A stretch of DNA of 64,000 nucleotides, from assembly GCA_030248295.1 (NCBI GenBank), contig JASANH010000559.1, positions 56,419 to 120,418 of the forward strand, written 5' to 3'. Below the pieces are notes generated by a model, which was not told where the DNA came from, made no database searches, and saw nothing but the letters and a program-made list of their open reading frames with translations. Shown one piece after another: positions 1 through 64,000 of the stretch (position 1 is its first letter; each line of letters begins with the position of its first letter). A program made the translations under genes and the position numbers. Source of the stretch: Mesodorylaimus sp. YZB2_4 (lineage: Eukaryota > Nematoda > Enoplea > Dorylaimida > Dorylaimidae).

Positions 1-1489
1 ATCGCCGACCATTGGCTTTGCAGACTGGACACGTTGACCATCGGATCCGACTGTCATCGCCACTGGCACTTTCAACTATCGATCTGGGCCAATGACCAAT
101 GGCGTCATATCGATCGAATCGAATCGGGCCTGGATGTACCAGCCGATTCGCCGAAACGCCGAGGTCGTCCGTAATCTTGCCGCCTCAAGAAGAATTGATC
201 GTGCGGCATCGTCCACAAAATCGAATCAAGGAATCCAGGAATCAAATCATACCGGCCGTTCAAAAACGACGTCGTACCCCGGGGAGGGGGATCGCCTAAA
301 AACGATCTTGTACGGCAGGGGAGGGGGTCAGGCCAAATACGGCGTCGTTTATGCACTGGATATTCCAAGGTCATACTGCCGGCTGTACAGACTGCAAGCT
401 GCTGATCGCAACGCCAACCCAAACCCACCCAGACCCGGTGGGTTTTTGGTTGGGTTGGGCGTTATGTCCATGGGAATGGGTTTGGGTTGGGTGGACTAGT
501 AAATTCCCAGGCTGGATTGGGCCAAAAAGCCAAACCCAGATAAACCCAACTTTTTTAAAATCCCGTCAAATCAAGCCTCCCTGTGCAAAACTGTGGAAAA
601 TATTTTTAATGATTCATTCTAATGGTAGAAAAATGAAAATTGCTTGTTCGGGTTTTTGAAATTTGGCTATGAATTTTTAACACTGAAGGTACTGTATGTG
701 GTGACAAAGTTGGGTTGGGTTTTGGGTTAAAAAAATGACGTGGGCCTGGGTTTGAGCTGAATGTGGCCCTCGAGGATGTGGGCTTGGGTCGGCGGGGTGT
801 GGTTTCAGATCCAATGCTGGACCTGGACGCTAACGCTCTGTGGGTTTTTGCCTAGTGTCCTCGAATGGACTTCACAATTTTTGAACGCTTCAGAAAATTT
901 TATCTGAGTAATCTCCAAAAAAACAATTCTAAATGGGAGATCAAAACAAAAAATCCCAAGTACGCTCTTGCTACATTTAAAACAAAAATCGCCAACCGTT
1001 AATTCGACCTTTTAAAAACCAAAGTTGTAGTCTGTTCCGAGGTGCAAAATATAGCCCTGTGAAAAATGTTAGAGGCGCTTGGTCAGCGGCTAAAGTCCGC
1101 TGGATATTTGAACTTTTGTGTAGTATGGAAAAAAATTTCATGAGTATCGGCGCGCTTCACCCCGCCGCTTGCTCATGTTCATATCTCGTACGAATCCGCA
1201 TGTTCCCATCCTCATATCGGTATACATTCCAACAATTTTTTTCGGAATGTTTAGAGACATTTAGTAATTTGATTTCAGTGACAATTTGGTAAAGGTCAAA
1301 TGTGCTGATGGTTTCACAGCTTGACTCTACGCCTTTAGTTCCCGAAGATTGTTTGTCAATTTTTGAAATGCACTTGTCAAAAATCGGATAAGCAGTATAA
1401 AAGCAAACGAATAACTCTATACGATAGAGCACATTTTTCTTTATCAAACTTTAACCTTTTTGTTTTAATAAATTTTTTGGGCTGGAGTC
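1..1489. other. Repeat-rich non-coding left edge
   Basis: I see no convincing gene here. The open frames are short and have no recognisable domain. About 400-800 is dense in GGGTT/AACCC motifs on both strands, which looks like degenerate short tandem repeats. Positions 253-350 hold a copy of a GC-rich repeat with a CGACGTCG palindrome (see separate entry). About 1020-1110 resembles the end of a repeat seen elsewhere by its GAGGCGTCTGGCC-like core. Confidence 0.6.
253..350 (+). repeat. GC-rich MITE-like repeat, copy 1
   Basis: The unit starts GGCCGTTC, runs through AAAACGACGTCGTAC, carries a GGGGAGGGGGTCA block and ends near GGCGTCGTTT. Reverse-complement copies of the same layout occur at 2046-2146, and a longer, more diverged relative lies at 30636-30935. 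The shared terminal CGACGTCGT palindrome and lack of coding potential suggest a small non-autonomous DNA element. I did not identify target duplications. Confidence 0.5.
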
Positions 1490-1907
1490 CGTTTTGCCTC
1501 CAGCTGGCTAGCAGTCAAAGCTGCTAAGCAGGGCTGTGCGGGAACCAGCTGACACACCAGCTTCCCTCTGCGCGTTTCCACTGGGTGCACCTATACACGT
1601 TGACATCCTGGACTGGACACCGACTTTCTTGGCCGATGGCGGGCGGGCTTTATACCTTGCCCGTGTTTAGCAGCCGAGACTGTCTCCTCGTTTGATTTCT
1701 GTCTCTCCACTCGGAGCACCTCCATGTTCCTGGGTGAGTCACCCACAGCCTGGCGAGCAAGGTCAGCGAAGGTTTATGGTTCGCAAACCGGCCTCCATCA
1801 ACGGGGATCGAACCCGGGACGAGTCTAGCCACTCGCTCCCAAGCAATACGGAGAATCAAATGCCAAGCCGCGCTGCACCAACGCGGCTGCTTCCTATAAC
1901 AAACTGA
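1490..1907 (-). mobile_element. tRNA-derived SINE, copy 1 (reverse orientation)
   Basis: Read on the minus strand, the element opens with a tRNA-like head containing the Pol III B box GGTTCGATCC, near GTCCCGGGTTCGATCCCC. A body of about 300 bp follows, then an A-rich tail (seen as T-rich sequence around 1450-1490). The same head-body-tail order recurs at 52421-52824 and 47515-47985, and in two pieces at 34431-34536 and 40669-41075. Shared body blocks include GTGAGTCACCC, AGTCTCGGCTG and GGTGTCCAGTC. The edges are approximate. Confidence 0.75.
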
Positions 1908-3445
1908 GTCTGGCCAATGCACATTATTATAACCAAAACTATCATGAATGAATAACCCAAAATTGGCGGACCTGTGTTCATCTGACCGTAATTAGGCTCT
2001 AGCAGGAGAGTTCGAAAGGGAGGAAAAACTCTACAATACCCAGTGCAAAAACGACGTCGTTTTGTCTTTGACCCCCCTCCCCCCTAGTGTCGTTCTGGTG
2101 CTGACCCCTCCCCCCCTGGCGTACGACGTCGTTTTGGAACGGCCCCTAATTTCACTGCATTGATAGAACGTGTAAAGCATAATAAAATACAAAGCAAAAT
2201 TAAAGAATAGAAGAGTAAAGTAAATAAAAATGTGAAATAATGGGTAACAAAAGTGACTATAAATGACATTCTGTGTTTTTCAACATCAATCAAAATAAAT
2301 TATTGCGACGCTTCGAACCCTTCGACGTCTGGTTATGCTTTAATTTTGATCTAAATTAAGCACAAATCTGATAAAAGCTTTTCAAGCCTTCGAAAAGGTG
2401 AGTGCACCTAGGTATCTTGTTCCAAGGGAACTACTTGCTTGCCTCAGATCATACATAGACTGCACAGTTTTCGAAACTATTTCCTGCTTTAAACAAGACC
2501 CGATTCACGTCTTCCAGCGATGGAGATAGGCACTAGTATTCTACAGAGCACCGCGCGATATCGAAAACTCGCGCGTCCCACCTCGCCCCGTCAGCATTGT
2601 CCGCGTGGTGGCGCTCCAGATGCTCCAGAAACACTAGTATAGTATATGTTGAGGAACTTCGTCGTCAAAACCTGAAGAATTCATCTTTTTGCACAGCGCA
2701 CAGTCTTAACTTTTCACTCGTTCGTCGAAATTCCTCCTTCGTCTCGCAAGGCGCGCCTCCGTGCGCACACTACAGTAATTCGGGGTGCATTAGCGCTAAA
2801 CATACTGAACCTGCTTTTGCATTTTGTTGTTTGCGGTGATCGGGATTTAAAATTGTAGGACGACTTTTTTCGCGAATGGCTGGTCCGAAACGGCTGAATT
2901 GTTTTTTTATTTATCATGTCTTGATAAGTAGTTTTCGCAGTATTGCTCCCTCTGAGCGTGTCTGTGGCCCTTTAATAGAATCCTGAATTGAGATTGAGAA
3001 AAGCGGCGTATTAGATAATAAAAAATAAACAAGTTGTCGCCGCAATTACACAGCTGCTAATTGCCAGCAGTTTGCAAAACCCCATCCTCAATGCGGGTAA
3101 ATTATGCAGTACGTCTACGCTACAGTATGTATTAGTATTGACAATCCGCTGCCCTATCTTCATGAGAGTGTCAACCCCTATATCTTTACTTATACCTAGC
3201 CGACTGAGAAATGATCTTATAAAATACTGAGAGCGCCCTTTATCCCGAGTATATACAGCAAGGTCACGGGATCATTCGCAATATCTTGATAGAAATCGCG
3301 ACATCGTAAAGTATGCTGATGAGGCGAGCTCATACTGTACAGTACGTCGGATCTTTCAGAATCCGTAGGCAGAAGCCTTTGCGACAAAGCAGATTGCTTT
3401 CGTGAGTGACCATTGTGGCAATACTGGGAAACGAGCTCATAAAAA
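1908..3445. other. Intergenic stretch with small repeats
   Basis: No gene is supported. It holds copy 2 of the CGACGTCGT repeat at 2046-2146 and, at about 2582-2630, a block built on GCATTGTCCGCGTGGTGGCG that recurs almost identically at about 28814-28866. The open frames there are short and have no recognisable fold. The last few hundred bases presumably contain the promoter of the PP2C-like gene starting at 3446, but I see no decisive motif. Confidence 0.5.
2046..2146 (-). repeat. GC-rich MITE-like repeat, copy 2
   Basis: Reverse-complement relative of the repeat at 253-350. It is flanked by AAAACGACGTCGTTTT on one side and GTACGACGTCGTTTT on the other, with two CCCCTCCCCCC blocks between. 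The terminal motif is itself palindromic. Confidence 0.5.
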
Positions 3446-6292
3446 ATGCAGCGCGACGCTTCCGAGACTAGTGTCAAAATCATGAATAAAGCTTCTCGGC
3501 ATTGGATCAAACAGAAATTGAGAGCTGCTCGATGTTGGATTGCTGAATCTTGGATTGTCAAAAATTGGGATTTCCTTATGATCATAATAGCAACTAAATT
3601 CATCCTTTGGCTCATTCAAGCGCATCATCAAGCAACTAATCCGCCAAAACCAAGTATTTCGAATGAAGAAAGTTTTTCAATGTATTCGAATGAAGTACTG
3701 AAAGGAGGTGGGTCGCAATGTTTTTTGGCTTCGAAGCAGGAACAATAAAGCTTTTCTTTTTCAGTTATAAAGAATGAATCAAACTGGGCGTTCGGCAGCA
3801 GCAAGTTCGCCTCTGCTAGCATGGTTGCTGGGCAAATGAAAAGGTTCGACCGATTTGCTTATATCGAGAACGGACGACGTGGACACCCAAGGCACATTGT
3901 GCTATTTGCATTTTTCAATGGCTTTGTTTGCCCGGTATGGATATGAAATTTTCTAAAGAATAGATAGCGGCCATCCATTGAGGACAACAGGTTACCCCGG
4001 GGCGAGGGTGACAGAAAAGTTGGCTCAAGTGGATGGGGTGGGGGAAGCTAGCGTCCGCAGGAGGTCCACTTTAATTATCTAAATTATCAAAAAGGAAATA
4101 TGAGACATAAAATAACTAGTATTCAAATAATCAAATGATCATTGAACTCGATGATTTAAATATTGGTTTTATCGAACTGCGATGTAGGAGAAAGGAGAAT
4201 CGAAAGGAGCAGCCTAATTAGATATCTCTTATGGACATTTCAGTTTTTCGAAACAGTTTTCATGGACCAATTTGTTGCGGCGGATCGATCGATGTCAGAA
4301 GGTTTTTCCAGAGTGAGCATTTGCAATTGGGGTCTGCTATAGCGGGCGTCCACTTTTAGGGGAGCAAGGAAAAAATGACAGGTGATGGGGTGTCAAAGAA
4401 CTCAATTTTTGGGAGTATGTCTAGTTAGAATGACCAAAAAGGCATGCTAGCGTTCATGCGAAATTCGAATTGTGGTCGCATATAGATTCAGGGTCCCCGT
4501 CCAAGTAAAAAAGCAGCGTCTTGCATATTTTTGTCACTTTTTTTCCCTATGGAATACTAGCAATAAGAAACCGAATGTGAGTCAAACCACGGCCATTTCC
4601 CACACGAGTGTCGCGCAATTCGTACTGAACTACATATTTGTAAACCTACTCGGTTGGGTTCACTGGAACGTCCTACCTCGAAGGTACGCAACTCGCCTTT
4701 TCTCTTTCTTTATTCACAAGAGCAAGAGGAGAGAGACCGTCCAAGGAGACAACCCGAATCGCCAACCCCAATCCACGTGCGGACCTGTCCTTATATAGAC
4801 AGTCGCTCTAGACACGAACACACTAATTATCTGAGCCGTTCCTACCAAGTAAACACAATGAAGGATATCCAGACCACTAATTACAGCACGACACATTCAC
4901 TCCTATCTTCTTCCGTCCGTCCTGGCGCCAGTCGCCTGCTGGGACAGGCGAGGTCCACATTCTAATTACAACAAACTCCATATCTACGCCATTCGTGTAC
5001 AAGTCGGGTCACCGAAGGATATTGGTACATGCATTGTACTAATCAATCCTAGCTCAAACAAAATGTCAATCCTGTCGATTCAGACCATTCCTTATCTATA
5101 TAAGCTCATAAAAGGATATCCTACACTGTACAATATTTCATACAGGATACTATGCATCTCTTCATATTCGGAAAAGGAAAAGTTAGGGGAAAGTTTTTAG
5201 GTTTTAGTTTGCGTAATGATCGAGACGACCACACTGAGTAAACCAGCATGGCTAGCATGGATTTCCTTAGTACCATTTCGTTTCAGTCGTCTTCACGCTC
5301 CAGAAACGTAGGAGACCCATGTCGCACGTCCTACGCAACAATTCTTTGCGCTTTTCTTCTCATGATCTTCGCATCATATTTCACGGGGCCCTAATTTTTA
5401 ATGTTTTTGACGTTTTAGGATGTCGCTGATGCTGCAGAGAAAGAATTTATGCCGAACTTTGTCCAACTTATTGAAGATTGTTTGCCCAAGACGACCGAAA
5501 CGCTTGACAAAGTAATAATTTTTCAATAGTCTTCGCTGAAATATGTGGGGATGGTTGGAAACTATTGATTCGAAAAGCTACGAGCCTTTTTATTAGTCAT
5601 GAAATATATCCCCAGATCATTTCACATTTGTTTTATACTGTTTTATGTTGATATGCCGCATTTTATAGATTTTCGAGCATGCATTAGGTCAACTCACGGC
5701 AAAGTTGCGAAAAAATTTACCTCCAAACAGTATTTGCGGATCGACGGCGTTGGTTGGCGTGCATTACAAATCGAACACTACCTTATTCTCAATTGGCGAC
5801 ACTCGCGCTATTTTGACTTTTGGAAACGAGATTGGCGTTAACATCGACAAAAGAGCTGCAGAAGTAAGTTTTTCTGAAACAACTTTTCATTTTCCTATCG
5901 TAAAATTACTTTAGGGATTTCATCCGCTTTACCAAACCCACGATCCACTCAGTTGCCTCAATGGATTTTACCGTATCGGCAAAATGCGTACTTTCAGTGC
6001 CTTAGGAGTGCCTCTTTGTCAAAAGTACGAGTCGATAAATTCGCACGGGCGTCGTGTGGTGTTTCCTTTATGCACTGTTGCGCGCAATGACGAATGCGTT
6101 ACCGAACTTGCTGATTTGGTGATTGTAGGAACTAGCGAGTTTTGGGACTCAATGAGCTACAAAGAAGTCGTGCGTATTGCTAAACAATACATAAACAAGA
6201 AACCCTTTTATGCAGCCAAAGAATTGGTGAACGCGGCTTACCGAAAAAATGCTGGTGACCACATTGCTGTCATGATTATCAAGTTGAATTAA
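3446..6292 (+). CDS. Membrane-anchored PP2C-like pseudophosphatase A (six exons)
   Basis: I join exons 3446-3707, 3765-3934, 4244-4312, 5419-5511, 5669-5863 and 5915-6292; all junctions are GT-AG, the frame stays open and the product is 388 residues. Residues about 41-59 form one transmembrane segment. The rest follows the PP2C fold in order: WAFG near the first strand, VLFAFFNG in place of the usual FDGHGG, then ICGSTALVGVH and IGDTRAI (the PP2C GSTA and GDSRA motifs), LVIVGTSEFWD in place of ASDGLWD, and a final GDHIAV where PP2C has DNITV. Active PP2C enzymes bind two metals through Asp/Glu in these motifs. Here the DG of DGHGG is NG and the DG of SDG is SE, so catalysis is unlikely. Paralogues lie at 15906-18445 and 31946-33973. 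The start is the first ATG of a frame whose first intron phase matches both paralogues. A binding or regulatory role at a membrane is inference. Confidence 0.82.
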
Positions 6293-7152
6293 AATACCCG
6301 TATTTATACTGTATGTATGCTGGAGTTGCAGTAATCTACATTAGGCAGCGTGTGTCTACCTATATGGTCTTTTAAATTTTTTTCTTTCGGAGAAATATAG
6401 CTGTTTTTGTGAGAAACATTTAAACCAAGAATAGATTTTGTTTTTGTGCTAATCTAGCTTCTGAAGATTCAAGTTTTGTGATGAGGTCTTCGCCACTACA
6501 ACAGTTTATTAAATGCAGCTATTACAGAGCTGATGAAAGAATTATACCAAGCATGAGCAAGGGTGCCGAATTAATTCTTCCTCCACGCTTGCATCTATTT
6601 GATTATAAACAACTGCCCTGGTGTTTCATAGCCAGTGTTGATGTCAGCTCCAAGTGCATTGATGTTGCTCACGAAAAACTCCAGCGTGTAGAAGTCTTCA
6701 GATGATGAGCCTGTGTGCTTTAGGCCATTCTTATCGATAACTGTCTTTCCTGATGTCACGAAAATTCGCCTAAAGTGATCCAACTTACGGCATTCGTTTC
6801 AATCCTTTCCAAGTGCTGGACTTCTCCAATCGTCTTTGTAAACATTTTATCCGCAATCGAAGCACTTAACTTCTTTCCGAAACCGTCGTGGTTTCAGAAG
6901 ATGCAGAAGATGTTTTTTACTTAGGCTTCCCTTCTTTCTGTGCGAATGACTGATCATTCCCTCCTTGCTACTATTGCCCATCTCCTGAAGGCGTTTGCGA
7001 TGCAGCGAGGCGCTTTCCATATTGAGCAAAGTTGCACTTTCCAGCAGTAACCTTCAAAGCGGCTGCGGCGGAGGTATTGGTTTTCTTGTTCCTTTGGAAA
7101 TAGACGTCTCAATTTCAACATGAAAGCCTAAAGCTGACAAAAACCTGGTTCG
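6293..7152. other. Non-coding gap
   Basis: Between the PP2C-like gene and the gag relic I see no domain-bearing frame, tRNA or terminal repeat. The short open frames here are chance. It may include the decayed 5' end of the retroelement whose gag starts at 7153, but I could not find a long terminal repeat. Confidence 0.45.
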
Positions 7153-9340
7153 ATGAATCCCGACCAGCTGCGAGAACTCCTTGATGGTGTGGTACAACCA
7201 ACGATCGATGGCGTACGAGCGATCCTACCACAGCCACCACGTCTCGCTATAGCAGCAGCGGCTGACGAATCGTCAATGAAAGGCTCATCGCTGGTTTCAA
7301 GACTGAGCAGGTTTACAGGCCGTGATGACAATGAAACTTTCGATTCTTGGTTGAAAAAGTTTTCCCGCTTGTCAAAATTCGAGAAGTGGAACAATGATTG
7401 GCAAAAAGATGCGCTGGCATTATTTTTGGATGATTTAGCTCTCCTGGAATATGAGACATTAGCGGAAGAGGGAATGAAATTATTTAAAACACTGGTCGAG
7501 GCGCTGCAAGAGCGTCTTACGCCGGCTCGCCACAAAGATATTGCGGCTTCCAAATTACATTCAAGGAAGCAAGGGCGCAACGAATCGGTGTCGGTGTATG
7601 CCGCCCACATCAGCAAGCTAGCGGCAATCGCTTATGCCAGTCTGGAAGCCCCTGGAGCGCGACAAAATTATGTTGCAGATTTTCTTCAATGGTCTGCCTC
7701 CAGCATTGCATCGATTTACAATGGTGTCCAGACAGTTTCTAAGAGGCGGTCCAGGAGGCGAGGACGCAAGAAGCTTACGATCGTGCTTCAAGAGAAGAAC
7801 TTACTGCCACATTGACACAGTTATTTCAACCGACAACCGAGTCACGCGATCGGCCCTCACCACCCTTATTTGGGCCTCGCCAACGGCAGTCCCAGCCCAG
7901 GCAGGTTGGACAAATGGCGGTAGGTGGCCGAAATGGGCAACGCACGCAAAGTCTACAATGGGCAACGGATGGTCGTCCAATATGTTCGCTGTGTAACCAA
8001 ACAGGCAACAATCGACGAACAGCCGTCAACTGGGTATCAACTCACGCAGGCGCCAGTAGAGACAGGGTTGCCAGATGTGAAGGTTTCCCGTCATTTTTGA
8101 CGGGATTTTGGCCTAGCGGAGGTTTTTGTGGAGGGGACTGGTCAGTGGAGGTTTCGGTGAAGGTTTTTGCCATTTTGTGGAGGTATGAGGGGATTTTCTT
8201 AAACACCTTCTACTTTAGGCAAAAAAAGCACCAAATCGATCCGCTGCCCGTTATCGGTCCAAATTTTTTTTGCAAGTGCACGGCTTTCTCCCTGAATTCA
8301 AACTTTTTTCTTTGTATACACAGCATTACTATAAAGGGGACGAATCAATATATCCATACTCTATTGGTGATATTACTAGTAAGAATCAGGTGACTTAATT
8401 TTTTTAAAACTACACGCTTTTGTGCCTGAATGACCTTACGAATCTATTGCGTGGCTACAACAAGCCAATTTTTCTGTATGACAAAAATAGCAGTGGGGAA
8501 AAAACGGATCCTATAAGAGGATCCAGCTCATAAGACGAGCATGGCCCAGAAAAAATGCTAAAAAATTCGGGCCTTGCAATTGTCTCCTCCAGATGCATTT
8601 TAATAATGCATGCAGCATATGCATATTGTAGCATCTGCACACCAAGGAGCATCTCTGGTGAAATTATCATTTGAGGTTTGTTTTTCCTTTTTCAAGTATA
8701 AGCCCAAGTTTTTTGCGAAGAAATCTGAGTTTTCGCTTCCGGCGGGATCTCACGAATGATGGGACCTAGGAGAACTTTAAAAAGAAAAATCGATAGCTCA
8801 TCATCTCGGGATCATTGTGATATTTCTTGGATCATTCCAGGACCAAGGGTCGGGGAGATATGGGCATATCGCCGAAGCAACAAGTTTTTATGTGTGTGTT
8901 GAAGAAGCTCGAGGTACTACTAATCTTGCTTATGAGCCATTAGATTTTATCGAAGAAATGTTGCAGCTTGCAAGGCGCCGTTCAGTGAAAGCTTGATGCT
9001 CCCTTTGTCTGGCCTCGCTGTGATTCCAGCTCGTTGATACCTCAATCGTTTTTTTATGTGAGGGAATTATTGACGGCTTTTGGATAAGTGATGAAGGTTT
9101 TGTGAAGGTTTTCAGGGTCACTTGCGACGGGATTCACTTTTAGCGTCTGGCAACCCTGAGTAGAGACCAGAGGAACCAGGACGCTGGAAGGAACCGTCAC
9201 CAGCAACCGCGCTTTTCAGCAGCGACGATGGAGCAAGGACAAGAGCAAAATACTGAGATTCACGAATTGAGTCTGGACACGAGTCAGTTGGGGTTCGTAA
9301 GGGAGACAATAGGTTTGTGCCTTTTATTTCAGCAATGATT
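7153..9340 (+). pseudogene. Retroelement gag relic, frameshifted and split by a DNA transposon
   Basis: The frame from 7153 shows a Ty3/gypsy-like capsid: residues about 55-150 carry the helical pattern ETFDSWLKKFSRLSKF and LFKTLVEALQERLTPA. The reading frame changes near 7680 and again near 7740; further on, about 7960-8020, a degenerate zinc knuckle (CSLC...) lacks its histidine. The sequence is then cut by the element at 8063-9158 and resumes at 9167-9340 in an acidic, Gln-rich tail. No reverse transcriptase, RNase H or integrase follows, so pol has been lost. It is an old broken copy, not a gene. Which gypsy lineage it belongs to is unclear. Confidence 0.7.
8063..9158. mobile_element. Non-autonomous hAT-like DNA transposon, 1096 bp
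   Basis: The ends are CAGGGTTGCCAGA at 8063 and its inverted match TCTGGCAACCCTG ending at 9158. Both are flanked by the same 8-bp sequence AGTAGAGA (8055-8062 and 9159-9166), a perfect target-site duplication. An 8-bp duplication and CAGGG termini are typical of hAT elements. Inside I see no transposase frame; near the left end is a short palindrome around CCCGTCATTTTTGACGGG. It interrupts the gag relic, whose frame resumes after the right-hand duplication, so it is younger than that relic. Confidence 0.88.
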
Positions 9341-10829
9341 GCATGCATGTTCTTTTTGGGCGTAGCAGATGCACAGACATCGCCGCCGCGATTGCCGCCG
9401 CAGACCGTTACGCGTTACAGTTTTTGCCAGAAAACTTTGGGCGGCACATATTGGTCTTTTTCTAAGGAAGTACTTTATGATTCCCCACTAGGAGGAGACG
9501 TTACCCCAATCGCAGTGGAGATCTGGGTTCCTAAAAGGGCCGCAGTCCAGGTAGAGGGACACAGGTGCACGATTAGCGTTGTTACAGTTAACTGAAACTG
9601 AAACTGAATCTCCTCGCCAAAACTGAATTTAACTGTAACTGAATCTTTTTAGAATCAGTTAAATTCAGATTTCGAGTTACTACTCTTTTGAAAATTAATA
9701 ATCTGTTTGCGGATTTTCGTGCAGATCTCAAAGAGAAACGAAACGCAGCTAGACGAATTGCTGGTTCGAATCATCTTAATCGCGAGTTGGAGGTGTATTC
9801 TGTTATTCTTGAAACGCTGGTTATCTTTAAAAAAATCGATCCATTCGAATTTATGTCCAAATGTAGAGAGAAGTTGCAAAATCTTCACGAATATTGTAGT
9901 GCTTCATCATTTCCCGCAGGCTAGCGCCGAGTTAAAGAGTTATAAGCTAGGCGAGGTCCATGTTGAAAAGCAGTCGGTACAGTATCATAAAATAAAAGTA
10001 ACTACAGTTTATGAAAAAGGGTTTCTTCGGTTTCAATCATTTTATTACAAACATTTTAAAGTTACATCTTCTTGATCTTAGAAAGCTTTACCAACCAGTA
10101 AGTTGAACTTGACATGCTTACTTCATGTTATCGTCAGCAGCTGTCAGCTCCTAAAATCTTGCGGGTTTCTTGAGTTCGTGTGTTGCGAGGCGACAGAAAG
10201 TTGGCAAAGACTCGCAGGGCTCTTCTGAACCCGCTGTTATGGGCCTTAGTTCCGTCTTCCAGGCTTCTGGTTCTGAATTTTTTTTGCACAGAAGACCCGA
10301 CGAAGCGAGAATGTTTCCAAAAATTTGCAGGACTTCGGCCGCTGACCTCTGCTGAGTAGTTGGCCTGACGAGCTAAATATTTTGCGCAGAGCTTTCTTTT
10401 GGACCAAAAGAAATTACAATCATGAGCTATGGCGTTAGAATTAGAACGGTTACAAGGTTCAGGTACTTGGTCTGTCTGCGGATTTGTTGGTGGGTGGACT
10501 GTCGAGACATGGTCGTGCATCGCTGTGCTCGTAAAGGACCCTCTAGTGTTGACTTTGGTCTTTACTGCGCCTTGTGAGCTGTTTAAAGTCTGAAATGCGG
10601 AAGAGTAGTTATTTGAATTCAGAAAAGTGGAAATTGTTCTCGTCAAGTGTTCACATCTTAATGCGAAATGCTTTTAGGAAAAACTAAATCATTTAGTTAA
10701 ATTCAGTTAACTGAATCTTTTGAGATCCAGTTAACTCAACTAAAACTGAAACTGAATCTTTTTTTCAAAACTGTATCAACGCTATGCACGATACGCAAAC
10801 GGGAAGTTAGCGCGCACATGATTTTATTT
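9317..10829 (+). pseudogene. Possible env-like start of the same relic, split by a second transposon
   Basis: Just after the gag tail the sequence TTTTATTTCAG looks like a splice acceptor, followed within 5 bases by an ATG and a hydrophobic leader (IACMFFLGVADA), then a Cys-containing ectodomain-like stretch to 9573. The frame is interrupted by the element at 9574-10784 and continues for a short way until the G-run at 10830. In errantiviruses a spliced env follows pol, so an env remnant is one reading; a captured cellular secreted protein is another. I recognise no diagnostic motif such as a furin site or fusion peptide. Confidence in the env assignment is low. Confidence 0.3.
9574..10784. 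mobile_element. Non-autonomous DNA transposon with 8-bp duplication, 1211 bp
   Basis: The ends match as inverted repeats: TAGCGTTGTTACAGTT at 9574 and, inverted from 10784, TAGCGTTGATACAGTT. The flanking 8 bp TGCACGAT is present at 9566-9573 and 10785-10792. Next to each end are several ACTGAA/AACTGA motifs that act as subterminal repeats. An 8-bp duplication fits hAT-like or P-like integration, but the TAGCG terminus is not the classic hAT CAGGG, so the superfamily is open. Inside, 10330-10410 resembles one end of the MITE seen at 41241-41546. No transposase is visible. It is inserted in the env-like part of the older retroelement relic. Confidence 0.83.
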
Positions 10830-10853
10830 GGGGGGGGGGGGGGGGGGGGGGGG
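10830..10853. repeat. Homopolymer G tract (24 G)
   Basis: An uninterrupted run of G. Similar runs occur on either strand at about 14251-14272 (C), 16870-16882 (G) and 46599-46628 (C). The length may be uncertain because of sequencing error. Confidence 0.7.
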
Positions 10854-11106
10854 AATGGGTTAGTGTCAGATAGGGCGTCCGCGCAGGCGGTTTTGCCGCA
10901 AGAGTGCGAGCTAGCGAAAGCTCACAAGGGAAGATCGCCAAACGTAGTCGAACTTTGAGAAACGAAAAATTGTAATATGGTCCTAGGTGCAAAGAAAACT
11001 CTTTGCAAAATATCAGAGGCGTCTGGCCAACTGGTGTCAGTAGTGGTCAGCGTCCAAAGTCCTGAATTCTTGTGTGTTAACGAAGCTGAGCGTTGAGAAA
11101 AACCAC

Positions 11107-11570
11107 GGCCTCACTACTACTGTTATATGGCCTAGCAACCCAAATTTTTCGTGCGAAATGCTGCTAAGCAAAAAATGTGTGCGCGACCAAATGGGGCCAG
11201 CGAGGACCATTCCAAGCGACACGGAGAAAAATTGTGAGCGACGATAAATATTTAGAGAAGTTCGATGCAGAAAAGCGAGTAAATTATCGATAATTTTATT
11301 AGCTTTTTGATTGAGTAAAGTAAAGTAAGTATATGGAGATTTTTACGGATATGGATACGATCATTGCACGCAACTTTACTCTCTTTACGCAATTTACTCG
11401 CTTTTCTGCATCGAACTTCTCTAAATATTTATCGTCGCTCACAATTTTTCTCCGTGTCGCTTGGAATGGTCCTCGCTGGCCCCATTTGGTCGCGCACACA
11501 TTTTTTGCTTAGCAGCATTTCGCACGAAAAAATTTGGGTTGCTAGGCCATATAACAGTAGTAGTGAGGCC
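11107..11570. repeat. Long inverted repeat (about 180-bp arms, 105-bp spacer)
   Basis: The left arm 11107-11285 and the right arm 11391-11570 are near-perfect reverse complements, differing by a one-base indel in an A-run. The outer edges are GGCCTCACTACTACTG and its complement; the inner edges are GATGCAGAAAAGCGAGTAAATT and its complement. Mirror-image open frames on both arms are a by-product. Transcription through it would give a stable hairpin of about 180 bp. Just outside, 10985-11055 resembles the left end of the MITE at 41241-41546. Confidence 0.85.
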
Positions 11571-11760
11571 ATGAGAAAAACATGCAGAGTTCGTCCTAGA
11601 GGCCGACCGCGCACACTTTGCACAGACACTCAAAACTGCTTATGACAAGGTGTAAATGAGCCCGCTGGAAATTTATAACATTGCGGTACAGAAGATGCAG
11701 TCTCCTTCTGATTCATAGGTCCAACTCCTTGGGTGGGGCAAATTTGCGCATAACATCCCG
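11571..11760 (+). repeat. Dispersed repeat shared with 32880-33040 (opposite orientation)
   Basis: The block GGCCGACCGCGCACACTTTG, then CTCAAAACTGCTTATGACAA and AGCCCGCTGGAAA, then GGTCCAACTCCTTGGGT, recurs in the same order, reverse complemented, at about 32880-33040 within an intron of the third PP2C-like gene. It has no coding potential and is probably a MITE end. Confidence 0.65.
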
Positions 11761-14054
11761 GCAACAATGCAGTGCGGTAACAGCAGACAGGGCGTGGGGG
11801 AAAGGAGAGAACTCGATAACCAGTTTTTAGTGGCTTCGGCCGCCAGTATATCTCTATGCGTTACGTTATGTTATGTATACGCTTTGCTGCGAGGGCGCTC
11901 AAAATCTAGCATATGGAAGAAAGATTCAGAACGGAGGCTAGAGTGGCTCACATAGCGATGCATTATACCATCAGCTATCACTGTCATATCACTGTTGCTG
12001 GAACGGTTTGACAGTAGACCCAGGTTTTTATTTTGCGCAGACGTTGTGAATACAGCAGATGTTAGAGCAGTCGGCAGGTTTGAGCATTGATGTCGCGTCG
12101 GAACTCAGGAAACCACACGTAACACCTAGATTCGTGACACTGCTATCAAACGCGCTAGTGTAGCTTGTATGCAGAGATCAACAACTACTGTAGAGAAAAC
12201 AAGCTGCAGTAGTTTGTGTACAGGAGCCAGGTTCACAGTTACATGAGGTGTCTGATCGTGAATCGCAGGAGGTGCACACAAGAAAGTCCTACCCTACATA
12301 AACCCATACTCATAGTTTACTCATACGTAAAGGCGAATGCGCACTGGAGGTGAGAGACGCATAAAAGCGACACTGCAGTCATAATCTAATGACCCACTGA
12401 CCTTAGAGTGTAGCACACAGTAGTCTATGCAGCTAGGATAGTAGGTTAGTGGGCGAATAAGACAACTGCAATGACACAAGACTCACAATCAGCAGAGGCC
12501 AGTTCCACAATGTCATCTTAATTTCAGGACGGGTACGAATTCAGGGCACTGTTTAAGACAGCAACTTGGGACAACCCTGAGACACCAATTCAGGACGTTT
12601 CAGAAAATTTGTTCTAGAGGTGCCTCATCCGTGGATTTAGGCGCGTCCTAAGGTATGTCACATATTGTTTCACAATTAAAAAAGGATGACCTGAGACATT
12701 TTAGCAGACCACAAAATTAGACGCTGGGAATACATAATTTACTTGTAATCTTGGCACCCATAACTGGTCGATTTGCTGTGCGATTCCATCTGAAAAATTT
12801 TGGTATGTCACGAGGACGCCTTGGCTAAGGCAGGCTGGTCCACATTATATGAGCTCTGTAAACGTGGCAAACCGGGCTTATTTTATAAGCTTTACAATGG
12901 GTTTTATTATTTGGGAATCTTTGTTTTATACATAAAATCTGACCGTCATGTTTGTGGGCGACTCTGTAAAGCACATCATAATTTTTCATTCATTTTTCAT
13001 TTTAATTTCCGAGTCATAATTTTGAGTCGACATACAGAGTTTTGATTTTCCTGCGGCTGTTTTACGGGATTCCGCATAATGGGATTATGCTTGGTAGTTT
13101 CTTGATCTCGCGTGTGAGTTTTGATTAATTTCAAGTGTGTCTCCCTCCCTTGTCAAGTGCATGTATTTGCTAGGGTCAGGAGTAAAATGATGATGATGAT
13201 GGCATTCTTTTGTCCCTTTTTGGCCTCAATGGCTAAAAACGGACAACTGAATTTTAATTTGACTGAAAAAGAACTGTTATTGCGGGTCGAGAGAGCCAAG
13301 GCAAAGAGCCACAATCTCAAGACGCGCAAAGATTGCTCTAAAAATCGCTCTAGAGAGGTCAGCTCAAAATTGCCCTAGATCAATGGCAATTGCCCTGCGC
13401 CTGGCAGCGCTGCTCGGAAAAAAGACACTGAAAAGTGTCAGGACATGGTCGAGGTCATTCTAAATTTTAAACAGCTTAGTGTCCTTTTATGGCATATTTA
13501 AAATCTGTACCCTGCTAGGCAGACACGCGTCAAAAGCGGCGGCAGCGACTGTTTGCGACGGCAACGAAACCGTGTGCGCGGTCGCAGAGCACAGGCCGTG
13601 CGTGGGAGCTCGCACGCTTAGAAAACACGACGGACAGAAACTACTTTTGTTCGACAGCTATGCAATCGAGGAAACACCAGATTAATGAGCCTAAGCCCAA
13701 GCCTAGGATAAGAAAGGAAGTGATAAGATGAAAAAAAACAAGGGATGTGGATAATACGATATCCACTAAAAAAAAAACCCATTTTAAACTACTTACAATT
13801 ATTTACTGTCTGTCCGATTCGTGTCCAATTCGTGTCCAATTTACTGTCTGTGTCCAGTTTGTGCAAATACTTGGGGATGATTAGCACAGAGCCCGCCAAG
13901 CTGATTGTGAAATGACTTAGGACTGTCCTAAACTTTAGGACATGCCTTGGGATCTAAAACTGTGAAACTGCCCCCGAATCTCCGCACAGGAAGGCGGAAG
14001 CTTGAAATTTTTTTCACCAACATTTTACTAAATAGACTTTCTTTCGCTGTCAGA
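11761..14054. other. Intergenic region with a dispersed repeat
   Basis: I see no supported gene. About 12400-12655 is a copy of a repeat that recurs in the same orientation at about 19725-20000; shared blocks include CACAAGACTCACA, GACAGCAACTTG, CTGAGACACCAA and AGAGGTGCCTCATCCG. The remaining open frames are short, with no domain. An ATGATGATGATG run sits near 13188. Confidence 0.5.
12400..12655 (+). repeat. Dispersed repeat, copy 1 (second at 19725-20000)
   Basis: This stretch matches 19725-20000 through several exact blocks in the same order, with small indels between them. The family shows no terminal structure I can define and no coding potential. Confidence 0.65.
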
Positions 14055-14185
14055 TTACTCTGACCTGGTGCAAGAAATTCTGACCTGACCCTGACCGTGA
14101 CCGACCATTCCAAAAATTTTCTGACCTGACCTTAACCTTGATCGGGCCCTAAAAAATTTTCTGACCTTGACCGTGAGGTCATTTC
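14055..14185 (-). repeat. TGACC-type minisatellite, copy 1
   Basis: About three units of roughly 40 bp are built from CTGACCTGACC / TTGACCTTGACCG followed by an A-rich spacer and TTTTCTGACC. The same unit appears in the same orientation at about 19150-19262. These are degenerate short tandem repeats of non-coding type. Confidence 0.65.
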
Positions 14186-14320
14186 TAACAAACCAACCAA
14201 CAAACAAATCCACGCACAAAAAACCAAACCAAAAAAAACCTTCCCCCCCGACCCCCCCCCCCCCCCCCCCCCACACCCAAAACACAAACAAAAACAAACA
14301 AAAAACAAACCCCCAAAAAA

Positions 14321-14352
<32 letters not shown>

Positions 14353-14407
14353 AAAAACACACACCAAAACCAAAAAAAAAAAAAAAAAAAAAACCAAAAA
14401 ACAAACT
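14186..14407. repeat. Extreme A/C-only low-complexity tract
   Basis: Over about 215 bases the + strand is almost entirely A and C, with a C-run near 14251-14272 and A-runs near 14322-14352 and 14371-14391. Open frames on both strands here (poly-Phe/Trp/Gly or poly-Lys/Pro) are composition artefacts. It could be a genuine simple repeat or a consensus error in a hard-to-sequence tract. Confidence 0.8.
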
Positions 14408-15905
14408 ATCTGTCATATATACCTACAAATATGGACTCATAGCACCACACCATATTTTCCCTCAGCCCCGTCTTAGAAGCTCAGAAATACTCGTTCATCT
14501 TTTCTTTTACCTTGTTTTACTGTAAAGTTTTCTAACTGAATATGCAGTACTGTACTGAAGTTTTATCTCCCAGATAAATTTCCACTTAAATCCAGCTTTT
14601 ATATGGTATCATTTTATCGTGATTTTTGTAAATTTTTTGTCGCTGCTTTGATGGGAGCTCAGAAATCATAAGCAAGAAATCGACAGACAGTCGTGCCGTG
14701 TCATGTGACACCCATCACTTGGGGTCTTGACGTCCTTCATGGATGGCGCCATAGCGACTCAAACCAGGTTCTTTTTTGCAGTAAGCAACCATTTTCAAAT
14801 CCCAAAAACGCTTAAATATCCATATATATCTTATTATCAATATCTTAGTTGTCAAAATATATACGTAATGTATATATTTTGACATAATGTAACTTTCTAT
14901 GAGAATATACGCCCATCACGTGCCGCGTGTACATTCCCAAAGAAAACATAATAAATATTGATATCCCAAAAGATATGGATATGGATATCAATATGATTTT
15001 CAATATTGATATCGACTGGATATGGATATTAACAGTGGTCACAACTAGCCTCAAAATAGCGGACATCATAGCTGTTTCGCTTAAAACAGCCCAAAATGCA
15101 TACGATTTAAATTTGCAGCGCTGTCATGGATATGAAAAAAAATTAAAAAACGATTTCCCGTACCCGGCGACCCTTACTAAAACTTATACCTATACCCCAA
15201 AAAACCAAAAAATACAAAATTCAAAATTTTCACAGGACTTCAGGCGCTGATCACTGCGCAGAGTCCGTCATGGATACCCGTACCCGTACCCGTACCTGTA
15301 CCCATCCCGTACCCGCCGGGTATGGGCTTGGGTAACAGGCGACAGGTATAGGTACGGGTACCCGTGCAGGACTTTAAGCAGTGATCAGGGCCTGCAGTCC
15401 TGTAAAAGTTTTGAATTCTGGATTTTTTTGTTTTTTTTTGAGGAAAAAACCTCAAACCAGTGTGTTGGAACCTTGAACTCGAAGCCCATAAAATCAAAAC
15501 CCGAGTTTGAAAAGAATCCTTACCACACAAGCTTTCTTTTGCACCTACAGTAGAAACAGACTAAAATCTTTGGTTTTACAAAGTTCGACTTAACGGTTGC
15601 GATGTTCCCTTGCCACTTTAAAAAACTCAGCCCTGTCTGAACCCGACGTATTCCTACCCCACCTGGCCCAAAACTCGTCCAGGTCCAGGCCGGTTATCCG
15701 TGTAAGTGTTCGTGTAGCTGATTTTGTGTAATTACGCAAGCATAGTAAATATTGAATTCCTAATTTCCACAGCTCTCTGAAATCTTTTATTTTTCGATTC
15801 GAAACCAAAAAAACAATATTATGGATAAATTTAGGTATAAAAATCGAGCCATTAAACCAGTAATCACAGTTAAAGATCTGAAGCTTAAACTTCTGACATA
15901 AGGTC
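14408..15905. other. AT-rich intergenic region with hairpin and hexamer array
   Basis: No gene is supported. At 14851-14883 a perfect 14-bp stem (GTCAAAATATATAC) surrounds a 5-base loop. About 14940-15035 is rich in GATATC/ATATGG words. About 15270-15365 has a (CCCGTA)n array facing an inverted (GGGTAC)n partner, giving another foldback. The end of the region is the 3' side of the second PP2C-like gene, which reads leftward and stops at 15906. Confidence 0.5.
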
Positions 15906-18445
15906 TCATTCCTTGAATTTCACAGCCAATACCATAATGTGATCATAAGACTTATTCTTGAATGCTTCTTCCATCAAGTGATGAACCCCGACAACTGGGT
16001 CGTCCTGTAAAAACTTGCTAAAAATTACCATGGCTTGCTCAGTACTGATAGCATCCCAAAACCCATTCGATCCAACTATCAGACTATGCGCATTTTTGTT
16101 CCCATTTCCATCTTCGTGTGCTGAATAATGGGTTATTCCGACCAGTGTTTCGATCCATTTAAATTGTTGAAACATAATTGCTCCAAAAGCGCTTCCTGCG
16201 CGCAGAATTCCACCGACTCGCCATGCTCCGCGGATGAAGCTGAGAGTTCCGCCGGCTTCCGCAATTTCTTCCGCAGCCTAAAATATGAAGACCGCGATCT
16301 GAAAACGGAAACCTGATTATACCGCATTATTTGTTTGGTACTCGCTCCGCCGATTCAGGTTCTGTGTCTCTATACCACTCTTCATTGTACACCAGCAGAG
16401 CGCGATTGTCGCCAACATTAAAGAGGCTAATTGCAGATTTGTAGTGCACGCCAATCAAAGCAGTTGCTCCGCAAATACTAAATGAATCAATCCAGCGCCA
16501 GAAATTTGATAAAATTTTTTGTATTTCATTGAAAACAATCTAAAAAATTGTAGTGTCTAGCGTGGTTTCGTCTAACGACGAAACAGCAGAACTTACATGG
16601 TGCAGGTAAGAATCGTTGCCAGGCGATTCCGCAATAATTCTCTTTATTATAGCTGGCATCAGTTTGACTTCAACAAGTTTGGCAACTTCCTTCAACAAAT
16701 CACAGATGATAAAAGAGCAGTACAATGGACGACAACATATACTGACAATACCCACCCACCTGCCTACCTAGCACGCAGTGAAACAGTATCAATCTGCCAT
16801 AAGTGAGTTAGAACTTGAAAAACCTCTTGTCTGAAGGACTTTGCGTAGCGATCTTAACTATTCTTGCACGGGGGGGGGGGGGAACCTTGGGGAAGCAACC
16901 CGACACAACCCGACCCGGAAGTCCCTGACCCGAATTTGTTTTAAGCAGCTTAACTTCCTCGCGATAAAAACCATTCACAAATCTTCAGAACGTGGTTGCG
17001 TTGGTGCAAAGGTGACTTGAGAAAATATGAGATGGAGACATCTCACGCACGCGAACCTTCATCTTTTGTTATTCTTTAGTTATCCGTGGTAAATACAATG
17101 ACATTCCTTCATATTTCCCACAATAGTGGTCGAATAAATTTTTTTAAACCTTAGTAGATCTGAAAACGACTAGGGTCTGTCCGCTAGAGACAAGATTTAA
17201 CCAGTCGGAATAATAGGCGTGAATAATAGAAACAACTCTGTCATAACTTTTGGAGTCAGAGACAGGCTACTGGTTAAACAAAGAAATACCTAAGTATACA
17301 TTAACCCCACGTTAGAGTTGCATCTAGTCTTTAAAAAGGTCATATTGTGCTGGACACTAGCTCCTGTTAGAACCTTTGCTACTGATGGAGGAATGTGAGG
17401 TACCTGCGACTTTTGAATAGAGTGAACTGTTTTGCAATGCTAACATGGATGGTGGTCAAGGGGGGCTAGTATTGGTACATATTTGTTGTTTGGATACAGA
17501 CTACATTGCTCTTCCAGCCAGGTATACCCAGGAAGTTATTTGTCATGTTCAGGAATTAAATGTGATTGTGGATACCCGTAAGGCCTGCAAAAAATTAGCA
17601 ATTGCTTCTTAAAGTATGGCTAGTCGCACCCATTCGTCAGAGTTTACAAGAATGTTTATGAGAACTCTCAGATATGGACCCTTTCCAATGAAGGAATTAC
17701 TCAGAAAAATTGGTTATTCTCACAGCTTACAATTTGTCTGACAGGCTTGGAAGTTACGCAGAATAAAAACGTGGAATGAAAGACTTTGTGCATGCATGCA
17801 TAAAGCATATCCTGCAAATCCCGGAGTCAAACATCTATGAAAAGGTTCCTGTAGCTGCTACTAGTTACTTGCAAAATTGCTGTATTTTTGACCCGTTTGA
17901 CCCGATCTTTCAAAACAGTGACCCGACCCGAATTTGACCCGACCCGACCCGAAAGTACCCGACCCGATCCGGGGTCTACTTACTGGACAAAGGAAGCCGT
18001 TGATTAGAGCAAACACCATCAGTTGATCATTGTATTCTTTTTCTCCATTGTAGAAAAAAGTAAATCTGCCAAAGTTCTCCTTATCATTGACGGAAGCGCT
18101 GGCGACAGCAAATCTTTCGAGTCCAAACGACCAGCTAGACTTATTCTCGGCTAGAACGAAAAACATGGTAAAACAAGCTGGGAAGCATATGAATAGTTTA
18201 AAAACCCCACCATTCTTTATAAATTCGGTGTAGTTGGCAAATATTTTTTCTGGCTTGGAATATTCTAGCGACCGAGTTGAATGCATTGCGGCATGGACAG
18301 GTGGGTATCGACAAATGATAATTACGCTTTCGAGACCGATTAGCGCTGCTTTCCATAATAGACTAATCCAACCTCCAGTGGCTTTGAAGTAGCTCCTTAC
18401 TTTTGGATCCGAACTGCGATTCTGACTAATTTTACGATGGGTCAT
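15906..18445 (-). CDS. Membrane-anchored PP2C-like pseudophosphatase B
   Basis: Supported exons on the minus strand are 18445-18211, 18150-17984, 16689-16597, 16539-16342 and 16277-15906. Exon 4 is 93 nt, as in both paralogues, and exon 1 ends in the same phase. Residues about 25-46 form a transmembrane segment. PP2C landmarks are SWSFGLERFA, MVFALINGF (for FDGHGG), ICGATALIGVH, VGDNRAL, IAEAGGTL, RVGGIL and SLIVGSNGFWDAIS, where N replaces the metal-binding Asp of SDG; the late Asp is kept in YDHIMV. An exon equivalent to 4244-4312 of gene A is expected but not resolved; a candidate near 16755-16860 does not join in frame by eye. The gene is therefore either intact with an exon I missed or decaying. 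A 1.1-kb repeat fills the long intron and supplies part of the donor context at 17983. Confidence 0.72.
16890..17978 (+). repeat. 1.1-kb dispersed repeat with GACCC arrays at both ends, copy 1
   Basis: The unit starts with ACCCGACCCGGAAGTCCCTGA, here shown only in part, and ends with several GACCCGACCC words and GATCCGGGGTCTAC. The same sequence with the same ends lies at 29347-30332, and long blocks are almost identical, such as CTCGCGATAAAAACCATTC and GTCAGAGACAGGCTACTGG. Between about 17302 and 17620 the interior is replaced by a different sequence in the other copy. No coding potential. It lies in an intron of PP2C-like gene B. Confidence 0.85.
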
Positions 18446-19149
18446 TGCTGCAAAGCCTCGCTGATTGCTGCGGGCAAGAAAATTATGACAGTCGAAAATG
18501 TCGCGCAGGCCTACTTTACAACTTCGCCATTTGAATGGCTAGAAATCCGCTCACCTTACGATTAGGAGTACAGTGTAACTGCGTGGGCGGCTATGTTTTG
18601 CCCGTAGCCCCCTCCCCCCCCCCCCATTTGGCGGGGGGCTAGCAGAATCGGTGTAATAGTCGGAGCTCTGACACGCGGGTATACAAACAGCCGGCGTCGG
18701 ATAATTGCAACAAGTCTCCATCCCCTTTTTTAGCTGTTTTACGTGCATTTTTCCTTCTGGCAGACTACGATTTCACGCCATTGCACAGCTTTTTTTACCA
18801 GAACGTATCATCTTTTCACTGAAATCAAACAATCTACGACCGCAAACAAAAAATCTCGATCCCGATCGGTCTTACCCTGATCCCGATCCCGGAAAAAGTG
18901 ATCCCGACTTATCCCTGGAGGTGGCCAGCTCTAACGGCAGGTTCCCTCTGTCCTCCACACGAGGGCATACTGGGAGAGCAGGGACTTAGGCTTACCGTTA
19001 GCTTAGGGACCTTCCCGACTGGTGTTCGAGGACAGTTTCCCAATTCCCTACTCCTTGGGTGGGCGTCCGCCATTTGACAGTAGCATGGGTGTCGACCAAA
19101 GCCAGGTGTCCGAAGCCAGCGTCAACTAATGTTCCGATGACCTGGGTTT

Positions 19150-19262
19150 TTCACTGTCTGACCCGACCCTGACCCTGACCTTGACCGACCCCTTACAAAA
19201 CTTTCTGACCTGAGCTTGACCTTGACCGAACCAAAAAAACTTTCTGACCTGACCATTGACCT
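19150..19262 (-). repeat. TGACC-type minisatellite, copy 2
   Basis: The unit order CTGACC, TTGACCTTGACCGA, C/A-rich spacer, ACTTTCTGACCTGA is repeated about three times, matching 14055-14185 in the same orientation. Confidence 0.65.
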
Positions 19263-19724
19263 GCGAGGAATTGTAAATTTTCTGGTTCTAACTTTGACAG
19301 TGATAGGACAAAAAACTTTGCTTAACCGGCACCAGCAACAGTTTGCAATTTTACCAAGAAATTTCTCTACAGCTGACAATTTCCTAACATTATGTGAAAT
19401 TTCACAGGCAGTCCAAGAAACTAAATTTTTATCAAGCTCGAAAAGATATGCAAAGCTGTTTCACGGCATTGGGAGAACTAGAGAAACTTACACCCATTGA
19501 AAATCAAACATAAATCTCATTCGTTATACGTCAATTCCTGCTCAAACTGCCTGCTGCATGATCGATTTCTTTTCGCCGTAATCCGAGAAAAGGCGCGTTA
19601 CAAGGCTGGAATTGGCTGGTACAAGCCAGAATATCTTGCACTAATGAGGCCGAGCTTGGATGAACGAATGGGAAGAGATAGGGATGGCTAGGCCACGGAT
19701 GGATGGCATTCGCAAGCGCACACT

Positions 19725-20000
19725 ACGCTGGGCACAGAGTTGTCTATGCAGATGGGCTGGCAGGGGACTGTACGAGTAAGACAGCTGCAGTAGCACAAGA
19801 CTCACACTCAGCAGGGGCCAGTTTTACCGTGCAATCCTAATTTTTCTCTAGGTGAATTAATAGTGAAAAGTGATTGCGAATTCAGCGCACTATGTAGGAC
19901 AGCAACTTGCGACAACGCTGAGACACCAAATCAGGGCATTTCACAATAGCTGTCTTGTCGTTAGAGGTGCCTCATCCGTAGATAAAAGGGGGTGCCTTAT
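19725..20000 (+). repeat. Dispersed repeat, copy 2 (first at 12400-12655)
   Basis: It shares blocks such as CACAAGACTCACA, GGACAGCAACTTG and GAGGTGCCTCATCCG with 12400-12655 in the same order and orientation. This copy has an extra A/T-rich segment near 19840-19880. Confidence 0.65.
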
Positions 20001-20170
20001 CCGTAGAAAAGTCCTGATGAGCCCGAACTTGCATTATACAGTACAGAATGAACGACCAAGGAGAAGAGAAGACAAAAAGTTTTGAAAATTTGAAAATTTG
20101 CTGCGGTCGACGATTGGCCACCTACCCCTCCCCTCCCCCGACCGCAACTGACCACTTTTTGCTAACCTTC

Positions 20171-21610
20171 TCACCCCAGGCTGCGGTCGACCTTTATGGA
20201 TGGCCCCGTGTCGGAATATAAAAAAATTTTGACAACCCCCATCAGCATTGTCAGTGCGTAAAATATTCTTAAAACCGTTTGACCACGATCTGTTATCTTA
20301 AAAATAAACGCAATTATAATGAGTAGTGCAGCGGAAGTGATGATGGTGAGGAAGATATGATTCCTGTTAGCAGAAGGAGAGTTTACCGCCCAAGAATTAA
20401 TTTTAAATCGATGACTATCGGCCAGTTTTGGCTTTGTCGAGGCGCTGTGCAACAGATTTTAATGGACATCGCCTTCAGCACTATACAGATATGAATATGG
20501 CTTTGTCGCCGCCGCCGCCGCCAGAATGCTACCGCCTCTCCAACTTCATTTGGAGCAATATTGTTGTTCCACTCAGCGACGTCCGCACTCTCGTCCATAG
20601 ACTCCCTGCCGGGAATTCCACACATGGCGGCGGATTCACCACCAATCACATCCAACACTGCCTCATGCATATCTGATAATTGCGACTCCTCTTCGGCAGC
20701 GCCACCCGTTTTTAGAACAGCACCGACTTTTGCTACTGTTCTCTTCCGCCAGTTTGGCCACATCGTGGTGTCTCGTAAATATGTCGAATCCTAATCGGGA
20801 GGAAAAACAACCCATACTGACAGCGTATTCTAAAATTCATTCCCACTTGTCTTGCCTCGCTTCTTTCTTATGAACACTATTCAATGACCCGCTTACTGTT
20901 CCTTCTCTAATGGACTTCCGTAAACGAAATTACCTCCTCCATCAGAAAAGTATGGCCCAATGTAGTCTTATCACTAAACATTACTCCGTGCGTAATAGAC
21001 GGGTAGAAGGGCACGATGGTCGAGTGCAATGATTGGCCAGGGTATCTCGATGAACTCGGATTGAATGAAGACTTATGTTTATAAGAGAGTGCCGCAGGGG
21101 TGGTTGTTTCTGGTCATTACTGCTAAGCTCATCGGTCAGGGCGGACACCATATCTGCAAGTCAGCACTGCTTACCGCCAGCAGGTTTGGTTGATAACGAC
21201 CGATCCACAAACTGAAAATGTTGTCCACGAATGTGCACACAACCGGGATAAGTGATAATATTTTTGGTACACATAGATTTTGGCTCTGGAGAGTCATCTG
21301 CGGCGCCAGTTTGTGCTGCCACTGGACTTGTTTTTCTGTAAGCCGTGCCTTTCACATACTATCAAGTTATATGCGGCATTTATATTTGAATGAGCACAAT
21401 GAGCCGCACGCACGGCTAATAGAAAAACAGCGCCACAGGACTTGGGGTAACGACTGCCCTACAGAAGTAAGCCAAACGATCCCGAGTAGCACTCACTTCA
21501 GCATGCAGTTGTCCCATGCACTCACAAAACGAAAGATTCCTCGCCACCTCATCGATTTCTAATGGACCCGGATCGTATTCATTGAGCGATAAGCAATGCT
21601 CAATCTGATG
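20171..21610 (-). other. Possible downstream exons of the tyrosinase-like gene
   Basis: Several minus-strand stretches have splice-like edges: 21610-21497 (ends GAA then GTGAGT; Cys- and Glu-containing), about 21335-21170 (preceded by GCTTACAG, followed by GTAAGC, with a YPGCVHIRGQHF motif), about 20763-20410 (acidic) and about 20400-20290 with a clear transmembrane helix (NHIFLTIITSAALLIIIAF). They could be the C-terminal part of the tyrosinase-like protein ending in a membrane anchor, or a separate gene. I could not join the first of them in frame to the 21681 donor, and I found no second copper-binding half. Confidence 0.3.
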
Positions 21611-21680
21611 CTATTTTGGAAGCGAGCAATTCCTGTAATGATATTTTTTGATCAAAGCTATCCCAAGCAATCCATCTTAC

Positions 21681-22087
21681 CTTGTCACCTCGAACGCCAA
21701 ATCCCGTTTTGCAATCGCTTCCGTACTAGCCTCATTTGCCCAATTCCAAAATGGCATGGGAATAGTTTGATTGAGTGATGAGCTAAAGGCGATTTCCAAA
21801 TTAGAAATGAATAATCTGTGCCACGTTAGCAAACCGGGGCCTTTTTCTGGCGCATATTCATATAAATATGCAAAATAATCCATCCACGTGGAATTGTTGA
21901 TCTGATCTCTGTCATGAGGGATAAAATAGGGTGCTTGCATAATTCGAGATAAATTCAAGGCCATTTGCACACTGCTAAAGTCATCATTCGCATTTACCAC
22001 ATCCAGTCTCACACGCAACTGTGCCTTTTTTTTACATGCACTCGATTCAGTAAATCCAAAAATACACTGTTCGCAAGCACTTGTAAA
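21681..22087 (-). CDS. Tyrosinase-like first-copper-domain exon, probably non-catalytic
   Basis: The exon is preceded by ATTAG (acceptor) and ends ACAAG|GTAAGA (donor). It starts with a Cys-containing stretch (SACEQCIFGF) as many tyrosinases do before the copper domain, then has the core GPGLLTWHRLFISNLEIAF followed by IPMPFWNWANE, which matches the tyrosinase FLPWHRxFL...LPYWDW pattern. Type-3 copper enzymes use three His in this half. Only the last (in TWHR) is evident: the positions expected to be His in the LH and aHxGPGF motifs read Tyr (YLYEY) and Glu/Lys (PEKGPG). This suggests a tyrosinase-fold protein without normal copper site A. The start of the gene and the second copper domain are not resolved. 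Confidence 0.62.
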
Positions 22088-22242
22088 CTAATTTCCAAAA
22101 CAATGCCAGGTTTGGTCGAAGTGGAACTGGTTAGATTCTCCATCGCTAGGTCCTCTCGTGCACACGCTGTAATAATCGACAACTTGCTAACCTCGAAACG
22201 TTTACTCAAGTCCCCAAGCATATGAAATACGGCAGTGTACAT

Positions 22243-25200
22243 ATAAGGTTAAAACATCATCGCAACTGGTTACAGGCGAGCCATTCTCGACCATTGTCCG
22301 CAATCGATAATGGTGGACAATGGCGGTCCATATACGGCTCGTTGGTTTGCATAGCGCCGCATGGGGTGGGCGAGGTGCGGCCTAACACTAATACCTACGC
22401 GGACACGCACTTACATACTTACGTTTACGGAGGACATTAATGATAATACACGTACTGTACAGCATCTAGGCTTACTGTACGAGCTAGGAGGAGGGATATC
22501 TATTACAACGCCACTAATCGTGTACCCGCATGGTTCAGTGTCTATGTAGACTTGGTCTGGGGCAACAAGAATGGTCACTGGCAGTAGAGTTTTGCAAAGA
22601 CGACACAAGGAATTGGGCCCTTACGCTGCACAGGCACGAAGCGATAGTAAATGCAAGCGCAGACATGATAAACTAAACTTTGGCTTAGGGGCGACGGGAC
22701 AGGGTAAATGTCACTTCGATGATGTTGAGCAGAAACTGATAAGAATGTTTGACGAGCACACGAGCTTGGGCGCTCTTACGATCATTGAGCTTTTTAGTAC
22801 AAGCCTGCCGTGCACTTGATGTGCGAAGACCCTACAAGTATCTGACCTACAGTATGTATAGCTGCCGTATACTTTGAACAGAGATCACTAGGCATCGCGT
22901 GGGATACTTCAGCATTACAGCATGCAAGTTATCGCTGAGTATGTGATTTTTGAATTTCCCGCGCACCTGCTTATGACAGCGATTCATTCATTCATATTCA
23001 TAGCGAAACACAGAAGTGTGCACTATGAAGGCTCCTTTGTACTGGCCAACTAGCTCTCTGTGACTGCGCGCTCAGCAGGACAGCAGAGTTCGAGAGGGCG
23101 TTTATACTGCCTGCAGAGTCACTGATCCAGAGCGTACTGTCCAGCGGTTTCAGAAACTGGAACTCTGTCCCTGCGTCTAGAGAAGAGCAGTCCCAGAGAA
23201 AGAAATTTTCTGTTTTTGCGTAAAGAGGCGAGGCGTGGCGCAAAGCAGTCGGAAACGGGGGCTTTATGCCGGACAGAGATCCTATACGATTAGAAATCAA
23301 ACGGCAAATTGAGTGATCGATCACCTGATCAATCAATCAATTGGCTGATAGAAATGATCAGATCGATCATACTGACTGATCGGATGGCTACAATGATCGA
23401 TCGAACATTCGTAATCAAAAACTGGGTATGTGTTATGTCCCCGCTTTAATTATGGCTACTAGATCGTGCAAGAATCCAACTCCGTTTTAAGTGCAAATTA
23501 TTATTCCAGATTGAATTTCCAGATTGAATTATTCCAGATTGGTTGCAAAGCTGAAACTTGAGCTGGTGAAACTTTTTAAGTTCAACATGTCCCTCGCTGA
23601 TTGCCTCCTCGGGGCGCAACCGGTAACACAATAAGCTATGAAGACTTCGGTTAGTAGTAGTTGAGTGGCTAAATATCAGCAGGGTTCATGAATATGGATC
23701 TCGACTAACTGAGCACGGGTAGGATAGCAGTCATCGAAGATCTGATAACGGTACCCGAGTTCGCCAATATGGGGGCGATGGATTTATTAGAACCCCTTCC
23801 CCAGTATGGGGGGGGGGGTGCAAAAGTTCCCCAACCGTAAGGTGGAATCTCCCCCAGGGAGGGGGGATTGCAATATCGATCCTTGGGTCCTCGGATTCTG
23901 ATCAGTATATATATTTTAATCCATCAAAGAAACCTCCGGCGAACCCGAAAGTCCGACGTTGTATCGGTCTTGCACGAGTAGGTCTGATAGCGATTCGCAG
24001 GCTTAACCGCCGGGGTCGCGTCGCAGACTGAATTGATGGTAGGCGAAAAGTGGTGCTGGGCGAGAGGATATTGCTAATCAGCCACTCGTGGCGGAGTGGT
24101 GTGTGGGAGCTGCTTCCTGGTTAGCAGTAGCGGGGGCGAAGTCGCAAACCTCTCGATCAGATTCGTCTGGTCGAGGGGGGCGCGAAAGCGCGCCCCCCTC
24201 GAGCTCCCCCCGAAACATAGCGAATCCATTCGCGGCCCCCTCGAGCTCCCCCCGAAATAACGTAGTAAGAAAACCCAGATCTCCTGAAAGTACAAAACAG
24301 GATTATGCATAGCACCCTAATGCCAGGAAACACTGGATAGGTATCAATTCTAGCTGTATCATTCCATCACATAAGCATAAATGTCCAGTGAAGGAATCTA
24401 CGGGTATGTCGGAATAAGGCTTCACTTTGGTGCCAGACAGTCAAGGAATGTAAAAGTTGCTAAGGCCAACTGAGTGCAATAAGCGTGCTAGCCATGTAAG
24501 CTAACTGTGCGCGCCAAGTCCAAAGTGCTCATTCAAGTAATGCTGTAAGCTACTAGCACACATTTCGTTGCATTCACATCAGTATGAGACTGCATCTGCC
24601 CTAAATCGACCGCTAATGGATTCGCTATGTTTTTTGTACATAACTGAAAACTTTCGCGTCAGTAGGAAACAACTAAAAAGGTCAATTTTTACAATATATT
24701 ACTTGTCACCTGTTATTTGATCGCATGATGATTGTTCTCATGCTAAAAGGTCAAAAAGAATGTTGAAACAAATACACACACACGCTGCGCAAAGTTGGGT
24801 TTCGCCATCTTTTCTTCAGCTCTGCGCGCCGCGTGGAAAGTTTCGTTTGGACGTCTTTATTTCCAGACTTCCTCCCACCTCCACTTCCTCCTTCCCCCAC
24901 ACGAGGTCCCAGTCGGATGTAGTCTTCATTTTTGAAATCCAATTATTATTTAGGTGCTTGCATTTGACGCCCTCAGGGCCTCCGCTGTGTCTCTCCTTCC
25001 GTCCTTGATTTTCTTCAAAATCAAAGGAAACTTTTACGTGGATTTTTCTGATAAATCAGATTCTTGTCGGCGCGAATTTTTTGTTCCATATTCAGAGAGA
25101 GAAACCTGGCTTGGTCTCACAGCAAACTGCTCACCTCCTCCAGCATGCGTAGCAATCTGTACCGTGTGAACAGTACAGAACGTACCTACCTGAATTACAA

Positions 25201-25308
25201 ATTCGATATCTTATCCACAAACAGAACCAAAAAACTTTCGAGTTAGAAGGAAACACAGCCACAGTAAAAAAGGTTAATTTTTCTAAATATCGCTGATCAC
25301 ATATTCTG
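22243..25308. other. Long intergenic region
   Basis: No domain-bearing frame was found. It contains a GATC-dense patch at about 23300-23405, G/C homopolymer patches near 23800-23870, and a very stable GC hairpin at 24171-24202 followed by a direct repeat of CCCCTCGAGCTCCCCCCGAAA-like sequence around 24196 and 24239. About 24640-24720 is similar to 25215-25310, just 3' of the four-pass gene, so it may be a decayed duplicate of that gene's 3' flank. Confidence 0.5.
24171..24202. repeat. GC-rich perfect hairpin
   Basis: A 14-bp stem TCGAGGGGGGCGCG closes an AAAG loop and is followed by its exact complement. It lies in a stretch with repeated CTCGAGCTCCCCCCG words. Function unknown; it could be a transposon end or a recombination-prone site. 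Confidence 0.6.
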
Positions 25309-26139
25309 TTAGCACTCAACGGGACGTAGTTCCGATTCTTTTATGACGATAATGCAGCGACGTGGCACCGAAATTATGGTCGACGTTTTGTTCATTAGCC
25401 AAATTTTCAACGTTTTGACCATTTTCCAGATTTCGATCATGCCGATGAGATGAATGAGAACCTCGACGGAGTTGATGAGATAGTTGACCACGATGAGCAT
25501 TTCGATGAGGCCTCCCATGTAGGGAGGATAATAGCTCGTCGGATACATATTGCCGTAAGTGGTGTACGTCAGGCCGAGGTCCGAGCCTAGGATAATTGAT
25601 AAGATGACGGCATACCACAGAACTGACGAGATACTGCCAAACAATATCAAGGCAAGGTAATCATCGAATTTCTTATGTTTGATTTTATCGGGACGTGAGC
25701 CAAAGACGACGCGATACATGTTAAACAACAGGCAAAGCAGGATCACGACGATTACGAATATCGGCCACGAACTGACGCAGTGACACTTACTCGTGTCGAA
25801 CTTGATCCCTTTTGAGTTCAATTCTTTAGCCGCCAGCTCGCAATGGGCGATTTTGCGCATGCTCGTAGAAATGCGAGTTTTCGGTGGAAGATGCCAGGCG
25901 CTGATCAACTGTTCATCGGTCACGTTGAAATTGGGAGACGGCGTGTTGCAGGCGAAGTTGACCATGTTCAATTTCATGGAGAACGGCCATTCGCCAGTAA
26001 TATTGCTCGAGTTGGCGTCGTCTTTTATGTAGCCTGGCGGCTCTCGCGTGTAGATTTGATCCGAAAATATGCTGGTCAATATAATGACGGAATGGATTGA
26101 GACGATCAAATTGATCAATTTGTGAAATAACGGATGCAT
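25309..26139 (-). CDS. Four-pass membrane protein with glycosylated-type loop, 276 residues
   Basis: A single uninterrupted frame starts at the ATG at 26139 and ends at 25309. Hydrophobic segments lie at about 5-25, 124-145, 161-183 and 208-234. Between the first and second is a loop of about 100 residues with four Cys (64, 100, 119, 121) and three N-glycosylation sequons (43, 46, 71), consistent with an extracellular domain. The fourth segment is followed by a basic tail. I do not recognise the family; the layout resembles small tetraspan proteins but lacks a CCG motif. It is not similar by eye to the four-pass family at 51-58 kb. Unlike its neighbours it has no introns in the coding part. 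Function unknown. Confidence 0.72.
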   Translation of the reverse strand: MHPLFHKLINLIVSIHSVIILTSIFSDQIYTREPPGYIKDDANSSNITGEWPFSMKLNMVNFACNTPSPNFNVTDEQLISAWHLPPKTRISTSMRKIAHCELAAKELNSKGIKFDTSKCHCVSSWPIFVIVVILLCLLFNMYRVVFGSRPDKIKHKKFDDYLALILFGSISSVLWYAVILSIILGSDLGLTYTTYGNMYPTSYYPPYMGGLIEMLIVVNYLINSVEVLIHLIGMIEIWKMVKTLKIWLMNKTSTIISVPRRCIIVIKESELRPVEC

Positions 26140-26775
26140 TCTGGCGCGAGTTAAAAAACCAATGGAAATTCGGAACTTTCAGCCTCACTACACTACTCTG
26201 CTCTGACCACGTCAGCAGAAAAGAGAGTGACAATGCGCAACAGCAGCGTGTTGCCTGGACTTTACACTCCTGGAAGTGACCAATAGCGTATGAAGAAACT
26301 GACGTGTGTGATCACGTCAATTGCATGAGATTGAAATTACCCACCCCTCAATCACAATGATCAAGGTTTTTCGGATCCCAAGGAGCCCAAGGATTGTCAG
26401 ATCGCCAGCACAAGGACTGCCTGATCGCCAGCACAAGGATTGCCCGATCGCCAGCCGAAGGATCGCTTTTTGACAAGCGAGATTGATGGGAATATCTCCA
26501 CAGGATCTTGTCTGTTTCTCACATTGCATTTTATCAGCTGCATATGGTATCGTAGTTTTGCCGCAGAATCACCAAAACAGCATCATCACGATACCAAATC
26601 GATCATCGCAGCAAATCTTCACCTCGCACAACTAGTCACAAACAAAAGGATCGCACTGTTTCAGTATCACTAATTGCTGAAAAAGGCTTCATCGCGCTCA
26701 AGTATTCCTCTCTCTCTCTCTCGTCGCCTGTTCATTCGTCGGTGTCGATTGGTGTCAGTGACTGGCTTGACACGC
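26140..26775. other. Short intergenic region with tandem repeat and CT microsatellite
   Basis: Upstream side of the 25309-26139 gene. It holds a 23-bp tandem repeat at 26388-26455 and a CT microsatellite near 26709-26722. No gene is supported. Confidence 0.5.
26388..26455 (+). repeat. 23-bp tandem repeat, three units
   Basis: Units of CAAGGAYTGYCNGATCGCCAG type occur three times head to tail, followed by a fourth partial unit (GAAGGATCGC). A short, non-coding array. Confidence 0.7.
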
Positions 26776-27952
26776 TCAACAATAGCATGTGGAGGGGCAA
26801 TCGATCCAAAGTCTATAGCCATTGGAGGACGAATTTATTTGTTGTCGGGCGCTGACTGCTCCTGATTTCCATATCGTCGATGAATGCGGGCAATCTATGC
26901 GCAAGTGCAACTCTGATCGAGGAAAGCCCTTAAACTCGCGCAGCGTCTTCAACGCGGCCTTGACTGTTGTCATGTCTGAGATGTCATAGATTGGCAGTCT
27001 TGTCAGCATCGGACAATATCGCACGAAAGCAACGATGGTCGATCGTTCGATTGTGTTGCAACACATGTGGACACGTTCTATACGACCACACTTGGCCAAT
27101 ATACACGCAGACCGAAATCAATAGGCGGGTTTGATTTTACATATCACGCCAGAATTCTAATTTCCGCAAATGGACTAACTTGGACAGGGCCCTGATTCCA
27201 CAGTCGGTGACCTCGTCCTCGCTGGACGAACGCCAGGCATCCAACGCTAATCGTCCCACCAGCTCGCAACAAGTCGACAGAATGCAGAAGAGGCGGTCAG
27301 TGATTGGTCGTTGATCAGACAAGTCCAGATCACGCAGAAAACGCATCTTATGCAGATTCGATACGTTTTCAAACATTCGAAATTAGAAATGCAACGACAA
27401 CAATTTGATTCTCCTGAGCAATGACGCCATGCCCAGCAAATCATTGATTGCTATTGATCGTCTACTAAAGTCATCATAAACGATACAGTCAAGTCTGCTA
27501 GAGTCGGATTACTTTGTACCAACTTGTGCGCGATGCTTTTGGCGCAGTGCTCAAATTCCAAATGTTCTATTCTCTAGCATTTCTCATCGAATATGATGGT
27601 TTTCAGTCGTTGTTAATTTGTTGAGCTCATTGAAAGTACCTTCACCATCCAACCGATTGGAATATTACCAAAAAAATGCATTTTGAAGTCGACTCTTCTG
27701 TATATCGAATAGCCCACATTGAAATCCTTCGAAATCGGCGACTGACACGACCCAAACGGATGCGCATTTTGAACGGAAGGTGTGTAAAGATGGTGACCCA
27801 AACGTGATCGGGAAGTCAAGAAAGTCGACTCGAGGTTTGCAATGGAAGATCTTCATCAACGTTTTGAGCATTCTGAACTTTGCGTCAGGAAGAATGTGCA
27901 GTGACGACAGGATTGAAAAAGCAAGTTCACAGAGTAGACAGCGATCGGGCAT
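26776..27952 (-). pseudogene. Leucine-rich-repeat (AMN1/FBXL-like) pseudogene
   Basis: Minus-strand pieces carry LRR signatures: a start-like piece from ATG 27952, then IEHLEFEHCAKSIAH, then LRDLDLSDQRPITD followed by GRLALDAW, DEVTDCGIRALSKL and LRKLEFW, then VRYCPMLTRLPIYDISD. LxxLxLxxC repeats of this type occur in F-box/AMN1 proteins, where they form a curved substrate-binding surface. No F-box is visible. The frame has a stop TAA at 27383-27385 in the middle of homologous sequence, and the last repeat block sits in another frame, so the gene looks broken. Introns could explain the frame change but not the in-repeat stop. Confidence 0.55.
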
Positions 27953-29346
27953 GACTTACAGCACCGCACACGGACACAGGGAAGCTATCCTGAGTAGTGT
28001 ACAGAATAGATTAGTCGTTTCGAAGGTCCTACTCCCAACTCTCCATGAAATATTACTTCCAAAACATGTGTACCAGAGAACGAAAAGGTTAGGCCAGCCA
28101 CCCTTCTCGTTCAACCAACTTCAAGGCCAGACTTGATTGGCTTCGCTCCCTTGGCGAAGCATGCCTTAGCGGGTTATGCTTTTCTAGTAATAAATACTCC
28201 CCATCACCACTCCTACACTCCCCCTCTGATATAATTGGTCCATTGTAAAATCAAGGGGTTGGGTCGTGACGAGATTTTATACAGTTTCTTACACCAAATT
28301 TTACACAGTTCGGAAACAGTGAGGACTAGTTCTCCGCTTAACATTGCGCGTCTGTTTGGCTGGGCTGAACAGGCAACTACCGTGCCGGTTGATAAGGGGT
28401 TAACATACGGTATTTCCTCGAAATTCCGGAGCATATTCATAACAAAATTTTCATCAAAATCTTCGATTTATTCAATCGAAAGGAACAACTGCCCCAGGAC
28501 TGCCCCAGGACCCGGGGTGAATGCACTGTTTTCGAAAACTTGTGCATATTCCCCAGATCTGGGTGCCCCAGCCGTGTCGGCCCAGCCCGTCGTCTTTTTG
28601 ATGAATTGTCAATTTATACTTCCACTATGGGGACCCCAGCTGGGTCATCCCAGCCTGGGGTACAATATTCCAATCAGCTTGAACATCAACCTCAAACTGG
28701 AATGGTCTTTTCTGTGCGCCACACCCCAGCCCCAGACCTCAGACGAAGTATGTAGGAGCCTTGACGAATTTGATCATGGCATGGCAGATACATAGCGATA
28801 TTTCGGAGTCCTACCGCGCCCCGTCAGCATTGTCCGCGTGGTGGCGCTTCAGATGCTCTGGAAATCAGCCTCAGCTAATGTCACCGTACATGATACTGCA
28901 AAGATTCGTAGTGCGACTGCGGACTCAGAATTCCAAGCAGCCAAAGCCGATGGTGAGCATATACATATACTGTACTTTACAGTAGAGCACCTTAACGTTA
29001 TGCGAAAGCCTTTGGAGTCTTTGGTTCTCATGACGAAAATTGGAATCAGTTACGCCCCCCCCACAATTCCGCCAAAAACTCTAATTATTTCCTTGACTAA
29101 AAGCGTTTCTTTTTGACCAATCCTGGTCGGTCCAGGGTGGCTTTGGCCCTTTACCCGCGGTCTAGGGGACTTGTTAGTTGACCCTAGCTTGCCATCGCGT
29201 AGTGTCATGCTGGGATGCATGCCAGGCAAGAGCGCGTGTTAGTCGCAGCCCCGCGATGTCGGCGATTACCCCGTTGGGGTAACCATACCCAGCTCGTGCC
29301 CCGTAAGGGGATCCGGATTCGAGAGCCTCCCGCCCCATAAGTAGAC
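27953..29346. other. Intergenic region
   Basis: The longest frame (28235-28795, +) has CCCCAG-rich repeats and no recognisable domain, so I do not call it. About 28480-28740 has CCCCAGC/GGGGT words at both ends, suggesting a small repeat. About 28814-28866 repeats the GCATTGTCCGCGTGGTGGCG block of 2582-2630. About 29200-29340 is GC-rich with a tRNA-like GGATTCGAGAG word and could be a SINE fragment. Confidence 0.45.
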
Positions 29347-30332
29347 ACTGGATCAGGTCGGGTTCAACCCGACTCGAAAGTCCCTGACCCGGATCCATTA
29401 TAAGCAGCTGAAGTTCCTCGCGATAAAAACCATTCACAAATCTTCAGAGCGTGGTGGCGTTGCTGTAAAGGTGACTGTGAGAAAATATAAGATGCAGAAA
29501 TCTCACGAACGCGAATTTTAATCTTTTGTTACTCCCTAGTTATCCTTATACACTGACATTCCTTCATATTTCCCACAATAGTGGTCGAATAATTTTTTAA
29601 AAACCTCATTAGATCTGAAAACGACTAGGGTCTGTCGACTGGAGACAAGATTTGACCAGTCAGAATAATAGGCGTGAATAATAGAAACAACGCTGTCATA
29701 ACTTTTGGAGTCAGAGACAGGCTACTGGTTAAACAAAGAAATACCTAAGTGATAAGAAGGGTCTCAAAGGACTGACGATTGGGTACTTGTTAGGGTGGTA
29801 AGCTAATTAAGGCCCTCCGGGGCTCGGCCTAAGGCTAGTGGTCAGTGGCTGAGGGGTGATAATAAGCTGCTATGCTAGCTGGGGGCTTCTCCCGCAGCTA
29901 GCTGCGCCAGCGCGACTGGCGCTATTACTACTAGTATGGCTAGTCGCACCCATTCGTCAGAGTTGACAAGAATGTCTATGAGAACTCTCAGATATGGACC
30001 CTTACCTATGCAGGAATCACTCAGAAAAATTAGTTGTCCTCACAGTTTACAATTTGTGTGACAGGCTTGGAAGTTACGCAGAATGAGAACGTGGAATGAA
30101 AGACTTTATGCATGCATGCATGAAGCATATCCTGCAAATCCCGGAGTCAAACAGCTATGAAAAGGTTTCTGTAGCTGATAGCTCCTAATAGCTCCTCCCT
30201 TCTGCTAATAATTACTTGCAAAATTGCTGTATTTTTGACCCGTTTGACCCGATCTTCCAAACGAGTGACCCGACCCGACCCGAAATTTAGCTGACCCGAC
30301 CCAAAAGTATCCGACCCGATCCGGGGTCTACC
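29347..30332 (+). repeat. 1.1-kb dispersed repeat with GACCC ends, copy 2
   Basis: It matches 16890-17978 at both ends and through most of its length, but the interior 29751-29935 is replaced by an unrelated GC-rich segment with a GCAGCTAGCTGC palindrome. The two copies therefore share a frame but carry different cores. Confidence 0.85.
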
Positions 30333-30463
30333 CATAAGGCCTCTCGTTTATCGACACCGGAGTGATGAAGGGTGAATCGCCCACCTTCAGGCGTGCGAGG
30401 CGCAGAGAGAACTTGAAAGCCTCTAAGAGTATTTCATGACGGTAAGTAGTCAGAACTTGCACT

Positions 30464-30561
30464 TTGTAGTTCATAATCGCTTTCTGGTGATCCCGCAATA
30501 ATTCGCTTTAGTATATACCACTTCGATATATCACTTCGACTTCAACCATCTCGGCAACGTT
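30464..30561 (-). pseudogene. Relic PP2C-like exon 4
   Basis: On the minus strand, NVAEMVEVEV followed, after a frame change, by KRIIAGSPESDYEL matches exon 4 of gene B (EVAKLVEVKL ... KRIIAESPGND). No other exons are visible nearby, so this is a decayed fragment of a fourth family member. Confidence 0.6.
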
Positions 30562-30635
30562 CTAGAAAAAATTGGAGTCTCTCAAACAGTACAATTATTG
30601 ACGGACCCATGCAATACTAACACAAAGGAGCAACA

Positions 30636-30935
30636 AGTACGACGTCGTACGCAAATGAACTACTGTATTTTTGACCCCTGTCGCAAAAAAAGGTTTTTCC
30701 GCTGATTTCCCTAAACATACCTTAAAGTACGCCATGTGGGCAGACCCTCTCCTTTTAGCCGTTTGTCTACAGTCGCATTCGGTTGACCTCAAGATTGCAT
30801 AATCTGAATTGAAACCGATCAAATATATAGCAAGAGCGTAACTAGGATTCTGTTTGATCGCCCATCTACGATTAAAAGTGTTTTTTGAGATTATCTAAAA
30901 TACGATTTTCTGACGGCGTATTTGTACCGGCCCCT
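30636..30935 (+). repeat. CGACGTCGT repeat, longer diverged copy
   Basis: It begins GTACGACGTCGTACG and ends GACGGCGTATTTGTACCGGCCCC, the same terminal words as the repeats at 253-350 and 2046-2146. The interior is longer and lacks the G-rich blocks. Confidence 0.45.
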
Positions 30936-31189
30936 AACGACAAACATAAGGGCCATAAAGGAAATAGCGGCAACAAACTTCAGAGAAGTATTTCTGAACT
31001 ATGTACACGTGATCACTCGTACAAGCGGCCCTGCGGATGGATATGAGGTTTAAAATTTGGGAGTTTCTTCGGTGGACATGCAACCAAACGCATGGCTGGG
31101 ATTGCTCGGAGTTTGAAACGGTAGCTACCTTCACCTTACTTCTCAGGGTCGTAGGGGGCCCAAGCCCCAACCACCCCCTGCGTACGCGC

Positions 31190-31262
31190 CTGTAGCGGGT
31201 TAAAGCGTCTGCCTCTCACGCTGGGCGCACTTACAGGGGAGGGTTCGACTCCCGTCTCGGTA
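31190..31262 (+). repeat. tRNA-like SINE head or tRNA pseudogene
   Basis: An A-box-like TAGCGGGTTAAAG is followed by an anticodon-loop-like CTCTCAC and an exact B box GGTTCGACTCC flanked by GGGAG/CTCCC. Stem pairing is imperfect and no intact acceptor stem is evident, so a functional tRNA is unlikely. The head of a SINE is a better fit. Confidence 0.5.
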
Positions 31263-31945
31263 TACAGTGATTGTCAAATATGTGTACCTTATGGTAAACC
31301 CTAAACCCTCGAGTGCGCCTTATGGTGCTTGGCTAGGGATAAAGCATTACATGTAATGCGACCTGTGCTAATTCAGTGGGGTGCAGACTTGACGCGACGA
31401 GCACGCTCTAGTTTCTTTTAGCCGCACATCTGAGTCCAGGCTGACAAAAAGCGATTATGAAAGATGCAGCCTGGCTTAAAGCTGGTCACAATGCACTCGC
31501 TGTTTTATGATTCACGACTAGCCCATGTCGACTAACAATATATGTCACTGGCTTGTGAAAGTGGCTAGAAACCAGCATCAGTTTCTTGTTCAATTCTTCA
31601 GGGGCTGTGTCATGAAAAAAGGCTGTTATTAGTAAAGCATGGCCCTATTAGCAAAACCAACCTCGCCGACTGTTTTACCTAAACTGTTTCAAATTCATGT
31701 ACTGAAGCTATAGCCAGCGCACAAACTTTGGCGCAAGATTAATCTTCAGATACAGTTTTGGCACATTTAATTTTCGTGCTGTGTTTATTAGCTCGCAGGC
31801 AGGGCATTTCGCCTAGCATAATGCAATGGCATGGGCATTACTCCACAGTATATGAAAGCTTTTGGTCAGCTAAACACCTGATTTACTAGCAAAAGTTGCC
31901 TATAACAAATAAAAGGGAGATAGTCATGGTCGAATCTCGATTACA
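31263..31945. other. Non-coding gap 3' of PP2C-like gene C
   Basis: I see no gene or clear repeat. It is probably the 3' flank of the gene ending at 31946. Confidence 0.5.
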
Positions 31946-33973
31946 TTAACTAGTACTGAATTTCACAACCATAACAGTAATACGATCCTGGGACTTGTTT
32001 CGGTAAGCAGCGCTCACCAGTTGTTCAGCAGCGAAATGCGGCCCCTTGTCGATGTACTTTTTGCCAATGCGCGCTGCGTCTTCGTTGCTCATGGTGTCCC
32101 AAAACCCGTTCGATCCCATAATTATAAAATCTAGCGGTCCCCCACTGCACTCAAAATCGCATGCATGGTGCCTGAGAAGATAACAGGCAAGAATAGTCCA
32201 TTGCCTGTGAAAAAACAAGGGAACGCCAAAAGCGCTGCGTGTACGAATAATTCCACCAATTCGCCAGGAACCATCAACGAAGTTAACAGAACCACCAACC
32301 TTAATCAGTTTTTCAGCTGCCTGAAAACGATTATTACAATAACAGCAAGAAATCTGGAAAATAACCTATTCGACCTGCTCAGCTTTCTGATCGTCAGTCC
32401 AGGCAATCTTCCTACCGGCACTGGTTAAAGCGCGGCTGTCGCCAACTGAGAAAATTGTCGTATTCGATTTGTAATGAACACCAAACAACGCCGTTGCCCC
32501 GCATAAACTGTTCTCGGGTAAAGCTCTTAGCGCCTCTACATGAACACGATTTACTGCATCTTTTGCTATCTAAACAGCACATCACCAAAAACTTTGCAAT
32601 ACAAATTTTCGAGTGTTCTACCTCGATTAATTCCTTCTCAGACTTCGGTGACGCTTTGACAATTCTGCCCATCATCATGGGCACGAGTTTTCTTTCCGCT
32701 ATATCGGCCACATACTGCAAAAAGCCTTGTACATCTGCCTGAAGGCTATCAGGGGATACACAGGATTCTATGCATAGCAAAAGGCAAGTGGGGCGTACAC
32801 TTCGCCCCTCAATCGAAACTTGTTCAATGAGTTTCAACAAAATGAATGCGCATTTTGCGCCCTTCTGGTTCTAACCGCTGTAAGCTTGCTTGGGTTACTC
32901 AAGGAGTTGAGCCTATATATCAGAAGGGGACCGCATCAGAAGGGTACATCCTACGGCAATGTTTCCAGCGGGCTTATTTACACCTTGTCATAAGCAGTTT
33001 TGAGTGTCCAAAGTGTGCGCGGTCGGCCAGTTTCCGCATTGCATTTTTGAAGTTTAAAAATGACAAAGACGCAAAAAGAAGAAGTTTCGACGACACTTAC
33101 CCGTTAATGCTAAATTTTCAACCGTTTTATGAGCGACTATCCCGGCAGGTCCAGCCCGGTAGGTCCAACTTCTTGGGTTACTGTACCTTACAAAGCAGGT
33201 CATGCTTGTAAGGTACAGTAACCCAAGAATTATTGGCACCCCCGCCCCCAAATTTTCTCCAGTACGGTGGGGTATCTCATTCCCTAATCCAGTCCACAGC
33301 ATTTCAAATGCAGTAGTGACGCTTGATATGACTATGCAGTAGTGCATACACAAGGAGATCGTGTATGACGAAACTGTTTATGTAGTGCTGTAAGGAAATG
33401 GCTAAAACTGGCGCTGACTTGGCTTCTCAAGAGCTTTTCTTCGAGCCCTATGCCAAATCCCAGCTAAAAAGTACCCAAGAAAATTATAACTTATTCTTTC
33501 TTACCGGGCAAATAAACCCGTTGAAAAGAGCAAACATTAGGAAACGATCTTTGTCTTCAGTTTCTTTGTTATCGATAAAAATAAATCGATCGAATCTTTC
33601 CATGCTGCCGGCTGGCAAACTAGCGACAGCAAATTTATCATGCGCGAACGTCCAGTTCGATTGCGTTTTGACTAAAAATGGAAAACTTCGTTTCCTTAAA
33701 ATTGAGTAGATTCTCATACAGTAACTTACTTCCTTTCACTGAACTACTAGAAATCACTTCGAATCCACGTTTCTTCAAAGAATGTAAACTATGTTCTGGA
33801 TGTTCCCTCGTATAAACACTGTCGGATCTTTGGGGCACGGCTCGAAAATGCCAAGCGGCGATTGCGAACAACACTCCGATGACAGCAATTGGCCATATTT
33901 TCTTTGTCCAAGCTCGATTAGTTTCAAGATTGCTTCCGATTTTTCGACTCAAAGAGCGTTGTTTTCGAGCCAT
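31946..33973 (-). CDS. Membrane-anchored PP2C-like pseudophosphatase C (six exons)
   Basis: Minus-strand exons 33973-33730, 33671-33505, 32870-32799, 32714-32622, 32569-32375 and 32320-31946 join in frame into about 381 residues. Exon 4 (93 nt) and exon 5 (195 nt) equal those of gene A, and exon 2 (167 nt) equals that of gene B. Residues about 26-42 form the single membrane segment after a basic N-terminus. PP2C landmarks are NWTFAHDKFA, FLMFALFNGF (for FDGHGG), LCGATALFGVH, VGDSRAL (canonical), KVGGSVNF, WRIGGII, FIIMGSNGFWDTMS (N for the metal Asp of SDG) and QDRITVMVV (Asp kept). Metal ligands are lost at two core sites, so catalysis is unlikely. The donor after exon 5 (GTCGAA) is weak. 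Intron 2 contains a dispersed repeat and a perfect hairpin. It is the best preserved paralogue with gene A. Confidence 0.8.
32880..33040 (-). repeat. Dispersed repeat in intron 2 of gene C
   Basis: Reverse-complement copy of the repeat at 11571-11760, with the blocks CAGCGGGCTTATTTACACC and CAAAGTGTGCGCGGTCGGCC. Confidence 0.65.
33172..33227. repeat. Perfect 22-bp hairpin
   Basis: The stem CTTGGGTTACTGTACCTTAC and two more bases pair exactly with 33206-33227; pairing continues as GCA/TGC after one bulged A, leaving a GGTCA loop. It lies in intron 2 of PP2C-like gene C. Confidence 0.8.
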
Positions 33974-34430
33974 AGTTGCATCCGACCTCTATGTCGTCAA
34001 TGCGTCGCAAGGAGTAGCTAGCCGACTGATCGTGAGTGGGCGGCGTACTTTACAATGCCAGTGTCGAGAATCATTTTATGGTTGTTTATCAAACAGAATT
34101 CGCGAAACCACAAAAACTTATGTTCGTGGCTTTCTAGGAGGGCAGACATCTGGACGTAGGGCATCTGATTGTGAGCTCTACAGTAGACCTCGGCGCAAGA
34201 TTCCCGTGCGTGGATACCTCACCTGCGTGGCTGCTCGAATAGCGCAATCGATGGAAATGTAAGGAGACATCCCCTTACTGCTGGGTAACGATCCGTTGCG
34301 GCGGTTCGCGCTAAAGATCAGCTTAATTGCTCGCTAAATCCTGGTGACAAAATGTTATTCTTCGACAAAAACGTCGGTGCGTAGCTAGTGCATTTCTCCA
34401 AAATTTTACTTTGCCTATAGCCGGCTGGCA
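33974..34430. other. Region 5' of PP2C-like gene C
   Basis: No gene is supported. It presumably carries the promoter of the gene starting at 33973 on the minus strand, but I see no TATA box I would trust. Confidence 0.4.
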
Positions 34431-34536
34431 GTCAAGCCGTCTAAGCAAAGCTATGAAGGGACACGAGCACACGCAGCACCGCACCTGTGTGCTCCTCCAC
34501 TAGGAGCACCTTCACAATGATCCTGGGACGAACTAG
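34431..34536 (-). mobile_element. SINE copy 2, 3' part (split by LTR element)
   Basis: It resembles the 3' body of the SINE family (GCCGGCTGGCAGTCAA near the tail, CTCCACTAGGAGCACC in the body) and ends exactly at the CTAG target duplication of the LTR element. The rest of the same SINE continues at 40669. Confidence 0.65.
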
Positions 34537-34571
34537 TGTGATGAGGGACCCTGTCAAGTAACTACATCACA
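34537..34571 (-). repeat. 3' 35-bp terminal repeat of the gypsy element
   Basis: Identical to 40634-40668. Its own ends are inverted (TGTGATG and CATCACA), so it reads as a tiny LTR with 7-bp terminal inverted repeats. Confidence 0.85.
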
Positions 34572-34765
34572 TACGCCGGGGTCCTGAGACGAAAGCGTCC
34601 TCGCTCGTCTTGGCTGCTTGGTTGTCCAATCGTCCGGTTGGTAACGTTGAGGCTGCTTCGGTCGGGCGCGCAATCCAGCTCCACGGGTCCATGTCGGCCG
34701 AGCCATCGCTTGATCTTTTTGTTGGCTTGGTGTTTGGGCTTGATTTTGGCTTGCTGAGCTTGTGG

Positions 34766-37747
34766 TCACTGACGGGGCCGAGGAAACCGGAGCAGGAGGC
34801 GAAAGAATGGAAGTCGAAGGCGGGGTTTGAGAGTCGGCGCTGACGATACAGTAGGCATTGGCGTCGTGGCGGTCGGCGTCGAAGGGGACACTACGGGGCG
34901 TAAGGTACTTACAGGGAGAGGGACGTCTTCAGGAGCTGATGATACTGGCTGTACAGTGGGTGGGACTGTATGGTTTCGCATCTGCGACTGCTGCAAAGCT
35001 GGTGTCAATGCACTCATGTGCTCCGGCTGAGGTAACCGACTTGGCTCCTCCGTTTGAGGTCCAGGCGGTGTTTCGTCGGGGCTTTCGTCCATCGGTGCCG
35101 GTTGCCAAGGGGCATAGCAGGGCTTCAAACGGTCATTGTGCATCAATTTTCGTTCTGCTGTTGGACATGTCCACAACCGAACGACACTGTCCACTGGGGA
35201 AGGCTTAGCAACAATGACGTATGGGCCATCCCATTTCGGCTGTAACTTAGCCCCCAAACCCTTTGGTACCATCCGCAACCAAGCTAGACTGTTCACCGCA
35301 AAGTCGTGATCTCTCGCACTTCGATCGTAGTCCTTCTTCTGTCGCTCCTGCGCTTCAAGCAAATTCCGCCTTAGAATGGCTTTCATGGATTGAAGTCCTG
35401 CCGCCACCTCCTCAGCATAAGTGCTAGGGTGAGAGCTGGTTCCAGTCTGCACAGACAACTCGCCTGGGATGCATGGCTCACGTCCGAACAAGACGCGATA
35501 AGGCGAGTATTTCAGAGTGGACTGGATCGAGGAGCGGTATGCGAACAAAATAAAGGGCAGTGCAGCATCCCATGATTGTGTATACTGCTTCATGTAGATA
35601 CCCAACATAGTTCCAAGCACCTTGTTAAAACGCTCCGTCAGGCCATTGCAAGCTGGGTGGTACGCCGTCGTGTTCTTTTTGTGGATGTCACACATTTTGC
35701 ACACCTCCTTCATCATATTTGAGAGAAATTCTGCTCCACGGTCTGATAAGAGCTCCTTACAGCTACCATAACGACAAATGACCTCGCGAACAAATGCTCG
35801 TGCCACTGTCTTCGCTGTGTGGTCAGGTAATGGTACGGCTTCTACCCAACGAGTAAAATAGTCAGTGAAAACGATGATGTATTGATTTCCACTGGGTGTC
35901 GGTGGCAAGGGCCCGAGTATGTCCACTCCAACACGTTCCCATGGGGCGGCCGTTGGCGGCATCGACTGTAGTGGGGACACCTGCTTTCTCACTGGGTCCT
36001 TGAATCTCGCACACCAAGAACAGTGTTTCACGTAACGTTCTACGTCAAAATGCATGCCAGCCAAATGTGCGATCCACCTAGCGAAACGGCCATCATGTGT
36101 TTTGTTTTTGAAGATGTAAACCAATGGCAAATGGTCAGTTATGATTGTGAACTTCTGACCATAGACGTAAGGTTTGAATAATTTGACTGCCCAGTATACG
36201 CCTAAACCTTCCAGTTCGGTTACAGGGTATTTAGCTTCGCTTGGCAGCAGAGTACGGCTAGCAAACGCAACCGGGTGTTCACGACCGTAATCGTCACTTT
36301 GCGCTAATATAGTGCCTAAACCTTCTCGACTGGCATCCGTGTAAATGATGAACGGCTTGTGAAAGTTCGGGTAAGCAAGGATTGGGGCGGATGTCATTCG
36401 TTCTTTAAGCTCAGTAAATGCACTTTCCGCGCTCTTTGCCCATTCAAATTTCACGTTCTCCTTTGTCAGTTCAGATAATGGTCGTGCAATTTTTGAGAAA
36501 TTCTGGATGAATCGCCGATAAAACGTGCACATCCCCAGGAACCTTCTCACAGCTTTACGATCTTTCGGAACTGGCATGTCCAGAACTGCTTTTATTTTCG
36601 TATTGTCCATCTTTAGTCCGTCAGCACTGACAACGTGGCCTAGAAACGGGACTTCTGTCCTCAGGAATTTACACTTGGCGAACTTCATTCTCAGATTGGC
36701 TTGGTGCAAGCGCTCGAAGACAGCTTGTAACCTTGCTTGGTGTTCCTCAAAACTAGATGCAAAGACCAAGATGTCGTCCAGATAGACTAAGCACTGATTC
36801 CACGTGAGTCCCGAGAGAACAGCGTTCATCAGTCGCATGAACACTGCTGGTGCATTGGTCAGTCCAAAAGGAAGGACCTTAAACTGGTAATGGCCTCCCC
36901 CTGGGACACGGAAGGCTGTCTTCTCCTTGTCACCTTCTTTTAGTTTTATTTGCCAATACCCAGAAATGAGGTCGAGGCTTGTGAAGAATTTTGCTCCAGA
37001 TAAGGAATCAAGAATATCATCCATGCGTGGTAACGGGAATTCGTCCCGTGAGGTAATCGCATTAATGGCTCTATAATCGACGGTAAATCGCAATTCCGAT
37101 GTACCTGCTTTCCGTACCAGGCAAATGGGGCTGGCCCAGGAACTGCGTGAATCCTCGATTTGGCCACCTTGCTTCATATCTTTAATCATTTTGTCTACGA
37201 CTTCTCGCTGGCAGAAAGGTAGCCTACGTGGCGGCTGATGTATGGGAGGGTGATTTCCCATGTCAATGGTATGCTCAATCTCAACGTTAGCTGGCTTCAA
37301 GTCCAGTGTGGTCGTTGCGAATATACCCTTTTTAGCCCATTCCGTCAGGAATTTTCTCATGTCCCGCTTTTGATGTTCTGCCAGTGCGGGGTTGTCGAAT
37401 TTTATCTCTTCGATTTGACGCAAAGTATCTTTCTTTTCCTCCTTTCCTTGTATGGTGTGCAGGTCCGTAGGAATCACTTCGGCTACCTCATCAACGTGAC
37501 CAATCAGCGTACCTGCTGGCAGACGCACTGGGTTCTGGGATGCGTTCATGACTCGAATAGCCAACTCATTTCTAGTGGCTCTGCCCAAAGAATGAGCTAT
37601 CAATACGGTCATGTCGGTACAGGTAGGGTGGTAGTCGGCTGTAAACTGCACATCCATGTCACGGTATTGATCCGAAAGAATGCGGCCCGAGATGAGTTTC
37701 TCTGTCCGCGGGGGGATCACCACTGGTTCGGCAACTCCACGAGGCAT
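34766..37747 (-). CDS. pol: Pol of the gypsy element: RT, RNase H, integrase
   Basis: A 993-residue frame from ATG 37747. Reverse transcriptase spans about 150-400 with catalytic Asp in TSLDLISGYWQ and YLDD (322-325). RNase H starts with IIYTDASREGLG near 470. Integrase has Asp609, Asp669 and Glu705, an exact D,D35E spacing, and a C-terminal GPY/F-like module (WDGPYVIV) before a Pro-rich tail. Between RNase H (FARWIAHLAGMHFDVE) and the integrase Cys pair (CSWCARFK) the usual DALSR connection and the HH half of the HHCC zinc finger are missing, an in-frame internal deletion near 36040. That should cripple integrase N-terminal folding. The frame is -1 relative to gag-protease and overlaps it by 31 nt; a TGA directly precedes the ATG. 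Confidence 0.9.
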   Translation of the reverse strand: MPRGVAEPVVIPPRTEKLISGRILSDQYRDMDVQFTADYHPTCTDMTVLIAHSLGRATRNELAIRVMNASQNPVRLPAGTLIGHVDEVAEVIPTDLHTIQGKEEKKDTLRQIEEIKFDNPALAEHQKRDMRKFLTEWAKKGIFATTTLDLKPANVEIEHTIDMGNHPPIHQPPRRLPFCQREVVDKMIKDMKQGGQIEDSRSSWASPICLVRKAGTSELRFTVDYRAINAITSRDEFPLPRMDDILDSLSGAKFFTSLDLISGYWQIKLKEGDKEKTAFRVPGGGHYQFKVLPFGLTNAPAVFMRLMNAVLSGLTWNQCLVYLDDILVFASSFEEHQARLQAVFERLHQANLRMKFAKCKFLRTEVPFLGHVVSADGLKMDNTKIKAVLDMPVPKDRKAVRRFLGMCTFYRRFIQNFSKIARPLSELTKENVKFEWAKSAESAFTELKERMTSAPILAYPNFHKPFIIYTDASREGLGTILAQSDDYGREHPVAFASRTLLPSEAKYPVTELEGLGVYWAVKLFKPYVYGQKFTIITDHLPLVYIFKNKTHDGRFARWIAHLAGMHFDVERYVKHCSWCARFKDPVRKQVSPLQSMPPTAAPWERVGVDILGPLPPTPSGNQYIIVFTDYFTRWVEAVPLPDHTAKTVARAFVREVICRYGSCKELLSDRGAEFLSNMMKEVCKMCDIHKKNTTAYHPACNGLTERFNKVLGTMLGIYMKQYTQSWDAALPFILFAYRSSIQSTLKYSPYRVLFGREPCIPGELSVQTGTSSHPSTYAEEVAAGLQSMKAILRRNLLEAQERQKKDYDRSARDHDFAVNSLAWLRMVPKGLGAKLQPKWDGPYVIVAKPSPVDSVVRLWTCPTAERKLMHNDRLKPCYAPWQPAPMDESPDETPPGPQTEEPSRLPQPEHMSALTPALQQSQMRNHTVPPTVQPVSSAPEDVPLPVSTLRPVVSPSTPTATTPMPTVSSAPTLKPRLRLPFFRLLLRFPRPRQ

Positions 37748-40344
37748 TCAGGTGCCTTCTCCTTATTGCTGTATAAAAGCTGCTGGCACTGCTCCATGAT
37801 GGCCGCGCATAGAGGCACGCTCTGGCCAAAATCAAAAGAAAGTTTACCCATCTTCGCCATAAGGTCGCGGCCAACAATGACAGTAACAGGTAAGCCATCC
37901 AAGAGATGGAAAGGGTGGGTGAATGTCTTACCCATGATTGAAATACGGCAAGTCACCAGAGTGCGTACCACTGCATTCGTCCCATTGATGGATTTCATAG
38001 GAGCCGGTTTGCAAGGCTTTGCTTCTGCACCTGTTTGCACGAGCATGTTGAACAAGGCCTCGCTAATAAAGCATTTGCTAGCTCCAGTGTCGAGTAATGC
38101 TCGGGCTCGAATGTTGCTATCAGAAAAGTCGATGAAAGGCATGGCGGCTGGGATGTATGAATGTGATGCCCCTGTGTTTACCTCTGCACCAAGAAAGTCG
38201 GTGTAAGGGATGCTTTTCCTACACGCAACACGGTTCCACTTCTTCCTCAACTTTTTCATGCGACCACATGGCATCGTGTCAGTAGAAAACCACAAACGCG
38301 TGATTAAACATAAATGCAGTGCATTCCAGAAAAATTTCAAAAATAATGAGCATGTCGGAAGGAATATTAATATGAAAAAGATGACCATGGGTCGTTTCAC
38401 AACTTCATATTTCGTCTTGACGACTCGTGCTTTCCTTTCCCATGTTACGGTTTTTCGTTGGGCATTTGCTCGGTGCGTTGGTCCAAGGGCGGGGACGCTG
38501 GTGGCTCCAGCACTGGCTCCAATGGTTGACGTTGCAAACTGGCCACTCTTGGTACCCGCTGTGCTTTTGGTTGTGTTGCGGCCGGCGTTTCTCCCACCCG
38601 ACGAGAAGTAGTACTCGCCTGCTGCACATAACCCGAAAAACATTCTGGTTAGGCATGAGAGTGAGGAAATTAGGAAACGCATGAAAAAACATACCATAGG
38701 CGTGGACTGAGCCATTGGGGGTTGGTTGAATGGCACTTCATTCGAACTGACCGAAGCTGGCACGGTGGTAATCGTGCCGGTAAGAACATTGATCGTACCC
38801 GTAGCAGATGGGACAATGGGGGCGCCTTTTCCGTGCGTCGTTGCGGAAGTCTGGCTACCATTCGGGCTGACCGATGCTGCCGCCGCATTGTTGCGACTGG
38901 TTGAAGCTTGCTCCGTGATCACTGGTTGATTGACCGATGCGAACTGATTTGCCACATTCGGGCTAACCGATGATGTGGCGGTACTATTGCCACTGGTCGA
39001 AACTTGTCCTGTGACCACTGGTTGGTCAACCGATGCGAGCTGATTTTCCGGTGCCGGAATGCTGAAGTGCTGAAAATCAGCAAATTCGTTATTTGGTTCT
39101 ATCAGGTTACATTCTGCTGGCCAGAACTCCTCATTATAGAAGTGGTCCTCTTCCTGCCCCATAGCTACGTTCTGGGATGGTCGACTGGGATTAGATGGAC
39201 AGCCCTGGGACTGGTGGCGGGTGCCACTAGTGTGATTACCCTGATCAGTTCGATTACCTCGATTACTTCGGTTACCACGATTTGGTTGATTCCGTCCCCT
39301 CGGGTTCTGAGAACTGAAGTCACGTACCTGAGTGAGCGGCAATGGCTCTGCAGATCCCAAACGATTCTTGGCGAATTGGAACAGACGGCAGGTATCTCTG
39401 CCATGGCCGGTCAATCCACAATGCGTGCATGGATTCAAAGCTTGATTGTTGTTGAATTTTTGGCGAGCTCTAGCGCCGTTGATACATTCAGTGACAGCGT
39501 GACCCTGCAAGCCGCAATACGCGCACTTGCCCATAGGTCCGGAAGCTAACTGCGCCATCGATTGCATCGGGACGCTCGCCTGCTGTTGTTGATCGCCATA
39601 CTGCTGTCGAGAACTGGCGTTTTGTTGTCGGTGTCCAATATGCTGACGACGGCCACCTTGGTAGCCCCCACGTTGCTGATGTAAAGCGGCTTGTAGACCA
39701 GTGGATACGTCGGATGATGCGGCATTGTGGATAATTGCTGAAGAAGCCAAAGAGAACATACGTTGATTTGTCTCTGCTATGGTGACAGCAGTGATAATAT
39801 CATCCAGGGTCCTTCCCAGATTAGTATAAGCTATCTTCCAGAGTTTGAAATTAGGATTAGATTGATCAGACACGGCTAGTCCCGCAATGAATCGTTCTTT
39901 CAACACAAGATTTTGAGCTTCCTCTCCCGTATCATTATAGGCTTGTCTCACCAGATCTTTCAGATCGCGCAAATAATCAGCTACTGACTCAGACTCTAGC
40001 TTTCTCCGATTGTGGAGCTGCTGACGCCAGAGGCCGATCTGATGCGGATGAGCCAAGTTAGAAATCAAAAAAGCTTTTACTACACCATACGGAATTGGAA
40101 AATTTTGATCTTGGTCAAGACTTCGAAAAACGCTCAATGCTTTGTCTTTGAGACATTTTTTCAATTCTCTCAAACGCATCACATCGTCACTGTCATCGAT
40201 CAGGCTACTCAGATATTCGAAATTTTCGAACCATTTGCGAAGATCTTGACTAGGTTCTCCCGTCAGCGGACAATTTTGCCAAATTTGGAAAAAGGGTTGA
40301 TTGATTTGAGCCAAGGCAACTGCCAAAGCTGCTGCTGCTGCCAT
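37717..40344 (-). CDS. gag: Gag-protease of the gypsy element
   Basis: The frame from the first ATG at 40344 gives 875 residues. The N-terminal half is a capsid-like helical region (DLRKWFENFEYLSSLIDD; ESVADYLRDLKDLVRQAY). Two CCHC knuckles follow (CAYCGLQGHAVTEC at about 274-287, CTHCGLTGHGRDTC at about 306-319), then a long Ser/Thr/Gln/Pro-rich stretch. The C-terminus has an aspartic protease with LLDTGAS at about 750 and VIVGRDL. Two hydrophobic patches interrupt the hydrophilic stretch; the first (38622-38694) is bounded by perfect intron signals (ATG|GTATGT and TGTGCAG|CAG), so it may be an intron retained in the genomic frame. Removing that 73-nt segment would shift the frame and end Gag after about 60 more residues, without protease. 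Confidence 0.85.
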   Translation of the reverse strand: MAAAAALAVALAQINQPFFQIWQNCPLTGEPSQDLRKWFENFEYLSSLIDDSDDVMRLRELKKCLKDKALSVFRSLDQDQNFPIPYGVVKAFLISNLAHPHQIGLWRQQLHNRRKLESESVADYLRDLKDLVRQAYNDTGEEAQNLVLKERFIAGLAVSDQSNPNFKLWKIAYTNLGRTLDDIITAVTIAETNQRMFSLASSAIIHNAASSDVSTGLQAALHQQRGGYQGGRRQHIGHRQQNASSRQQYGDQQQQASVPMQSMAQLASGPMGKCAYCGLQGHAVTECINGARARQKFNNNQALNPCTHCGLTGHGRDTCRLFQFAKNRLGSAEPLPLTQVRDFSSQNPRGRNQPNRGNRSNRGNRTDQGNHTSGTRHQSQGCPSNPSRPSQNVAMGQEEDHFYNEEFWPAECNLIEPNNEFADFQHFSIPAPENQLASVDQPVVTGQVSTSGNSTATSSVSPNVANQFASVNQPVITEQASTSRNNAAAASVSPNGSQTSATTHGKGAPIVPSATGTINVLTGTITTVPASVSSNEVPFNQPPMAQSTPMVCFFMRFLISSLSCLTRMFFGLCAAGEYYFSSGGRNAGRNTTKSTAGTKSGQFATSTIGASAGATSVPALGPTHRANAQRKTVTWERKARVVKTKYEVVKRPMVIFFILIFLPTCSLFLKFFWNALHLCLITRLWFSTDTMPCGRMKKLRKKWNRVACRKSIPYTDFLGAEVNTGASHSYIPAAMPFIDFSDSNIRARALLDTGASKCFISEALFNMLVQTGAEAKPCKPAPMKSINGTNAVVRTLVTCRISIMGKTFTHPFHLLDGLPVTVIVGRDLMAKMGKLSFDFGQSVPLCAAIMEQCQQLLYSNKEKAPECLVELPNQW
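38622..38694 (-). other. Candidate 73-nt intron in gag
   Basis: Minus strand: donor GTATGT directly after CCTATG, a pyrimidine-rich middle, and acceptor TTATGTGCAG. Length is 3n+1. If spliced, a Gag without protease results; if retained, the frame runs through a hydrophobic stretch into the protease. This could set the Gag to Gag-protease ratio, or be chance. Confidence 0.4.
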
Positions 40345-40397
40345 GGTAAAGGAGAGCCAGATATACTCACGATCAGACACGCTCAAAAGTTTGTCAG

Positions 40398-40560
40398 CCT
40401 TCTTTAGGGATCCTACACAAAAATGCGCCTTCGTAGGGGATCGCGATAGAAAGCAATACCTTCGTAGGATATGCTTTACAACGTCAGCCTTCGTAGGGTG
40501 TCTGACGCGAAAAGAGCACCTTCGTTGGGATTGCTAGCAAGAAGCGGCCTTCGTTGGGTG
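40398..40560 (-). repeat. Six-copy 30-bp-periodic motif array in the element leader
   Basis: The 11-base motif CCTTCGTAGGG (with variants TTT or GTT in the middle) starts at 40398, 40428, 40459, 40488, 40519 and 40548, i.e. at spacings of 30, 31, 29, 31 and 29. Between the motifs the sequence differs. The core CCTTCGTAGG is almost palindromic. It lies between the primer site and gag, the place where Drosophila gypsy has its Su(Hw) insulator array, so a protein-binding or RNA-packaging role is possible. Confidence 0.75.
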
Positions 40561-40620
40561 ATTCCGCAAATTGATGAGCGTATGGGATTCTGGAATTCTC
40601 CCTTCCCTGGGTAAGACTGG

Positions 40621-40631
40621 AGCGGCCCCCA
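40621..40631 (-). promoter_or_regulatory. Probable tRNA primer-binding site
   Basis: Two bases inside the 5' terminal repeat, the minus strand reads TGGGGGCCGCT. A TGG start complementary to a tRNA 3' CCA end, at this distance from the repeat, is the usual form of a minus-strand primer site. Which tRNA it matches is not known from here. Confidence 0.5.
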
Positions 40632-40633
40632 AA

Positions 40634-40668
40634 TGTGATGAGGGACCCTGTCAAGTAACTACATCACA
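40634..40668 (-). repeat. 5' 35-bp terminal repeat of the gypsy element
   Basis: Identical to 34537-34571 and followed by the CTAG target duplication at 40669-40672. Confidence 0.85.
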
Positions 40669-41075
40669 CTAGGACAAGCCAATGGACGGCCTCAGCCTCA
40701 GGAACTCCTCTGAACCGGTGCACTGATAGGTGCAGATAGACACGTCCACTCCTATTACAACACTACGGCATCCAGGATGATAAACGATAACCTGTAGCTT
40801 GTGCTGGTGTGTATCGCTACAGGACCCCCTCTGACAGTGGCGGGTGGGCTGTAAACCCTGTCCATTTCCACCTGGCAGCCGCTATCCACTTCGACCACCT
40901 CGACGGTCCAGGTGAGGCCCACGGCCTGGTTTGCAAGCTCAGCGCGGGTATATGTTTCGCAAACAGACTGGGAATCCATCACTTGGGATTGAACCCAGGG
41001 ACGAGCCCAGCTACACGCCCGTTGCCAATACATCCAGACGAACCGCTGCTTCATGGAGGCCGCTCCCAATAGTGA
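40669..41075 (-). mobile_element. SINE copy 2, 5' part (continues from 34536)
   Basis: It carries the tRNA-like head with a B-box relative (GGGATTGAACCC) and body words shared with the copy at 1490-1907 (CACAGCCTGG/CACGGCCTGG, TATGTTTCGCAAAC). It is diverged and inactive, and was cut by the LTR element. Confidence 0.6.
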
Positions 41076-41240
41076 TGGAATCTATATTTTACGAGGATGC
41101 ACATGACGTTACAATTTTGATTTTACGACATGCCTCATGTGCATCACTTGGATGACTTCGTATTGTAAAATGACCCTATGTCGTGCTCAATGTAGTAAAC
41201 ATCGAACTTTACAAAACCAAGGGCTCTAATTTGTTCCTAG

Positions 41241-41546
41241 GGACAAAAGAAAGCTTTCTGCAATAGTTTAGGAGGCGTCTGGCCAACAGGTCAGCAGTGG
41301 TCAGCGCTCAAAGTCCAGTAAAATTTTTTATCTTCAAAAACTCCAAATCCGACTGTTGGAAGCTTATACTCGAAGCAGAATTTAAAAGGATGCGAATTAA
41401 TTTGGAAAGAATCGTGCGTGTTTTTCTCAACGCTCGGGCTCCTCACCACACAAAAATTCAAAAATACGCAGGAATTTAGGCGCTGACCTCTGCTGATTAG
41501 AAGATGGCCAGACGCCTCTAATATTATGCAGAAGGCTACATTGTCC
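41241..41546. mobile_element. MITE with long terminal inverted repeats, about 306 bp
   Basis: The left end GGACAAAAGAAAGC...GGCGTCTGGCCA...CAGCAGTGGTCAGCG and the inverted right end GGACAATGTAGCC...GGCGTCTGGCCA...CAGCAGAGGTCAGCG match over about 60 bp. Partial copies of the ends occur at 10330-10410 and 10985-11055. No coding potential. Confidence 0.7.
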
Positions 41547-43780
41547 TTACTAAAAATCAGCCCCCTCTTTTCCCTACCAGCTGAGCTACAGTATTTTCGC
41601 CTTACAAAACCACGAACCTGCGTCATTTTTATCATGCTCCATCGCTTGGGGGCCTCCCTTGTCGCTACTGTGCAAAATCGTTGGGCTAATCGTCATAGCA
41701 AAGCATTGTGAACCACATCGAGAGAAGCTGTAATTAAGCTGTAGTGCTGGTGTGTATTGCTACAGAACCTGGGCCCGGTTTCTCGAAAGTACTTATCTTT
41801 GAGTCGGGATTAACTTTTGGATAATCTGGCATTAACTTTGCGATGTTGCGACATAAGCTTCGCCAAACGACATAACCGGATATTCGAAAATAATCTGACA
41901 ACTTTGAGCCACTAACAAACAAGCCATCTAGCCTATTTATAGATTAATGTGATTTCCTTGTTGATACTTGCATACAGATCATCCGTAAATTAGGCTGATG
42001 TTGATGTTTTGATGTTTCCAACTCAAGAAGGTGACTTTAAGGCTCCGCATTAATTGGTCTAATTTTGAGTCCCTCAGCCTTATAAGAATATGAAACGATT
42101 GGCCAGTCGCCTTTTCATCATTGTTTCCACTTCATCAGTCGTTTTTAAAATTTAGTCGTCCAGTTTACCAAAAAGGCTGTCGCACCTACATCTCTTCTGC
42201 CCTCTGGTCGCTTGACGCGCTGCCTTTTGAGATGATTTTATGAAAAATTTATCAGCTCCCGCGGCCGGTTTCACAAATGCTAAATATCGGGGCATCACAA
42301 GTCCCACCACATAGTGTATCAAAGTGATTTGACAGTCCTAAATTAGCACGTCCTTGATGATTGCGCAAGCGACCGCTGTTTTTCCTGAGAGCAACAAAAT
42401 ACTGTATAAAAATTGTGATAAAGCTCGTTAGCTTTTATTGCTTTCTTTCCGGATTTTTTCTGCATGATTTGATCATCGCACTTAGAGTCCCATGCTGAGG
42501 TTTCTTGATATTATCACGCGTAATAACAACAAATTACAAGGTGTAATTTCGAGACAACCAATGAGATAATAGTCCGTATCATAGCCGGCTTCTGCAGCTA
42601 ACGGCACAGCTTCTGATTTGTTTATGCTAGCAACTACGATGGTCGTTGCTGGAGCAGGTGCCGCGAGGCCATATTTTTTGTCGGACGATCCATTGGGGAG
42701 TATGGGTGCTAGCTATTTTACGACTTCCGATCATTTCGAAGAATAATGCTCGTCGAAGTGTTGAATGAAAGAAGTCTAGCAATGGCCACCCACGTTATGC
42801 CGCATTCAATGAGACGGGCTTTACGAATGCGCATTCGTTATATACCTCGAGTTTGCAAAGGCTTATATAAACCGAGGCGGTGATTAGTTGCCACCCGTTC
42901 CCAGCTAATACGCCAAGGCTGCTGTGAATGGCGGCAAGTGTGAGCAGACCGGAAACGACCTAAATAACTCATCGCACTGCCCCGACGTCCACAGGAGAGA
43001 ACAGGTGCGTCGCGAGGAGTGTGGCAGTGGTTAAGCCCTTAGTGATCCCAAGCTTGGTCAAGGCTAGTTGAAGAGGATTTAGCTTGAAATTTTCTGCCTT
43101 TCTCAACCTAGGTCCTCGCCTTGCTAGTTGCCTCGCCGTACTTTTTCATACAAAAGATTTCATACAAAAGATAGCCCCTTCAACGCGGCTTTTCTCCCAT
43201 TTATCTTTTGATAATTAGCGGCATGGGTTCTTTCTGAGTGCTAATAGCTTAGTGAGCTCACTTGTAGTCGCGCTTATGACTACCATTTATCTATCACTTC
43301 TACCAGCCTCGTGTCATTTTGCCGACATTTGCGTTCGAACGCCCGCAAACACTTTGGCGATGGACTCTGACAACTTCTACTTTTACTCATCCAATGCTGA
43401 GTTGCAGCAGGAAATAGTACCTGAGTAGTTTAAACTCGACGTGTAGCACCATATGTCGACGTGTTTTGGGGAGTGTTGATACGTGAGAACAAAATACGTG
43501 CATTTGAGAAAATTCCCATTAAAATGCCTTCGCCTCGATTCGTCATTAAAATAGTTTTTTGTTTGTCAGAGAAATGGAAATTACAATGTTTTCTAACGTT
43601 ACTGCAGAATTTGCTAATATCTGTTACTTTTAGACTGCGAACAAGTTTGGATAATTCCACTCATTGTCAAGTTATTGGTAGACTCTAGAAGTTTGAACTG
43701 GTTTGAATTTCATCAAGTCAAATTTAGTTCAACCGAGATTGATTGTCTTTTGCTCTGATATCTTATCTGACCTATGAATT
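41547..43780. other. Intergenic region without recognisable features
   Basis: No frame here has a domain or paralogue in the window, and no tRNA or clear repeat stands out. A short overlap with SINE-like words occurs near 41740-41770 (GTGCTGGTGTGTATTGCTACAG, also near 40801), suggesting another decayed repeat. Confidence 0.45.
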
Positions 43781-44002
43781 ATGGATATACACACAGTATA
43801 TCCAACTGGACCGACTCGATATCCGCAATCTATTCGAATGGTGCCTGGTGAGATTGCCATGTACGTCTTGGGTGCATTCGGTGCCATACTTATTATTGTG
43901 GTCTTATTTTATTATCGATTTTGTCAGAACGAGCCATCGCCAGTCGCGAAAGCAGCTATGCAAAAACCACCGCCAATTCGAGTGGTCATTTCACAAAAGT
44001 GA
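43781..44002 (+). CDS. Small single-pass membrane protein, 73 residues (candidate)
   Basis: ATG at 43781; a short polar N-terminus, one strong transmembrane helix at about 26-46 (IAMYVLGAFGAILIIVVLFYY) shown in part, and a Pro-rich basic tail. It has no paralogue in the window. A second coding-like stretch at about 44310-44448 with many Cys, Tyr and Lys, preceded by TTTTAG, could be a further exon, but the join is not in frame by eye. Unknown function; may be part of a longer gene. Confidence 0.35.
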   Translation: MDIHTVYPTGPTRYPQSIRMVPGEIAMYVLGAFGAILIIVVLFYYRFCQNEPSPVAKAAMQKPPPIRVVISQK

Positions 44003-44550
44003 TTAATTCAATAGGATGTAGATTGTGCACAACTTATTACGAAAAAACTGCGGTGAAATCTTTGAGCTTGACGTAGATTACAGTAATTCACGACCAAGCG
44101 TGGCTAAGAATTTCACTTTTGTAAAATGTTTTTTCTTATCTTTGTGTGTTTATGTATGAGGCATTTAATAATTTTTTAAGTGTTGCGGTTGTTTCTTAGT
44201 CGCACAATGTTGGTCAGATAAGAAAAACGAGAAAATTAAGTATTTCGAGTGCGGATAAGGGACCGTGCATAGGAATCATGCAAGCAGCTGCAAAGTTTTA
44301 GCAGGTTGTCATGTTTCAAACCAAAAAATGCCGGTTCGGATTTCACTCTATGGTGCACCAAAGAATGGTCGCATGTACAAACTATGGGCTCGCTTACAAA
44401 GCCTCTCCTACGGACAAACCAGTAATAGACGCAGTTGCAGTGTTTTGACATTCTCAAACATACAGTAAGTCAGAAGCCAGAAACGTGATAATAAAAAATT
44501 AATACAGCAAAGAGCCATTGAAAAGGATTTTGAGAACAACTTAAGCCCAA

Positions 44551-44679
44551 AGTATAGTTCGATGCGATGCGTCAGATAAGCGAGCGATGCGACACTTTTG
44601 GGTCAACTGGCAATGTAAAAAGGTGCCTAAAACGTCGCATCGCAAGCTTATTTGACGCGTCGCATCGAACTATATACTT
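44551..44679. mobile_element. Small foldback MITE
   Basis: The left arm AGTATAGTTCGATGCG...GCGATGCGAC and the inverted right arm AGTATATAGTTCGATGCG...GCGATGCGAC match over about 45-50 bp around a short centre. Outer similarity extends a few more bases (CTTAAGCC / CTAAAGCT). Non-coding. Confidence 0.7.
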
Positions 44680-45549
44680 CCAGCTTTAGTGCTGGCATGG
44701 TAGGCCACGAATGAGCACAGTGCGCGAAATAATGAAAACAGTTTGGTTGCTGTATGAGAAAGACAACAAATCTCTCTGTAAACCATGGCTCGTAATATGT
44801 AATTTCTGACACAAAAACCTTGCTCGCATTTAGAAATAAACCACGAAATTGGAAGGACATAAATGTGGTTAGTCCTTGTAAGAAATTGGACGTGCTATCC
44901 GCAGCAGTGGACTGCAACGCGTCGCTTCAAAACCTCTTGTTCGTGAGCCGGAATCTCGCAGATGAAAACATACAGTGCAACAAATTTTGATTGCTGCAAC
45001 TACATCTGTATGAACTGGATGAAGCGGCTCGAGACTCATCCTGAATGAGAAACAAAAGTTTCTCGCGGTTTTTGTGCACCATTAGTATAAGGTGGCCTGT
45101 AACCAATAAACTCTAGGATCAATGAAGCAACAATATCAGCAGCAACAGGTGCCTACAGTACTCCGTATGTAGCAAAAAACAGCCTGATCACGCTCAGGTT
45201 GGATCATCCGATCTGCAATGTCTCGTAGTAGCTTAGGACACCTAATTTTATTAAACCGATCCAAAATTCCAAGCCAATGGTGCTAATTATTTCTTAGTTG
45301 TTGCAACATGCAGCATACAGTACTATCAAACTTGAAAACTAAGCATTACCCAAAGATTTAATAAAGATGTAGATACTTAATAAAGATAATAGCTGCAGTC
45401 TATTAGTGCTGACGCAGTGCAGTAGCAAACATACACGTACGAACAAATCATGAGTACTTTGTTAAAAATAAGACACGAAAATGTATTAGAGCCATCCATG
45501 CTGTTGTGGATTCAGTGATACTATTGCATCACTGAAAGTCCGTCTGATA
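44680..45549. other. 3' flank of the first receptor gene
   Basis: No gene is supported. A short minus-strand frame at 44648-44917 has no recognisable fold. Confidence 0.45.
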
Positions 45550-46596
45550 TTAATGGCCCTGGCATTTGGGCATCACATCTTTAACTAGTTTTCTCATCCT
45601 CTTATTGATCGCGATCACAATAAAGAAGTCTAATATGTCTGTGATCATCACACTGGCGTCGGCCACTGACGCAATAACTGACTTGTAACAATTATTCCAA
45701 TCAGACGCGATCTGACCAAAGAAATGAACCCACATGACATGCGGTATTTGATTGAGTAGCATCGAACAGGCTTGGTAAATATTGATCCAAAGCAGTGCTC
45801 TCTCCTTGGCACGACTACTGGCGGGGCCGGTTGATGATTCCTTATTGGTTTTCATGGCGTTCACTTTAATTGACCGTTTCTTGAACAGTACGACCATGAA
45901 GCAATTGAGGAATAACAGTATTGCTATCCCACCAACTCGAGAATAAAAACGGATATAATCGCATATTTCGCTAAGGATATTTTGAAAAACGAATTGCCAA
46001 TCTATTGCCATCGTATAAAGACCTAATTCTTGCGACCAGACCACCTTGGCTGGAAACAAATAAATAATTCCACCAAATAAACCAATTAGTAGACAAAGCA
46101 GGGCGGAACATAATTGGTGTTTTGTATGCTTTATGTTCCTATAAACAATCGGTTTCACCATAGCAAAGACCCTGTCAGCTGCCATGGCCACAGCTAACAG
46201 TAAGGAACATATTATAAAGGGTATGTGCAACCCAGCAAAAATATATCCAAATATGAACATTGGCACATAGTTCTGATTAATCCAGTGGCGCCTGTACGAA
46301 TCCATGCTCAAAATGGATGTGGCTTGTAGAAACATACCAAATGTGAAAATCTCGAAGGTCTTGCTGATGGAGTAGATGACCTGATATCCGTAGGCCCGCT
46401 CACTTTTCGACTGCTTATAGAAAGCCGCTAGTAAAATCAGGTGTCCCGAGCATCCCACTGTAACCCCCCGCCTGGTAGGCCATGGCGAGTGGGAGAGAGT
46501 AATCGATACTCTCCCCTGGCTGGGAAACGTCAACCCCTCGGGTTGATGTTTCAGCCGTAGGAAAAGCCCCAAGACCACCCCGTCCCGGCGGGGTTT

Positions 46597-46631
<35 letters not shown>

Positions 46632-46772
46632 TACGCCTGCCAGACTTGGTTACACCACTGCGACATATATTATGGCCAGGTAATGATACGCGAACACTTC
46701 GAGACATTGGGATGCATAAAAGTATCGTGGGGACAGATCCCAGGGACACGCACTAGAAGTATTATTTGCCAT
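45550..46772 (-). pseudogene. 7TM receptor copy 1, interrupted by a MITE
   Basis: From the paralogue-matched ATG at 46772 (MANNTSSACPWDLSP) the frame runs to TM1, where the 196-bp MITE at 46459-46654 breaks it; the remaining receptor (GCSGHLILL onward to MPKCQGH) is open to 45550. The family is rhodopsin-like: seven hydrophobic segments, a DRV variant of DRY after TM3 (MAADRVFAMVKP), a basic third loop (LFKKRSIKVN) and a Lys/Arg tail. The long N-terminal frame reading through the MITE poly-G is not the native one. Unless the insert is spliced out, this copy is non-functional. It is about 90% like copy 3 in the body by eye. Confidence 0.8.
46459..46654. mobile_element. MITE, 196 bp, inside receptor copy 1
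   Basis: Ends TGTAACC and GGTTACA, with imperfect similarity continuing to about 22 bp (CCTGGTAGGC against TCTGGCAGGC). It is flanked by CCAC at 46455-46458 and 46655-46658; the paralogues at 55.9 and 62.5 kb have a single CCAC or equivalent, proving the empty site. Inside is a C-run of about 29. A 4-bp duplication with this terminus does not let me name the superfamily. Confidence 0.85.
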
Positions 46773-47514
46773 GAGGAATTCAGTGCTCACCAACGAACAG
46801 ATGGATTCCTTCTATGAAGAAATAACAGTGGACCCGCTCTGTTTGACAATGTATTCTGTCAAGTGAATAGAGTTTTTGCGTGGCTAGAATAAGTGAATAG
46901 AGGTCACAGAGAATTAATATTTTCTTGTATGTCAAGGCATCGTTGACAGGGTGGATTAGCGCACAGCATGACAGGCGAACCTGCAGCGACCAGTTTGACG
47001 CGAGGTCTATCTCGAGACCTACTACAGCATGGAGCAAACTGGAAACGTCCTCGTCGAGCTGGACAGTTAATTCTTGATGTGTCCGTTCGCCAGGCAAATA
47101 AGCTGCTAATTGGCTTCTGCTGGTTGGCTTCTGCTGGTTTTAATCAATATTACAAGAAGGCTTCTACGAATCCCTTTTGTTGAGTCCCTCATCGGAACTT
47201 GCTGCTTGGTGCGGGTCGCTGTTAGCCTATAATTATTCTAATGGAATCTAGACAATGTCGAATATGACACCTGCTGGTGGAACGTCCTGAACGAGCCTTG
47301 GTGAGTCCATTATTATAAGGCAAATCAGCCGAGCTGATTTGAAGGATATCCTGAGTCGGTGTTTCCCATTACTTTCCGTCATACAGGCCTCAAACTGATA
47401 AAAGGGGAAGTACATTTCAGTTCTTCCCTCAAAAAAATAAACTTGTCTTTGTCTGTGCTAAAATTCAGAATCACTGAAACCTTTTCTGGACGTCTCTCCC
47501 AAGAATAGTTCTCG
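46773..47514. other. 5' flank of receptor copy 1, duplicated with the gene
   Basis: Several blocks match, in order, the upstream regions of receptor copies 2 (56050-56600) and 3 (62700-63200): the GGAGCAAACTGGAAAC stretch, CATAATTAT-like words and GAATATGACACCTG. This is the promoter side of the minus-strand gene, so the duplication unit included its regulatory DNA. The homology ends at the SINE at 47515. Confidence 0.6.
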
Positions 47515-47985
47515 AAGCGCGAGTGCATCGGTTTTGCATTAGTCTCCCAGTATTGCTTGGAAGCGAGAGGCTGAACTTCGTGCTGGGTTCAATCGTCGGC
47601 GATGGAGGTCTCTTCGCGAACTGTAAACCTCCGCTGAGCTTGAACCCCAGGCTGAGGGTGACTCACCCGGTACAGTCGAGGTGCTCCGCTTGGAGACGGA
47701 AGCCAAATGAAACGAGCAGACAGTCTCGGCTGTCCAACGCCGACAGGGTTAAAAGCCCAGCCGCCATCGTCCAAGAAAGTCGGTGTCCAGTCCAGGATTC
47801 CCTCGTGTGTAAGAGAGCTCCTATTAGAGACGCACAGAGGAATGATATTGCGTGCTGGTGCAGGCAAGTCTTCCTTATAAGGTTTCACTGCTGGCCGGCT
47901 ATATGCAAAGCGCGCTGTGGCGGAAGTGGGTCGGCGCAGGGCCAAATCCACAAAAATGTTTAAAAAAGCTCTTGAAAGCTCACGC
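47515..47985 (+). mobile_element. SINE copy 3
   Basis: Same order as the 52421 copy: a tRNA-like head with a decayed B box (GGGTTCAATCGTC), GGTGACTCACCCGGTAC, AGACAGTCTCGGCTG, AGTCGGTGTCCAGTC, CTGCTGGCCGGCTAT and an A-rich tail. AGTTCTCGAA before and AGCTCTTGAA after may be a decayed target duplication. Confidence 0.75.
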
Positions 47986-49089
47986 CAAGCCAGGCTCGTT
48001 CCAACAAGTTGTTTGACCTATTTATGATCCCTCTCACGGTCCCAAAAAAGTGACAACAGATAGAATAAAGAGAAGTAAGTGCGGGAAATCCGCGTGCGCT
48101 AATCAGTCTTATAATCATAGCACTTATTAAAAAAATCACGCATTTTTGTAAGAGAAAAACATGATAAGACAAAAATCTGGCGTCATTTGCGCGCTCTCTC
48201 TCATAGTTTGCACGTTCTACTTGATCAATATAACCTCGTAAAATGGGGTCCCAAACAAATAACCCATATTTCAGCACTGATCCTGAATTTGGGATCGATG
48301 AATTGACATACACTAAGCCATTTCTCTACCACCACCTTTCTCATCACGCCGAAATACATATTCGCCAATTGTAGTTGATGCAATTATATGACGTTCGGTT
48401 GCCGATTTCCGTTTCAGCATTGCAAAAAAGTCAGCTCCGAGCGCCAAGGTGATAGATATTTTAAAGAATTCGCACTCCATTCGAATCCATCTTGAAAAAA
48501 TTGGTCGAATCGTTAAACGCGTGGTCCAAAATCTTTTAAAGAAACATGTAATAAAATTTTCAAAGATTTGGGTCAGCTGAAAGAAAAAAACCAGCATTTT
48601 TGTGGCTGTGATGCACACAGCTTGTGAGAAAAGACACAACCGCCTGTCCTGTCCTGTCATTTCTGATGTTACTGTAGTTATTACCAAGAGTCTCGTCATG
48701 TCGACTCATCTCCAGCCTTTGTCACGATCTCTATTCATGTATGTACACATAAGCGTATACAAAAAATACTCATAATTTCGCTGGGCTGCTGTCAAACCAG
48801 CTTTTCTGTTGATAATGCTAGTCAGCGCCGTGTTCGCCGAACTTGGAAACGAAGCAAAGTTGACACCTTACATTACTAACCTCGAAGCAGTCCAGTCGGT
48901 GTCATGCGGGCGTCTGCGCAAGGTGGCAGGTTCAACTAAATCCGTTTCACTGGCTTCATATTTGAGATAAGTGGGTGTTGTGTCCTTGCCTATGCCTATA
49001 GATAAGATTTTGCCAGCCTCTAAAAGAACTTACTCGCAACAGTCGTCAGTCATTTTCTCGTTCCATACTCCCTAGTTTTTTCTTCAATC
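47986..49089. other. Intergenic region; possible decayed four-pass gene
   Basis: On the minus strand, about 48540-48640 reads a hydrophobic block (RRLCLFSQAVCITATKM) that loosely resembles the third membrane segment of the four-pass family at 53 and 58 kb. Without neighbouring segments this is weak. The last 200 bases are the promoter side of the lysozyme gene. Confidence 0.3.
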
Positions 49090-50130
49090 ATGCAGCCTCT
49101 TGCTTTTCCGTTGATCATTGGCGCATTCATTGCGGCCTTTCCATGGTCAGAAGCAGCATTGGGTGTGGATGTTAGCCAAGCTGTGTCCCAGGTAATATTC
49201 ACTGTGTGCCTGCATAGTACGAGTCATGGCAATCTTCTTTAGTCAGCATGGTCGTGCCTGAAGAATAACAATTACAATTTTGCCATTGTCCGGATTTATC
49301 GAAGCAGCGGTAGTATTGACACGAATGCGGCCAATACTATCAAAAGTGCATGGAGTGCTGGAATTCGATACGTGGATGGATACATATTTCCGTGCAAGAA
49401 ATGTGGAAATCCAAAAGGTCAAGTTCAGGCTGCATTGAATAATTTGCGCTCGAATGGAGCTAGAATTAACCAGGTGAGTACAGGGACGTGTGAAAACAAT
49501 GGATAAGTTCGGTACGTCCTTACTTCTGATGCACCGATACCAGTGATGGTGAGCTTGCGCCGCTGACGTACGTACACTATTCTTGTCATAAACATTGCTG
49601 GCTCGACCTCGTCAGTATGTTACAAATACTGTGGTAGCAGTGCCGTAGGAGTTAACCAATAATCCCAGATGTGCGGGTTCGACTCCTGCTCAAGGCTTCA
49701 ACTTTTTGAGTAACCTAGATAAAAAAATAATGGGGCCTGAATTCTAACTTCGCAGAAAAGCCAGGAGCAGTATCACCTGGGGCTGTATACTATGCTGTAT
49801 TATCTTCAGGTTTGGATTGACGTAGAAGGACCACAATATTGGAGTACGTCTACATCAGACAATGTGAATTTTATCCGCGACATGGTCCAAGAAGCTCAAA
49901 ATCAAGGCTACGTGGTCGGTATCTACACCAGCACGAGCCAATGGACGCCGATTACGGGCGGATCAAATGCTTTCAGCAATTTGCAGCTCTGGTATGCTCA
50001 TTATGACAATAAACCGGATTTCAGTGACTTTAGAGCGTTTGGAGGATGGGCGAAAGCAGCCATAAAACAGTTCGTTGGCGATGCAAGTTTGTGCGGTGTG
50101 GGTATCGATAAGAATTGGTACCCATCTTAG
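49090..50130 (+). CDS. Secreted GH25 lysozyme (three exons), 217 residues
   Basis: Exons 49090-49191, 49243-49473 and 49810-50130 join in frame with GT-AG introns. The first about 22 residues are a signal peptide (PLAFPLIIGAFIAAFPWSEA). The mature part has the glycoside hydrolase 25 pattern: GVDVSQ with the first active-site Asp, VRIYRSSG, YIFPCKKCGN, VWIDVEGPQYW with the catalytic D-x-E, VGIYTS, LWYAHYD and a C-terminal IDKNWYPS. These enzymes cleave the MurNAc-GlcNAc bond of bacterial peptidoglycan; the Cys pattern and the closing NWYPS fit the nematode-type LYS branch, which acts in gut digestion and defence. All key residues are present, so it is probably active. Length is normal for the family. 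Intron 2 carries a Pol III-type box. Confidence 0.9.
49640..49715 (+). repeat. tRNA-like Pol III box in lysozyme intron 2
   Basis: GGTAGCAGTGCCGTAGG (A-box-like) is followed about 35 bases later by an exact B box GGTTCGACTCC. Pairing does not form a full tRNA. It is likely a SINE head remnant. Confidence 0.45.
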
Positions 50131-51294
50131 GGATGTCTTATTATCGATGGTATCAGAAATAGCGGCCTGGTTAGCAATGAGCCGCGTCTCTAACTCATGA
50201 CTCACACTGCAGTTTGTTGTGCCTCATTCTTGGTAGAACTGATAACTGCATCGTAAACTTATAATAATTCAATATGTGGTGTCGAACTGTATTGGTAATG
50301 ACTCCATCTAAATATAACTTGTATTTTTCACGTGCAGCATGCAAGAGTTTACAAAGAGACATTGGGATTTAGTGAAGAAGAAATAGTATATTGCAAATGT
50401 AGGGTGTCAGCCAGTGTGCTCATTTTGTTTTTTTGGAGCGCTGCGCCGAAACTGTTTAGGATCTCGTCTGATCTTGGGATACAGACGAAAATGAAGTAAG
50501 GTCGTGTTCGCACGATGCTGGAAACCAAGTTGTCTACCTAGCGTGGATCCCAACTTTCGCAAAAACACGATTTCGATATCTATATCTAATCGATATCATA
50601 TTCATATCCATCAATTTCAGCTTCGAGCTAAAATAAAAATACTTACTCATGAGCAGCGAAGGTCAAGTTGCAAAATAAAGGATTTGCCTGCCTCCCTGCA
50701 TTGCATATCGGCTCTGTATATCGGCTTGACACTCGCAGACCGAGAAATTTAAGACAGAACTATTCCAAGAATGGTATTTCGTTCAACTTGTATACCAGTA
50801 CATAGAGTATCAGGTTACCATATTACAGGATGAAAGCCCAACATGAAGTCCGAGTCAGAAATTAGAGCCTACAGGTTATTTTTGCGATTTATGTTTACTA
50901 CTCGTTTATATGCAAGCTATTTGGCAAATGGTGATGCGATGCAGAGCAGCGATGTGAATCATAATTACGTTTTCAAAATAGCTGTTGTCTTGGAACTTTC
51001 TGTCAGGAATCTATGTAATATTTGCTAATATCTCAAAGTGTCAAAGCGAACCTTTTAGATCAAGCAAAGTGTAGTGTACAGTGCAAAAGCACAAGGCTAG
51101 CATAAAATTTGCCTAAACTACACAAGTCGACGACCGATCAACTGCCGCTGATCGGTTTGGCGCTGCGCTCGCACGAATTGAGCATTGCGTAACCACAATA
51201 CCATATTATCGCATATACAGCCAAGACGGAGGAAGGGTTGAAAATCACTAAAAGAGGCAGCTATAATCTGCGAATCAGACATCAGACTGTAATT
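50131..51294. other. Intergenic region
   Basis: 3' flank of the lysozyme gene, then a GATATC/ATATCC-rich patch near 50570-50620. No gene is supported. Confidence 0.5.
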
Positions 51295-51756
51295 CTAACC
51301 ATAGAGTAAGACAAGCATGGTTTCAAGTGAGACCATGATGGACTGGCCAACCGTGGAAGCGTGCAGCTCGTCTTCCATTCCAATATTCGTGTGCATGATG
51401 GTTCTACTCCAAATAATACTCAAATGGAAGCTAATCTGCAAAATCGCTACAGCAATACTGATCATTGCCAATATTATACACATGACCAAGTGGCATGTGA
51501 TGCGGCACATCTTGCTTCGGGGGTTTTCAGAAATGATGACAAACTTTCTAATTTTTAACGCAGCGCCAACAATTCCGATAACGCACATGACGGTTAGACT
51601 GATAAAAAATATTAAGTTATCATGTAAATGGTACTTCCCTGGCGAACCATAAACAGCCATTTCGAATGAAAGTATTAAAACTACCTAAATTAATTCTATT
51701 GCGGCTAACATCCAGAACAAATTTCGATGCTTGATCTCAAGTGGATTCGGGATCAT
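51295..51756 (-). pseudogene. Small four-pass membrane protein, copy 1, with nonsense codon
   Basis: From ATG 51756 the minus strand reads a short polar N-terminus ending EIKHRNLF, then TM1 (WMLAAIELI) cut by an in-frame TAG at 51685-51687, then continues VVLILSFE and three further hydrophobic segments (FFISLTVMCVIGIVGA, HLVMCIILAMISIAVA, VSLETMLVLLYG). It aligns through the stop with the copies at 53 and 58 kb (AIVELLCAIFI, AITELVLVIVI). It ends at the position where copy 2 has a splice donor, here the weaker GTTAGA. The bases TTTAG before the next codon could act as an acceptor, but homology runs through, so nonsense decay is more likely. Confidence 0.6.
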
Positions 51757-52420
51757 GGCTGCTCACCTCGCTCGCAAAAGAGACATGCGCAGGCGCATGG
51801 AAAAGGCGACTACTTAAGCGTGTTGAGAGTTCTGTGAGGATGTTTATTGATTGATCAATCTTACTAGGCTAGATGTTTTTAGTGTGGTTCTTGACGCAAG
51901 TCGAGAGGCCTAGGAACAATGTAAAAACCCAGAGCATGAGAAAATAAGATATCCATTTAGAAAGTAATTGTCATGCTCGCGTTTCGAGGTAGTGTTTTCT
52001 TTTATGTCTGAAAAAAGCTTTAGTTTTTTCAAGCACGGTTCCTGATCTTTCTTTGCTTTGGGGTTTTTACCTTGTTCCATGGCCAGTCGACTTCCGTAAT
52101 GGACCACGCTAAAAAACATCTAGCCTGGTAATATTGATTAACCAATTAGCGTCCTGACAGAAACCTGAGCACGCTTTTTTCAAGATCTTCCAATCAAAGG
52201 AGAGCACCTTTGGAGATTGTCATAAACACAGTTCTAAACCGTACTGTATATACATTTGGAGACCCAAGTCCAGGCTGATGCAATGCTTCGAAAATGTGGC
52301 GAGGGACCTGATTGATTGTCTGATTTTTTAAACCTCAGTTACCACACTTTCTGAATATCCCAAATGATGCTTTGCGGTGTACAGTTAGAGCTTCTTTGAA
52401 AAGTCAACTCAAAGGAGTTG
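51757..52420. other. Intergenic region
   Basis: No gene is supported. It ends with the target duplication of the SINE at 52421. Confidence 0.45.
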
Positions 52421-52824
52421 GCGGCCGCGGTGGTGCAGCGCTTAGCATTCGTCTCTCCGTATTGATTGGGTGGCTGGACTCGTCCCGGGTTCTATCCCCG
52501 GAGATGGAGGTAGGTTCGAGAACCATAAACCCTCGCTGACCTTGCAGCCCGTGGGTGACTCACCCGGTACCGCCGAGGTGGTCCGAGTAGACGGAAGCCA
52601 AACAAGGAGACAGTCTCGGCTGTTTAACACTGACAAAGCCTAGCCGCCATTGCCCGTGGAAGTCGGTGTCCAGTCGGATGCCCACGTGTGGAGGTGCTCC
52701 TAGTGGAGACACGCAGACGGACGCTGCCGTGTGTGCTGGTCCCCGCACAGCCCTGCTTAGAACGTTTGACTGCTGGCCGGCTATGCAAAAAGGGCTTCGG
52801 CCCACAAAAAAAATTAAAAAACTT
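52421..52824 (+). mobile_element. tRNA-derived SINE, best-preserved copy
   Basis: The head is GGTGGTGCAGCGCTTAGC (A-box region), followed by the B-box relative GGTTCTATCC. The body is shared with the other copies, and the A-rich tail is CCCACAAAAAAAATTAAAAA. Direct repeats AAAGGAGTTG (52411-52420) and AAAGGAGCTG (52825-52834) flank it as a 10-bp target duplication with one change, typical of LINE-mobilised SINEs. Confidence 0.85.
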
Positions 52825-53215
52825 AAAGGAGCTGAGGATGTCGACTGACACAGAGTGAGTAGTGAACACATGCCTGCCTACTAGAAACCCTTTCGACACC
52901 TTGGGGCTCTCTTCACCTTGGGGATCACGGTGAGCTGGACTGATGAGTGCACATCCATATGAGGATTTAGACCAGAGGATGACAGATCTGCTTTATCCGG
53001 TGGGGAGAATGAATCATATTTTGAGTCGATGTTTAAAGCGGTAAGTTGCGTGCTGTGATGATTCACTGTTATTTTATAAAAGTCCGTCCGCCAACAGCGA
53101 TATAACAAAAAATATCATCTGAATGTCGCACTTATTTTGCATTGGGATATTCTTGGTCATTCCGCTGCGCCGAATGTCAATCAAACGTCGTGTCGCTTTT
53201 TCATTAGCGGCAGGG

Positions 53216-53927
53216 CTAGCCTGATCTCCTAGAATACATATTATACCGTAAGTACGTGGGAACAAATGCCCTGGAACTCACCTCCAAATTTCTGGCGTCA
53301 TTTGTCTCATGTTCAGTGGTATCTTTATGGTGTGTGACTGCAATTCCAGCATGCAGGCAACAGCCCCAACCGCTGCAAATGAACGAGCTTGATAAAACGC
53401 AGCAAATTACTAAAAACAGAAACAAGTAGAACTGAAAGTGAATGTATTCTAGAAAGCTTACCATGCGCACAGACTACAAAAATTCTTATCAGAGTAAGAA
53501 AACTTGCTCCTGGGTGCCGCATGTGCGGGTAAGAATGGGATATGTGATCGAGTATGTCTACAATTATCAGAATGCAGTCGTTCACGATGCAGATGATGCA
53601 CATGACATGATGGGCGATGAGCTGGCAAAGCTGACTCTCACCGCTACGAAGCGATGCGCTGATTCCGAACACAGCACCCACAATGCCCTGGATAAAGATT
53701 ATAATCATTATGACTGAGAATATTGTGGCCGGGTCGAGAAGCCACGGCTTCAGCCCATCAAGAAAAAATGTTTTGGAGCAGGCAATAACGATTACCAAAA
53801 CCAGCTCTGTTATAGCCAGGTATCTAATCACCTGAGACCACATAATCCGGCCTGGGGGCTGGGCGCTGCGAATCAGTTTTGCAGAACAGCCTTCTCTACT
53901 CTTCTTCATTGGCAGAGGATCGGCCAT
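53216..53927 (-). CDS. Small four-pass membrane protein, copy 2 (three exons)
   Basis: Minus-strand exons 53927-53462, 53372-53282 and 53228-53216 give about 189 residues with canonical GTAAGC and GTGAGT donors. After a basic N-terminus come four hydrophobic segments (YLAITELVLVIVIA, VIMIIIFIQGIVGAVFGI, HHVMCIICIVNDCILIIV, FLTLIRIFVV) and a tail. The shared family pattern is IxEL in TM1, GxxGxxxGxxA at the end of TM2, and a Cys before a HxVMCII-like TM3. I know no named family for it. It sits between receptor copies and reads in the same direction. Membrane role only; function unknown. Confidence 0.68.
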
Positions 53928-54969
53928 GTCGATGTAAGCTCGGACTGCTTCAGAGCACACTGCACAGAAGCAAAGAAGCTTTTATTGTTAGAGGACTGAC
54001 GGCTGGCAAAAAACGGCTGGGTTGCCCGGGAGATACTATTGATATATCGATCTGGAGGTTTAAACCCTGCCTTATTGTTGAAGCAAGGTTATTCGTTCAA
54101 ACAGAAAAAGATTTATGACAAAATTAATATTCCGAAAATACTTTCTAGTACAAATGGTAATCTATGGGAATCGAGTCCAAAATGAGTAGCGAATGGTTGA
54201 ATGATAAGTAAATAATAAATAGTTTCGAGACAAGGCTTCACGGCAGACGGCAGAAAGCATCTGGAAAAAGTCAGATAGATAGACACACGACGTATAACTC
54301 AAAAACCCAACGAAATGAACATATACCAATAAACCGTATTCTTATTTGGGATAGCTGGTTTCGCGAGACTGGACAAGAAAACAGTGGAAAGCTGGAAGAC
54401 AAACCTTTTTGCCCAGGGCTGCACACATACAGCGTCACCTTGTGCGTCTTCACTGACGATGATAGGATATCCACAAGATGGCATCCTGTACCAGATCTAG
54501 CGTCCTGCGTGAGAAAAGCATAAAATTGATATTATAGGTTTTTCAGTGCTACGTTGAAAGAAAGATTATTATCGTCACATCACGATAAGTCATGAATGTC
54601 CTTTCTCTTGCCACCGAGCAGGCAGTGGTTTAATCAATATATTATACAAGCATCTTTCATAAATCTCCCTTGCCCATTTTCTCATCGAAAGATGGATGCT
54701 TAGAGCGATCCAAGGTGCGTCTATAATTTATTTTAACGAAAGTTAGAAACACATGCAGTGTTCAGGCGGAATGTCCTGACAAGTTTCACAACTCCTATAT
54801 TTCGAGGCTGACCTATCACCCCCCCCCCCCCCCATCCCCTTGACAAGGATTGGCGTTACGAGGTGACCGACGTTATTATTCACAACAAGTGTGTAAAATA
54901 TCTTATAACAATGACACAGTTTTCTGATGTGGGCAGTGCCAACAAAATGCTGAACATGCCAGCGTATGA
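53928..54969. other. Intergenic region between four-pass copy 2 and receptor copy 2
   Basis: Promoter side of the four-pass gene and 3' flank of receptor copy 2. A C-run lies near 54820-54834. No gene is supported. Confidence 0.45.
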
Positions 54970-55992
54970 TTAGTGGCTTTGGCATTTGGGCATCACATCT
55001 TTGACTAGTTTTCTCATCCTCTTATTGATCGCGATCACAATAAAGAAGTCTGATATGTCTGTGATCATGACACTGGCATCGGCCACTGACGCGATAACTG
55101 ACTTGTAACATTCATTCCAATCAGTTGCGAATCGACCAAAAACATGAACCCACAAGACGTGCGGCATTTGACTGAGTAGCATCGAGCATGCTTGATAAAT
55201 ATTGATCCAAAGCAGTGCTCTTTCCTTTGCACGACTACTGGCGGGGCCGGTTGATGATTCCTTATTTGCTTTCATTGCATTCACTTTAATTGACCGTTTC
55301 TTGAAAAGAATAACCATAAAGCAATCGAAAAAAAGCAATATTGCTGTCCCACCAACCCGGCAATATAAACGGAAATGATCACAAACATTACTAACAATAT
55401 TTTCCATAACAAATAGCCAATCCACATCGATCATATAAAGACGTAATTCTTTCACCCAGACCACCTTGGCTGGATACAAATAAATAATTCCAGTAAACAA
55501 ACCAATCAGCAGACAAACCACGGCTGATAATAACTGGTGTTTTGTACGGTTAATATTTTTATAAATGATTGGTCTCAATATAGCAAAGACCCTGTCAGCT
55601 GCCATGGCCACAGCTAGTAACAGGGAGCATATTATGAAGGGTATATGCAGCCCCGAAAAAATATATCCGAATATGAACATGGCCACATAATTCTGGTTGA
55701 TCCAGGTATATTTGTACGAATCTATACTCTGAATGACAATTGCTTGTAGGAACATACCGAATGTGAAAATCTCGAAGGTCTTGCTGATGGAGTAGATGAC
55801 CTGATATCCGTGGGCCCGCTCAGTTTTCGATTGTTTATAGAAAGCCGCTAATAAAATCAGGTGTCCCGAGCATCCCACTGCGACATATATTATGGCCAGG
55901 TAATGATAGACAAACACGTCGAGACAATGCGATGCATAGAAATATTGAGGAGACAGATCCCAGGGGCAGGCGCTAGTAGTATTATTTGCCAT
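54970..55992 (-). CDS. 7TM (rhodopsin-like) receptor, intact copy 2, 340 residues
   Basis: One open frame from ATG 55992 (a second in-frame ATG lies at 56001) to 54970. The N-terminus has a sequon (NNTT) and Cys pair, then seven hydrophobic segments. Markers: ADRVFAI at the TM3 end (a DRY variant), a basic third loop (KKRSIKVNAMK) and AKERALLWIN before TM6, PHVLWVHVFG in the TM6-7 loop, and DISDFFIVIAINKR in TM7 in place of NPxxY. The lack of NPxxY and of introns in the coding part suits invertebrate chemoreceptor-like families, which detect environmental or peptide ligands; the ligand is unknown. It is the only one of three copies in the window with an unbroken frame. Confidence 0.8.
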   Translation of the reverse strand: MANNTTSACPWDLSPQYFYASHCLDVFVYHYLAIIYVAVGCSGHLILLAAFYKQSKTERAHGYQVIYSISKTFEIFTFGMFLQAIVIQSIDSYKYTWINQNYVAMFIFGYIFSGLHIPFIICSLLLAVAMAADRVFAILRPIIYKNINRTKHQLLSAVVCLLIGLFTGIIYLYPAKVVWVKELRLYMIDVDWLFVMENIVSNVCDHFRLYCRVGGTAILLFFDCFMVILFKKRSIKVNAMKANKESSTGPASSRAKERALLWINIYQACSMLLSQMPHVLWVHVFGRFATDWNECYKSVIASVADASVMITDISDFFIVIAINKRMRKLVKDVMPKCQSH

Positions 55993-57850
55993 GAGGATCA
56001 CAACGACTTCTGGACTGGATATTTTACGGGTGGACCTGCACTGTTTGAAGATGTATGCAAGTGAATAGAGAGGGGATTGAGCGTCAGAATAGGGAGCCGA
56101 GCAAAACTGCGGTTCGATTGTGGCTTCTTATCACGTTATGATGCTACCGTCAAGGACTTTGACCCACGTATATTAGCAAAAGTACAAGCTTGACAGCAAG
56201 AGATGGGAAAGACCTTCTCGAGCAAGGAACAAACTAAAAACTAGTCCTGGACAGCAGGGGGCCCTCGACGAATGCCCTTTCCTTGTCCACTGAGGAGTAT
56301 TGCTGGTTTAAAGAACCAGTCGATCTCTTGTTCATTTCCTCTCGAGAAGCTTGATGCTCGTCAGTGCAAGCCGTTGTTAATCCATAATTATCTAATTATA
56401 CCGAGAAAATGGCAAATATGATGCCTGGACGCGATGACCCTGAAGACCGTAAGAGTCCATTTTCATTAGACGACTTGGCCAAGCTTACATAGGATTCTGA
56501 GAATCCCGACTTGGATTTTCTTGATACTCTTCGTCGTGGATATTACTGTAGGTCTCAAACTGATGAACGTACTGGGTAGGCGTTGTAGGCAGTCCTTTCC
56601 CCAAGAAGGATAACGCCAGGCAGTTGTAGAGGGGGTCAGTCAGGAAATAGCCGCGACTCAATGAAACTCGTCAAGGACATTCCGCCTAAGCACCGTATCT
56701 GTTTCTAACTTTCATTAAAATATTGTAGACGTACTTCGGTTGGCTCTAAGCATTCATTTTTCGATGAGAAAATGAGTAATGGAGATCGTACGGAAAGATG
56801 CTTGCATAATTGATTTTATAACCACTGGCTGCTCTGTGGTAAGGGAAAGGTCATTTGTGACTTCTAGTGCTGGGACGATAATGACCTTACCTTCAGCGGA
56901 GCACTGAAAAACCTACTCGTACCATATCAATGGAAGGAGAGTATATGGATGAAACCTGTTTGAACGTGTCCTGGAACGGAACTTCCAGCCCATTTCACCT
57001 ATCCGGGCAGTCATGAGATGATACTCGTAAGCAAGCAGTGAGGACCAACTCGCACGGCAGGTTCTCCCTGACGTGTCTGCTAGGAGCATCTCCGTCAAGG
57101 GCATATTTCGATTCTGCACTCTGCTAGGCCGCCACGCGTCCGAGACGACGCCAGCAACATTGCGACCGCAATGAGAACTTGTGCGCAGCCAGCCGCGGAC
57201 CTCCACTGCAGGGACTGGTCCGGCCACTATTTTTCTGTGTTTTGTAATAATTTTACGGCAAGCCTGGAATAATAATCGGAAGGAACTGAAGGATTCAGCT
57301 CGCAAAAGGGAAGACAAAGGGAGCAGCAGAACATCGAATGCTTGTTTTTGTTTCGGCTTACGTAGAGTGCTAGATTCGCAGCATTCTTACAAGATCTAAC
57401 CTGCATGGGTCTACGAGTAAGCCACACCAAACTATCTGACGATAAGATATTTTTCTATATATTTTTTTCTAGCGAGACAAAAACCTTGCCTTTATGGGTT
57501 ATAGAGGCTTCTTTTTGTCTTTCGCGTGAATCGTTATGTTACTGACTTGTTAAATTAAATTATAAACGGCATTAACTTGCCCCAACACCCGTTTACTTTG
57601 CAGTCGCAAGTGGCCGCTTATATATCATCTAACGATTTGACACGCGGTGGTCCAGCGACAACAGAATCGAAATGTGCGCGAAACACCCTGTGTCAGCACC
57701 AGGATACTTGGCGAGAAGAGAGTTCGATTGCCAGTTTCCTTATTCTCTATTCGTTTGGCGTCCAGGAAAAACGTTTGCTTATGGGAGTATAGACCGATAT
57801 ACAAATATTTAAAGGGCATTGAAATACGAGCAGCTGATTTCTAACAGCGA
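55993..57850. other. 5' flank of receptor copy 2, duplicated
   Basis: Blocks match the flank of copy 3 in order, e.g. TGACAGCAAGAGATGGGAAAG, AAGGAACAAACTAAAAACTAG, ATGATGCCTGG and, near 57650, a CAGCGACAACAGAATCGAAA-like stretch also seen near 63855. Copy 1 shares the first part. The duplication unit is therefore gene plus about 1.5-2 kb upstream. Confidence 0.65.
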
Positions 57851-58106
57851 TAATCATCACATTTTTTATTGATGGTCCTATTCGTCGTTTTGTGGCTTCA
57901 TAAGCGGGTCAGTGGGCTGTATCTGAAAGGCTAGACATCTCACATACATCCATCGTTGGCTACTCTACCCAATATTCTCTTACATCTTGATCTGGTCTCT
58001 CCATAGTCACTGCCATTAAATTTATCTGAGTGTCTTGTTGGTTTGTGCAGCACCAATAGTTGCAAGTGAAAGCTGCGGATACAATACTGCAGACCACTAA
58101 AAAGGA

Positions 58107-58583
58107 TTAACATGTCTGTTGACTCGAATTCAGTGCTAATGCCTGCAGCTTACTGTGTACAGCCAGCGTTGCAACTGATGTCCACACGCTTATTAGAACT
58201 CCCACGCCAGCGTCGGTCAAACGACCTCTCTCAAGGTCCCAGTGAAGAGGGAGAACAAACAGAATGAAGACCAGCAAATGTAGAAAGTCAGTTGTGCCAG
58301 CTATTATGCACAGGACAAAGTGACCGAGGGCCAAGCATTTTTGGCGTGCATCGTTGGCTCGTTTGCCATAGGCCAAGACACCCAGAACGCCGCTGATACT
58401 GCCGAGGGTTCCAACAAAGAGGATGGTACTCACAGACAGGACGAAATAAAGGAAGAGATGAAGACCAGCGATGAAAAATATATAAGCCACGGGGCCGGTT
58501 ATAAAAATTGCGCAGAGCAATTCAACGATGGCCAGACGTCGCAGAACTCCGCAATATTTGATTTCATGAGTTTGATGTGGCAT
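58107..58583 (-). CDS. Small four-pass membrane protein, copy 3, 158 residues
   Basis: ATG 58583 is chosen because EIKYCGVLRRLAIVEL after it aligns with the starts of the other two copies. Four hydrophobic segments (AIVELLCAIFI, FVLSVSTILFVGTLGSISG, HFVLCIIAGTTDFLHLLVFIL, VLISVWTSVATLAV) follow the family pattern including GxxGxxSG and Cys-HFVLCII. The product is shorter than copy 2 and has no intron before its stop. A longer frame upstream starts at a GTG and is not supported by homology. Function unknown. Confidence 0.65.
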   Translation of the reverse strand: MPHQTHEIKYCGVLRRLAIVELLCAIFITGPVAYIFFIAGLHLFLYFVLSVSTILFVGTLGSISGVLGVLAYGKRANDARQKCLALGHFVLCIIAGTTDFLHLLVFILFVLPLHWDLERGRLTDAGVGVLISVWTSVATLAVHSKLQALALNSSQQTC

Positions 58584-59527
58584 GATGTTGGAAGAAACAG
58601 AATAAACTGCGCATATGATGTGGGCACAGCCAGCAACTAAAGCTCTTGTCTGAGAAGCCCCAGCATATGCCTGTAAGTGCAACAGGGCTGTATCGATTAA
58701 TCGATAGGAGCTAACCGATGGACACTCTGTCACTCCAATGCAACGGGAGGCGAAGCAATTTTTTGGGGCTTTGAAAAAGTCTTAAAAGAAATATAACCTG
58801 GAGAAAACGTTTTGTTGGTCTGGGAATGGGCGAAGTAATCATGCTATACTACGGCAGAACATTTCAAATTGGTGCTGCATCAAGAAAAAGCAGAGAAAAG
58901 TTTCCTCTCCGGCCTAGGGAAAAATTGCGAAGATGACTTTGGAAAGTTGCTTGAAAATTTTGTAATTGTTCCTATGTCGCACTTTTTTCAAAGCTACGCG
59001 ATAAAAACGTTTTTAACCTCTTTTAACAGAACCTAATTTATGCATTGATGCAGTACCCAGCCATTTTAGACTGCTCACATGGGGATAAATCGAATCTCCG
59101 CACTTATGACAAGTGCGTCTAGTGAACGAAACACATTCTTTTATCAGCATAATTTCTGTGGAGTGCATCTGCTGGTTGGCATGAGAGAAAGGCAAGAAAT
59201 TAGCATGAGATAAGCAAGAAAAACGTCTTGCCAAGACATGTGGCGAGAAATCTCTACCTCGGTCATGCCGAGGCTTGCCAAGCCATAGCCATGAGAGGAA
59301 ATGCGGGAAAACATGGGGTTCAGTGCTGATTTCCCAGATTCCTCATACTACGAAATCAAGCATGGCGCGGCCATCCCACGAGATGCACACATGGGAACAC
59401 ATCCCGCATGAACTGCAAACCAAAGCATCACAGGCGAACGTTCAGCGATCAGCTTGCTTGAGATTGCGAGACTTGTTTGGCGGAACGAATTGCACGTATT
59501 CTAAACAGTTTCAGGGCCTAGATGAAT
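58584..59527. other. Intergenic region
   Basis: Promoter side of four-pass copy 3. No gene or repeat is evident up to the element at 59528. Confidence 0.45.
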
Positions 59528-60440
59528 GCCGGTGTCATGACATAATGCGTCCGCCATCATAATGCGTCCGGCCGGACTCATTATGACGTCATAATGAGTC
59601 CGAGGGTGTCATAATGCGTCCGGGTGGCTCAAAAGCAACTAAGTCGATCCAAATGTAGAATGTACTGTCGTAACATCATATATCATACCATATATCATCA
59701 AAACAAAGCAAAAGTCACCATGAATACAAAAGCACGAAATGATGCAAACGATTGACAATAAAAATCGCTTCATGTCGTCGGAGGACTCTTCCGTACTGTC
59801 GTAACATCATATATCATTAAAACAAAGCAAAAGTCACCATTTATACAAAGGCGCGAAATGATGCGATTGATTGGCAATAAAAATCGCTTCATCGGACGAA
59901 CGAATCTTCGGCTTGAAGCACCCCTAGTGGAGGACCCAAGCAAACCCACTGACCTGTGGACCGTAACACCAAATTTCGGTCTCCAACAGATCCGCAGCAA
60001 CTTGCAACTCGACATCTGAGCCCCACGAGTGACTCTCTCGCATCTTTGTCTTTTGGAAGTAGTCCTCGGCGGGCTGTTGCAGGTATCGGCTTTCGTTCTG
60101 GCTGATTTCATCGAAGATCAATTTGCGAAGAGCCAAATGATGTCCCGTTATCCATTGCTCCTTCTGGATACTTTCCATCGGCCAAATAAGAAACGATCTT
60201 ATCCCTTTCGGACAGCTCCATTGGACTGAGAATATTCAACACAAACACCTCAGCCGACAAATCAAGCGCCTTTGTCCAGGTCTTTGTTCTCAACACTGAC
60301 CCCGGACGCAATATGATTGCCTCGGACGCATTATGATGACCGCTGGCCAATCATAATGCGTCCGGCCGGATTCATTATGACGTCATAATGAGTCCGGCCG
60401 GACGCTTTATGATGAGGACGCATTATGACGGGACACCGGC
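59528..60440. mobile_element. DNA element with long palindromic terminal repeats and OTU-like relic
   Basis: Left and right ends match inverted over about 85 bp: GCCGGTGTC, then CATAATGCGTCC twice, GGCCGGACTCATTATGACGTC and its mirror ATAATGAGTCCG. Each end is itself palindromic about GACGTC, so the CATAATGCGTCC word occurs many times in both directions. The inner sequence near 59650-59830 also repeats (AAAACAAAGCAAAAGTCACC twice). An obvious target duplication was not found. The interior holds an OTU-protease-like fragment (separate entry). Confidence 0.75.
59924..60350 (-). pseudogene. OTU-like cysteine protease relic within the element
   Basis: The frame from 60178 reads HHLALRKLIFDEI, then a Tyr/Phe-rich helix, MRESHSWGSDVELQVAADLL and an IWCYGP strand, the order seen in the second half of OTU domains (LR helix, WGxxxEL). 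The frame just upstream (60350-60108) may hold the part before the domain in a shifted frame. The DGNCLF catalytic Cys motif and the final His are not visible. OTU domains cleave ubiquitin chains and are known passengers in several transposon groups. This one is truncated and frameshifted. Confidence 0.45.
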
Positions 60441-61564
60441 AGTTCCATAAAGCACTGAGTTTTAATTAATTCTCAGAGGTATTTTTTGCATTGATTGCTT
60501 CCTGCTTTTGCTATTTCAACTCTTATCCAAACACATAACAGTGCGCTAAACAGCGTTATCGGACGCGTGAGTAGCCGCAGCAAAACTTTTTTGGACTTGA
60601 AAAATGACGTATATGACGCTTGGACGGAATGTCCTAGGCGAGATCACGTCATTCTATTTTCATTAGACAAATGTGTCATTCTGATGATATATTATCTTAG
60701 TCGGACTTTCTAGGTGCTTTTTCCATCGTCAGGCTCTCCTTGAATCGATAGGCGCGCAGGCTGCGCAATAGTCCATTCTCTAAACTTGTGAGCGGCCTTG
60801 TAAAGGGCTGAAGGTAGGGTGCAAAGGCCATTTTGGAGAAAGCTGAGACTCATCGAAATTCGTTCCGGAATTCGTGACAATCGTAAAGGATGGACTTTTG
60901 CTCGCTCGAACAAGAAGCTTTCGACGGGAAAAAAGCGATGGAATTTCGATAGGGTTTTGAAAAATCAAAATCTGAAACAAGACAAACACGTAGTAGGGTA
61001 TCAGGGCATTGTTCGCGGGGTCAATTTTTTGTTGCATTGGTTTGGGGTCATTTGATATCATGACTTTGAAAATCAGAGATCGCGCCCATTGGACATCAAG
61101 TCTCTGGAGCTGTTATAACTCCGTGTTGGATGGGCTGCCTAAAACTGAGAACTTTACAGTGGGAAAACAGGGCCATAAAATATCATGACTGCTAGAAGGG
61201 TCGTCAGATCTGTTGTCTTGTTTTGTCTTGCGTATCACTGATTTTTGTGGCTGACAAGTTCCATGTTTGCAGTTGGAGTAACTGTTTTTCTCTGACAGGC
61301 ATTTGCATTTATAATTTCGAATCTTATCCTCTCTAAAAAACCATTTCACAGTTTTAAAAAATATATATGGGAAGGTAATACCCACTTATTTTCTTTCCGA
61401 CCGCTTATAACAAGTGTAAATAACATGTTATCGATTACCTGTGCTATCTCGCGCAAAAATTGCTGAGGAGCAATAGCGACGCCCGCAGGAAATGCAAAAG
61501 TTAGCCGGTAAAAACTGTGATTGGTTAATCAAAATACATGCTAGAAATAACACTCATTTGTATA
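60441..61564. other. Intergenic region 3' of receptor copy 3
   Basis: No gene is supported. Confidence 0.45.
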
Positions 61565-62587
61565 TTACCAGCCATGGCATTTGGGCATCACATCTTTGAC
61601 TAGTTTTCTCATCCTCTTATTAATCGCGATCACAATAAAGAAGTCTCATATGTCTGTGATCATGACACTCGCGTCGGCCACTGACGCGATAACTGACTTG
61701 TAACAATTATTCCAATCAGACGCGATCTGACCAAAGAAATGAACCCACATGACATGCGGTATTTGATTGAGTAGCATCGAACAGGCTTGGTAAATATTGA
61801 TCCAAAGCAGTGCTCTCTCCTTGGCACGACTACTGGCGGGGCCGGTTGATGATTCCTTATTGGTTTTCATGGCGTTCACTTTAATTGACCGTTTCTTGAA
61901 CAGTACGACCATGAAGCAATTGAGGAATAACAGTATTGCTATCCCACCAACTCGAGAATAAAAACGGATATAATCACAAATTTCGCTGAAGATATTTTGA
62001 AAAACGAACTGCCAATCTATTGCCATCGTATAAAGACCTAATTCTTGCGACCAGACCACCTTGGCTGGATACAAATAAATAATTCCACCTAGTAAACCAA
62101 TCAGTAGACAAATCAGGGCGGAACATAATTGGTGTTTTGTATGCTTTATGTTTCTATAAACAATCGGTTTCACCATAGCAAAGACCCTGTCAGCTGCCAT
62201 GGCCACAGCGAGTAACAAGGAACATACTATGAAGGGTATGTGCAACCCAGCAAAAATATAGCCGAATATGAACATGGGCACATAGTTCTGATTAATCCAG
62301 TGATACCTGTATGATTCCATGCTCAAGATAGAATTGGCTTTTAGAAACATACCGAATGTGAAAATCTCGAAGGTCTTGCTGATGGAGTAGATGAGTTGAT
62401 ATCCGTAGGCCCGCTCAGTTTTCGACTGTTTGTAAAAAGCCGCTAATAAAATCAGGTGTCCCGAGTATCCCAAGGTGATGTATGTTATGGCCAGGTAGTG
62501 ATATACAAACACGTCGAGACAATGCGATGCATGAAAATATTGAGGAGACAGATCCCACGGGCAGGTGCTAGAAGTATTATTCGCCAT
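61565..62587 (-). pseudogene. 7TM receptor copy 3 with nonsense codon in TM7
   Basis: From ATG 62587 the frame is open and closely matches copies 1 and 2 through six TM segments, then meets TGA at 61646-61648 where the paralogues have TCA (Ser) or TTA (Leu) in ITDISDFF. The rest of TM7 and the tail (FFIVIAINKRMRKLV ... MPKC) follow in the same frame to 61565. A single base change explains the stop. Translation would give a receptor lacking half of TM7 and the tail, likely non-functional, unless the codon is polymorphic or a sequencing error. Confidence 0.75.
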
Positions 62588-64000
62588 AATGATTTGTATG
62601 ACTTTCGGAAATCAGAGCTTTTACTAGGTTGACCTGCACTGGTCAAAGATGTATGCTTGTATAGAGAGAGGTGCTGAAATTGATGCCGTCCAAATAGTGA
62701 GCCGAGCAAAATTCCGGTTTAAATATGGCCACAATTACGTTGTGGTGAAAATTAAAGTCAGGATATGTAATTTGCGTATATTACCAGCAGAAGTGCAAGC
62801 CTGACAGCAAGAGATGGGAAAGACCTCCTCCTGCAAGGAACAAACTAAAAACTAGTCTTGGGCAGCACGGTGTCTTTTGACGAATGTCCTCTCCTGCCCA
62901 TCGGGAGGTTAAAATCAATTATATAGGTACTGACCGACCCCTTGCTCGTTTTCTCATCAGAGCTCGATGCTCAGTGCGAAGCCGTAGGTAATCTATTGTT
63001 ACCCTATCTGAAAAATCCGAGAAAATAACGAATATGATGCCTGGGCGAGATGACCTGAACAAGTTCATGAGAGTCCGTTTTCATTAAATGACTTTGCCAA
63101 GCTCATAGGCAGGATATCGGAAATCCTGATTCAGATCTACAATTAGTCAGGAAATATAGATCTCAAACTGACTAAAGTACTAGGTAGGCGGTGGCTTATC
63201 CTTTCGTCAAGAAGAATAAACTTGTCAGTAGGCTGGAGGGGAGGAGAGAAAATTGGGAAAGAGTCAAGACATTCCATTGAAAGTCGTCCAAGACATTCCG
63301 CCTAGGCTCCGTGCCTGTTTCGAACTTCCATTTAAATTAGTAGACGCACTTTGTCTCGCTCAAAGTATCAATCTTCCGATGAAGGAGTTTGCAATAGAGA
63401 TCGAAAAAAAGTTGCTAGAATAATTGATTAAAACCACTGGCTGTTGAGTAGAAAAATGATATTCATGACTTCTCGTGCAATGGCGATAATGATTTCACTT
63501 TAAGCAAAGAACTAAAAAACGAATCACATCATTGAGAGAAAAGTGTGTTAATGAAGCCTGATCAAACCGTGTCGTGGTGGAAACCTCTCGTCATCGAATG
63601 CCACCTATGCAACAACCACCTATGCATTGTTGCTACCGCAACGAAAACGCGTACGCTGTTGCGTAACTGTTCTTTGGCCACAGCTTTTCTCTATTTATAT
63701 GGGAGTTTCTTATTCTATTACAGATTTTGCCCAATGAGATCAATTTTGACGAATGCGTACAGAATGAACGGTACGACTTGTCAAAAATTTTACTTTGCGG
63801 TCACAAACAGTCGCTCATGTCGAGTCATGATTAGACGCGCGGCGGTGCAACGGCCAGCAAAATCGAAATGTCCGCGAAGAGCGCACCGCGATTCCGCGAG
63901 AAGAGAAGGTCCTTCCTGACTTATGTTTCTAATTTTCAGTCTTCACTCGGTTAGAGTCCGCCACCTAATGGCACACTGAGTCGCCCAGATCCTGGTGCAC
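62588..64000. other. 5' flank of receptor copy 3 and window edge
   Basis: To about 63920 it matches the upstream of copy 2 block by block. The + frame at 63545-63919 falls in this duplicated flank and is not convincing as a gene. The last 80 bases show nothing. Confidence 0.55.

What the first reader, a model, noticed from the sequence alone, without database searches (positions are those of the whole stretch)
3446..33973. Family of membrane-anchored pseudo-PP2C proteins with conserved gene structure
Three genes (3446-6292, 15906-18445, 31946-33973) encode one transmembrane helix followed by a PP2C fold in which the DG of DGHGG is NG and the Asp of SDG is Asn or Ser, while GDSRA-like and late-Asp motifs stay. 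Exon 4 is 93 nt in all three, exons 1-2 share phase-1 introns, and exon 5 is 195-198 nt. Loss of metal ligands across paralogues with kept structure points to selection for a non-catalytic role, such as binding a phosphoprotein or regulating a true phosphatase, as the PP2C-like TAB1 does. I know of no described family with this anchor plus dead PP2C layout.
Basis: partly seen in the sequence, partly recalled or inferred. Interest (0 to 1): 0.8.

Follow-up and report, generated by a model that had tools for sequence, protein, structure and literature searches.

The report
Amplified dead PPM1L-type membrane phosphatases
In what is most likely a nematode genome, a membrane-anchored phosphatase (PPM1L) has been copied into a family of at least 28 gene loci; the copies that could be read have lost residues needed for catalysis, yet those that could be compared still evolve under constraint, so they likely work as inactive regulators or decoys rather than as enzymes.

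Summary
All three genes rebuild as uninterrupted five-exon genes at the stated coordinates: one predicted membrane helix in exon 1, then a PP2C domain in which DGHGG is NGF and the Asp of SDG is Ser or Asn. They belong to a larger family: at least 28 loci on eight contigs of the same genome, 25 readable at SDG, none with the Asp. Two further genes keep all catalytic residues and share two of three intron places exactly, the third within two columns. Named relatives of the one searched are PPM1L, a phosphatase anchored by an N-terminal helix. Without the catalytic columns, 21 modelled inactive members form one group (99/98) beside the second intact gene (93/94), within PPM1L. dN/dS is 0.20-0.51 in 14 measurable pairs. 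So the anchor is inherited and the dead site derived. A search for relatives of gene C gave none at E 1e-5. The role is inferred only: binding PPM1L's phosphorylated targets, or PPM1L, without removing phosphate. A flip to the lumen was tested and not supported. Expression and fold were not tested.

The parts
3446..3707 (+). Gene A exon 1: N-tail and predicted transmembrane helix (about 3566-3622)
   Evidence: Spliced model with phase-1 donor; hydropathy 1.66 over 19 aa
3765..3934 (+). Gene A exon 2: start of PP2C domain, ends after FNGFVCP (site of DGHGG)
5419..5511 (+). Gene A exon 3 (93 nt)
5669..5863 (+). Gene A exon 4 (195 nt), GSTAL and GDTRA motifs
5915..6292 (+). Gene A exon 5 with stop; GTSEFWD in place of SDGLWD, late Asp kept (GDHIAV)
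18211..18445 (-). Gene B exon 1: N-tail and predicted transmembrane helix (about 18311-18367)
   Evidence: hydropathy 1.98 over 19 aa
17984..18150 (-). Gene B exon 2, ends after INGFLCP
16597..16689 (-). Gene B exon 3 (93 nt)
16342..16539 (-). Gene B exon 4 (198 nt), GATAL and GDNRA
15906..16277 (-). Gene B exon 5 with stop; GSNGFWD, YDHIMV
33730..33973 (-). Gene C exon 1: N-tail and predicted transmembrane helix (about 33833-33889)
   Evidence: hydropathy 1.78 over 19 aa
33505..33671 (-). Gene C exon 2, ends after FNGFICP
32622..32714 (-). Gene C exon 3 (93 nt)
   Evidence: Acceptor chosen by agreement with A and B; frame holds
32375..32569 (-). Gene C exon 4 (195 nt), GATAL and GDSRA
31946..32320 (-). 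Gene C exon 5 with stop; GSNGFWD, QDRITV

Best explanation
These genes belong to a family of at least 28 loci that descends by duplication from the membrane-anchored phosphatase PPM1L, and because the copies that could be read have lost catalytic residues they are predicted to be inactive and likely act at the ER membrane as decoys that bind PPM1L's phosphorylated targets, or PPM1L itself, without removing phosphate. Shown by sequence: descent from PPM1L with shared intron places; loss of the SDG Asp, the MED Glu, the DGHGG His and the ALGD Asp in the modelled members, with the DGHGG Asp lost as well in the branch that holds genes A-C; constraint on the coding sequence. Predicted: the membrane helix in exon 1 and the lack of metal-dependent catalysis. 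Inferred and untested: ER location and cytosolic facing inherited from PPM1L, binding to phosphoproteins such as IRE1, and a net effect of shielding phosphorylation. The clustering of divergent copies would fit a role that is repeatedly re-tuned, such as stress or defence signalling, which is also untested.
For: Relatives with a specific name of the intact paralogue C118:209279-210836 are called protein phosphatase 1L, 39-47% identity in the 120 listed of 6645. PPM1L is ER-targeted through an N-terminal transmembrane motif and acts on IRE1 and TAK1 (passages of PMC9107372; PMC4219728). In 23 modelled own-genome genes (21 inactive, 2 intact) a phase-0 intron falls at the same place just after DGHGG in 23 of 23; the second place is held by 21 of 23; the third by 20 of 23, the other 3 (both intact genes among them) lying two columns away. 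Tree rooted on three of the genome's other PP2Cs, catalytic columns left out: 21 inactive members form one group, 99/98, next to the intact C2:2392609 gene, 93/94. Of 21 modelled inactive domains: H62 in 0 of 21, ALGD Asp in 0 of 21, E37 in 0 of 19 readable, D60 lost in 12, G64 to Cys in 19. D239 absent in 25 of 25 readable loci of 28. dN/dS 0.20-0.51 in the 14 measurable of 15 inactive pairs chosen; codon bootstrap reached 1 in 0 of 500 for 13 of these and in 28 of 500 for the closest pair. Nine of 12 inactive genes tried besides A-C gave a candidate exon 1 with a hydrophobic stretch before the phase-1 intron; the ranking rewarded hydrophobicity, so this is not a blind test.
Against: No expression data. 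The family was not found outside this genome, though that search did not return PPM1L either and so is weak for distant relatives. Nesting inside PPM1L rests on forks of 92/89 and 93/94, below the starred level. Catalytic columns are not preferentially lost against other PPM1L-invariant columns. A second estimator gave higher dN/dS, 0.28-0.59 in six pairs (YN00). No anchor exon was found for the intact C118 gene, nor for C275:40520 and C118:261422. PHLPP2 and TAB1 keep a single metal ion (PMC12002173 passages), so loss of ligands need not mean an empty site. Nothing tests location, partners or phosphobinding; in A-C the phosphate-binding Arg (R33, role recalled) is gone, which weakens a phosphate-reading role for this branch.
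Confidence: 0.4

Rival explanations
1. The proteins were turned round to face the lumen or outside of the cell and became glycosylated cell-surface or secreted binding proteins, which made a cytosolic phosphatase site useless.
For: In 7 of 7 genes of the A-C branch with a modelled N-tail there are more Lys/Arg in the 20 residues before the helix than after it, against 11 of 81 PPM1L controls; with 15-residue flanks the difference gives p 0.026. A sequon (KSNTT) recurs at one place in 6 of 8 domains, and 13 other inactive domains hold 38 forward to 11 reversed sequons.
Against: In the A-C branch sequons are no more frequent than in controls: mean 2.0 per domain against 2.93 in 97 PPM1L domains, which themselves show 284 forward to 180 reversed; by distinct columns all inactive members give 25 to 14, close to the control ratio. 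The rows are related, so the charge p-value overstates. With 10-residue flanks 3 of 7 have more charge before the helix, controls 34 of 81.
Confidence: 0.2
2. The family is drifting: relics of a burst of tandem duplication with little function.
For: Several loci are broken or partial: two C199 copies with only some exons, C275:36788-38145, C35:195796-196134; such loci were left out of the dN/dS. Long branches.
Against: dN/dS 0.20-0.51; no stop in the A, B, C frames; the same replacement residues recur, such as Phe/Tyr at E37 in 18 of 19, Cys at G64 in 19 of 21, Asn at D239 in 17 of 25.
Confidence: 0.15
3. They still bind one metal ion and have a changed chemistry, or act as single-metal structural proteins like PHLPP2.
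For: Nine of 21 keep D60, 16 of 20 readable keep D38 and 18 of 20 readable keep D282; a Cys sits at G64 in 19 of 21. PHLPP2 holds one zinc, most likely through one Cys and three Asp (PMC12002173 passages).
Against: The A-C branch has lost D60 in all 8 members. The Cys of PHLPP2 was not matched to G64 here.
Confidence: 0.2

Closest known systems
PPM1L (PP2C epsilon, PP2Ce)
   Same: N-terminal membrane helix plus PP2C domain; parent group in the tree; the two intact paralogues in this genome share intron places with the dead copies, two exactly and the third within two columns.
   Different: PPM1L is a working phosphatase for IRE1 and TAK1 (PMC9107372 passages) and the PPM1L proteins aligned here keep every catalytic residue; these copies do not, and they are many.
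PHLPP2 (pseudophosphatase PP2C)
   Same: PP2C domain that lost metal ligands and activity from an active ancestor (PMC12002173 passages).
   Different: Protein with PH and leucine-rich repeats, one of two paralogues; keeps one zinc; no membrane helix (recalled).
TAB1
   Same: Dead PP2C fold used as a regulator (recalled); one Mn in its M2 site (PMC12002173 passages).
   Different: No membrane helix and binding of TAK1 by a C-terminal tail (both recalled); genes A-C end 9-11 residues after the domain match.

Membership tests
PPM1L phosphatase | falls inside the PPM1L clade | tested here: met
   Nested: 99/98 for the inactive group, 93/94 for its union with the intact C2 gene, 92/89 for the nematode side
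PPM1L phosphatase | single N-terminal transmembrane helix before the PP2C domain | tested here: met
   By hydropathy only, in A, B, C and in 9 of 12 other inactive genes tried, with a ranking that rewarded hydrophobicity
PPM1L phosphatase | complete catalytic set (E37, D60, H62, D239, D282; PP2C alpha numbering recalled) | tested here: not met
   E37, H62 and D239 lost in every readable modelled member; D60 lost in A-C. So a descendant of PPM1L, not a member of the enzyme family
PPM1L phosphatase | ER location | not testable with these tools
   needs imaging or fractionation
PP2C-type pseudophosphatases | PP2C domain kept end to end | tested here: met
   Best stretch covers PF00481 10-255 of 255 in gene C and 29-253 in B; in A 202-254 only, whole-protein E 5e-11
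PP2C-type pseudophosphatases | no catalysis in vitro | not testable with these tools
   inferred from lost ligands
PP2C-type pseudophosphatases | retained under selection | tested here: met
   dN/dS 0.20-0.51 in 14 pairs, one further pair saturated
TAB1 | C-terminal TAK1-binding segment after the domain (recalled) | tested here: not met
   A-C end 9-11 residues after the domain match

The most novel reading that the evidence does not exclude
One animal lineage has turned an ER membrane phosphatase into a multigene set of dead, membrane-tethered phosphosite guards that compete with the last two working PPM1L enzymes, giving the cell a tunable brake on dephosphorylation of IRE1-type stress kinases; a whole repertoire of pseudophosphatases made from one enzyme.
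Probability: 0.25. Interest if true: 0.8.

Novelty: new variant of a known kind. Interest (0 to 1): 0.6.

Why it matters
The pseudophosphatases of the PP2C fold that I know of (TAB1, PHLPP2; recalled) are one or two genes per genome. Here one inactive group has been amplified to at least 28 loci, with different degrees of loss (E37, H62, D239 in all readable modelled members; D60 in only some) side by side with two intact relatives in one genome. That makes the order of events in becoming a dead enzyme, and what a dead phosphatase is kept for, directly testable.

Tried and rejected
Lumenal flip: tested by charge bias and sequons; kept only as a rival. Selective loss of catalytic columns: not significant. 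Relatives elsewhere: gene C found none at E 1e-5 among 4944 candidates; the search is limited to shared 5-residue words and did not return PPM1L. Organism: SL1 leader not found with up to 2 mismatches; nematode is inferred from 27 TTR-52 matches and two Srx receptor matches in the window; that these families are nematode-bound is recalled. The ribosomal RNA search did not complete. Score level of the spliced aligner: stretches on the wrong strand or without a family gene reached up to about 120, other PP2C genes 122-168, so models under 200 were not used in the table, tree or dN/dS. Literature: searches listed no paper on a nematode PPM1L expansion or an anchored dead PP2C family; listings only, apart from passages of PMC12002173, PMC4219728 and PMC9107372. 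Rows left out: 7 of the 28 loci (C118:272148, C35:182396, C35:190719, C35:195796, C35:168327, C275:35468, C244:38331) and the two C199 copies are not in the motif table, tree or dN/dS because only part of the gene was modelled; 16 residues were trimmed from the end of C35:165770. The dN/dS pairs (15 inactive, 1 intact) were chosen by me among close and window-gene pairs, not all pairs.
Full report
What is there. The window is part of contig C275 of an unnamed 145-Mb genome. Genes A (3446-6292, +), B (18445-15906, -) and C (33973-31946, -) rebuild as five-exon genes without internal stops. Intron 1 is phase 1 and the others phase 0; the third exon is 93 nt and the fourth 195, 198 and 195 nt.

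The domain. The best Pfam PP2C stretch covers profile positions 10-255 of 255 in gene C (E 3.4e-13), 29-253 in B, and only 202-254 in A, whose whole-protein E is 5e-11.

The family. Searching the genome with PF00481 (46 matches) and with gene C's protein (56 matches) shows clusters on C275, C91, C115, C35, C118, C237, C310 and C244, and pieces on C199. Counting one place per last exon, whole or partial, gives 28 loci on the first eight contigs besides two intact ones. In 25 of the 28 the SDG position could be read: 17 Asn, 3 Lys, 2 Ser, 2 Arg, 1 Gln, 0 Asp. Three were not read (C275:38032, C35:195796, C35:168714).

The parent. Two genes keep every catalytic residue: C118:209279-210836 and C2:2392609-2393835. 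A protein search with the first gave 6645 matches among 7982 scored candidates; of the 120 listed, those with a specific name are called protein phosphatase 1L, 1L-like or 1Lb, the rest hypothetical, PPM-type or unnamed. PPM1L is held in the ER by an N-terminal transmembrane motif and acts on IRE1 and TAK1 (PMC9107372 passages; PMC4219728 passages). In 23 modelled genes, 21 inactive and 2 intact, one phase-0 intron sits at the same place in 23 of 23, the next in 21 of 23, the third in 20 of 23; the other three, both intact genes among them, have it two columns away. A tree without the motif columns, rooted on three of the genome's other PP2Cs, puts all 21 inactive rows in one group (99/98) beside the C2 gene (93/94), inside PPM1L (next fork 92/89). 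The tree with all columns separates the six active PPM1L rows from the rest, 100/99. The simplest reading is that the membrane anchor is inherited and activity was lost once.

Stages of loss. In one search, 21 inactive domains: H62 in 0 of 21, the ALGD Asp in 0 of 21, E37 in 0 of 19 readable (18 Phe or Tyr, 1 Leu), D60 kept in 9 of 21, D38 in 16 of 20 readable, D282 in 18 of 20 readable, G64 to Cys in 19 of 21. The eight genes of the C275/C91 branch, with A-C, have in addition lost D60, R33 and N283; four members outside it have lost D60 too, so that loss probably happened more than once. Residue numbers follow PP2C alpha and are recalled. Against a neat story, the ten catalytic columns were not lost more often than 58 other columns that are invariant in six PPM1L proteins (Fisher p 0.16 for the A-C branch, 0.09 for seven other members).

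Selection. Of 15 inactive pairs that I chose, dN/dS was 0.20-0.51 in 14 and not measurable in one (B-C, saturated). In 500 codon bootstraps it reached 1 in none, except 28 times for the closest pair. For the three measurable pairs that hold gene C, dS is near or above 1.9, so those values are rough. The YN00 estimator gave 0.28-0.59 for the six closest pairs.

Anchor and facing. A hydrophobic stretch precedes the domain in A, B and C (19 residues, hydropathy 1.66-1.98). Of 14 other genes tried, 10 gave a candidate exon 1 with one: 9 of 12 inactive genes and the intact C2 gene, but not the intact C118 gene; the ranking rewarded hydrophobicity. I tested whether the dead proteins had been turned to the lumen. 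Lys/Arg lie more before the helix than after in 7 of 7 genes of the A-C branch with 20-residue flanks (controls 11 of 81), p 0.026 with 15, and 3 of 7 (controls 34 of 81) with 10. Sequons in this branch (mean 2.0) are no more frequent than in 97 of 116 PPM1L proteins used as controls and assumed cytosolic (2.93); 13 other inactive domains gave 38 forward to 11 reversed, which counting by column reduces to 25 to 14 over all inactive members. The flip is not supported; inherited facing is the default.

Mechanism. Descent and constraint are shown; inactivity is predicted; the rest is inference. A membrane-tethered PP2C fold that cannot catalyse could hold PPM1L's substrates or PPM1L itself. TAB1 and PHLPP2 are precedents for dead PP2Cs (PMC12002173 passages). 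The loss of R33 in A-C argues for protein surface binding more than for phosphate reading there.

Limits.

Noticed in passing
window 34766-40533 (-): Retroelement with reverse transcriptase, RNase H and integrase domains in one open frame and gag/protease in the next (Pfam), about 0.8 kb from gene C; long terminal repeats were not looked for.
   Followed up: partly
window 45550-46752, 54970-56127, 61646-62611 (all -): Three alike seven-helix receptor genes (by eye); two of the three match the Srx chemoreceptor family.
   Followed up: partly
window 49741-50130 (+): Part of a glycosyl hydrolase family 25 (lysozyme-like) gene.
   Followed up: no
window 21677-22087 (-): Open frame with the tyrosinase central domain.
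   Followed up: no
   Followed up: partly
G000 C199:17830-19758 and C199:49766 onward: Two alike partial copies of the family for which no last exon was found, probably relics.
   Followed up: no
G000 C310:11182-14478: Candidate exon 1 of this member encodes a long, repetitive Glu/Thr/Lys-rich stretch between helix and PP2C domain.
   Followed up: no
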